Shown here: positions 1 through 33,243 of the stretch, piece by piece | How positions within the stretch are numbered: the stretch's first letter is position 1 | Layout of the letters: every line of letters begins with the position of its first letter | DNA from: Saprospiraceae bacterium | Lineage (GTDB): Bacteria; Bacteroidota; Bacteroidia; Chitinophagales; JAHQVX01 | Reading direction: 5' to 3' | Assembly (NCBI GenBank): GCA_019634125.1 | Contig: JAHQVX010000139.1 | Location: forward strand, 1-33,243 | Length of the DNA stretch: 33,243 bases | Position numbers and translations under genes: made by a program | Notes under the pieces: model-generated | Seen by the model: the letters and a program-made list of their open reading frames with translations, nothing else | What the model was told of the DNA's origin: nothing | Databases searched by the model: none

Positions 1-276
1 GTCGATAAAAACAAGGACGTTTGCTTCCATATCTGGAATAAGAAACTCTTCAGGATTTAAGCTTAAGCTACCTGCTTTAGCTACTTTGAAGGGGTGTTGC
101 TTAAGATCGTCTAAGTTGATATAGCGATACTCTTCGTGTTTCTTACCTGGTAGGCCAGTTCGTTTGAATTGTTCAAAAGCGGCTTGCCGCTTTTGATGAA
201 AACTACTGCCTTTACTTCCGTTTAAAGAAGCTTCAAACGTATCGAAATTAATTTGTATATCCGAAATACTATTCAT
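1..276 (-). CDS. sufD: SufD, Fe-S cluster assembly protein (N-terminal part, cut by window edge)
   Basis: The first 92 codons of sufD are visible; the gene runs off the left edge. SufD joins SufB and SufC in the SufBC2D scaffold complex that builds Fe-S clusters in the cytosol. The stretch PGKKHEEYRYINL at about residues 43-55 is typical of SufD N-termini. The ATG is 14 nt after the sufC stop, and AAAGGAG lies 8-9 nt ahead of it, an unusually clear Shine-Dalgarno for this kind of genome, which supports this start. It is the third gene of sufB-sufC-sufD. Codons 27-35 contain a perfect 11-bp inverted repeat (173-196). Identification rests on the N-terminal motif plus operon position and is strong. 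Confidence 0.9.
   Translation of the reverse strand, partial: MNSISDIQINFDTFEASLNGSKGSSFHQKRQAAFEQFKRTGLPGKKHEEYRYINLDDLKQHPFKVAKAGSLSLNPEEFLIPDMEANVLVFID
173..196. repeat. Intragenic inverted repeat, 11-bp arms, 2-nt loop (sufD)
   Basis: TCAAAAGCGGC, loop TT, GCCGCTTTTGA, over the HQKRQAAFE codons of sufD. Confidence 0.85.
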
Positions 277-290
277 GCCGATTTTCTCCT

Positions 291-1058
291 TTATGCTACT
301 CCAACTTCTTCCTTAATCCAATCATAACCTTGCTCTTCTAGCTTGAGAGCAAGTTCTTTGCCGCCAGACTTGACAATCCGACCGTCCATTAATACATGAA
401 CATAATCAGGAATAATGTAGTCTAGCAATCTTTGATAATGGGTAATGATTAAAAAGCTTCGGTTATCATCACGTAATGAGTTAACTCCGTTAGCTACGAT
501 TTTTAATGCATCGATATCTAATCCCGAATCGGTTTCGTCCATAATCGCAAATTCAGGATCTAGGACTGCCATTTGGAAAATTTCATTGCGCTTCTTTTCA
601 CCTCCTGAGAAACCTTCATTTACCGAACGGGAAATGAAATTGTCTCCAAGCTCTACAAGTTTTGCTTTCTCCCGAACGAGTTTTAAGAACTCACCAGCCT
701 TAAGTGGCTCGAGACCTTGGTAGGCTCTCTTCTCATTTAAGGCTTCTTTTAGGAAATTCGCATTACTTACTCCCGGGACTTCAATAGGGTATTGGAAAGC
801 AAGAAACATACCTTCATTTGCTCTTTCTTCTGGCTCCCACTCAAAGAGGTCTTGATCTTTGAAAGTTACTTTTCCTTCAGTTACTTCATACCCCTCTTTA
901 CCAGATAATACAGCAGCTAAAGTGCTTTTCCCAGAACCGTTAGGCCCCATGATCGCATGTACTTCACCAGGATTAATATTAAGATCAAGCCCTTTAAGGA
1001 TTTCTACCATTTGTCCTTCTGACTCTACAGATGCATGTAAGTTGTGAATGTTTATCAT
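291..1058 (-). CDS. sufC: SufC, Fe-S assembly ABC-type ATPase
   Basis: This is the cytosolic ABC-type ATPase of the SufBCD complex; its ATP cycle drives conformational change of the SufB-SufD core. At 255 aa it has the family's normal length. Visible motifs are Walker A GPNGSGKST (38-46), Q-loop around FQYP (88-91), the SufC-type signature GFSGGEKKR (149-157), Walker B FAIMDE (170-175), D-loop GLD and H207 in the switch ITHYQR. It starts 13 nt after the sufB stop and is followed by sufD, so the three are surely one transcript. There is no membrane segment, which separates it from importer ATPases. Nothing is broken or missing. Confidence 0.97.
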   Translation of the reverse strand: MINIHNLHASVESEGQMVEILKGLDLNINPGEVHAIMGPNGSGKSTLAAVLSGKEGYEVTEGKVTFKDQDLFEWEPEERANEGMFLAFQYPIEVPGVSNANFLKEALNEKRAYQGLEPLKAGEFLKLVREKAKLVELGDNFISRSVNEGFSGGEKKRNEIFQMAVLDPEFAIMDETDSGLDIDALKIVANGVNSLRDDNRSFLIITHYQRLLDYIIPDYVHVLMDGRIVKSGGKELALKLEEQGYDWIKEEVGVA

Positions 1059-1071
1059 GTTCGTGTTGTTC

Positions 1072-2514
1072 TTATCCTACGCTTCCTTCTAGGGAAACTG
1101 CTAATAATTTTTTCGCTTCTACCGCAAACTCCATAGGAAGTTTGTCTAATACTTCTCTACTAAAACCGTTTACGATCATTTCAGTAGCTTTTTCAGTGTC
1201 TATTCCACGTTGATTGAAATAGAATAAGATATCTTCTCCAATCTTTGAGGTAGTGGCCTCATGTTCAATGCTGGCCGTACTGTTTTTGTTTTCGATGTAT
1301 GGGAAGGTGTGTGCTCCACACTGATCTCCCATAAGCAGTGAATCACACTGAGAATAGTTTTGTGCACCTTCGGCGTGCTTGGAAATATGAACTAGGCCTC
1401 GGTAACTATTGTCGCTCTTTCCAGCCGAGATCCCCTTAGAAACGATTCTACTTTTCGTGTTTTTGCCTAAGTGAATCATTTTTGTACCGGTATCAGCTTG
1501 TTGTCTATTGTTGGTTACGGCTACTGAATAAAATTCACCGATAGAATGATCTCCTTTTAAGATACAAGAAGGGTATTTCCAGGTTACTGCCGAACCGGTT
1601 TCGACTTGTGTCCAGCTAATTTTGGCGCGTTCGTGTGCAATACCGCGTTTAGTAACAAAGTTGTAAACTCCACCTACACCGTGTTCATTCCCAGGATACC
1701 AGTTTTGGACTGTAGAATACTTTATCTCAGCGTTATCAAGCGCAATCAATTCAACTACAGCCGCATGCAGTTGATTTTCATCTCGCATAGGTGCTGTACA
1801 TCCTTCTAAGTAGCTAACGTAACTGCCTTCTTCAGCGACGATTAATGTTCGTTCGAACTGACCCGTACCTGCAGCATTTATCCTAAAGTAGGTGGAAAGC
1901 TCCATAGGACATCTTACACCCTTAGGGATATAACAGAACGAACCATCTGAGAATACAGCTGAATTTAAGGCTGCATAAAAGTTATCTGCAGTGGGTACAA
2001 CAGTTCCTAAGTATTTTTTAACTAAATCGGGGTGATCTTGAATGGCCTCACTAAAAGAACAGAATATTACGCCGTGTTTCTTCAATTCGTCACGGAATGT
2101 AGTCTTCACACTTACTGAATCCATAACAACATCTACGGCTACTCCAGTTAAGCGCTTTTGTTCTTCTAATGAAATACCGAGTTTCTCGAAGGTCTTTAGT
2201 AACTCTGGATCTACTTCATCAAGGCTATTTAACTGTGGCTTCTGTTTCGGAGCCGAATAGTAAGTGATTTCCTGAAAGTCTGGTTTATGATAAGTGACAT
2301 TTGGCCTGTTAGGCTCAGTCATTTTTTGCCAAGTACGAAGCGCATTTAATCTCCATTCTAACATCCATTCTGGCTCATTTTTCTTCGCAGAAATGAGACG
2401 AATAGTGTCTTCGTTGAGGCCTTTAGGAATTCGATCTTCTTCGATTTCTGTAACGAAACCGTATTCATATTCTTTGGAAGTGAATTCTTCTAATAACTGT
2501 TGTTCGTCGCTCAT
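1072..2514 (-). CDS. sufB: SufB, Fe-S cluster assembly scaffold
   Basis: SufB is the scaffold subunit on which the nascent Fe-S cluster forms. The 480-aa product has the normal length and the conserved C-terminal core: QCDSLL with C390 (equivalent to the catalytic Cys405 of E. coli SufB), CGAHTFP, and EHEATTS with H418/E419. It is the first gene of the suf transcript; no Rrf2-type regulator and no sufA precede it here. Upstream there are 136 nt before a response-regulator gene. This gap holds two matching palindromes (2539-2556 and 2641-2658), the nearer one 25 nt before the ATG and overlapping a one-mismatch minus-7 box (AATCTTTG, 2543-2550), so regulation at this point is likely but the regulator is inferred. 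Confidence 0.97.
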
Positions 2515-2538
2515 AGAGTTGTCTATTGGGATGCGAAA

Positions 2539-2556
2539 TTACCAAAGATTTGGTAA
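2539..2556. promoter_or_regulatory. Palindrome upstream of sufB, 7-2-7 core (candidate operator)
   Basis: TTACCAAA, spacer GA, TTTGGTAA: perfect 8-bp arms, 25 nt upstream of the sufB ATG. The core TACCAAA-NN-TTTGGTA matches the second palindrome at 2641-2658 at all but one symmetric pair. The 7-2-7 layout is the one known for NarL/NarP-family sites, and the adjacent upstream gene encodes a NarL-type protein. On the minus strand it contains AATCTTTG, one mismatch from the Bacteroidota minus-7 box TAnnTTTG, so a bound protein would meet the suf promoter. Function is inferred. Confidence 0.5.
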
Positions 2557-2640
2557 AAGGCATTAAATTCTGTATTCTTTTTTATTACTGGGTTGTAGCT
2601 GATATTACAAGTGCCTCAGTTCGAGAGGAAAATTCAATCT

Positions 2641-2658
2641 CTACCTAAAATTAGGTAG
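2641..2658. promoter_or_regulatory. Second TACCWAA-NN-TTWGGTA palindrome, overlapping a regulator stop codon
   Basis: CTACCTAA, spacer AA, TTAGGTAG: perfect 8-bp arms. It overlaps the last two codons and stop of the response-regulator gene and lies 102 nt from the palindrome at 2539-2556 (start to start). Half-site TACCTAA matches six of seven positions of the NarL heptamer TACYYMT. The two-base spacer makes it a poor RNA hairpin, which favours a protein-binding site over a terminator. The role is inferred. Confidence 0.45.
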
Positions 2659-3289
2659 TCGAGATTCCTTCGTTTAAAGCATAGAGAATAACCTCCGCAG
2701 AAGATTTTAAGTTCAGTTTTTTCATGATATTTTTCTGGTGGGTATAAATGGTGTGGATTGATAAGTCCAGTTCGTCAGCTATGTCTTTGGCTTTCAGGCC
2801 TCTTGACATACATTTTACCACATCCATTTCTCTAGAGCTTAAAATGGAAGGCTTACAATTGGTCGGCAACTTTTCAATTTGCCCCTCGAGGATGAAATCA
2901 AGAACTCTGTTACAGAAGAATTTTTCGCCTTTTGAAGTGGCTTCAATGGCATCTAGGATTTCACGTTTATCACAATCTTTGGTTAAAAAACTCAGTACAC
3001 CAACTTCAATGGCACGAAGTACTTCCGTTTTATTGGAGTAATCCGTGATGGCTATAATGTTCGTGTCTGGGGAGAGGCTTTTCACTTCAGCAACTTCCTC
3101 GAGGCTAAATTCCTCTACCTTATTGTAATCGAGTATCAATACGTCGATGACTGATTGAGAGATGGCGGAAAAAGTTTCATTTTTGTTCTCGCACATTTCA
3201 GTGATTTCGTACCCATTCTTACGAAGAAGATCGTATAGCCCATGTCTTACAATAAATTGGGCGTCTGCAATAACAACATTCCTGCTCAT
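2651..3289 (-). CDS. Response regulator, NarL/FixJ (LuxR-type HTH) family, orphan
   Basis: A two-domain transcriptional regulator of 212 aa. The receiver domain (about 1-120) has phosphoacceptor D54, T82 and K104; the usual acidic pair after strand 1 is reduced to one acid (D9, with A8 before it), so metal binding may be altered. The C-terminal LuxR-type helix-turn-helix (about 148-208) contains LSSREMDVV and the recognition helix near SIHTIYTHQKNIMKKL. No histidine kinase gene is next to it. The minus-7 box TATGTTTG (3294-3301) ends 5 nt before the ATG, implying a leaderless or nearly leaderless mRNA. It precedes sufB in the same direction, and two NarL-like palindromes follow it, so control of suf is a testable guess. 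Confidence 0.9.
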   Translation of the reverse strand: MSRNVVIADAQFIVRHGLYDLLRKNGYEITEMCENKNETFSAISQSVIDVLILDYNKVEEFSLEEVAEVKSLSPDTNIIAITDYSNKTEVLRAIEVGVLSFLTKDCDKREILDAIEATSKGEKFFCNRVLDFILEGQIEKLPTNCKPSILSSREMDVVKCMSRGLKAKDIADELDLSIHTIYTHQKNIMKKLNLKSSAEVILYALNEGISTT

Positions 3290-3293
3290 CTTG

Positions 3294-3301
3294 CAAACAT
3301 A
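3294..3301 (-). promoter_or_regulatory. Minus-7 box TATGTTTG for the response-regulator gene
   Basis: On the minus strand the octamer fits the Bacteroidota TAnnTTTG element exactly. It lies 5 nt upstream of the ATG, so the transcript would begin at or beside the start codon. No clear TTG is seen at minus 33. Confidence 0.45.
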
Positions 3302-3373
3302 GCGAAGAAAGAAGGCTTTTTCGTACGAATAAAATAATTCTATATTTATGGTTGAATTTTAAATCATCCCTTT

Positions 3374-4285
3374 ATGAAGAATTTTTACCTATCTCTAATT
3401 TTATTCTGTTTCAGCAATTCGGCTTTTGCCGCAACTTTTGTGACTGTAGAAAGTACTGAAATTACTGCAAATGGGGAGTTCCGGGTTGTTGCCTTAAGTG
3501 ATACTGTTTTTGGTGATGAGGTCATTGGTCAATATCGGTATGATGATGGCATGGGTGGCTTTATTTTTTCAGGCTTTCAAATGTTTACGTTCTTAGAAGA
3601 TGCTGGTGGCGGCAATTTCCGTTTTGAGCTTACATTCACTGTGCCTATGGGTATAAATACTGTGGATGTGGAGGTATGTAATGAAAACGCTGGTTTTGTG
3701 TTTAATTGTACGGGTTTTGTGGAGACGGTGACTGGACTTCCAGTTGAATTGGGTGCTTTTACGGCGGAAGTGAAAAGTGGCGAAGTGGCGTTGAAATGGA
3801 GAACCCTTTCAGAGGAAAATGTATCGCATTTCGATATCCAGCGCAGTACGAACGGTATTGATTTTGAATCTGTTTATGAAGTAAGTGCTGCCGGGAATTC
3901 TACTACGGCTTTAACGTACGAATTCAGCGATGCCATTCTGGTCCCTGGTGAGATTTTTTACCGATTGCATATGGTGGATATGGATGGCTCTTCGGAGTAT
4001 TCTAAGATCATTAGTGTAGATGTAGCTGGGCAAAAGGAGCGTTTGTTGGCATTTAATCCGTTTAATCGAGCTTTGATGGTAGTGAGCGATAAACTTTGTA
4101 CGACTGCTGGTCGGGTTCAAGTTGTAGATCAGAGTGGTCAAGTGGTATTCCAACGCGGCTTTTCTATGGACGATATGTGTGGAAATACTGAGTTATACAT
4201 GAATGAATTGTCTTCGGGGATGTACTATGTTCTCGTGACGACTGAACGAGGTTTGCGCGATAGTTTTTCGATTATGGTTCGGTAG
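3374..4285 (+). CDS. Secreted protein with type IX secretion-like C-terminal sorting domain
   Basis: A 303-aa exported protein of unknown function. The signal peptide runs to about AFA at residue 19. The N-terminal third (about 20-115) is a beta-rich region with no motif I recognise. From about residue 118 (LPVELGAFTAEVKSGEVALKW) follows a fibronectin-III-like region ending with FYRLHMVDMDGSSEYS, then an about 80-residue tail finishing in SSGMYYVLVTTERG, the pattern of type A sorting domains cleaved during type IX secretion. The downstream gene shares the same C-terminal half, so they are tandem paralogues. The nearest promoter-like octamer upstream is TATATTTA, one mismatch from consensus. 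A strong terminator follows the stop, so it is probably monocistronic. Confidence 0.85.
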   Translation: MKNFYLSLILFCFSNSAFAATFVTVESTEITANGEFRVVALSDTVFGDEVIGQYRYDDGMGGFIFSGFQMFTFLEDAGGGNFRFELTFTVPMGINTVDVEVCNENAGFVFNCTGFVETVTGLPVELGAFTAEVKSGEVALKWRTLSEENVSHFDIQRSTNGIDFESVYEVSAAGNSTTALTYEFSDAILVPGEIFYRLHMVDMDGSSEYSKIISVDVAGQKERLLAFNPFNRALMVVSDKLCTTAGRVQVVDQSGQVVFQRGFSMDDMCGNTELYMNELSSGMYYVLVTTERGLRDSFSIMVR

Positions 4286-4306
4286 TGAATTGAATGAAAT
4301 TATAAG

Positions 4307-4335
4307 AAAACCACCCCGGACGGGGTGGTTTTTTT
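4307..4335 (+). terminator. Rho-independent terminator
   Basis: AAAACCACCCCG, loop GA, CGGGGTGGTTTT, then more T. The perfect 12-bp stem and T-run lie 22 nt after the upstream stop. The arms AAACCACCCC/GGGGTGGTTT recur exactly in the rpoD terminator at 13267-13289. Confidence 0.9.
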
Positions 4336-4377
4336 CGTTTAGACATTATTCACTATTTTGTACGAAGGACTAAAACT

Positions 4378-5838
4378 ATGTTGAAGCCACTTTTTTTCGG
4401 TTTATGTTTCTTTTGGGCAGCTTTCGCTGCCGCCCAGGAGCCATTTATTCGTACCGAATTTGGATTGGGGCAGTATGGATATTTAGAACTCGACGCGCGC
4501 ACCTTTGCCCGACTAGATCGAAATACATTCACCAATATCGACTATTTAAGAGCTCGCTACTATGTAGATGATGGCAACGCCATTGATATGCCCACAAATT
4601 GGGTCTACAACACCCCATTTGATTGGCAATGTAGCGGGGGAATGGATCAGTTTCGAGATAGTCCAGACTTTAATCCGCTCAACTTTGGTGCCGAGTGGGA
4701 AGCGGGTGCCGATGTAGATGTTTCGGTTTATGCCAACTACTGCGGTGGTACTCAGAGCTATACCGACCCTCAAGTAGATATTGGCTTTAATCAACGGCAT
4801 TATGAAGTAGTAGATGTAGATGCAGCTGCACACATCTCAGATCAATTAGGCATTGAAGATGGAAATGGAGATTGTACTTCGGCATTAGTAGCCTCCTTTA
4901 CTATTGATGTGGGGGCTAAAACCGATTTGTCGATAGAACGATTATTTGTCGAGAATGTGGGCACTGCCCAAGAAGTCACCAATATACCCAATGCAGCGTT
5001 TACCGTCTTTTACGAACCTGTAACCGGTTCAGAATCATTTGATGGTACTGAAAATATAGCTGCATTTATGTTGTTTGGTGATTGGGGCGGAAACCCCACA
5101 AACAATAATATTTACGGAGCAGAAGGGTTGAGTATACCACTACTAACCCAAACCCGGATATATATCGCAGCTTGCGATCTAGAAACAGGGTCTAATGGCT
5201 TATCCATTGAACTCAATATAATTAACGACGGGATTTCTCTTGGCCCAGCCAATGATACCAGTTTCGATCTGTTACGAATTGATGAGACGAGCATTTCCCG
5301 ACAAGCATTGATATTGCCCGTTGAGCTTTCTGGTTTTTTTGGTGAAGCTACACCCAATGGTATTCAATTAAATTGGAAGACAAGCAATGAAGAAGGATTT
5401 TCTCATTTTGAAATCGAACGTAGCTTGGATGATACCACGTTCCAATCTCTAGGGAGAGTGACTGCGAATGGAGCAGGGTCTTATGCTTATCTGGATGCAT
5501 TTAGTCCTAAGGTAGAGACGTTGTATTATCGATTAAAAATGGTCGATAAAGATGGGCGTTATTGGTATTCAGATATTCTACGCCTGAAACCTCTATTCAC
5601 CGAAGAAATCACTATGTTTTTTGATCCTGCCCAAGGCGGAATTGTAGTGCAGGGCTTAAAGCAGCAAAAGGGTGATGTAGCAGTTTTTATTTACTCAATC
5701 AGCGGCACATTAGTGGCAGAAAGACAAGGACAGTTGAGCCAGCCTGTTGTAAATACAAGTGCCATCAGTGCTGGGATGTATATCGTAGTACTATTAATTG
5801 ACGAGAAAAGGGTAGTGAATAAAGTTGTCGTTCCCTAA
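4378..5838 (+). CDS. Secreted protein with type IX secretion-like C-terminal sorting domain (paralogue of preceding gene)
   Basis: A 486-aa exported protein; the signal peptide ends near FAAAQ at about residue 20. Residues about 20-310 form a beta-rich, aromatic, aspartate-rich region (NWVYNTPFDWQCSGG, a few cysteines) that I do not recognise. From about residue 315, LPVELSGFFGEATPNGIQLNW to YYRLKMVDKDGRYWYSD matches the fibronectin-III-like region of the preceding gene, followed by a sorting tail ending SAGMYIVVLLIDEKRVV. It is therefore likely secreted or surface-anchored through the type IX system, for which no machinery gene is in this window. Its stop is one base from the stop of the convergent Nudix-type gene, with no terminator hairpin between. 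A loose promoter box (TATTTTG, 4354-4360) precedes the start. Confidence 0.85.
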   Translation: MLKPLFFGLCFFWAAFAAAQEPFIRTEFGLGQYGYLELDARTFARLDRNTFTNIDYLRARYYVDDGNAIDMPTNWVYNTPFDWQCSGGMDQFRDSPDFNPLNFGAEWEAGADVDVSVYANYCGGTQSYTDPQVDIGFNQRHYEVVDVDAAAHISDQLGIEDGNGDCTSALVASFTIDVGAKTDLSIERLFVENVGTAQEVTNIPNAAFTVFYEPVTGSESFDGTENIAAFMLFGDWGGNPTNNNIYGAEGLSIPLLTQTRIYIAACDLETGSNGLSIELNIINDGISLGPANDTSFDLLRIDETSISRQALILPVELSGFFGEATPNGIQLNWKTSNEEGFSHFEIERSLDDTTFQSLGRVTANGAGSYAYLDAFSPKVETLYYRLKMVDKDGRYWYSDILRLKPLFTEEITMFFDPAQGGIVVQGLKQQKGDVAVFIYSISGTLVAERQGQLSQPVVNTSAISAGMYIVVLLIDEKRVVNKVVVP

Positions 5839-5839
5839 T

Positions 5840-6535
5840 CTACAGTGCGAAATTGAAACCGAGGGTTTGCAACTTATCGTAGCGCTCCATGTCAAATTTA
5901 TAGAGACGAGCCGCACGATGCGCTACACCTTTTTGCTTTTCGTTTAATGGAATCAACATATCCATACTCAAGATCTTTTTCCGGAAATTTCGCTTGTCGA
6001 AATCCGTATCTAAAATCGTTTCATACAAACTTTGAAGCTGCGTCAAAGTGAATTTTTCAGGCAATAAGTTAAAACCAATAGGTTGATACCTGATTTTCCC
6101 TTTCAACCGGGTTAAGGCCGTAGATAAAATTTTGAAGTGATCGAAGGCTAATTCGCGAATTTCAGATATGGAACGCCATTCTGCCATTGTTGCAAAGCCA
6201 GACGGTAATAAGTCGAAATCAGAAGGTTTAATCAATGCATAATAGGTCACAGTTACTACGCGCCCTAATGGGTGCCTAGTAATATTTCCGAAGGTGAAAA
6301 GCTGCTCTAGAAAAATGTCATCTAGACCAGTTAATTCTCTGAGCACTCGTTTAGCTGATTCATCGATGTTTTCATCAATATTGACTAAATCTCCGGGTAG
6401 AGCCATCTGCCCGAAGAAGGGTTCTTCCCCTCTTTCGATCAATAAAACCTTGAGGTCAATTTCATTTTCATCGAAACCGAAAATGACGCAGTCTACAGAA
6501 ATGTTAATTATGGAGCGATCTATGGGGTTTGCCAT
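5840..6535 (-). CDS. Nudix-fold transcriptional regulator, NrtR-like (winged-helix C-terminus)
   Basis: A 231-aa protein with a Nudix-fold N-terminal domain (about 10-145) and a C-terminal winged-helix region (about 150-231, with FTLTQLQSLYETIL and FDKRNFRKKIL). This is the architecture of NrtR-type regulators, which bind a nucleotide-sugar or sugar-derived effector and repress neighbouring genes. The Nudix box is degenerate: where REUxEExGU is expected it reads RVLRELTGL, lacking two of the three acidic residues, so hydrolysis is unlikely. I chose the ATG at 6535 (MANPIDRSI) because homology begins there; an upstream in-frame start at 6586 would add 17 unlikely residues. It is divergent from pfkA and the sugar-kinase-like gene, which are its most plausible targets. 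Confidence 0.8.
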   Translation of the reverse strand: MANPIDRSIINISVDCVIFGFDENEIDLKVLLIERGEEPFFGQMALPGDLVNIDENIDESAKRVLRELTGLDDIFLEQLFTFGNITRHPLGRVVTVTYYALIKPSDFDLLPSGFATMAEWRSISEIRELAFDHFKILSTALTRLKGKIRYQPIGFNLLPEKFTLTQLQSLYETILDTDFDKRNFRKKILSMDMLIPLNEKQKGVAHRAARLYKFDMERYDKLQTLGFNFAL

Positions 6536-6593
6536 ATGATAGGTTGTTGAAAAAAAAGATAATGGCGAAAATACACAATCGCTCAACTTATAA

Positions 6594-6601
6594 TAAATTT
6601 G
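6594..6601 (+). promoter_or_regulatory. Minus-7 box TAAATTTG upstream of pfkA
   Basis: The octamer matches TAnnTTTG exactly and lies in the pfkA/Nudix divergent gap, giving a leader of about 50 nt to the pfkA ATG at 6659. No convincing TTG is seen at minus 33. The assignment is tentative. Confidence 0.35.
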
Positions 6602-6658
6602 TGGGATTATTTGCGAGGTGTGGGAAATACACTATCTTGCGCTAAATTATACTTGTCC

Positions 6659-7645
6659 ATGAACCCAAATTCGGCAGTAAAACGAGTAGGTTTATTCACT
6701 TCTGGAGGGGATTCCCCCGGCATGAATGCTGCAATACGAGCAGTTGTTCGGTCATGTATTTATTACGATTTAGATATCTATGGAATTCGACGTGGTTATG
6801 CTGGAATGATCGAAGGAGATATCTTCAGGATGAACTCTCGGTCTGTGAGTGGAATAATTCAACGTGGCGGAACTATTTTAAAAAGTGCCCGCAGTATGGA
6901 ATTCAAAACGAAGGAGGGACGTCAGAAAGCCTTTGATAACATCAGTAAGCATGATATTGATTCTATGGTGGTTATTGGCGGAGATGGCTCTTTTAGAGGT
7001 GCTCAAGCTTTCGAAGCCGAGCATGGTGTAAAAATGGTCGGTGTTCCTGGAACGATCGATAATGATTTGTTTGGTACCGATTATACCATAGGGTATGATA
7101 CTGCAACGAATACAGCTGTTGACGCTATTGATAAGATTAAAGATACCGCGGATGCCCACGATCGTCTGTTTTTTGTTGAAGTAATGGGTCGAGATGCCGG
7201 ATTTATTGCATTGAAGACAGGAATTAGTTGTGGAGCGGAAGCCATCATGATTCCAGAAGACAATATGAAGCTTGATGAGTTGATTGATATTTTGAAGAAA
7301 GGCCGTCCAAGTAAGAATTCAAGTATCGTAGTAGTTGCTGAAGGCGATAACCTCGGCGGTGCTTTTGTAATTGCAGAGAAAGTCAAAGAACAGTTTCAAC
7401 AATATGAAACCAAAGTAACTATTCTCGGTCACCTCCAAAGAGGGGGAAGCCCAAGTTGTTTTGATCGTGTTTTGGCGAGTAGGTTAGGTTTAGCAGCTGT
7501 TGAGGCATTAATGGCAGGTAAGTCTGGTATTATGGTTGGGCAAGTGCATTCCGATATCATTCAAACTCCTTTAGAGCAGGCCACAAAGCATGGCCCAAGA
7601 ATTAATCAAGACTTACTTAGACTAGCAAAAATCATTTCCATTTAA
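6659..7645 (+). CDS. pfkA: 6-phosphofructokinase, ATP-dependent
   Basis: Phosphorylates fructose 6-phosphate to fructose 1,6-bisphosphate in glycolysis. The 328-aa product has the usual bacterial length and motifs: GGDSPGMN (16-23), GGDGS (107-111), the catalytic GTIDND (131-136), GYDTATNTA, MGRDAG (176-181) and LGHLQRGGSP near the C-terminus. Glycine rather than aspartate in GGDGS and no lysine before GTIDND point to ATP rather than pyrophosphate as donor. An in-frame upstream start at 6599 is rejected because MNPNSAVKRVGLFTSGG aligns with the normal N-terminus. The next gene starts 9 nt after the stop, so the two are co-transcribed. Confidence 0.96.
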   Translation: MNPNSAVKRVGLFTSGGDSPGMNAAIRAVVRSCIYYDLDIYGIRRGYAGMIEGDIFRMNSRSVSGIIQRGGTILKSARSMEFKTKEGRQKAFDNISKHDIDSMVVIGGDGSFRGAQAFEAEHGVKMVGVPGTIDNDLFGTDYTIGYDTATNTAVDAIDKIKDTADAHDRLFFVEVMGRDAGFIALKTGISCGAEAIMIPEDNMKLDELIDILKKGRPSKNSSIVVVAEGDNLGGAFVIAEKVKEQFQQYETKVTILGHLQRGGSPSCFDRVLASRLGLAAVEALMAGKSGIMVGQVHSDIIQTPLEQATKHGPRINQDLLRLAKIISI

Positions 7646-7654
7646 AAGTAGTAT

Positions 7655-8527
7655 ATGTTATTAGTAGCTGATAGTGGGTCTACCAAGGCCGATTGGAAAC
7701 TGTTTGACGGAGATAAAATCCATGAGAAAAAAATGGTATCGAAAGGCTTTAACCCTTTCTTTCACGACAAAGCATTTATTCTCAATGAACTAAATCAAGC
7801 AGAGCGATTAGTCGCCATTAAAGATAAAATCACCAAGCTTTATTTCTTTGGCGCAGGTTGTTCCAGTCCAGACCGTTGTGAAGTGATCGCAGAAGGGCTG
7901 CGTGCATTTTTCGTGAATGCAGAAGTGATTGTTGACCATGATATGCTAGGCGCGGTGTATTCTGTTTACACAGAAGGCGAACCCAGTATCGTTAGTATTT
8001 TAGGTACAGGTTCCAATTCTACTTTTTATGATGGCGATGCCGCGCATGAGAATATTCCTGCCTTGAGTTACATTCTTGGCGATGAGGGAAGTGGTTCTTA
8101 TTATGGAAAGAAAATTTTAGCGAGTTACCTATACAACCGTCTCCCACCTAAAATGCATAGAGAGTTGACGGAAGCTTATGGCTTAACTAAAGAAGGTATT
8201 TTCGACAGGGTGTATAACCAGCCGCATGCGAATGTATACCTTGCTTCTTTTGCTAAATTCTTATCGGATCATAAAGAATACCACTACGTAAAGCGATTGG
8301 TCTATCAAGGTATGCTTGAGTTCGTAGATATTCACATTTGTGGTTACGAAGGCTATCAAAATGTTCCAGCACATTTCATAGGTTCTATTGCTTATTTCTT
8401 CGAGGATATCTTAAGAGAAGTTGCTTCAAGAAGGCAGGTTAAAGTCGGTACGATTATCAAGCAACCGATTCACAATCTGACCGAGTATTTGGTGAAGCGG
8501 GAATCTGAATTGTCGGCAGCTTACTAG
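7655..8527 (+). CDS. BadF/BadG-type ATPase family, N-acetylglucosamine kinase-like
   Basis: A 290-aa ASKHA-fold kinase. The first phosphate-binding loop DSGSTKADW is at residues 6-14, the second region has GTGSNSTFYDG, and LGDEGSGSYYGKKIL is typical of the GlcNAc-kinase branch of the BadF/BadG family. The likely reaction is ATP-dependent phosphorylation of an amino sugar, possibly released during peptidoglycan turnover; the substrate is inferred from family, not from visible residues. It starts 9 nt after pfkA and probably shares its promoter. Its TAG stop overlaps the stop of convergent crcB in the palindrome CTAG (8524-8527). Confidence 0.85.
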   Translation: MLLVADSGSTKADWKLFDGDKIHEKKMVSKGFNPFFHDKAFILNELNQAERLVAIKDKITKLYFFGAGCSSPDRCEVIAEGLRAFFVNAEVIVDHDMLGAVYSVYTEGEPSIVSILGTGSNSTFYDGDAAHENIPALSYILGDEGSGSYYGKKILASYLYNRLPPKMHRELTEAYGLTKEGIFDRVYNQPHANVYLASFAKFLSDHKEYHYVKRLVYQGMLEFVDIHICGYEGYQNVPAHFIGSIAYFFEDILREVASRRQVKVGTIIKQPIHNLTEYLVKRESELSAAY

Positions 8528-8901
8528 AATTTACTCGCCACTATGATGCCGAATGCTGCGAAGGCGATGCCCAGCAAAACACTTCCTAATAAATAGCTTA
8601 GCGCCATTGGAGTTTGCCCATTTTCAATCAGCCGGTACAATTCCAAACTGAAGCCTGAAAAGGTAGTGAAACCTCCAAGTATTCCAGTCAGTAGAAAGAG
8701 ACTGGTTTTCGGAGATGGATTTTCTTTTAAAAACAGTACGAATCCGATTCCAATCAAGAAAGATCCCAAGCTGTTTACTACTAACGTAGGTATAAATTGC
8801 ACTTCGTTATTCGATTTAAGAAAGGGCGGCAAACTGGTGAGGTAGCGTAACGTACCTCCGAGCGCGCTTCCAAGGGCCACTAAAAGTATATTTTGTAGCA
8901 T
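8524..8901 (-). CDS. crcB: CrcB/Fluc fluoride channel
   Basis: A 125-aa four-helix membrane protein that forms a dual-topology dimeric fluoride channel and protects the cell by fluoride efflux. Characteristic motifs are GSALGGTLRYL near the N-terminus, NSLGSFLIG in helix 2 and GGFTTFSGFSLE in helix 3, holding the conserved TTFS pore residues. I chose the ATG at 8901, which overlaps the TAA of arginine deiminase as TAATG; this makes translational coupling likely. A longer in-frame start to 8931 would lie inside the upstream gene. No fluoride riboswitch is seen, as expected for an internal operon gene. Confidence 0.93.
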   Translation of the reverse strand: MLQNILLVALGSALGGTLRYLTSLPPFLKSNNEVQFIPTLVVNSLGSFLIGIGFVLFLKENPSPKTSLFLLTGILGGFTTFSGFSLELYRLIENGQTPMALSYLLGSVLLGIAFAAFGIIVASKF

Positions 8902-10118
8902 TAGCCTCTTTTTACTGGAAAAGTCATGCAATGCGGGCCACCTCTTGCTCTTGAAAGTTCGGCGGAAGGAATGGTGAAAATAAATTTACCCAAGTCTTCC
9001 ACGTTCAAATCACCATCTTTATTGAGTTTAAGAAAAGTTTCTGCCCGCATAATCGTGTAGCCTTTATCTTGAAGGGCATCGGCGGTAAATGTATTTCTAG
9101 CATAGGCGATTGCAAGGCCAGGTCGGAGCGTCACGAGGTTACAACCATCTGTCCATTGTTCTCGTTCATCGTGAGGCGAAATGCCGTTACCACATTCAAT
9201 GACAACGACTTCTGGAATCACCGACTGTAGGAATTCGAGCAAGTCTTTATAAATCTCTATAGAGCCATTCTTATTATGGACGGTAAATTTCACTTTTTGA
9301 TCGTCCATCATGAGTTTGTTAAACGCAACGAATTCGGTTTCACTAATTTGTGTAAATACTGTATCGATATGCATGTAAGAACGCTCATCAGGAATTTCTA
9401 CAGTGACTACATTATCTATAACTTCTTTTTCGAATAGTAGTTCTGTGATGCGTTGAATAGCTTTATGGGTCGTACGTTCACTGGCTCCAATTAAAACATG
9501 TGTCGGTGAGATGACCATGACATCACCGCCTTCGACGGTGATGTCATCCGGCTCGTCTGTTATATCAATGATCTTATTCTCGCTCCAGAAGCTGCGAAAT
9601 TCCTTGTGATGATGGAAAAAACAACTGGAAATAATGTTTTCTCTTGACCGTGCTTTTGTAGCGGCCTGGCAAATGAGTAAGTGATCGTTAATGACGACAC
9701 CAATATCTCTGGTGAACACATAATTGGGAAGTGGCGCAAAGAATTCTGCCCCATTTTTTGGATTCACCCCATTAAACATAAGGTAAGCCAAATCCTTCGC
9801 CGATAAATATTTGATTTCTTGTTCAATCTCTTCCGCCAGTGTTTCATGTTCTACTACCTCTTGAATCAATTGTGCTTTAGCAGCGGCATTGTTTCTTAGA
9901 ATGTCGAGCAGCATATCCTGTGTTTCAATAACACCGTCTTCGCCAATAACGGTACGAATCGTATCGGTGAAGATGTCGTGCTCTTTTTGCATTTCTGGCA
10001 AATAGGTAATGTCGTCGTACAGGAATTCCAAGGCTTTGTCGGGCGTAACTCGTTGTAATCCGTCATCGGGGCGATGAACCACTACTTTTTTGAGTGGAGA
10101 GACTTCGTTATTTACCAT
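8901..10118 (-). CDS. arcA: Arginine deiminase family protein
   Basis: A 405-aa guanidino-modifying enzyme, most likely hydrolysing arginine to citrulline and ammonia. The catalytic set is visible: FTRD (135-138), EGGD (196-199), H250-x-D252 in MHIDTVF, and the nucleophile C397 in the C-terminal GGPHCMTFPVKRG. Length and motif spacing fit arginine deiminase. No ornithine carbamoyltransferase, carbamate kinase or arginine/ornithine antiporter gene is nearby, so a full ArcABC pathway is not shown here. crcB overlaps its stop. The codons for the EGGD motif form one arm of a perfect 12-bp inverted repeat with a 7-nt loop (9517-9547). No clear TAnnTTTG box is seen upstream. Confidence 0.88.
   Translation of the reverse strand: MVNNEVSPLKKVVVHRPDDGLQRVTPDKALEFLYDDITYLPEMQKEHDIFTDTIRTVIGEDGVIETQDMLLDILRNNAAAKAQLIQEVVEHETLAEEIEQEIKYLSAKDLAYLMFNGVNPKNGAEFFAPLPNYVFTRDIGVVINDHLLICQAATKARSRENIISSCFFHHHKEFRSFWSENKIIDITDEPDDITVEGGDVMVISPTHVLIGASERTTHKAIQRITELLFEKEVIDNVVTVEIPDERSYMHIDTVFTQISETEFVAFNKLMMDDQKVKFTVHNKNGSIEIYKDLLEFLQSVIPEVVVIECGNGISPHDEREQWTDGCNLVTLRPGLAIAYARNTFTADALQDKGYTIMRAETFLKLNKDGDLNVEDLGKFIFTIPSAELSRARGGPHCMTFPVKRG
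9517..9547. repeat. Intragenic perfect inverted repeat, 12-bp arms, 7-nt loop (arcA)
   Basis: ATGACATCACCG, loop CCTTCGA, CGGTGATGTCAT, inside arcA across the DDITVEGGDVM codons. The repeat of GD/DD-type codons could explain part of it, so it is weaker evidence than the short-loop cases. Confidence 0.6.
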
Positions 10119-10165
10119 GGCGTAAATATAGTAGGATAAAAAAGACTAACAAGTTGGAAAATCGC

Positions 10166-10576
10166 TTAGCAACAAGCCACCTTGCTGGCTTGTTGTTTTT
10201 TCTTACGATTTAAATAGATGGAATAGGCCAAAAGTAGGCCGCCAATCGTCGCTAGAATAGCTTCCGCAATATGGTGATGGGTGACATGGCCCGAAATAAT
10301 GAAGCTAAAGCCCAAGAGCATGGTTGCTAAGGGCGCATATTTTTTGTGGTGCTTCATAAATCCAATGATATTGATGGCTCCTGTAATCAGGAAGGACAGT
10401 GCCAACAAAATGATTTCAAAGGCTGGATTGGCAAATACGGTTGAACTCATCACAGGTAGTAATGCGATAAATACAGGTGTGAGTATACAATGTACGACAC
10501 ATACAAAAGACAACCCTAAACCGATTCGCTCGGATAAAGAGTGTGCGTTGAACTGTTTGAACCACTTTTGCAACAT
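10166..10576 (-). CDS. MerC-domain membrane protein
   Basis: A 136-aa protein with four predicted membrane helices and the MerC-type motif CVVHCILTP in the first helix region; it ends in a basic, cysteine-tipped tail (KKKQQASKVACC). MerC proteins carry thiol-reactive metals across the inner membrane, but many chromosomal homologues in this phylum sit beside Fur-family genes and their metal is not known. The ATG at 10576 (MLQKWFK) lies exactly at the centre of a 25-nt palindrome, and the minus-7 box TACTTTTG (10582-10589) is inside one palindrome arm, so the mRNA should be leaderless and repressible by whatever binds there. A TTG start 18 nt upstream is possible but unlikely. The stop region contains an inverted repeat (10170-10195). 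Confidence 0.82.
   Translation of the reverse strand: MLQKWFKQFNAHSLSERIGLGLSFVCVVHCILTPVFIALLPVMSSTVFANPAFEIILLALSFLITGAINIIGFMKHHKKYAPLATMLLGFSFIISGHVTHHHIAEAILATIGGLLLAYSIYLNRKKKQQASKVACC
10170..10195. repeat. Inverted repeat at the 3' end of the merC-like gene, 10-bp arms, 6-nt loop
   Basis: CAACAAGCCA, loop CCTTGC, TGGCTTGTTG, covering the last codons. Read on the plus strand it is followed by TTTTTTCTT and so resembles a terminator antisense to the gene; on the sense strand no T-run follows. Confidence 0.55.
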
Positions 10577-10588
10577 TGTTGCAAAAGT
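10564..10588. promoter_or_regulatory. 25-nt perfect palindrome, candidate Fur-family operator over the merC start codon
   Basis: ACTTTTGCAACA, centre T, TGTTGCAAAAGT. The minus-7 box TACTTTTG (10582-10589, minus strand) and ATG (10574-10576) of the MerC-like gene are within it or at its edge, and the Fur-family gene on the other strand starts downstream. The AT-rich, odd-centred dyad is Fur-box-like in size. Binding by the neighbouring regulator is inferred. Confidence 0.65.
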
Positions 10589-10613
10589 AAGCAAAAAAAT
10601 TCTTAGCTTCCTT

Positions 10614-10621
10614 TACCTTTG
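10614..10621 (+). promoter_or_regulatory. Minus-7 box TACCTTTG for the Fur-family gene
   Basis: Exact TAnnTTTG match 26 nt beyond the palindrome. The predicted start of transcription falls in or just after the following run of nine A. This matters for deciding where translation begins (see the gene entry). Confidence 0.5.
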
Positions 10622-10688
10622 AAAAAAAAATCGTATCAAACCACAAGAAATTTTAAAAGCACACGGTCTTCGTTCTACTCCGAACCGG

Positions 10689-11042
10689 ATGGACGTCTTA
10701 AATGCGTTTTTAAGTAAGGAAAATGCGCTATCGCATCATGCGGTAGAGCAGGCGTTGTCATCGAATATGGATCGAGTTACGCTTTATCGTACGTTAAACA
10801 GTTTTATCGAGAAAGGCATATTACATAAAGTGACAGACAATTCGGGCATTTCCCATTTTGCCTTATGTCATTCTTGTGATCATGAGCACCATTTCGATGA
10901 GCATGTGCATTTCAAGTGTACATCTTGTGAGTCGATGGTGTGTATTGATACGGCTATTTTGGAAGCGCCAGCGCTTCCAAAAGGTTACGCGACGCAGTCT
11001 ATGAAAGTAGTCTTAGAAGGAACTTGTCCGAAATGCGTTTAA
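10689..11042 (+). CDS. Fur-family metal-responsive repressor (true start probably upstream of this ATG)
   Basis: A Fur-superfamily regulator: winged helix with RVTLYRTLNSFIEKGILHKV, histidine-rich metal region CDHEHHFDEHVHFKC, and two CxxC pairs (CTSC and the C-terminal CPKC) for structural zinc. From this ATG it is 117 aa, but the 18 in-frame codons just upstream (10635-10688) encode IKPQEILKAHGLRSTPNR, the conserved first helix of the family, and no ATG, GTG or TTG precedes them before a TGA at 10620. Either a rare start (ATC/ATT) is used or the nine-A run at 10622-10630 hides a length error; with one A fewer, TTG at 10619 would be in frame. Metal specificity (iron, zinc, peroxide) cannot be told. 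It is divergent from the MerC-like gene across a palindrome and convergent with the GNAT gene, overlapping by TTAA. Confidence 0.88.
   Translation: MDVLNAFLSKENALSHHAVEQALSSNMDRVTLYRTLNSFIEKGILHKVTDNSGISHFALCHSCDHEHHFDEHVHFKCTSCESMVCIDTAILEAPALPKGYATQSMKVVLEGTCPKCV
10957..10982. repeat. Intragenic perfect inverted repeat, 12-bp arms, 2-nt loop (fur-like gene)
   Basis: TTTTGGAAGCGC, loop CA, GCGCTTCCAAAA, 60 nt before the stop of the Fur-family gene; it encodes ILEAPALPK, normal for the family. It is the longest short-loop arm pair inside a gene in this window. Confidence 0.85.
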
Positions 11043-11524
11043 AGGGACTTGAGCATTTGCACATCACATGCACTATGGCCGGTATTCCCTAAAGGGCCAT
11101 TAATAATTTCAAAACCGAATTTTGTGTAAAGTGCCTGAGCAGCATGCATGTGTGCAAAGGTTTCGATGTAGCATTGTTTGTAGCCTTTGCCTTTGGCAAA
11201 GGCTAAGCTGGCTTCCACAATTTTATAACCCAACCCATTTCCGCGGTGTGCTTTTGAAATGTACATATTTTGAAACTCACAGATATCAGAATCAGCCCCT
11301 TTTAGTGGAGCAATGCCCCCACCGCCAACAATTTGGCCTTTATACTCAATAACTAAATACGTTTTGTTCTCCCCAGTATAAAACTCCGTCATATTCGATA
11401 ACGAAGGGTCATTGTAGGCAGTGCCTGGCCGGTCACCGCCATATTCCTTCAGAGTGGTTTTAATTACTTGTTCTAAAGCCGCATTGTCTTCCCAGCGAAT
11501 TTTGCGTATGGAATAGGTATTCAT
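11039..11524 (-). CDS. GNAT-family N-acetyltransferase
   Basis: A 161-aa acetyl-CoA-dependent acetyltransferase. The core acetyl-CoA loop is visible in QNMYISKAHRGNGLG (motif A, R/Q-x-x-G-x-G/A type, here RGNGLG), followed by AFAKGKGYKQCYIET and the C-terminal AAQALYTKFGFEII. The substrate is unknown. Its ATG overlaps the ffh stop as TAATG, so it is translated downstream of ffh; its stop overlaps the convergent Fur-family stop in TTAA (11039-11042). It contains a perfect 11-bp inverted repeat (11181-11205). Confidence 0.9.
   Translation of the reverse strand: MNTYSIRKIRWEDNAALEQVIKTTLKEYGGDRPGTAYNDPSLSNMTEFYTGENKTYLVIEYKGQIVGGGGIAPLKGADSDICEFQNMYISKAHRGNGLGYKIVEASLAFAKGKGYKQCYIETFAHMHAAQALYTKFGFEIINGPLGNTGHSACDVQMLKSL
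11181..11205. repeat. Intragenic perfect inverted repeat, 11-bp arms, TTT loop (GNAT gene)
   Basis: TAGCCTTTGCC, loop TTT, GGCAAAGGCTA, covering the codons for LAFAKGKGY. Confidence 0.85.
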
Positions 11525-12855
11525 TATCTACCAAAAGGCATTCCTCCCATGTTGATGCCTTTCTTGCCGCCTTTATTCATCATTTTCATCATCTTCTTCA
11601 TTTGGTCGAATTGTTTGATGAATTGGTTCACTTCCTGGATCGTCTTTCCACTTCCTTTTGCAATCCGTTTTTTGCGTGAAGCATCGAGTAGGGCAGGGTT
11701 GGCACGTTCTGCAGGAGTCATGGAATGGATCATTGCTTCTAAGCCTTTAAATGCATCGTCATCTATGTCTAAATCTCTCACTGCCTTGCCCATTCCTGGG
11801 ATCATGCCGAGAAGATCTTTAACATTGCCCATCCGTTTAATCTGCTTAATTTGAGAAAGGAAATCATCGAAATCGAATTGGTTCTTTCGAATCTTCTTCT
11901 CGAGTTTTTCTGCTTCTTTCTCGTCGAATTGTTCTTGCGCTTTCTCTACTAAGGATACAATGTCTCCCATGCCCAAAATCCGTTGAGCCATACGCTCTGG
12001 ATGGAAAACATCAATAGAATCGAGTTTTTCGCCTCTGCTAACGAATTTGATCGGCTTATCTACGGTCCACTTAATAGATAATGCAGCACCACCTCGTGTA
12101 TCTCCATCTAGTTTGGTCAGCACCACACCTTCATAATCGAGTCGATCGTGGAATGCTTTTGCAGTATTCACTGCATCTTGACCCGTCATGGAGTCTACTA
12201 CAAACAAGGTTTCATTGGGCTGGATAGCGTTCTTGATTAGCTCAATTTCCTTCATCAGGGCTTCATCTACAGCTAAACGCCCTGCTGTATCTACGATGAC
12301 TATATTATGGCCATTGGCTTTAGCATGTGCTAATCCATTTTTTGCAATGGCCACTGCATCCTTATTTTCTTTTTCGGAATAAACGTCTACTCCGATTTGT
12401 TCTCCGAGGATATGTAATTGATCAATAGCCGCCGGTCGATAAATATCGGCCGCAACAAGAAGGGGTTTTCTAGTTTTTTTGTTTTTTAAAAACTTGGCCA
12501 GCTTGGCAGAAAAGGTGGTTTTCCCCGATCCTTGTAAACCTGAAAGAAGGACTACACCTGGCTTCCCTTCTACATTAAATTCGGCTGCTTCCCCACCCAT
12601 GAGTTCGGTGAGCTGGTCTTTTACAATTTTAACGAGGAGTTGACCTGGATCTACTGCAGTTAGCACCTTTTGGCCTAAAGCTTTTTCACGTACATTGTCG
12701 GTGAATTCCTTGGCGATTTTATAGTTCACATCCGCTTCCACAAGGGCACGACGAATCTCTTTTACCGTCTGTGCTACATTAATCTCTGTAATTTGCCCTT
12801 TTCCTTTCAGGGTCTTAAATGCCTGATCTAACCGGTCTTGTAAGTTGTTAAACAT
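11524..12855 (-). CDS. ffh: Signal recognition particle protein Ffh
   Basis: The SRP54 GTPase that, with 4.5S RNA, targets nascent inner-membrane proteins to FtsY and SecYEG. The 443-aa product has the N domain (1-90), the G domain with GLQGSGKTT (106-114), DTAGR (189-193) and TKLDGD, and the methionine-rich M domain ending in FDQMKKMMKMMNKGGKKG with a glycine/methionine tail. Everything expected is present. No 4.5S RNA gene is recognised nearby. It lies downstream of rpoD and the TfoX-like gene, 43 nt after the latter, and is overlapped at its stop by the GNAT start. Confidence 0.97.
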   Translation of the reverse strand: MFNNLQDRLDQAFKTLKGKGQITEINVAQTVKEIRRALVEADVNYKIAKEFTDNVREKALGQKVLTAVDPGQLLVKIVKDQLTELMGGEAAEFNVEGKPGVVLLSGLQGSGKTTFSAKLAKFLKNKKTRKPLLVAADIYRPAAIDQLHILGEQIGVDVYSEKENKDAVAIAKNGLAHAKANGHNIVIVDTAGRLAVDEALMKEIELIKNAIQPNETLFVVDSMTGQDAVNTAKAFHDRLDYEGVVLTKLDGDTRGGAALSIKWTVDKPIKFVSRGEKLDSIDVFHPERMAQRILGMGDIVSLVEKAQEQFDEKEAEKLEKKIRKNQFDFDDFLSQIKQIKRMGNVKDLLGMIPGMGKAVRDLDIDDDAFKGLEAMIHSMTPAERANPALLDASRKKRIAKGSGKTIQEVNQFIKQFDQMKKMMKMMNKGGKKGINMGGMPFGR

Positions 12856-12898
12856 GCGTAGATTCTAATTAAGGAGTGCAAAAATATTGATTTCGAAC

Positions 12899-13246
12899 TT
12901 ATTTTTTGCCTTTCCTTGGGTTCGGTTGTAAAGCCATTACAAATTGGTAGGCTTCTTCTAATGTTTGATCTAGGAATTCTAGGTTGTCGAATAAGTGTTC
13001 TGGGATGAGCACATAGCCTCTCATTGTGGCGCCATAGGATTTGAATTCAGTGGTATTGTGTTTGGCTTTGAAGGCTTCTCCGCTTTCTTTTGAGAGTCGG
13101 ATTCCCAGTTCTCCAGCTTTATTTAAAAGCGAAAACATGTGGGTGTTTGCTGCTGTGTAGGGCATAGTCTTACCTAAGCGTTCGAAATGGGGATTTCGAG
13201 CGACGAGTTCATCGTAGAATTTGAGGTTTTTTTCCCATTTGCTCAT
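12899..13246 (-). CDS. Small TfoX/Sxy N-terminal-like protein
   Basis: A 115-aa cytosolic protein. The central pattern (MFSLLNKAGELGIRLSKES, then EFKSYGATMRGYVLIPEHL) resembles the TfoX/YjbR-like small domain seen in many stand-alone bacterial proteins of unknown role; I do not claim competence regulation. The start was placed at 13246 (MSKWEKNL) because an upstream start at 13306 would read through the rpoD terminator hairpin. It lies between rpoD and ffh on the same strand, after that terminator, so it may have its own promoter, though I see no clear box. Confidence 0.6.
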   Translation of the reverse strand: MSKWEKNLKFYDELVARNPHFERLGKTMPYTAANTHMFSLLNKAGELGIRLSKESGEAFKAKHNTTEFKSYGATMRGYVLIPEHLFDNLEFLDQTLEEAYQFVMALQPNPRKGKK

Positions 13247-13261
13247 GCCAACGAAATTAAA

Positions 13262-13290
13262 TAAAAAAACCACCCCGAAGGGGTGGTTTA
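13262..13290 (-). terminator. Rho-independent terminator of rpoD (UUCG-type loop)
   Basis: On the minus strand AAACCACCCC and GGGGTGGTTT close around TTC, making a C-UUCG-G tetraloop, followed by a seven-T run. It lies 24 nt after the rpoD stop. The arms are identical to those of the terminator at 4307-4335. Confidence 0.92.
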
Positions 13291-13313
13291 GTATCTGTCT
13301 AATCACAACCTGC

Positions 13314-14183
13314 TTACTGCCCCAAGTAGTTTTTCAATAACTTGCTACGAGAAGTAGATTTAAGCTTGTTGATTGCTTTGTCTTTAATTTGTCGAACACG
13401 CTCACGAGTCAGGCCAAACTGATCTCCAATGTCTTCTAAACTCATGCTGTGCTCAACGCCAATGCCAAAGTATAACTTCACAACATCACGCTGACGCTCA
13501 GTTAACGTATTCAAAGAACGTTCGATCTCTCTTCGTAAGGAATCTTTGTAGGAAAGACCAGTGTCTGTGTCATCGATATTATTATTCTCTAAAACATCCA
13601 ATAACGAGTTGTCTTCTCCATCTACGAAAGGGGCATCTACGGATACGTGTCGTGCAGCCACACTCACTGTGGTGCGAATTTCATTGTGATCAATTTCCAA
13701 TACCTCAGATAACTCTTCGGGTGTTGGCTCTCGCTCGAACTTCTGTTCTAAGGAGGCGAATGCTTTATTGATCTTATTTAAAGAGCCTACCTTGTTTAAA
13801 GGAAGACGTACAATTCTAGATTGTTCTGCGAGGGCTTGTAAAATGGATTGTCTAATCCACCACACCGCATAGGAAATGAATTTAAAACCTCGAGTTTCAT
13901 CGAAGCGTTGAGCAGCTTTAATTAGACCCAAATTTCCTTCATTGATTAAATCTGAAAGGGAAAGGCCTTGGTTTTGATATTGTTTTGCCACAGATACGAC
14001 GAAACGTAAATTGGCTTTGGTCAGCTTCTCTAAAGCTATTTGATCGCCTTGCTTAATTCTGATCGCTAAATCAACTTCCTCTTCAGGAGTAAGCAAGTCT
14101 ACTTTTCCAATCTCTTGCAGATATTTCTCTAAACTCTGGCTCTCCCGATTGGTTATGGATTTTGTAATCTTAAGCTGTCTCAT
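13314..14183 (-). CDS. rpoD: Primary sigma factor RpoD/SigA (short Bacteroidota form)
   Basis: The housekeeping RNA polymerase sigma factor. At 289 aa it lacks the long N-terminal region 1.1 and non-conserved region of proteobacterial sigma-70, the known form in Bacteroidota. Region 1.2 spans about 15-45; regions 2.1-2.4 about 55-118 with [18 protein letters not shown] and [16 protein letters not shown]; region 3 follows; region 4.2 has [23 protein letters not shown] very good promoter (TTG-N17-TATATTTG, 14222-14249) lies about 40 nt upstream of the ATG, and a strong terminator follows the stop, so this is essentially a self-contained unit. Confidence 0.96.
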
Positions 14184-14221
14184 TCACACAGTTCTTTCTG
14201 TAAGTTTTACACAAACGAGGG

Positions 14222-14249
14222 CAAATATACAACTTATATTGCAGCTCAA
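14222..14249 (-). promoter_or_regulatory. rpoD promoter, TTG-N17-TATATTTG
   Basis: On the minus strand a TTG (14247-14249), a 17-nt spacer and TATATTTG (14222-14229) fit the Bacteroidota housekeeping consensus at both elements. The predicted start of transcription is near 14216, leaving a leader of about 33 nt. It is the best promoter in the window. Confidence 0.75.
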
Positions 14250-14307
14250 TTTGTGCTTTTCATAAAATATTGTTTACTATTGCGCAATTAGGAGACTAAG
14301 TTTGTTT

Positions 14308-14334
14308 TTGTTTTTCCATAAAAACAGTACTTTG
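14308..14334 (+). promoter_or_regulatory. Candidate promoter TTG-N17-TACTTTG
   Basis: TTG at 14308-14310, a 17-nt spacer and TACTTTG (one base short of TAnnTTTG) about 25 nt before the START-like gene. It is divergent from the rpoD promoter in the same 175-nt gap. Confidence 0.5.
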
Positions 14335-14359
14335 GTACATTATCTGAAGAGAATAGAGT

Positions 14360-14737
14360 ATGTCAGAGAAAGTTAAATTAGATATAGAATATGAATTCAA
14401 GGCCTCACCGGCCATATTGTATGAGTTTTTAACCAACCCGTCGCATCTTGCGCAATGGTTCGCCGATCACTGCGATGTAAATGGGAATATTTATAGTTTC
14501 TTTTGGAATGGTTATGAAGAAAAAGCTGTTGCTGAAGATTTACGAGAGAACGAATATGTAAAGCTTCGTTGGGAAGACGAAGAGGATAAAATCATGGAAT
14601 TTAAGCTTGGAAAAGCAGATATTTCGAACGCAACAATTTTAACCGTCATCGATAGTGTTGACGAAGATGAAGCCGAAGACCAACAATTGTTATGGGATTC
14701 ACAAATTAATACCTTACGAACAAAAGTGGGCGGTTAA
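14360..14737 (+). CDS. START-like (SRPBCC-superfamily) domain protein
   Basis: A 125-aa acidic protein, KLDIEYEFKASPAILYEFLTNPSHLAQWFADHC at the N-terminus being the typical helix-grip start of AHSA1/START-like domains, followed by YVKLRWEDEED and a C-terminal helix ending in NTLRTKVGG. Such proteins bind hydrophobic ligands or partner proteins in a deep cavity; the ligand is unknown. A promoter is visible just upstream. The stop overlaps that of convergent rnhA in TTAA (14734-14737). Confidence 0.8.
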   Translation: MSEKVKLDIEYEFKASPAILYEFLTNPSHLAQWFADHCDVNGNIYSFFWNGYEEKAVAEDLRENEYVKLRWEDEEDKIMEFKLGKADISNATILTVIDSVDEDEAEDQQLLWDSQINTLRTKVGG

Positions 14738-15201
14738 TTTTTACCGTGTACTTCTTCTTCGTAGACTTTATCAATTTCCGTAGGACTGAGAGCGGCATCA
14801 ACAGCGAGTTGATCACAACGTTCATTGTATGGGTGGTCGTTATGGCCTTTTACCCAAAGAAATTCCACGTTATGGACTTTGTAAATAGTTAAGAAGCGCT
14901 TCCATAGATCGGGATTCTTTTTGTTTTTAAAGTTTTTACGCATCCAACCAAATACCCAGCCTTTCTCCACGGCATCAATCACATATTTAGAGTCGGAGAC
15001 TATAAGTACATTTTGATTCGGTTTTTTTAATGCTTCTAAGCCCATGATAACGGCTAATAACTCCATACGGTTGTTGGTACTCAGGCGAAAGCCCAAGCTG
15101 ATTTCCTTTTCATGTTGGCCATACTTGAGAATAATTCCCAGTCCTGCTGGTCCTGGATTGCCTCTTGAAGCCCCGTCGGTGAAGATCTCTACGCGCTGCA
15201 T
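14734..15201 (-). CDS. rnhA: Ribonuclease HI
   Basis: Degrades the RNA strand of RNA-DNA hybrids in replication and R-loop removal. The 155-aa product is full length, with the catalytic set D9 (FTDGASRGNPG), E47 (NNRMELLA), D70 (VSDSKYVIDAV), H120 (VKGHNDHP) and D130 (NERCDQLAVDAA), plus the basic handle region with GWMRKNFKNKKNPDLW. It is divergent from yhhQ; only 20 nt separate the two start codons, so their promoters must overlap the opposite gene. Convergent overlap with the START-like gene leaves no room for a terminator. Confidence 0.96.
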   Translation of the reverse strand: MQRVEIFTDGASRGNPGPAGLGIILKYGQHEKEISLGFRLSTNNRMELLAVIMGLEALKKPNQNVLIVSDSKYVIDAVEKGWVFGWMRKNFKNKKNPDLWKRFLTIYKVHNVEFLWVKGHNDHPYNERCDQLAVDAALSPTEIDKVYEEEVHGKN

Positions 15202-15203
15202 AC

Positions 15204-15211
15204 TATATTTG
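15204..15211 (+). promoter_or_regulatory. Minus-7 box TATATTTG for yhhQ
   Basis: Exact TAnnTTTG match in the 20-nt gap between rnhA and yhhQ starts, ending 10 nt before the yhhQ ATG. This implies a leader of only about 5-6 nt. Confidence 0.5.
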
Positions 15212-15221
15212 TCACGAATGT

Positions 15222-15989
15222 ATGAAACATATCCTCCAAAATAAAGCCACAGTACTCTTCCTTATCCTAGGTGCCTTTTTTGTTACGAATGCCTTGGTAG
15301 CAGAGATGATCGGTACGAAATTGTTTTCCGTAGAGAAACTATTCGGGGTAGATCCCTTGAATTTTAAGTTGTTTGGCGAAACCGTTTCTTTTACCATGAC
15401 GGCGGGCGTATTGCTTTGGCCAGTGGTCTTTATTATGACCGATATTATTAACGAGTATTTCGGACCGAAAGGTGTTCGTTTTCTATCGTTTTTGGTGATT
15501 GGGTTGATTATCTACGCTTTCATAATGATTTATGCTGCAATTGGTGTTCCTCCGGCAGATTTCTTTGTTACGGCATACCAAGACAAAGGCATTGAGGATA
15601 TGAATGTGGCCTTTAAAGGGGTGTTTGGGCAGGGCTTATGGATTATAGCTGGTTCATTGATTGCGTTCTTGGTGGGACAGATTGTAGATGTAACGGTTTT
15701 TCATAAGATTCGAAAGGTGACTGGAGAGGATAAGCTGTGGCTGCGTGCCACTGGTTCTACCTTGGTTTCTCAGCTAATAGACAGTTTTGTGGTGTTGTTG
15801 GTAGCCTTTTATTTTTCTGGGGTGTACCCGCTGGTATGGGTGTTGGCGGTTGGCCTTGTAAACTTTGTTTACAAGGCAGTCGTTGCCGTTATACTCACCC
15901 CTTTGTTATACATCATCCACAATTGGATTGATCGATATTTAGGGAAGGATTTATCCCAGCAGCTTCAAGAAACTGCTGCCAACAATTGA
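15222..15989 (+). CDS. yhhQ: YhhQ-family queuosine precursor transporter
   Basis: A 255-aa membrane protein of the VUT/YhhQ family, which takes up queuine precursors (preQ0/preQ1) for tRNA modification. Six or so hydrophobic helices are visible; conserved stretches are NALVAEMIGTKLF near the N-terminus, VVFIMTDIINEYFGPKGVR in the middle, and GSTLVSQLIDSFVVLLVAFY plus NFVYKAVVAVILTPLLY toward the end. No queuosine synthesis gene is close by. The 3' end overlaps the convergent L,D-transpeptidase gene by 25 nt. Codons near the end contain a perfect 11-bp inverted repeat (15853-15877). Confidence 0.9.
   Translation: MKHILQNKATVLFLILGAFFVTNALVAEMIGTKLFSVEKLFGVDPLNFKLFGETVSFTMTAGVLLWPVVFIMTDIINEYFGPKGVRFLSFLVIGLIIYAFIMIYAAIGVPPADFFVTAYQDKGIEDMNVAFKGVFGQGLWIIAGSLIAFLVGQIVDVTVFHKIRKVTGEDKLWLRATGSTLVSQLIDSFVVLLVAFYFSGVYPLVWVLAVGLVNFVYKAVVAVILTPLLYIIHNWIDRYLGKDLSQQLQETAANN
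15853..15877. repeat. Intragenic perfect inverted repeat, 11-bp arms, TTT loop (yhhQ)
   Basis: GCCTTGTAAAC, loop TTT, GTTTACAAGGC, within a membrane-helix coding region (GLVNFVYKAV), 112 nt before the stop. Confidence 0.85.
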
Positions 15990-17695
15990 TCTTCAGCTAC
16001 ACTTGACAATGCATCGATCAACTCTTTGTCTTTGCCGTATACATCCTTTCTGACCTGTAGTACGCCCTTTTGGTCCACCCAGGTCGTGTAATAGGTAATG
16101 GTCACTTGCATGCGCTCGGGCACATTGATGATCTTATACTCATCGGTGTCCTTAAACTCTTTGTAAATCGGATTATCCTTTAAAATTAACGCACCTAAAC
16201 GATCGGGCTCCCGAACTCTTACACATCCATGACTTTGCGCTCGATTATCGACGTAGAAGTAGCTCTTTGATGGCGTGTCGTGTAGATACACACTATGCTT
16301 ATTTGGAAACAAGAACTTTATTTTACCCAAAGCATTGCCAGCACCTGGATCTTGTACAATTCGATAAGGAAAGTCTTCCGGTGTATACATCCACCAATCA
16401 ACACTGTCTCTGGGTTGTTCTTCTCGGCCATAAAATACCCGGTAATTGTTCTCTAACAAATAATACGGATTAGCTTGTACATTCGGTAAGATTTCCAGCG
16501 TTGAAATACTTTTTGGAACATTCCATTTTGGATTAATCACTACGGTTTCCATCGTATCCATAAACTCTGGGGTCTCATAGTTTCGAACGTACTTAGGCCG
16601 ATCTTTAGCTGTGAAGTTGTAATAGTTTTTCGGATGTTTCTTTCCAACAACAACTATGATGGTGTCTAGTGCTTTTCCCTTTTCGTAATAGACCAAATTA
16701 TAGTCTGGGATATTCACCAGTATGTAATCAGATTTATTTGTATTTAGTTGCCATCTAAAACGTTCCAACGTAGCCCGAATTTGTTCAGTGCGTTCTTCTG
16801 GTGAGGTATTTAACGCAGCATGGGTGGCCGGACCTATAATGCCATCTGGTTTCAAGCCATGATTGGCTTGAAAGGTTTTTACCTGCTGAACAACTTCTGC
16901 ATCGTATACTATATTGGGTACTGCTTTTCCATCTACAGAATCTATGATGGGTTGCAGTCCAAAACGTTCACGGAGTAACGGAACCATTCTATACTTTTTG
17001 TTGGGCTCCATCTTCTTTACAGTCAAATTAGGAAGGGCTTTCCAATCATCGTGAGATTGGGTGTTCCAGTTGGTGTAATACTCTTGGAGTGCCTTGTATT
17101 TCGGATGTGAAGGGTACGCTTCGTTTAACAAGGTGAGTTTCTCTTTCGAGCTAAAGAACTCGTTATAATAACTACTGTCTGGTAGGATGACAGGCAAATG
17201 GTAGCCGCTTAAGAACGTCGTTTTGGGATTTACCGCACCATAGTTCATGGTTTTGTGGTAGGCTAGAGCGGCCAATAAGGTTTCCTTTTCCAATTTAGCT
17301 AGCAACAAATGACTCGTACTGTCTTTGGATCTAATTTGAAATGTAGAATCGATTTGTTCTTTTAAAAATTGAATTTGCTCCAATCGAGGGGCTAACCGAT
17401 TATAGAAACCATGGTTATGTGCTTCAGTCAGGATTTTCTGAATGGAATCGATGTTTTTGAGGCCATTTTTCGAAGTCAGTAGAAAGGGGTATTCTTCGTT
17501 CTCTATAAGTGTTTTGAGGATGGGGTAGAGCACAGTGTCATCAGCTGGATCAAGCAGGTTGTTGAGTTCTTGACTCAAGCTAAACGTGTTCAAAGGAAAA
17601 GAGGTCGCTCTATGTTTACGAGCGTTCGCTTTTTTGCAGCTGGCTACACCAAGGAGGCATAGTATAAGAAGTGTAAGTAGGCCCCTCTGTTTCAT
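15965..17695 (-). CDS. L,D-transpeptidase, YcbB/LdtD-like lipoprotein with peptidoglycan-binding domain
   Basis: A 576-aa envelope enzyme that likely forms 3-3 crosslinks in peptidoglycan. A lipoprotein signal (LLGVASC) puts it on a membrane. An N-terminal scaffold domain (to about 240) is followed by a PGBD1-type peptidoglycan-binding domain (VKTFQANHGLKPDGIIGPATHAALN) and the YkuD catalytic domain with SHGCVRV holding the catalytic cysteine. I chose the ATG at 17695 (MKQRGLLTL) because it begins the signal peptide; an in-frame start at 17722 is possible. It lies 36 nt after the smaller transpeptidase-type gene, so they may be co-transcribed. Its last 25 nt overlap yhhQ. The peptidoglycan-binding domain codons carry an inverted repeat (16850-16873). 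Confidence 0.9.
   Translation of the reverse strand: MKQRGLLTLLILCLLGVASCKKANARKHRATSFPLNTFSLSQELNNLLDPADDTVLYPILKTLIENEEYPFLLTSKNGLKNIDSIQKILTEAHNHGFYNRLAPRLEQIQFLKEQIDSTFQIRSKDSTSHLLLAKLEKETLLAALAYHKTMNYGAVNPKTTFLSGYHLPVILPDSSYYNEFFSSKEKLTLLNEAYPSHPKYKALQEYYTNWNTQSHDDWKALPNLTVKKMEPNKKYRMVPLLRERFGLQPIIDSVDGKAVPNIVYDAEVVQQVKTFQANHGLKPDGIIGPATHAALNTSPEERTEQIRATLERFRWQLNTNKSDYILVNIPDYNLVYYEKGKALDTIIVVVGKKHPKNYYNFTAKDRPKYVRNYETPEFMDTMETVVINPKWNVPKSISTLEILPNVQANPYYLLENNYRVFYGREEQPRDSVDWWMYTPEDFPYRIVQDPGAGNALGKIKFLFPNKHSVYLHDTPSKSYFYVDNRAQSHGCVRVREPDRLGALILKDNPIYKEFKDTDEYKIINVPERMQVTITYYTTWVDQKGVLQVRKDVYGKDKELIDALSSVAEDQLLAAVS
16850..16873. repeat. Intragenic perfect inverted repeat, 10-bp arms, 4-nt loop (L,D-transpeptidase)
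   Basis: TTTCAAGCCA, loop TGAT, TGGCTTGAAA, across the FQANHGLK codons of the peptidoglycan-binding domain. Confidence 0.8.
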
Positions 17696-17731
17696 ACCCA
17701 AAACAAGAATACGAAACGACAATCAACTTTT

Positions 17732-18391
17732 CTAATTTAAAAGCCCTGATTTATCCATATAGGCTTGGGCGGGGTAGTAGGAGAATACACAGCTTCCATC
17801 TTTAATGGTATCGATGAGTGCGTATTTAATTTCTTGGCGAATCGCTGGGCATCCATAACTTCTTCCTACATCGTTGGGTTGAACATAATCTGCTCCGTGG
17901 ATCACAATACCTCTTCTGAATGCATTGGAATTGTACCCGCGTTCCATTCCGTGGAGTTTGAGTGAATATTTATGTTTGCCATTGTAAGTTCCACCGGTAA
18001 CGAAGAAACCAATGCTGGTTTTTTTAGAATTTACAACGTTGGAGAAACTGCTAGCATATTCGCTTCCTGTGTATTTTCCGTGCGATGTCCAATCATTAAA
18101 TAGAACTTTTCGCTGGAAAAGATCGATGACCCAAAGTCGTTTTTGGCTGGAACTTTTGGAATAATCGATGATCGTAAGAATATGGTCTTTTTTTAACTTA
18201 TTCTGATCTCTAAGTTTCAAGTAGCCTTTAAATGCAAAGTCGAAAACGTGTTGGTCTACTGGATTCCCCCCAAAATCTGTTGTGTAGTAAATCGTATGTC
18301 GGTCTTCGTAAGTAAGGTTACTGATTGTTGCTGCGTTGGCAGAAGCTAAACTTCCTAGGAAAAGTAGAACAAACAGTACGGTGTTTTTCAT
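17732..18391 (-). CDS. Murein L,D-transpeptidase catalytic-domain family protein, secreted
   Basis: A 219-aa exported protein with a cleavable signal peptide (to about ASANA, residue 20). The second half has the catalytic pattern of the YkuD-like murein transpeptidase group: SLKLHGMERG, IVIHGADYV and GRSYGCPAI, with the cysteine in SYGCPA as presumed nucleophile. The reaction (L,D-transpeptidation or carboxypeptidation on peptidoglycan) is inferred from family. It precedes the larger L,D-transpeptidase on the same strand. A minus-7 box TACTTTTG (18446-18453) lies about 55 nt upstream. Confidence 0.82.
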   Translation of the reverse strand: MKNTVLFVLLFLGSLASANAATISNLTYEDRHTIYYTTDFGGNPVDQHVFDFAFKGYLKLRDQNKLKKDHILTIIDYSKSSSQKRLWVIDLFQRKVLFNDWTSHGKYTGSEYASSFSNVVNSKKTSIGFFVTGGTYNGKHKYSLKLHGMERGYNSNAFRRGIVIHGADYVQPNDVGRSYGCPAIRQEIKYALIDTIKDGSCVFSYYPAQAYMDKSGLLN

Positions 18392-18445
18392 AAGGGGATC
18401 GTTTTCAACTTAATAAGTACGTGTAAAAAAGTTTTTTATTGCCTG

Positions 18446-18453
18446 CAAAAGTA
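18446..18453 (-). promoter_or_regulatory. Minus-7 box TACTTTTG for the transpeptidase pair
   Basis: Exact TAnnTTTG on the minus strand in the 136-nt gap between the acyl-CoA reductase and transpeptidase genes. The implied leader is about 50 nt. No clear minus-33 TTG is seen. Confidence 0.4.
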
Positions 18454-18527
18454 ACGAGTTGGAATTAAACTTCTGAGGGCTTGCTAACACCTTCCAAGAA
18501 TACTTGTTAAAACAAAAGACATGCCAG

Positions 18528-19526
18528 TTAAAGGTTGGATAGAAAAGCAAGGGTGTCCACATTGTCTGCATAGTCTTTGAGCCCTGGCCTTTGGCTACCG
18601 CCAAAGGCTAAATGCTGCATCCCGTCCACCACGCATTGAATATGGTCTCTCTCTGCTTTTATCCATGCATAAGCTTCTTCAACAGATGTATATTTTTGGT
18701 AGTGTAGCGTGGCGATCCGAGCATGGAGGCTTTCCGACTCGGTGACCATCATACATTCATTTACGTAATGTGGAATTTTATTCAGCAACAACAGCGTGAG
18801 GTTGTAATCGAAATTATTCTTGTACTTATTATTCTGTATCACTTCTTTTTGGCCGTCTAAGGCTTCCATAAGTGGCTCGAAGGCATAATCTTCAGGAACA
18901 AAAATCTTGGATACATTTCTGCAACCCAGTCCGAAATAATCCAATACATCTTTGCTTAGCAACTGAAGTTGTTCTGGACTTTCTGTTCCGGTTAAAACCG
19001 CAACTCCGTTGCGGTTTTTTCGGATAATGTTGGGGTACTTACTAAAGTAGTAATCAAAATAACGGGCACTATTATTACTGCCGGTAGCAATCACGGCGTC
19101 AAAATCTTTGAGTCGCTCCGTAAGCACAATGCGTTCCTTTAAGCTCGGTTCCCAAGTAAAAAGTTGCTCAAGAATATGATTAAACAAGACTTCATCCTTC
19201 GACGATAGTCTGATTAAAGCCCGATGGCCCGACACTAAAACAGCAAGCAAATCATGAAAACCCACTAAAGGAATATTACCAGCTAGAATGAGTCCGATCG
19301 TTTTAGTGGAGGAAGCTGGTGGATAACTAGCGGCCCAGGCCGCTAGTTGTTCGCTATTTAAATATTGTTCGGCAATAGCGGTCAATGATTGACGAATATT
19401 TTTTTGCGTAAACCACGGATTTAACCGCTCAGCTTGCTGAGCGGTAGCCAATAATTTTTCACTGTCGGAAACCAAATACTGGCCCAATTGTGTTAATACT
19501 TCTAGAGTGCGGGAATCCTGCATCAT
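18528..19526 (-). CDS. LuxC-like acyl-CoA reductase family protein
   Basis: A 332-aa protein of the LuxC/acyl-CoA reductase family (aldehyde-dehydrogenase fold), which reduces fatty acyl-CoA or acyl esters to aldehydes with NADPH. The catalytic cysteine is C202 in GLGCRNVSK; SSTKTIGLILAGNIPLVGFHD begins the nucleotide-binding part, and VIATGSNNSARYFDYYF is also typical. No luxD, luxE or luciferase genes are near, so bioluminescence is not suggested. The start at 19526 (MMQDSRTLEV; 19523 equally possible) is preferred to a longer frame running into the ferredoxin gene. It is divergent from the ferredoxin gene, sharing a symmetric promoter. It carries four perfect inverted repeats, the densest cluster in the window. 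Confidence 0.85.
   Translation of the reverse strand: MMQDSRTLEVLTQLGQYLVSDSEKLLATAQQAERLNPWFTQKNIRQSLTAIAEQYLNSEQLAAWAASYPPASSTKTIGLILAGNIPLVGFHDLLAVLVSGHRALIRLSSKDEVLFNHILEQLFTWEPSLKERIVLTERLKDFDAVIATGSNNSARYFDYYFSKYPNIIRKNRNGVAVLTGTESPEQLQLLSKDVLDYFGLGCRNVSKIFVPEDYAFEPLMEALDGQKEVIQNNKYKNNFDYNLTLLLLNKIPHYVNECMMVTESESLHARIATLHYQKYTSVEEAYAWIKAERDHIQCVVDGMQHLAFGGSQRPGLKDYADNVDTLAFLSNL
18587..18608. repeat. Intragenic inverted repeat, 9-bp arms, 4-nt loop (acyl-CoA reductase)
   Basis: GCCTTTGGC, loop TACC, GCCAAAGGC, about 60 nt before the stop (LAFGGSQRPG codons). Confidence 0.8.
18994..19018. repeat. Intragenic inverted repeat with T-runs both ways, terminator-like (acyl-CoA reductase)
   Basis: AAAACCGCAAC, loop TCC, GTTGCGGTTTT. 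On the plus strand it continues into six T; on the coding strand the arm also ends in four T. It has the form of an intrinsic terminator inside the gene (KNRNGVAVL codons). Confidence 0.8.
19325..19348. repeat. Intragenic inverted repeat, 11-bp arms, 2-nt loop (acyl-CoA reductase)
   Basis: AACTAGCGGCC, loop CA, GGCCGCTAGTT, across the EQLAAWAAS codons. Confidence 0.85.
19424..19445. repeat. Intragenic inverted repeat, 10-bp arms, 2-nt loop (acyl-CoA reductase)
   Basis: ACCGCTCAGC, loop TT, GCTGAGCGGT, across the TAQQAERLN codons, 78 nt from the previous repeat. Confidence 0.85.
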
Positions 19527-19546
19527 TAATTTTAGGTAAAATGGAC

Positions 19547-19565
19547 TATTTTTGCCGCAAAAATA
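19547..19565. promoter_or_regulatory. Mirror-symmetric divergent promoter: TATTTTTG on both strands
   Basis: TATTTTTGC, centre C, GCAAAAATA: a perfect 19-nt palindrome. Each half is an exact TAnnTTTG box, one pointing to the ferredoxin (ATG 19579) and one to the acyl-CoA reductase (ATG 19526). Two polymerases could not occupy both boxes at once. Confidence 0.6.
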
Positions 19566-19578
19566 AAGAAAGTACGCT

Positions 19579-19926
19579 ATGGCGATAATGATCACTGACG
19601 AATGTATTAACTGTGGAGCTTGCGAACCAGAATGCCCAAACAATGCCATCTATGAAGCTGGCGATCAGTGGGCTATTTCGGATGGAACTACAGTGACTGG
19701 AGAGTATCAACTTGGCGACGGCCAAGTTGTGATGGCCGATGATAAACAAAACGCTGTAGCAGACGACTTCTATTATATCGTAGCCGATAAGTGTACTGAA
19801 TGTGTTGGTTTCCACGAAGAACCGCAATGTGCTGCCGTTTGTCCGGTAGATTGCTGTGTTCCTGATCCAGATCATGTGGAGGATGAAGCCACACTTCTCG
19901 AACGAAAAGATCGATTGCACCTGTAA
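19579..19926 (+). CDS. 2[4Fe-4S] ferredoxin (YfhL-like)
   Basis: A 115-aa cytosolic electron carrier. The first cluster motif is [12 protein letters not shown] (C9, C12, C15, C19); the second is [18 protein letters not shown], with an eight-residue insertion between the second and third cysteines, as in YfhL/Allochromatium-type ferredoxins with low redox potential. The N-terminal [15 protein letters not shown] is diagnostic. It is divergent from the acyl-CoA reductase gene with a shared palindromic promoter. Its redox partner is unknown. It carries a 9-bp inverted repeat (19708-19729). Confidence 0.93.
19708..19729. repeat. Intragenic inverted repeat, 9-bp arms, 4-nt loop (ferredoxin)
   Basis: CAACTTGGC, loop GACG, GCCAAGTTG, across the QLGDGQVV codons. 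Confidence 0.8.
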
Positions 19927-19987
19927 TTCAATTCCACTTTACGATTTTATTCAATTAATTCCTTAAACCCATTATCTTCATCTCCCA

Positions 19988-20626
19988 ATGGAGTGGATTA
20001 TCTATTTTTTGGTGGGAATGTTTTTCAGCTACATCGCAACGCTACCTCCTGGCGCTATTAATCTAAATGTAGGCGAAACAGCTATCCGAAAAGGTGTTAA
20101 AGGAGCCTGGCCAGTGGCCTATGGCGCTGCATTTGTCGAATTTTTTCAAACTGTTGCTGCGGTCTTCCTTGGTGATCTAATTTTGAAACACCTTTCAGAT
20201 AATATCTACACCAGAGGCTTCTCTATTCTCTTTTTCTTGGCCTTAGGCAGCTATTTCTTTTTCAAAAAAGTGGAGGAAAACCCACAGCTCAAACCTGCAG
20301 AGCAAAAAGTAGCCACTGAATTTGGCAAAGGTATGGTCTTGGCTTTGTTCAATCCGCAAGCCCTGCCGTTTTGGGTAGTGTCGTTCTCTTTTTTTCAGGC
20401 CAAAGGATGGATTGACTTGAAGAATTATCCAGCTATGGGTTTTTTCATTGTGGGTGCTAGTGTGGGCAAGGTATATAGCTTGATGTTATATGCTTACTTG
20501 GGAAAGAAGATTACAGACAGAATGGAAATGATTAAGCGCTTTATCAATAAGATTATTGGAACGGTACTGATCTCACTGGCTATCATTCAAATCTTAGTGC
20601 TCATCTTCAACAAAAAGTTGTTTTAA
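19988..20626 (+). CDS. LysE-family translocator
   Basis: A 212-aa inner-membrane protein with about six hydrophobic helices. The N-terminal FFSYIATLPPGAINLNVGETAIRKG resembles the LysE/RhtB amino-acid exporter signature (PGP-like turn after helix 1), and FNPQALPFWVVSFSFF is typical of the second half. The exported substrate cannot be told. It follows the ferredoxin by 61 nt; whether they share a transcript is unclear. The stop region forms a hairpin (20625-20643) shared with the convergent lipoprotein gene. Confidence 0.8.
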   Translation: MEWIIYFLVGMFFSYIATLPPGAINLNVGETAIRKGVKGAWPVAYGAAFVEFFQTVAAVFLGDLILKHLSDNIYTRGFSILFFLALGSYFFFKKVEENPQLKPAEQKVATEFGKGMVLALFNPQALPFWVVSFSFFQAKGWIDLKNYPAMGFFIVGASVGKVYSLMLYAYLGKKITDRMEMIKRFINKIIGTVLISLAIIQILVLIFNKKLF

Positions 20627-20643
20627 CGCTTATTCTAAGCGTT
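20625..20643. terminator. Bidirectional hairpin between convergent stops
   Basis: AACGCTTA, loop TTC, TAAGCGTT, spanning the TAA stops of the LysE-type gene and the convergent lipoprotein gene. The T-runs are short, so it is a weak terminator at best. Confidence 0.45.
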
Positions 20644-21133
20644 TCAATGTGTAAGTCGTCACCCATTTGCCAGCCCAATCAGGTTTGTCACCGTTCGGGT
20701 ACGTTTCGTCAACCATACTTAAGGTCAAAACATCTTCGTCCGATATGGAATATTCGTAAAATTGTTGGCCGCCTTCAAAGCCGGGCACCTTTGCAATTCG
20801 AGCAGTAGTGTTTAATGTAGAATCGGTATAGGAGACATTTCCAGCGTTAAAAATCACGGAACGAAAGCCAGCAATGATTTCTTCATCGGTGGGTTGGGAG
20901 AGGTTTCCAAAAGGCGTTCGTGGTTCTCGAATCGGACTCCATTGAATAGAATAGCCCGCTTCGTCAAAAATGAAAATGCCGGGTTGAGCGGGTTCAACAA
21001 CAATAACGGTATCTGGTCCAGACCAAGAGAACGCATCTAGCGACCAAGTGCCTTCAATAGCTGGCCGTTCTTCGGGAGTAGTGGTGCAGGCTAAAGTAAA
21101 CAAGCAAAAGAGAATGAATAGTTTATGGGTCAT
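20630..21133 (-). CDS. Putative lipoprotein, lipocalin-like
   Basis: A 167-aa exported protein with a lipobox (LFTLAC, cysteine at about residue 16) and an acidic-containing stretch after it (TTTPEERPAIEGTWSLD). IEGTWSLDAFSW at the start of the mature part and a following beta-rich pattern resemble lipocalin-like domains common in this phylum; no ligand is indicated. The start at 21133 (MTHKLFIL) begins the signal peptide, whereas a longer frame up to 21262 crosses the miaB promoter. It is divergent from miaB and convergent with the LysE-type gene, with 3 nt between stops. Confidence 0.7.
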   Translation of the reverse strand: MTHKLFILFCLFTLACTTTPEERPAIEGTWSLDAFSWSGPDTVIVVEPAQPGIFIFDEAGYSIQWSPIREPRTPFGNLSQPTDEEIIAGFRSVIFNAGNVSYTDSTLNTTARIAKVPGFEGGQQFYEYSISDEDVLTLSMVDETYPNGDKPDWAGKWVTTYTLKRLE

Positions 21134-21202
21134 GACGCACGTTGTAGAATAAATATACAGAATTAATGTCTGCCAAAATGACATAATCTTGCAGGTCTTT
21201 CT

Positions 21203-21210
21203 TATTTTTG
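21203..21210 (+). promoter_or_regulatory. Minus-7 box TATTTTTG for the miaB operon
   Basis: Exact TAnnTTTG match followed by GC, ending 21 nt before the ATG at 21232. The same TATTTTTGC string starts the ferredoxin and mnmA transcripts. Confidence 0.5.
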
Positions 21211-21231
21211 CAGGCGCTAATTGAAGAAGAA

Positions 21232-22671
21232 ATGAGTGAATTGTACAGTAACGACATTGCATTTGAAACGAAGCAGCAGATGGCAGAACATCTCCAAGGC
21301 AAAGCCTTGGAGCTCGACGATACCGAAAAAAACTACAACAAACACTTTTATATTGAGAGCTACGGCTGTCAAATGAATTTTTCAGATAGTGAGATTGTAG
21401 CCTCCATCCTTAACGGAGCGGGATTTGGCCACACCAAAGACTTTACCCAAGCAGATCTCGTACTCATTAACACCTGTTCTATTCGAGAAAAAGCAGAACA
21501 AACAGTACGGAAACGACTTCAACTCTTCAATGGAGCCAAGAAGACGCGACCGAATATGATGGTAGGCGTTTTGGGATGTATGGCAGAACGATTAAAGAAG
21601 AAGTTTCTTGAAGAAGAAAAAATGGTTGATCTCGTAGTGGGCCCAGATGCATACCGTGATTTGCCGAAACTTGTTGCAGAGGCTGAAGGCGGACAAAAAG
21701 CAGTGAATGTCTTCCTATCCAAAGAAGAAACCTACGCAGATATCAACCCGATTCGACTCAACTCCAATGGTATTACAGCCTTCATTTCCATTATGCGCGG
21801 CTGTGATAATATGTGCTCATTTTGCGTAGTGCCATTCACTCGAGGTCGGGAAAGGAGTCGTTCGCCAGAAACTATTGTCGCTGAGGCACAAGAACTAGCC
21901 AACAAAGGTTATAAAGAAGTGACGTTACTAGGTCAAAATGTAGACTCCTACAAATGGTCAACCGAAGCATCTGAAGAAGTCGTGACTTTCGCCAACCTCT
22001 TAGAATTAGTTGCGCAAGTTAGCCCAGATCTTAGAGTGCGTTTCTCCACTTCCCATCCAAAAGATATTACCGATGATGTTTTACATACCATGGCTAAGTA
22101 TGAGAATATCTGCAACTACATTCACCTACCACTTCAAAGTGGGAATTCACGGATTCTCGAGAAGATGAATCGTACCTATGACCGGGAATGGTACATGCAG
22201 AAAGTTGATCGCATTCGAGAAATTATTCCAGATTGTGGCATCTCTTCAGATATGATCGCCGGTTTTTGCTCCGAAACCGAAGAAGAACACCAAGACACGT
22301 TATCCATGATGGACTATGTGAAGTACGATATGAGTTATATGTTTTTCTACAGCGAACGTCCAGGCACTCTAGCTGCTCGTAAATACGAAGATGATGTACC
22401 CATGGAAACGAAGAAAAGACGTTTGCAAGAAATTATCGACCTTCAGCAAAAGCATAGTGCAGAAAGCAACCAGCACGACATCGGAAAGACATTTAAAGTA
22501 CTTGTAGAGAAAGTGTCTAAAAAATCGGATCAAGAATTGGCCGGACGAAATTCTAGAAATAAAATGATTGTATTCCCACGTGAATCGTATAAAATTGGCC
22601 AGTATGTACATGTAAAAGTACATGATGCTACAAGTGCGACACTCATTGGAAAAGCAGTAAGGCCGGCGTAA
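21232..22671 (+). CDS. miaB: tRNA-2-methylthio-N6-(dimethylallyl)adenosine synthase MiaB
   Basis: A radical-SAM methylthiotransferase that adds the 2-methylthio group to i6A37 of tRNAs. The 479-aa protein has the N-terminal UPF0004 domain with cluster cysteines C46 (ESYGCQMN), C82 (NTCSIREKA) and C116 (GCMAER), the radical-SAM CxxxCxxC at C191, C195 and C198, and a C-terminal TRAM domain. [11 protein letters not shown] favours MiaB over MtaB/RimO. The start at 21232 (MSELYSND) is preferred to an upstream TTG. It heads a tightly packed operon; its TAA overlaps the next ATG as TAATG. Being an Fe-S enzyme, it depends on Suf. Codons 21-27 form an inverted repeat. Confidence 0.95.
21292..21312. 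repeat. Intragenic inverted repeat, 9-bp arms, AAA loop (miaB)
   Basis: CTCCAAGGC, loop AAA, GCCTTGGAG, near the 5' end of miaB (LQGKALE codons). Confidence 0.8.
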
Positions 22672-23924
22672 TGGAGATTCAACAACTAAAACAACGCTTT
22701 GGAATTATTGGCAATTCACCCAAGCTCAATCATGCTTTGGCCATTGCAGAGCGGGTGGCTAGTACTGATCTCTCTGTATTAATTACCGGAGAAAGTGGTG
22801 TTGGGAAGGAAGTTTTTTCTAAAATTATTCATCAACTCAGTACACGGAAACACGAGCCGTTTATCGCCGTGAATACCGGAGCTATTCCTGAGGGTACCAT
22901 TGATTCAGAGTTGTTTGGTCATAAGAAAGGGGCCTTTACAGGTGCTTCCGATAATCGCAAAGGGTACTTCGAAACAGTGAATGGCGGAACCATCTTTTTA
23001 GATGAGATTGGGGAGATGCCTATCGGAACTCAAGCCCGTTTGCTCCGTGTCCTTGAAAGTGGCGAGTTTATTCGAGTAGGGGACTCAGAAGTGCAGAAAA
23101 CCGATGTTCGAATTATTGCCGCTACTAATGTAGACTTACTAAAGAAAGTCCGGGAAGGTAAGTTTCGGGAAGACTTGTATTTCCGATTAAATACGGTTCC
23201 TATTAATGTACCACCCTTAAGAGAACGTAGAGAAGATATTTACTTGTTGTTCCGAAAGTTTGCTACTGATTTTGCAGAGCGCTATCGATCTGTTCCCGTC
23301 AATTTAACCGAAGATGCGCAACTGTTATTGAGTGGTTACCGCTTTCCTGGGAATATTCGAGAGTTGAAAAATATTGCGGAACAAGTTTCGGTACTCACCC
23401 AACACGATACCGTAACAGCAGATGAATTGAGAATTATACTTCCTGTTCAGCCTACAGCTATGATTGTTGCTCCAGAGCAAGAAGGCATTGATGAACGGGA
23501 AATTCTTTACAAGATGTTGTTTGAAATGAAGCACGATTTAAACAACATAAAAAGTTATTTGTGGACCAGCGGGCACCAAGCGGCATTTGAAGGCGGGCAA
23601 ATGAGTAAGCCAGAATTAATTCAGCAAGAAGACATTCAGCCTATGCCCAGTGCACCAGCTATTCCAGCCGTCTCATATCCTAAACGAGAGCAGTATTTTA
23701 TGAATCCGCCTTCGGAGAATCAACCTGTGATTTTAAGTAACTCCGATACCGTTTATGAAGTAGATAGCTTTGAGGAATCTTTGTCTATTGCCGAAATGGA
23801 GAAAGAGTTGATCCAGAAAGCTTTAACTAAGCACAAGGGCCGACGAAAAAAAGCGGCTTTAGACTTGGGGATTTCTGAACGTACTTTATACCGAAAAATT
23901 AAAGAGTATGACATCGATGGCTAA
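22671..23924 (+). CDS. Sigma-54-dependent transcriptional activator without sensor domain
   Basis: A 417-aa bacterial enhancer-binding protein. The AAA+ domain starts at once: Walker A GESGVGKE (40-47), the sigma-54 contact loop GAFTGA (87-92) and Walker B TIFLDE (107-112). A Fis-type helix-turn-helix closes the protein (AALDLGISERTLYRKIKEY). There is no receiver, GAF or PAS domain at the N-terminus, so activity is likely set by another protein or by level, as for PspF. Between them (about 265-370) lies a low-complexity, proline/glutamine-containing linker. It sits between miaB and lptE, overlapping both. The nearby groES gene has a near-consensus sigma-54 promoter, a plausible target (inferred). 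Confidence 0.93.
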   Translation: MEIQQLKQRFGIIGNSPKLNHALAIAERVASTDLSVLITGESGVGKEVFSKIIHQLSTRKHEPFIAVNTGAIPEGTIDSELFGHKKGAFTGASDNRKGYFETVNGGTIFLDEIGEMPIGTQARLLRVLESGEFIRVGDSEVQKTDVRIIAATNVDLLKKVREGKFREDLYFRLNTVPINVPPLRERREDIYLLFRKFATDFAERYRSVPVNLTEDAQLLLSGYRFPGNIRELKNIAEQVSVLTQHDTVTADELRIILPVQPTAMIVAPEQEGIDEREILYKMLFEMKHDLNNIKSYLWTSGHQAAFEGGQMSKPELIQQEDIQPMPSAPAIPAVSYPKREQYFMNPPSENQPVILSNSDTVYEVDSFEESLSIAEMEKELIQKALTKHKGRRKKAALDLGISERTLYRKIKEYDIDG

Positions 23925-24402
23925 GTGGAGTCTTTTGATTGGTTTTTTTCTTTTGAGTGCCTGTAAATATAGCTTGTCGGGCTTTGATGTAAATGCGGAA
24001 ACGGCTGTTGTAAAGTATTTTCAAAACCAGGCTCCGATTCAAAGTGCGGATTTGAGTCAGGTATTTACGAATAAGTTAGAGCAACGAATTATACGTGAAA
24101 CACCGGTTCGATTGGTGCAGAGTAACGGGGAAATTGAATTCTCTGGAACGATAACGAATTATACGATTCGTCCGTTGGCAGTGGCTGCGGATGACCGAAC
24201 TCAGCAGAGTGAGCTGACGTTGACGGTGCAAGTGGAGTATAAGAATTCGAAGGATGAGGACTTGAACTTCCGGGAATCTTTTCGAGCATCTGAACAATTT
24301 GATGCGAATGCGGATTTGACATCGATAGAAGAAGAGTTGTTAGACAGTATTACCGATCAGTTGGTAGCTGCTATTTTTAACCGTGCATTTGCAAATTGGT
24401 AA
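23908..24402 (+). CDS. lptE: LptE-family LPS-assembly lipoprotein
   Basis: A 164-aa outer-membrane lipoprotein; LLSACKYSLSGF gives the lipobox with the acylated cysteine at about residue 19. The rest (YFQNQAPIQSADLSQVFTNKLEQRI, GTITNYTIRPLAV, SELTLTVQVEY) follows the Bacteroidota LptE pattern, the plug partner of LptD for LPS delivery to the cell surface. It overlaps the upstream gene by 17 nt (8 nt if the second ATG at 23917 is used) and its TAA overlaps the next ATG. lptD is not in the window. Identification is by pattern and conserved order, not by strong motifs. Confidence 0.85.
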   Translation: MTSMAKWSLLIGFFLLSACKYSLSGFDVNAETAVVKYFQNQAPIQSADLSQVFTNKLEQRIIRETPVRLVQSNGEIEFSGTITNYTIRPLAVAADDRTQQSELTLTVQVEYKNSKDEDLNFRESFRASEQFDANADLTSIEEELLDSITDQLVAAIFNRAFANW

Positions 24403-25382
24403 TGAAAGTAGAAGAATTAGCCATAACGTCGTTTGCGGATTTAGAAGCGCTGCCTTTGGCAGCGCTCAAGGAACTCGTACACCAATATCCAACAGCGAGT
24501 ATCCCAGCAATGGTCGCCGCTCGAAAAGCCCACCAAGAGAAAGATCCTGATTTTGAACATCTTCTTACCCATGCTGCCCTTCGCTTACCCTCAAGAAGCG
24601 TCTTGAAAGACTATGTATTAGCCAGTTTTGCTGAGGAAACGGAAGAACAAACAGTTGAGGTTTCAGAGAAGCCAGAAGCACCAGTATTAACAGATCCAAT
24701 CCCAGAGCAGGTACCATTCGAGCAAGAAGCACATCTAGATGGTTCCACGGAAGATGAATCGGAAGGTTCAGACAGAGCGTCTACAAATGCTGAACAGGCC
24801 TTTCAAGAAGAGGCAGTGCCTTCCGAAAATGCTTTAGATAACATGTATGCAGCCCAAGCCTATGCTGCGAATTTAGAAGCCGAGCTGAAAGAAATGCCCG
24901 CCGACTTAATTGAGCAGCAATTAGAATTGAGGAATTCGGCAAAAGGAAATGATGAGTCAACACCTGTTTCTGAAGATATTATCCTAGAAGTGAACCAGTC
25001 GGATGATGTGAAAAGCTTTACCGATTGGCTGTCGGCTTTTACTCAAGAAGAAGCGACAAGCTTAGACGAAACGCTACCTGAAGTCAAAGAAGAAGTGGTG
25101 GAATCACAACAGGAAGTTCAGTCTTCGCCTCGTCCAAGCATTCGGCGGGAAATTAAAGAAGACCAATTGGAGAGCACGAAAATGGAACGAGTGCACGAAA
25201 TGGCCAAGAAAAGTATTTCTAAGGATAAAAGCTTTTATACTGAAACCTTGGCTAAGATTTATTGGGACCAAAAGAAGTGGAAACAAGCCATTGATGTTTA
25301 CGAGGTATTAAGTTTGAAATATCCCGAAAAAAGCACTTACTTTGCAGCCCAAATTGATTTGTTGAAAGAAAATTTGAAGTGA
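24402..25382 (+). CDS. Acidic protein with C-terminal TPR-like repeat
   Basis: A 326-aa protein without signal peptide. The first about 75 residues are helical (SFADLEALPLAALKELVHQYP, then AMVAARKAHQEKDPDFEHLL); residues 80-260 are strongly acidic and low in complexity (many E, Q, S, P); the last about 60 (SFYTETLAKIYWDQKKWKQAIDVYEVLSLKYPEKS) form one TPR-like unit. The layout suggests an adaptor, but no function is known to me. It lies between lptE and secG and overlaps both (TAATG and TGATG), so it is translated with envelope-biogenesis genes. An inverted repeat (24446-24466) sits near the 5' end. Confidence 0.75.
   Translation: MKVEELAITSFADLEALPLAALKELVHQYPTASIPAMVAARKAHQEKDPDFEHLLTHAALRLPSRSVLKDYVLASFAEETEEQTVEVSEKPEAPVLTDPIPEQVPFEQEAHLDGSTEDESEGSDRASTNAEQAFQEEAVPSENALDNMYAAQAYAANLEAELKEMPADLIEQQLELRNSAKGNDESTPVSEDIILEVNQSDDVKSFTDWLSAFTQEEATSLDETLPEVKEEVVESQQEVQSSPRPSIRREIKEDQLESTKMERVHEMAKKSISKDKSFYTETLAKIYWDQKKWKQAIDVYEVLSLKYPEKSTYFAAQIDLLKENLK
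24446..24466. repeat. Intragenic inverted repeat, 9-bp arms, TTT loop (TPR-like gene)
   Basis: AGCGCTGCC, loop TTT, GGCAGCGCT, over the EALPLAALK codons, 44 nt from the start codon. Confidence 0.8.
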
Positions 25383-25780
25383 TGGGAATTTTCCTAGTTA
25401 TATTAATCATCTTAATTAGCCTCTTATTAGCAGGTATCGTTTTGATTCAAAACCCGAAAGGGGGAGGATTAGACGCTACATTTGGAGGTGTTTCAAGTAA
25501 TACATTCGGTGCGCAACGCACTACGGATTTCTTAGAGAAGGGAACTTGGTACTTAGCAGTTGCTTTATTAGTAGCGAGTTTAGCCACTTCTTTATACTTC
25601 CGAAGCAATGGCGATTCTGGAACACGATCTGTGACTCAAGGTGTGGCTCCAATTACACAACCTGTAAATGAAGCTCCAGCTGTTCCTAGTGATATTTCGG
25701 TAGTACCTACTAACGATGGTGCGGCCAATGATGCGGGAACGACAACCGATCCACAGCCTGCTGATAATACGCCAGATTAA
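25382..25780 (+). CDS. secG: Preprotein translocase subunit SecG
   Basis: The small non-essential subunit of SecYEG, assisting protein export. The 132-aa product has two membrane helices (about 3-22 and 52-72) flanking the conserved IQNPKGGGLDATFGG loop and SSNTFGAQRTTDFLEKGTW. The C-terminal 55 residues are an extracytoplasmic, Thr/Pro/Asp-rich tail, longer than in E. coli SecG. The ATG overlaps the preceding TGA. A terminator follows, separating it from groS-groL. Confidence 0.93.
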   Translation: MGIFLVILIILISLLLAGIVLIQNPKGGGLDATFGGVSSNTFGAQRTTDFLEKGTWYLAVALLVASLATSLYFRSNGDSGTRSVTQGVAPITQPVNEAPAVPSDISVVPTNDGAANDAGTTTDPQPADNTPD

Positions 25781-25801
25781 GGTGTGAAAAATACTTGAAT
25801 G

Positions 25802-25831
25802 AAACCCCCTCGGCAAAGCTGAGGGGGTTTT
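25802..25831 (+). terminator. Rho-independent terminator of the miaB-secG operon
   Basis: AAACCCCCTCGGC, loop AAA, GCTGAGGGGGTTT with one G-U pair, then T. It lies 21 nt after the secG stop. Confidence 0.85.
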
Positions 25832-25917
25832 GCATTTTAGACACCAAACTGTCAAAATACCAACCGCATTCTGCCCAACTGACAGCCCTCGCAGAAATTA
25901 TGGCGCAAAATGCCCAA

Positions 25918-25933
25918 TGGCACTAAATGTGTT
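25918..25933 (+). promoter_or_regulatory. Sigma-54-like promoter upstream of groES
   Basis: TGGCACTAAATGTGTT: the minus-24 element TGGCAC is perfect; the minus-12 element has GT instead of GC at the right spacing (GG-N10-GT). The predicted start would be near 25945, about 42 nt before the groES ATG. No TAnnTTTG box is seen in the 206-nt gap. The gap also holds the secG terminator and a loose CTGTCA/TGACAG dyad (25850-25884). Confidence 0.4.
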
Positions 25934-25986
25934 CTCTCCAGCCTGTACAACACAATTTTAATTTAAACACTAAATACAAAACGAAA

Positions 25987-26265
25987 ATGGCCGAATTAAA
26001 CATTACGCCTTTGGCAGATCGAGTAGTTGTTCAGCCTGCAGAAGCAGAAACTACAACCGCATCTGGAATTATTATTCCAGATACGGCTCAAGAAAAACCT
26101 CAAAAAGGAAGCGTAGTAGCCGTTGGCTCTGGAAAAAAAGATGAACCAATGACCGTTAAAATTGGCGATGCTGTCCTCTATGGAAAATACTCAGGAACAG
26201 AAATCACTATCGACGGAAACGATTACCTAATCATGAGAGAATCTGATATTCTCGCTATCGTTTAA
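25987..26265 (+). CDS. groS: Co-chaperonin GroES
   Basis: The 10-kDa heptameric lid of the GroEL chamber. The 92-aa product is normal: [17 protein letters not shown] at the start, the mobile loop [17 protein letters not shown] (about 18-34), and [14 protein letters not shown] near the end. The ATG at 25987 (MAELNITPL) is right; an in-frame ATG at 25927 would add 20 residues outside the family. A near-consensus sigma-54 promoter precedes it. groL follows after 33 nt. Confidence 0.97.
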
Positions 26266-26277
26266 ATCCCCATTTAA

Positions 26278-27930
<1,653 letters not shown>

Positions 27931-27953
27931 TCATTTCCTGGTTTTGGAATTCG

Positions 27954-27990
27954 ACCCCATCTCGGCAAAGCCGAGATGGGGTTTTTCTTT
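27954..27990 (+). terminator. Rho-independent terminator of groS-groL
   Basis: ACCCCATCTCGGC, loop AAA, GCCGAGATGGGGT: perfect 13-bp stem followed by a T-rich run. It is the longest stem in the window. Confidence 0.95.
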
Positions 27991-28009
27991 TTATCCCTAC
28001 CTTTATAAT

Positions 28010-28429
28010 ATGAAAAGAAATTTGCTATCAATTGCTGCCCTCTCCATCCTCCTTTTCTTAGCTTGTTCAGATGATGGTGGGGATACTGGCCCTGCAGTTA
28101 CTCTAGCCACCATTACCTTTGAAATGGATGGTTTCGCTTCTGGAAATGGAACCATCACCACTCAAATCGACAATTCGATTCAGACCTATGATTTAGCACT
28201 ACCGTTCAGTCAGTCATTTACTCAAGTGCCTGTCACTGTAGGAACATTTCTAAGTATGGAAGTGACCTATACCATCGATTGTGCAGTAAGCCCCGGAGTA
28301 CCAGATGTATGTGATCAAGTAGCAGGAAACCTGAGAATAGAAGCCAACGGTAATATTCTAGCTACAGGGTCTGTAGATTCAGATCTTCCGAATGAACCCA
28401 CCACAGTAACTGTAGAATATACGTTTTAA
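28010..28429 (+). CDS. Small putative surface lipoprotein
   Basis: A 139-aa lipoprotein of unknown function. The signal peptide ends in LLFLAC, and the mature protein begins CSDDGGD; acidic residues straight after the cysteine resemble the lipoprotein export signal that sends lipoproteins to the cell surface in Flavobacteria. The rest is beta-rich with two further cysteines (TIDCAVSPGVPDVCDQ). The start at 28010 begins the signal peptide; an earlier in-frame start at 27944 lies in the groL terminator. TACCTTTA just upstream is one mismatch from the minus-7 box. It is convergent with the next gene, 6 nt between stops. Confidence 0.75.
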   Translation: MKRNLLSIAALSILLFLACSDDGGDTGPAVTLATITFEMDGFASGNGTITTQIDNSIQTYDLALPFSQSFTQVPVTVGTFLSMEVTYTIDCAVSPGVPDVCDQVAGNLRIEANGNILATGSVDSDLPNEPTTVTVEYTF

Positions 28430-28435
28430 GAAAGT

Positions 28436-29110
28436 TTACTTGTCGTAACGAGTAAGTTCGGAATAACCAATGAGCTTTCCGTTCTTGTTGTACGATTCAG
28501 ATTTTACCACGCCAATATTTTCACTGACCCATTCTGTAGCACTTCCTTTTACGTTAATAAATCCCGTTTTAGAAGTAAAGTCGTAAGACAATTTCACACA
28601 GTCAAACGTACCAGCTGGGGTAGTAATAGATTCAATGGCTTCTACCTTTCGATTGAAAATGCTAAAGCCCAATCGCATTAGTGTTGTTCCAGAACTTTGC
28701 AGTTCTGCATTCAATTCTCCAGCTTCTAATTCATCACCTACTTGCATGTTTGCTGGAAAGGTGAGGAAGTCGCCGTCCATTTCAATCTCAAATTCACTGG
28801 CAGCCAAATTACCCGTGTCTAAGTAATTGGCCATTTCAACCTGAAAACCACCATCAGCACATTGAACGTTGTACTCCATTTGCGACACTTCTTTGTCTTT
28901 CTTGTCAAAGATTGTTGCTTGGAATACTGCTGAAGCAGGACTAGAGTCAATCACTAAATGCTCGGTACGGCCAGTAGCTTTCCCTTTGGCATTGTAATTC
29001 GTTAATTCTAAAAATACTCCTTCGGTCAATGGCGCATACGTATCGCAATTCTGACCATGTGTAAACGTTGAAAAGCCAATTAATAAGGCTAAAAAAATGA
29101 GATTTTTCAT
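28436..29110 (-). CDS. Secreted DUF3108/TapB-like protein
   Basis: A 224-aa exported protein with a cleavable signal (FSTFTHGQ, about residue 20). The mature part (EGVFLELTNYNAKGKATGRTEH, then AIESITTPAGTFDCVKLSYDF and a final YNKNGKLIGYSELTRY) follows the beta-sheet pattern of DUF3108/TapB-like proteins, whose function is unknown. An exact minus-7 box TACCTTTG (29127-29134) lies 16 nt upstream of the start. It is divergent from mnmA and convergent with the lipoprotein gene. Confidence 0.7.
   Translation of the reverse strand: MKNLIFLALLIGFSTFTHGQNCDTYAPLTEGVFLELTNYNAKGKATGRTEHLVIDSSPASAVFQATIFDKKDKEVSQMEYNVQCADGGFQVEMANYLDTGNLAASEFEIEMDGDFLTFPANMQVGDELEAGELNAELQSSGTTLMRLGFSIFNRKVEAIESITTPAGTFDCVKLSYDFTSKTGFINVKGSATEWVSENIGVVKSESYNKNGKLIGYSELTRYDK
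28690..28707. repeat. Intragenic inverted repeat, 7-bp arms, 4-nt loop (DUF3108-like gene)
   Basis: CAGAACT, loop TTGC, AGTTCTG. It is short enough to arise by chance and is listed only for completeness with the longer ones. Confidence 0.4.
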
Positions 29111-29126
29111 AAGATTAAGTTTGGTG

Positions 29127-29134
29127 CAAAGGTA
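29127..29134 (-). promoter_or_regulatory. Minus-7 box TACCTTTG for the DUF3108-like gene
   Basis: Exact TAnnTTTG on the minus strand in the 92-nt divergent gap with mnmA; the implied leader is about 10-12 nt. Confidence 0.45.
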
Positions 29135-29174
29135 TTAAAACTTTACAGTTTAGTGTTTTACCCATTGCAATCTC

Positions 29175-29182
29175 TATTTTTG
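29175..29182 (+). promoter_or_regulatory. Minus-7 box TATTTTTG for mnmA
   Basis: Exact TAnnTTTG match, forming part of the palindrome ATTTTTGCAAAAAT, 20 nt before the mnmA ATG. It is the same string as in front of miaB and ferredoxin. Confidence 0.5.
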
Positions 29183-29202
29183 CAAAAATTATTAAAGAAC
29201 AC

Positions 29203-30306
29203 ATGAGTAAAGGCAAAGTCTTAGTAGCGATGAGCGGCGGTATTGATAGCACCGTCACAGCTATTATGTTGCATAAGCAAGGGTATGAAGTGATTGGAAT
29301 TACTATGAAAACATGGGATTATGCCACTTCTGGAGGATCGAAGAAAGAAACCGGCTGTTGTTCGTTGGACTCAATCAACGATGCTCGAGCGATTGCGGTT
29401 GAATTAGGCTTCCCGCATTACATTGTAGATATCCGACCTGAGTTTGGGGGCGCTGTTATCAATAATTTTATAGAAGAGTATTTAGCTGGCCGTACCCCAA
29501 ATCCTTGTGTGTTATGTAATACGCACATCAAGTGGGAAGCCCTTTTAAAGCGGGCCGATGACATGGGCTGTGAATTCATTGCTACAGGCCATTATGCAAA
29601 ACATAATTATAGCGCAGAACATGACCGTTATTTTGTTACGGCAGCAGTGGATCAACGAAAAGACCAATCCTATGTCTTGTGGGGGCTTAGCCAAGAAAGT
29701 TTGAAACGAAGCATCTTTCCACTTGGTCCGTTTGAGAAGTCGGAGATTCGTCAGATGGCGCATGATTGGGGCTATGAGGAAATTGCCAAAAAAGCAGAAA
29801 GCTTTGAGATTTGTTTTGTGCCCGATAATGATTATCGAGGCTTTCTAAAGCGGAATGTAGATGGCCTTCAAGAGGAAGTGGCAGGGGGAACCTTTGTTGA
29901 TGTAGAAGGAAATATCCTTGGACAACACGAAGGCTATCCTTTCTTTACAATAGGTCAGCGTAAAGGTTTAGGTTTAGCCTTTGGTGAGCCGATGTACGTT
30001 ACTGAAATTCGGCCAGAAACCAATACGGTGGTGTTAGGAAAAGAAAAAGAACTCGTCAGAAAAGGCATGTATGTCCACAATGTGACCTTGCAGAAAATAG
30101 GCGAAATTGAAGATGGTATGGAAGCTTTAGTTAAAGTTCGGTATAAGGATAAAGGCGCGATGGCTAAGCTATATAAAGAAGATAGCATGGTGCGGGTAGA
30201 GTTTTATACCGATGTGAAAGGAATTGCTCCTGGACAAAGTGCTGTCTTTTACGACGGAGATGACGTCTTAGGAGGTGGGAACATACATTCTAGCTTTCAT
30301 TTGTAA
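29203..30306 (+). CDS. mnmA: tRNA-specific 2-thiouridylase MnmA
   Basis: Makes 2-thiouridine at position 34 of Lys, Glu and Gln tRNAs, using ATP and a relayed persulfide. The 367-aa protein has the PP-loop SGGIDS (11-16), the catalytic cysteine C105 in NPCVLCN, and the second cysteine C204 in ESFEICFVPD, plus the C-terminal beta-barrel region (GQRKGLGLAFGEPMYVT, then FYDGDDVLGGG). It is complete. A minus-7 box precedes it, and a lipoprotein gene follows after 9 nt. It is the second tRNA-modifying sulfur-transfer gene in the window after miaB. Confidence 0.96.
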   Translation: MSKGKVLVAMSGGIDSTVTAIMLHKQGYEVIGITMKTWDYATSGGSKKETGCCSLDSINDARAIAVELGFPHYIVDIRPEFGGAVINNFIEEYLAGRTPNPCVLCNTHIKWEALLKRADDMGCEFIATGHYAKHNYSAEHDRYFVTAAVDQRKDQSYVLWGLSQESLKRSIFPLGPFEKSEIRQMAHDWGYEEIAKKAESFEICFVPDNDYRGFLKRNVDGLQEEVAGGTFVDVEGNILGQHEGYPFFTIGQRKGLGLAFGEPMYVTEIRPETNTVVLGKEKELVRKGMYVHNVTLQKIGEIEDGMEALVKVRYKDKGAMAKLYKEDSMVRVEFYTDVKGIAPGQSAVFYDGDDVLGGGNIHSSFHL

Positions 30307-30315
30307 ATTAGTGAC

Positions 30316-31080
30316 ATGAATCGATTACTGTTTTTCTTTCTTATTGGCTTTTCCGCGTTGGTGTTTTCAAATTGCTCCGACGATGGCGGAACCGATATTG
30401 ATAGCTCAAGTACGCCCTTCTTTCCTTTAGAAACCGGCCATTGGGTAGAATATAAATTGGACTCTGTTATTTACGACGATTTCGATAATTCGGTAACAAA
30501 TACGGAGCGTTACCTTAGAATTGAAGTGGGCGAGCAAGTGAATGATGGAGTAGGCGGTACCTTGACTGAGCTCTTCCTTTTTGAAAAGGTTAATCCTACA
30601 GATAATTACAGCTTAGAAAAAGTGTGGTTCGCCAAAGTAGACAATGGGGTTCTAGAAACCGTTGAAGACAACTTGCGCTTTATTAAGCTCGATTTACCCC
30701 CGACTACTGGTAAAAGTTGGGAAGGCAATCAGTTCATTTTTCCAGATAATGGCGACAACCCGAATAATTCGACTGATTTCTATGAAGGTTGGGATTATTT
30801 CTACGAGGAAGTAGGCAGCCCATTCGAAATCAACGGCTTGTCATTTAACAATACGGTATTGGTCAATGAGGTGGATGAGTTTGGCATTGTAACTACGCAC
30901 CGAATTGGCTACACGAGGTATGCTGAGAATGTAGGTGTGGTTCGAAAACACTGGGAAATGGTGATTGAGAACTGTGGTACACCGGGTTGTAGTGAAAAGG
31001 AGTTGCCCGTGATTGACCGTTCTATTGGTCGCAAAGGCTTCTTTGTAGATTGGTACTTGATCGATTATAAGCGCGATTAA
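30316..31080 (+). CDS. Putative surface lipoprotein
   Basis: A 254-aa lipoprotein of unknown function. The signal peptide ends in LVFSNC and the mature protein begins CSDDGGTDID, the same acidic pattern after the lipid cysteine as the gene at 28010, suggesting surface export. The body (FFPLETGHWVEYKLDSVIYDD at the start, ENVGVVRKHWEMVIENCGTPGC near the end) is typical of secreted Bacteroidota proteins that begin with a G-x-W-x-Y motif; no enzyme motif is seen. It starts 9 nt after mnmA and probably shares its transcript. Its stop overlaps convergent coaE in TTAA (31077-31080). Confidence 0.78.
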   Translation: MNRLLFFFLIGFSALVFSNCSDDGGTDIDSSSTPFFPLETGHWVEYKLDSVIYDDFDNSVTNTERYLRIEVGEQVNDGVGGTLTELFLFEKVNPTDNYSLEKVWFAKVDNGVLETVEDNLRFIKLDLPPTTGKSWEGNQFIFPDNGDNPNNSTDFYEGWDYFYEEVGSPFEINGLSFNNTVLVNEVDEFGIVTTHRIGYTRYAENVGVVRKHWEMVIENCGTPGCSEKELPVIDRSIGRKGFFVDWYLIDYKRD

Positions 31081-31664
31081 CGGTTCTGTGCCACGAGTAG
31101 TTGGTGCACTTCTAAGGCTTGCTTGATCAAGGAGTCTTTACCATTATTGTGAATGACAATATCTGCTTGTTCCACTTTTTGTTGTTGAGGCAGTTGCGCA
31201 GCCATTCGCTGGCGAATGGCTGATTCATCGACACTATCTCTCGACATTACTCGGGAAATCCGTAATTCCTCAGGAGCATCTACTACAATAACTGCATCAA
31301 AGGCATTTGCTCGTTTGATTTCATAGATAATTGCCGATTCGAAGAGTACATATGGGGCTGACTGTTCGCCGATCCATCGGGCTTGGTCTCTAAACACGGC
31401 AGGATGAACCAAGCTGTTTAAAAGATCCAGCTTTGCTGGATCTTGAAAGACTTGTTCACTTAAAAACGCTCGATTTAACCGCCCACTCTCATAAGCTTCA
31501 GACCCGAAATGCTGCTGAATAGCTGCTATAAGTTCCGGATCTGTATGCATTAACGCCTTCGCTGCGCGATCGGAAAAGTAGACAGGTATGCCCAGAATTT
31601 GAAAGATGTTGGCCACAGTGGTCTTACCCGTTCCGATTCCACCGGTTATGGCCACCTTAAGCAT
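31077..31664 (-). CDS. coaE: Dephospho-CoA kinase
   Basis: Performs the last step of coenzyme A synthesis, phosphorylating the 3'-OH of dephospho-CoA. The 195-aa product has the P-loop GGIGTGKT (8-15), the FSDRAAKALMH acceptor region, LVHPAVF and the lid with SVDESAIRQRMAAQL. It starts directly after the yajC stop with no gap (31664/31665), as the last gene of nusB-yajC-coaE. Its stop overlaps that of the convergent lipoprotein gene. Two perfect inverted repeats lie inside (31199-31222 and 31422-31444). Confidence 0.95.
   Translation of the reverse strand: MLKVAITGGIGTGKTTVANIFQILGIPVYFSDRAAKALMHTDPELIAAIQQHFGSEAYESGRLNRAFLSEQVFQDPAKLDLLNSLVHPAVFRDQARWIGEQSAPYVLFESAIIYEIKRANAFDAVIVVDAPEELRISRVMSRDSVDESAIRQRMAAQLPQQQKVEQADIVIHNNGKDSLIKQALEVHQLLVAQNR
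31199..31222. repeat. Intragenic inverted repeat, 11-bp arms, 2-nt loop (coaE)
   Basis: CAGCCATTCGC, loop TG, GCGAATGGCTG, over the SAIRQRMAA codons, 122 nt from the stop. Confidence 0.85.
31422..31444. repeat. Intragenic inverted repeat, 10-bp arms, TTT loop (coaE)
   Basis: AAGATCCAGC, loop TTT, GCTGGATCTT, over the QDPAKLDLL codons. Confidence 0.85.
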
Positions 31665-31949
31665 TTAAGCCTCTTTTTTCGCTTCAGAAAGGGTAGAGGA
31701 TTGTTCGAAAGAAATCGCACTTTTCTCTACACGAAATTTCGTATTGCCCACTTCGAGCATCACCCAACTATTGCCTTCGTCGGCCTGGTGGATTTTGCCG
31801 TGGATGCCTCCCTGAGTAACAATTCGTTGCCCTTTTTTAAGATTGGTTTGAAATGCTCTCTGCTTCTTTTGTCGATTCATTTGCGGACGAATGAAAAAGA
31901 AGTAAAGCACCAAGATCATCAAGGGTAGAAATATCGTATTAATGTCCAT
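31665..31949 (-). CDS. yajC: Preprotein translocase accessory subunit YajC
   Basis: A 94-aa single-span membrane protein that associates with SecDF. The N-terminal helix LPLMILVLYFFFIRPQMNRQKKQ, with its FFIRPQ end, is diagnostic, followed by LKKGQRIVTQGGIHGKI and an acidic-basic tail. It starts 2 nt after the nusB stop and ends against the coaE start. No secDF gene is in the window. It is the second Sec-related gene here after secG. Confidence 0.95.
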   Translation of the reverse strand: MDINTIFLPLMILVLYFFFIRPQMNRQKKQRAFQTNLKKGQRIVTQGGIHGKIHQADEGNSWVMLEVGNTKFRVEKSAISFEQSSTLSEAKKEA

Positions 31950-31951
31950 AG

Positions 31952-32902
31952 TTAATTTTTAAGTCCACGCCCTTCTTTCACAATTCGACCTTCATTACTA
32001 AGGTCTTTCATGAGTTTGTCAAGTATTCCATTGATAAACTCTTTACTCTTTGGCGTGCTGTATGATTTCGAAATGTCTATATATTCGTTAATGGTCACTT
32101 TTACCGGAATTTCTTTAAAGTAAAGCAATTCACAAGCAGCCATTTTCATCAAGATCGTATCGATGAGGGCTAATCTTTTTTCGTCCCAATTCTTCAAATA
32201 CTTACCAATAATTGCATGGAGTTCTGGATCTCTATCGGCAGTTTTTAAGAAGAGTTGATCGGCAAAATCTTCGATTTCTCTAAACGAAGCATCTTTTTGG
32301 TAGACGATAGCTGCTACATTCTCTGCGTCCTTTTTCCAAGCTTTTAACCGCTTGCCCATTTGACTGTAGAGGAATTCATTATCGTCTTGCCAGCGTGGGA
32401 ATAAATCTTCCATGTGTTGTTGGAAGACTTCATCATGGAACATCAAATCTTCAATGATGTACTTCACTATTTGGAAGTCTTCTTTTTCGCCGCTAAGCTT
32501 TGTATCCAGGTAGTCAACATAGCGCGGATCATTCGCCATCTTTCGATAAAGTGTGGCAATTACATTCGCATCTAATAAGCTATCAAACTTCCCTTTAGAG
32601 GTCATCTGATCAAAGGTTGAATTGGATTCAAGTGCTTTGAAGAAGTTATTGTCTAGCAGTTTCAAATTGACTTCACCGTCTTTTTCGGTAGGAAGTAATT
32701 TGCCCGCTTTAATTTCAGCGTCTGTAGTTAGGAAGTGCACTACTTTGGTAAACGTGAAAAGGATGTAGTGGTACTGGTCAATAAAATTATCCAGTGTTTT
32801 TGCGAGGTTTTTGCGACCACCTTCTAGAGTAAGGTCGGCATTGCGGTTGTGCGCGTATAACGCTTGCATGGTTTTAATACGTGTGCTTCTACGGCTTAAC
32901 AT
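31952..32902 (-). CDS. nusB: Transcription antitermination factor NusB (long Bacteroidota form)
   Basis: NusB with NusE forms the antitermination complex on rRNA transcripts. The 316-aa product is about twice the length of E. coli NusB (139 aa). It keeps the N-terminal SRRSTRIKTMQALYAH and the C-terminal core (ALIDTILMKMAACELLYFKEIPVKVTINEYIDISKSYSTPKSKEFINGILD), with about 170 extra residues between them, a form seen across the phylum. A minus-7 box TATCTTTG (32936-32943) lies 33 nt upstream. It is the first gene of nusB-yajC-coaE. The role of the insertion is unknown to me. Confidence 0.92.
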   Translation of the reverse strand: MLSRRSTRIKTMQALYAHNRNADLTLEGGRKNLAKTLDNFIDQYHYILFTFTKVVHFLTTDAEIKAGKLLPTEKDGEVNLKLLDNNFFKALESNSTFDQMTSKGKFDSLLDANVIATLYRKMANDPRYVDYLDTKLSGEKEDFQIVKYIIEDLMFHDEVFQQHMEDLFPRWQDDNEFLYSQMGKRLKAWKKDAENVAAIVYQKDASFREIEDFADQLFLKTADRDPELHAIIGKYLKNWDEKRLALIDTILMKMAACELLYFKEIPVKVTINEYIDISKSYSTPKSKEFINGILDKLMKDLSNEGRIVKEGRGLKN

Positions 32903-32935
32903 TCCTCTAAAGAACTTTTATGAATAATTTGGGCG

Positions 32936-32943
32936 CAAAGATA
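32936..32943 (-). promoter_or_regulatory. Minus-7 box TATCTTTG for nusB-yajC-coaE
   Basis: Exact TAnnTTTG on the minus strand, between the alpha/beta hydrolase stop and the nusB ATG. The implied leader is about 30 nt. Confidence 0.5.
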
Positions 32944-32976
32944 GAGGATAGTCCTTTCCGAACAATAGTTCGGCAA

Positions 32977-33243
32977 TTATTTATTTTCATCTTCTAAATG
33001 CGTCGTTAGAAACCGATCTACACGATCTAAATACGCTTGCCCGCCCGTGGAAAGCACATTCTGATGATTGGCTTTTTCGAGGAAGAAAAGTGCCTTGTTG
33101 GCGTGCGGGATGGCATCGAAGTTTCGTTGCGAATACGCTGGGTTCATTTTTTTGTCGGCGAGTCCATGCGCCATAAATACCGGACATTGAATTTGTTCTG
33201 CACTGCGTTCTGGTTGAACAGCAACGGGATCAAAAGCCGTGTA
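32977..33243 (-). CDS. Alpha/beta hydrolase (C-terminal part, cut by window edge)
   Basis: The last 88 codons of a larger gene that continues beyond the right edge; the frame is open to the final base. The visible part is the C-terminal end of an alpha/beta-hydrolase domain: QCPVFMAHGLADKKM with the acid residue of the triad (D in GLADKKM), and FFLEKANHQNV with the likely catalytic histidine. It could be a serine-aminopeptidase/DUF-type esterase; the nucleophile elbow is outside the window, so the reaction cannot be stated. Confidence 0.75.
   Translation of the reverse strand, partial: YTAFDPVAVQPERSAEQIQCPVFMAHGLADKKMNPAYSQRNFDAIPHANKALFFLEKANHQNVLSTGGQAYLDRVDRFLTTHLEDENK

Follow-up and report, generated by a model that had tools for sequence, protein, structure and literature searches.

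The window analysed here, a stretch of 33,243 nucleotides, is one contig of a 2.2-Mb, 146-contig, 83%-complete assembly, and its genes carry perfect inverted repeats with short loops. The first stem (173-196; arm 11, loop 2, TT) lies in an ORF on the minus strand (1-276). Just inside the start of a MerC-family (merC) ORF (10166-10594, minus strand) there is a stem at 10564-10588 with an arm of 12 and a 1-nt loop, equivalent to arm 11 and loop 3. It is followed by stems in a Fur-family ORF (10689-11042, plus strand; stem 10957-10982, arm 12, loop 2, CA), in a GNAT acetyltransferase gene (11039-11524, minus strand; stem 11181-11205, arm 11, loop 3, TTT) and in a further ORF (12899-13306, minus strand; stem 13267-13289, arm 10, loop 3, GAA). 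The Vut_1 transporter gene (15222-15989, plus strand) encloses a stem at 15853-15877 (arm 11, loop 3, TTT), and the YkuD L,D-transpeptidase gene (15965-17722, minus strand) one at 16850-16873 (arm 10, loop 4, TGAT). A LuxC-like acyl-CoA reductase gene (18528-19649, minus strand) encodes four of them, namely 18587-18608 (arm 9, loop 4), 18994-19018 (arm 11, loop 3, GGA on the coding strand), 19325-19348 (arm 11, loop 2) and 19424-19445 (arm 10, loop 2). Downstream we found stems with arms of 9 in a ferredoxin ORF (19579-19926, plus strand; stem 19708-19729, loop 4), a MiaB-type radical-SAM gene (21208-22671, plus strand; stem 21292-21312, loop 3, AAA), an ORF at 24396-25382 (plus strand; stem 24446-24466, loop 3, TTT) and an ORF at 25927-26265 (plus strand; stem 26061-26082, loop 4) upstream of groL. 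The CoaE gene (31077-31664, minus strand) holds two, at 31199-31222 (arm 11, loop 2, TG) and 31422-31444 (arm 10, loop 3, TTT). The assignments of the Fur-family, GNAT, Vut_1, YkuD, LuxC-like, ferredoxin, MiaB-type and CoaE host genes are backed by Pfam. A sequence-only reading of the window had listed fourteen perfect inverted repeats within coding sequences; all 14 are indeed perfect, at the coordinates listed, and all 14 lie in ORFs. The stems at 10564-10588, 13267-13289 and 26061-26082 were absent from that list.

Two further perfect stems, likewise absent from the list, are terminator-like and were counted apart. One (27954-27982; arm 13, loop 3, AAA) lies directly after groL and the other (4307-4332; arm 12, loop 2) between the genes at 3374-4285 and 4378-5838. 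Intergenic stems of the genome have arms of 12-16, longer than those in coding DNA, with AAA/TTT loops in 112 of 204 cases and flanks that are A-rich on the 5′ side and T-rich on the 3′ side. They favour convergent gene ends, as at 27954-27982, and are two-way terminators that are likewise perfect and short-looped. Stems within genes have no U-run and neutral flanks, and this rules them out as intrinsic terminators.

With a minimum arm of 9 bp and a loop of 2-4 nt, the called genes of the window contain 15 stems, as counted with a simple gene caller that overlooked the Fur and ferredoxin ORFs, versus 0.47 expected and a maximum of 3 in 200 shuffles among synonymous codons, which keep protein and codon usage. 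With the same control applied to 1.64 Mb of the 2.2-Mb assembly, of which 1.50 Mb is coding DNA, there were 588 such stems in coding sequence versus about 21.5 in the shuffles, a roughly 27-fold excess, and 185 with arms of at least 11 bp versus fewer than 2. This genome-wide comparison with codon-preserving shuffles had been named in the sequence-only reading as its refuting test, and the excess stands by a wide margin. The excess of inverted repeats is real and genome-wide.

The excess is confined to a narrow range of sizes. For loops of three bases, arms of 9, 10, 11 and 12 bp occurred 144, 139, 67 and 30 times versus 6.7, 3.2, 0.3 and 0 expected. Across the coding DNA of the genome the excess sets in at an arm of about 8 bp, ends at about 12-13 bp and is seen only with loops of 2-4 nt; at arm lengths of 4-6 bp there is no clear excess, and with loops of 5 nt or more there is none. 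The stems are thus restricted in size to about one helical turn. Total stem lengths are 20-28 nt and not multiples of three, and the arms have no sequence in common, as had been noted for the window and as holds genome-wide. Stems are also all-or-none, with perfect arms and few intermediates: perfect 10-bp stems with a 3-nt loop numbered 247 versus 2.4 expected, windows of this size with two mismatches 512 versus 436, and those with three mismatches showed no excess and fell slightly under expectation. Among coding stems with a single mismatch, A.G/C.T and C.C/G.G were in excess and transition-type mismatches were few, unlike what simple mutational decay of perfect stems would leave. Pairing beyond the ends of the genome's stems is random, by which decayed longer palindromes were ruled out. 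We found no regularity in stem spacing, the intervals being approximately exponential, and no sharp peak in position along genes.

Other Bacteroidota, about 20 families of the same order among them, showed no such excess in approximately 1.7 Mb of coding DNA. The comparison sets comprised about 0.44 Mb from other families of the order and 1.5 Mb of named Bacteroidota loci, and in these, arms of 9, 10 and 11 bp with a 3-nt loop occurred 9, 2 and 0 times versus 9.8, 2.0 and 0.8 expected, which is the chance level. Among the Bacteroidota compared, all from other families, the hairpin excess is thus confined to this lineage. Three contigs of the genome carry no stems; foreign DNA was rejected as the cause, since they hold ordinary housekeeping genes, among others those for EF-Ts, PolA, a class-I Glu/Gln-tRNA synthetase and TatD.

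The composition of the stems points to DNA. The sequence-only reading had described a preference for TTT, AAA, TT, CA and TG loops; genome-wide the favourites are GAA/TTC, AAA/TTT, GGA/TCC and AA/TT. When read on one of the two strands, 229 of the 383 three-base loops belong to the GNA type; approximately 65-71% of stems with loops of 2-3 nt are closed by C-G, and the inner stem pairs are rich in G+C. GNA loops with a C-G closing pair are unusually stable in single-stranded DNA, and together with the G+C-rich inner pairs these features are as expected for folding of single-stranded DNA. G.U pairs on the coding strand are not tolerated beyond chance (14 one-mismatch stems with G.U versus 15.2 expected), other mismatches showing a mild excess. 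TTC, TCC and TTT loops are as strongly enriched, in codon phases, as GAA, GGA and AAA. Loops of three bases are preferred, and tetraloops of the GNRA or UUCG type are not favoured among the stems. The signal is therefore strand-symmetric, strictly Watson-Crick and ends abruptly with the stem, which places it at the level of DNA and not of RNA.

Protein and codon usage leave a clear imprint on where stems occur. The codon phase of the stem centres had been said merely to vary; in the coding DNA of the genome it is biased, with 204:48:131 for 3-nt loops. This is the pattern expected if the protein limits which stems can survive, the least common phase being that in which two wobble positions are paired together and the remaining pairs are left without a free position. 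The absence of stems from core genes, noted for the window, proved to be real and general, yet one stem lies in the ORF at 25927-26265 just upstream of groL. Stem density drops 25-fold as codon usage becomes more ribosomal-protein-like, the lowest and highest classes having 1.04 and 0.04 stems per kb; the expectation from shuffles stays level across these classes, and GC3 had no significant effect on density when fitted alongside codon usage. Sites at which the protein permits a stem with a 3-nt loop exceed controls by approximately the number of realised stems. This suggests that amino-acid changes took part, and a nonsynonymous contribution is likely, its size being imprecise because control genomes scatter by several per cent in these counts. 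Conservation at hairpin residues is close to that in the remainder of the gene, and the two arms differ in it no more than in controls. Divergent promoter spacers contain 46 stems per 100 kb, a density similar to that of coding DNA.

Overlapping contig ends of the assembly show differences of up to about 11%, in the manner of strain variants. Near-identical pairs considered as paralogues proved to be such overlapping ends or repeat arrays. In one pair, L169 (G000:C68) at about 11014-11046 and the matching end of L200 (G000:C99), the arms of a stem are identical and the loop is inverted, GAA on one contig and TTC on the other. The inversion accounts for three of 11 differences in 290 bp and lies in a non-coding stretch 3′ of a gene. 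A corresponding case at the protein level is the LuxC-like stem at 18994-19018, whose loop codon is GGA (Gly), whereas the residue is Ser in 79 of 84 homologs; Gly is what inverting TCC would yield. Over 37 sites, loop-codon inversion was seen at 5.2% versus 2.3% expected, and since this signal stems largely from one site it is only anecdotal. The evidence for loop inversion thus comprises one strain pair and one protein-level case, strain-variant stretches being few.

We consider it probable that the hairpins have accumulated through template switching at quasi-palindromes during replication, a process that would be far stronger here than in relatives. Very active template switching, in the form of quasipalindrome correction, was one of two readings offered from the sequence alone, and it is the better supported of them. 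Speaking for it are the excess over codon shuffles, the strand-symmetric Watson-Crick pairing, the all-or-none arms, the loop and closing-pair composition, the inverted loops, the codon-usage gradient, the irregular spacing of stems with unrelated arms, the surplus of protein-permitted sites and the resemblance to published spacer inversions in yeast. According to this explanation, synthesis would stall and the nascent 3′ end would fold back, pairing through a short G+C-rich seed around a stable DNA loop of 2-4 nt. The folded end would then copy the opposite arm and go back to its own template. An intramolecular switch would make a near-palindrome of about 9-12 bp perfect, and an intermolecular (interstrand) switch would invert the loop and keep the arms. 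Repeated switching would keep arms perfect and flip loops, and would thus leave stems that are perfect or absent, and strand-symmetric. Selection may remove those switches that harm the protein or the codon choice in highly expressed genes, which would account for the biased codon phase and the scarcity of stems in core genes. The data themselves show the excess with its size limits, the symmetry at the DNA level, the restriction to this lineage, the codon-usage gradient and a single loop inversion between strain variants; the fold-back copying step and the reason for its high activity here are what we infer.

Several observations count against template switching. A functional threshold could also underlie the abrupt onset at about 8-9 bp. 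Hairpin residues are not clearly less conserved and the two arms are alike in this respect. Freedom from protein constraint should raise the density in spacers, so that a spacer density close to the coding density would call for extra assumptions in a purely mutational account. Loop orientation relative to the contig or to GC skew showed no replication-strand bias, contigs being short and unordered, and a bias of this kind is reported in E. coli reporters.

Some of these points would fit a function at the level of DNA, in which many hairpin or cruciform sites of any sequence, with 9-12 bp stems and 2-4 nt loops, would serve a structure-specific protein or the handling of single-stranded DNA, the codons being selected to form them. 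The sharp lower and upper size limits, the rarity of imperfect stems, the conservation of hairpin residues and the similar densities in coding DNA and divergent spacers all agree with it. Such a function would not predict the loop inversion in the strain pair, however, and the 25-fold drop with codon-usage class would be odd for a chromosomal role; the stems also lack a pattern in position, spacing or orientation, and such a system is not known. Overall we regard this function as unlikely. A broader possibility, to be held only tentatively, is that a dedicated or altered DNA-level system builds and maintains GNA-type-loop hairpins of about one helical turn across the chromosome, be it as a functional structural code or because a changed set of replication or repair enzymes, for example RecJ loss on top of missing ExoVII and SbcCD, has made the organism a natural template-switch hypermutator. 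If the latter is true, the genome records the physical rules of template switching.

In the 83%-complete assembly no RecJ was matched by TIGR00644 or PF17768, and 19 of 20 relatives searched have one; XseA (ExoVII) and a full-length SbcD were likewise without a match in it. The assembly does contain RecG, RNase HII, PolA and a MutS that is partial at a contig end. A missing recJ as the cause of strong template switching is only a lead, as are the other absences, because the assembly is incomplete and many hairpin-free relatives also lack XseA and SbcD. Among the repair genes searched in this 83%-complete assembly, no lineage-unique defect is proven.

The second reading offered from the sequence alone, that the hairpins set transcript decay, translation speed or transcription pausing, found no support and appears very improbable. 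Stems within genes would form in RNA, and their density does depend on a codon-usage class that tracks expression, but the coding strand has no surplus of G.U pairs, complementary loops are equally enriched, loops of three bases take the place of stable RNA tetraloops, and neither a U-run nor a sharp positional preference was seen. Excess hairpins within genes need not mean functional RNA.

A dispersed palindromic element of the REP, RPE or MITE-like kind inserted in genes is refuted for the bulk of stems and hardly credible: the genome has a weak repeat family with a CTATGGACTTCAGTCCATAG stem, but the arms of the hairpins lack a common sequence, their total lengths range over 20-28 nt without being multiples of three, alignment gaps are not in excess at hairpins and hairpin residues align to conserved protein positions. 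The family consists of units of about 100 bp with a CTATGGACTTCAGTCCATAG-like stem (L005 4340-4493, L017 10770-11260, L178 3530-3636, L209 and L215), the copies of which vary in arm and centre. The genome also encodes one full-length Y1 transposase (PF01797; G000:C125:11544-11888) and a weak partial match on C74, an ordinary copy number among relatives. Assembly or amplification artefacts in the form of fold-back chimeras can practically be dismissed, since stems lie in open frames over conserved protein sequence, show codon-phase bias and dependence on codon-usage class, and recur with the same arms in separate strain-variant contigs, even though the assembly is fragmented and 83%-complete and one contig end (L162, G000:C61, 9762-9881) forms a perfect palindrome of 120 bp that may be an assembly fold-back.

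Work on template switching usually relies on rare reporter events. The approximately 590 standing coding products in this one genome display, if they are such products, which stem lengths, loop sizes, loop sequences and closing pairs are preferred, as well as the way in which selection on protein and codons filters them. One bacterial lineage may exceed its relatives more than 10-fold in template-switch pressure, and a difference of this order of magnitude makes the genetic cause searchable.

The template-switch process itself is known. Quasipalindrome correction in yeast (PMC8604942) and in E. coli reporters (PMC7202029, PMC6357072) resembles our case in its short perfect arms (about 9-12 bp), its spacers of 2-5 nt that include the pairs gaa/ttc, tcc/gga and AA/TT, the inversion of loops between intact arms, and coding amino-acid changes. 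In S. cerevisiae, spacer inversions by template switching occurred only on arms of more than 9 bp, with spacers including gaa/ttc, tcc/gga and AA/TT (PMC8604942). Those studies, however, describe tens of events in 50 yeast strains or rare reporter events, whereas here about 590 coding stems stand in 1.5 Mb, with none in relatives and conversion not directly observed. An excess of close inverted repeats in prokaryotes has also been ascribed to template switching (PMC13155455), but it is described as small, concerns arms of 6-9 bp and leaves the coding regions of most genomes normal, unlike the 27-fold overall excess with a hump at arms of 9-12 and loops of 2-4 described here. Some genera, e.g. 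Azobacteroides and Aliivibrio, show extreme over-representation in coding DNA (PMC4060949), the comparison with our stems being one of abundance. The mitochondrial coding palindromes of Nematomorpha (PMC6649704) are likewise perfect repeats in functional genes, with all-or-none identity, codon-phase bias and restriction to a lineage, for which conversion or template switching is suspected; their authors argued from the all-or-none pattern that conversion keeps arms identical. They differ in being mitochondrial and up to 284 bp long, compared with about one helical turn in this bacterium. Maintenance of rRNA hairpins by template switching (PMC8794818) resembles our case in loop inversions, instantaneous stem repair and a preference for loops stable in DNA, but there the RNA is functional, and the present stems give no sign of an RNA function. 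What is new in comparison with all of these is that stems of sharply limited size have accumulated in coding DNA to an extreme degree and in a lineage-specific manner.

Follow-up and report, generated by a model that had tools for sequence, protein, structure and literature searches.

The LuxC-Like Gene and the Hairpins of the Window

The window, that is, the whole stretch of 33,243 nucleotides analysed from a Saprospiraceae bacterium, contains a gene for a LuxC-like acyl-CoA reductase on the minus strand. The mechanical ORF extends to position 19649, and the start at 19523 or 19526 was picked by eye. The gene product matched PF05893 in the profile search with 23.8 bits (cut-off 21), and a match to the gene was found in 57 of the 59 genomes searched, the source genome counted in. 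The neighbour of the LuxC-like gene in divergent orientation is a 4Fe-4S ferredoxin gene, and a 9-bp hairpin lies in the short intervening gap (window positions 19523-19579). The four perfect stems of 9, 11, 11 and 10 bp reported in the initial annotation were confirmed, all of them within the LuxC-like gene. The features of this region are as follows; hairpins are given without strand.

18528..19523, minus strand, LuxC-like acyl-CoA reductase gene with the four reported hairpins (ORF listing; PF05893)
18587..18608, hairpin 1 of the LuxC-like gene, arms 9 bp, loop TACC (4 nt)
18994..19018, hairpin 2 of the LuxC-like gene, arms 11 bp, loop TCC (GGA on the coding strand)
19325..19348, hairpin 3 of the LuxC-like gene, arms 11 bp, loop CA
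19424..19445, hairpin 4 of the LuxC-like gene, arms 10 bp, loop TT
19547..19565, hairpin in the gap separating the LuxC-like and divergent ferredoxin genes, arms 9, loop 1
19708..19729, coding hairpin, ferredoxin gene, arms 9, loop 4

Hairpin 2 falls in the conserved KNRN-x-VAVL stretch of the LuxC-like protein. Such stems are beyond chance: ten dinucleotide shuffles of the window give 0.9 ± 0.8 perfect inverted repeats with arms of at least 9 bp and loops of at most 8 nt, and the window itself has 22. Nineteen of the 22 are in a listed ORF and three are intergenic, and some ORFs may start too early (e.g., over 27954-27982). The other hairpins of the window are listed below.

173..196, intergenic hairpin, arms 11, loop 2
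4307..4332, intergenic terminator-like hairpin with a T-run, arms 12, loop 2
9517..9547, coding hairpin, arginine deiminase gene, arms 12, loop 7
10170..10195, hairpin, MerC-like gene (3' end), arms 10, loop 6
10564..10588, hairpin, MerC-like ORF (5' end), arms 12, loop 1
10957..10982, coding hairpin, FUR-like gene, arms 12, loop 2
11181..11205, coding hairpin, GNAT gene, arms 11, loop TTT
13267..13289, hairpin, TfoX_N-like ORF (near its start), arms 10, loop GAA
15853..15877, coding hairpin, Vut_1 gene, arms 11, loop TTT
16850..16873, coding hairpin, YkuD gene, arms 10, loop 4
21292..21312, coding hairpin, radical-SAM/TRAM gene, arms 9, loop AAA
24446..24466, coding hairpin, arms 9, loop TTT
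26061..26082, coding hairpin, Cpn10 (GroES) gene, arms 9, loop 4
27954..27982, terminator-type hairpin (GGC-AAA-GCC core, T-run) just 3' of the long ORF 26299-27930, arms 13, loop 3
31199..31222, coding hairpin, CoaE gene, arms 11, loop 2
31422..31444, coding hairpin, CoaE gene, arms 10, loop TTT

Abundance of Hairpins in the Source Genome

The source assembly (G000) is a 2.2 Mb draft in 146 contigs and is 83% complete. A sample of 832,479 bases (38% of the assembly) was analysed, consisting of the window and contigs C1-C60 at up to 20 kb each, 61 pieces altogether, with ORFs called mechanically throughout. By the criteria used for the window (arm ≥9, loop ≤8), the sample contains 512 perfect inverted repeats, or 0.615 per kb. 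They are present in all 61 pieces at densities from 0.30 to 0.90 per kb, and scaling to the 2.2 Mb assembly gives an estimate of ~1,360. Within ORFs, 380 hairpins were observed versus 28.7 in synonymous-codon shuffles, and thus the excess is set by codon choice; for hairpins with a 3-nt loop the numbers are 205 and 3.7. The coding density (loop ≤4) is 0.47 per kb, and that of divergent intergenic DNA is no higher (7 hairpins in 13.6 kb, 0.52 per kb). Spacing is near random (coefficient of variation of the gaps 0.91), and avoidance of gene starts was not seen in the sample. The four hairpins of the LuxC-like gene belong to this class of perfect DNA hairpins, 21-27 nt long, which is found genome-wide and mostly inside genes.

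The initial annotation had taken the density of stems to mark out the LuxC-like gene. Among 734 ORFs, those with at least 1, 2, 3 and 4 hairpins (loop ≤4) number 270, 82, 15 and 3, and the Poisson expectations are 273.6, 74.2, 17.8 and 4.1. For a single 996-nt gene, the probability of four or more hairpins is 0.0014. Because the distribution of hairpins over ORFs is Poisson, the cluster in the LuxC-like gene is chance within a genome-wide swarm, and what had been noticed is one end of a genome-wide distribution. Regulation specific to this gene was rejected on the same scatter.

Comparison with orthologues had been proposed as a check. Complete stems are kept in 0 of 109 orthologues (0 of 104 at the fourth site), and the mean numbers of pairs at the sites of hairpins 1 to 4 are 4.2 of 9, 6.1 of 11, 3.2 of 11 and 2.2 of 10. 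Since the orthologues all come from other families of the phylum, with identity of 53% at best, this refutes only deep conservation of the stems and leaves their recent maintenance untouched.

Structural Features of the Coding Hairpins

The coding hairpins are 21-27 nt long and perfect, and usually have 3-nt GNA loops (TNC on the complement) closed by a C-G pair. Loop length peaks at 3 nt (280 of the 512 repeats), whereas it is flat in other Bacteroidota. The observed and Markov-expected numbers of hairpins with a 3-nt loop are 173 and 165 at arm length 6, 74 and 51 at 7, 39 and 9 at 8, 87 and 3 at 9, 84 and 1 at 10, 45 and 0 at 11, and 41 and 0 at 12. The share of GNA/TNC among the loops increases from 18% at arms of 6 bp or less to 67% at 8 bp and 71% at 9 bp; among the coding hairpins with a 3-nt loop it is 136 of 205. 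A C-G closing pair is seen in 65-74% at arm lengths 9-11, compared with 19-20% at 4-6. The GNA loop and the C-G closing pair of C-GNA-G DNA mini-hairpins are therefore both present. The C-GNA-G loop is exceptionally stable in DNA; the sequence GCGAAGC is named in the literature.

On the coding strand the main loops are balanced, GNA being found 69 times and TNC 67 times. AAA occurs 25 times and TTT 15 times, and the clearest strand asymmetry is that of AA loops (36) versus TT loops (11). GNA shows no preference for the regional keto-rich strand (39:44). Perfect stems predominate: 10-bp stems with loops of 2-4 nt in ORFs include 207 perfect ones (2 expected) and 126 with one internal mismatch (57.5 expected). 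Single mismatches in stems are G.T (G.U in RNA) in 12 cases and A.C in 28, with no preference for G.U. Pairing ceases at the stem end. Most hairpins have a predicted stability, as DNA, of about -8 to -13 kcal/mol, and shorter stems are richer in G+C (63% in 9-bp arms, 49% in 11-bp arms). Strand symmetry, loops of the DNA type and the absence of any tolerance for G.U all locate the cause in DNA.

The coding hairpins do not share a sequence family, as 362 distinct inner 9-mers are seen among 369 of them. Homology between flank and arm was considered as a source of the arms, and no excess of common words was detected. Around coding hairpins in all pieces of the source genome, 5' arms are C-rich and 3' arms are G-rich, and the adjacent flanks are opposite.

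Protein Sequence at the Hairpins and Homologous Sites

Homologues were available for ORFs containing 142 hairpins, of which 118 entered the pairing test and 102 the loop test. The residue identity to homologues is 40.1% at hairpins and 42.5% elsewhere in the same ORFs, and the alignments show no gap excess at hairpins. The near-normal identity without a gap excess indicates that the stems sit where the protein permits, via codon choice. Insertion was rejected as their origin, as gaps are not in excess.

The homologous sites are already partly paired (0.341 versus 0.262 in shifted control windows, 118 hairpins), as for a site that was partly palindromic before conversion. Perfect stems at partly palindromic sites support template switching, because template switching makes such stems. 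The two arms are equally similar to homologues (absolute difference 0.196 versus 0.189), in a test of low power with homologues ~48% identical in DNA. The loop of the hairpin at 18994, with a Ser-to-Gly change, had hinted at loop inversion by hairpin flipping. This was rejected genome-wide, as 12 of 102 loops fit better inverted against a background of 11.9%; loop inversion is required only of inter-strand template switching and not of the intra-strand form.

Two gene copies with 96% identity have ~15 differences, none of them at 23 hairpin bases, in this single case. The perfect hairpin is located at L037:11293-11315 and L204:6239-6261, both copies ending at a contig end, and its site is presumably the H-box region of a histidine kinase. 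The copies are either strain variants or paralogues.

Codon Bias around the Hairpins

The synonymous strand bias switches at hairpins: the coding strand is G/T-rich on the 5' side and A/C-rich on the 3' side. Upstream, the share of NNG in two-fold NNR codons is 0.43 at 0-12 nt, compared with 0.294 in the genome, and that of NNC in NNY codons is 0.35-0.36, compared with 0.387. Downstream, NNC is 0.55 and NNG is 0.17-0.28. Both sides of the hairpin are affected symmetrically, and the effect declines over ~1 kb. When hairpin positions were shifted within each piece (500 permutations; loops of 5 nt or more left out), the z value of this footprint was 13.2 at 12-100 nt, 10.3 at 100-350 nt, 6.6 at 350-900 nt, 2.2 at 900-1300 nt and -0.4 beyond. 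Stems of 6-7 bp have little or no footprint, and 8-bp stems have a weaker one than longer stems. Intergenic hairpins of the source genome also show the footprint; it was not seen at intergenic hairpins of G019, a genome of the same order, and of 80 named Bacteroidota loci.

Beyond 350 nt, with hairpins oriented by the regional keto-rich strand, the effect is more distinct on the 3' side (-0.021 ± 0.004) than on the 5' side (+0.009 ± 0.005). This difference reaches only z = 2.2, and a long-range footprint on one side in the regional orientation is kept as a hint. The footprint fits single-stranded gaps beside stalled synthesis, assuming that the keto bias reflects single-strand exposure.

Distribution in Other Genomes

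The comparison covered 120 genomes (80 named Bacteroidota and 40 of the same order, 2.21 Mb), the closest being relatives from the same order and all of them outside the source family. The 4-kb loci L003-L031 were excluded because of overlap with L132-L171. Coding hairpins with a 3-nt GNA/TNC loop and arms of at least 9 bp number 136 in the source sample and one in the 2.21 Mb. Hairpin counts are 69 in 800 kb of G019, 84 in 712 kb of the 40 order relatives, and 233 in 1.50 Mb of the 80 named Bacteroidota loci. The inverted-repeat coverage (arm ≥10) is 11.2 bp per kb in the source genome versus 1.2-2.9 in the comparison sets; outside the phylum, the comparison covered 50 kb of E. coli, for coverage only.

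A covariance model, R1, was built from 18 hairpins chosen with Y-type loops, some taken as the reverse complement. It gave 19 matches in the source genome and one across 58 relatives. In a coarse census with 20 candidates scored per genome, at least 13 were found in the source genome, and no single genome exceeded 2 among 394 of the class or 1 among 394 of the phylum. As a result of its training set the model favours the Y-type loop, and thus the R1 census is a floor.

Gene loss does not account for the pattern. The mutS gene is present (partial, at a contig end); xseA and a full match to sbcD are absent, but likewise in relatives where the pattern is not found. Loss of sbcD, xseA or mutS is therefore not distinctive, and it is weak evidence in an assembly that is 83% complete. 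A Y1 transposase was also rejected as the cause: two matches are present in the source genome (one above the cut-off), but relatives carry it too (26 of 40 genomes).

Relationship to Known Inverted Repeats

Short, perfect and close inverted repeats have been described as over-represented in prokaryotic coding DNA, with template switching proposed (Ladoukakis and Eyre-Walker 2008, as cited in the survey PMC4060949). In the relevant passages of PMC4060949, this excess is small for 6-9 bp, and Azobacteroides, Thermoanaerobacter, Allivibrio and Cyanobacterium are among the extreme genera. The source genome differs: its excess is not clear at 6 bp and peaks at 9-10 bp, and the genome has GNA triloops and a codon footprint. 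Nematomorph mitochondria, in the part of PMC6649704 that concerns them, have perfect coding palindromes of up to 284 bp, both arms of which encode conserved residues, with imperfect ones nearly absent, and repeat conversion is proposed. Both sets are perfect and intragenic, but the present hairpins are 21-27 nt long, lie in a bacterial chromosome and keep to a stability window. For perfect inverted repeats of bacteria, a section of PMC13155455 gives a mean of 3.14 inverted-repeat bp per kb, a mostly intergenic location and a spacer of 4. The repeats are perfect with a spacer of 8 or less in both cases; in the source genome they cover 11.2 bp per kb, are mostly coding and have a spacer of 3. 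Searches of open-access papers gave no evident precedent for GNA triloops as a class within coding DNA, or for a switch of codon bias at hairpins.

An excess of short inverted repeats in genes is already known, but it is usually weak and hard to interpret. The source genome shows the class sharply enough for rules to be read from it: triloops are of the DNA type, stability keeps to a window, strand symmetry is strict, and the mutational footprint extends ~1 kb.

Origin of the Coding Hairpins

We give an even chance to the explanation that template switching on hairpins of single-stranded DNA makes and maintains the perfect stems. The steps that we infer are folding, stalling and arm copying. 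One strand would be single-stranded during replication or repair, and a partly palindromic site with a stable triloop of the C-GNA-G or C-AAA-G type would fold and stall the polymerase. The polymerase or the nascent strand would then copy the opposite arm (quasi-palindrome template switching), by which the stem would become perfect and be kept perfect. Outcomes damaging to the protein would be purged by selection, leaving stems at positions that the protein sequence tolerates. Repeated stalling would leave single-stranded gaps, and these would explain the codon-bias footprint. The hairpins would then be the product of a strong local mutational drive in the source lineage and would have no task in the LuxC-like gene.

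The initial annotation had suggested a hotspot of template switching in the LuxC-like gene. The direction of this suggestion holds as a property of the genome, and it fails as a property of that gene; perfect stems, DNA-stable loops, partly palindromic homologue sites and the switch of synonymous strand bias all point in this direction. Template switching of this kind is known in E. coli, yeast and rRNA genes, and the relevant parts of these reports describe how stalled synthesis at a hairpin turns imperfect repeats into perfect ones, with stable loops favoured (PMC7202029, PMC8604942, PMC8794818). There, the events concern particular sites, whereas here a whole genome seems to be shaped, as judged from sequence alone. 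If this is true, the genome would be a natural record of small hairpins forming in the chromosome in vivo and disturbing synthesis on both sides, and it would also show that codon choice can be shaped genome-wide by template switching. The creation and the limits of intragenic palindromes become testable by comparing a few strains of the source lineage.

Several observations stand against template switching. The arms are equally similar to homologues, loop inversion is absent, and no gene loss explains the hairpins. A simple mutational process should give more stems of 6-8 bp than of the 9-10 bp at which the excess peaks, and thus a mutational account has to assume a stability threshold. Divergent intergenic DNA, where protein constraint is absent, has the same density as coding DNA. 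Because of the 9-10 bp mode, the arm symmetry and the equal intergenic density, template switching is held at an even chance and a selected DNA structure is retained as a possible, less favoured alternative.

According to this alternative, the hairpins are folded-DNA sites of set stability recognised by proteins, at ~0.5-0.6 per kb, for replication, repair, uptake or the nucleoid. Such selection would suit the narrow stability window with its 9-10 bp mode, the fairly even density over the 61 pieces, and the equality of coding and divergent intergenic densities. The local codon footprint implies long persistence of sites at one place, and the 96% identical copies keep all 23 hairpin bases among their ~15 differences. 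On the other hand, the hairpins have neither a shared sequence nor a REP-type flank motif, their spacing is near random, and no binder is put forward. A more specific proposal, which we regard as rather doubtful, is a sequence-free structural signal, a folded-DNA element of set stability maintained by the cell every ~1.6 kb, that would act as a programmed pause or restart of replication or repair synthesis and reset the leading/lagging mutational polarity each time.

Selection of structure in transcripts, for translation pausing, stability or RNase sites, is improbable. The hairpins would fold in RNA too, most of them are within genes, gene starts are not avoided, and AA loops exceed TT loops on the coding strand; however, the main loops are equal on sense and antisense (69:67), the loop mode is 3 nt and not 4, and G.U is not tolerated above A.C. 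In rRNA, where RNA is selected, GAAA and UUUC loops are in the ratio 99:1 according to a passage of PMC8794818. No Rfam family matched anywhere in the window, and the sense-strand loop bias with G.U tolerance of structured regulatory RNA was not observed. Together with the Poisson scatter over ORFs, this leaves the post-transcriptional control of the LuxC-like gene, suggested in the initial annotation, unsupported.

An artefact of assembly or sequencing, such as fold-back chimaeras in this incomplete draft, is very improbable, as the ORFs remain open, protein conservation at hairpins is near normal, the loop rules are chemical and the codon footprint extends ~1 kb.

Comparison with Terminators and REP Elements

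Non-coding hairpins are found at 5.2 per kb between convergent genes, 2.5 between tandem genes and 0.52 between divergent genes. A T-tract (at least 5 T in 8) follows 81 of 247 non-coding hairpin ends (33%), compared with 35 of 737 coding hairpin ends (4.7%) and a background of 5.9%. Coding hairpins are also shorter than non-coding ones. The contrast in T-tracts and gene arrangement means that terminators and coding hairpins are separate populations. The non-coding hairpins are terminator-like, but it is highly unlikely that the coding ones, shorter and without a T-tract, are intragenic intrinsic transcription terminators. In 27 of 124 non-coding hairpins (e.g., 27954-27982), the terminator hairpins have the inner stem CTCGGC/GCCGAG, often with an AAA/TTT loop.

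REP elements, as GTAG- and CGTC-tagged palindromes, are described in part of PMC3733652 as being 20-40 bp long and of high copy number, with some within genes. The hairpins of the source genome are alike in size, copy number and intragenic copies, but they have neither a repeated sequence family nor a tag, and this identity was rejected. At hairpin ends and in the background, respectively, GTAG is found at 2.26 and 3.66 per kb and CTAC at 2.60 and 3.57 per kb. CGTC (2.37 versus 1.75 per kb) and GACG (2.15 versus 1.75 per kb) are somewhat above background, too weakly for a tag. A dispersed repeat with the stem CTATGGACT/AGTCCATAG is present at L035:4404-4423 and 5225-5244 and at L199:10116-10215, the last being a diverged copy in which the stem is imperfect.
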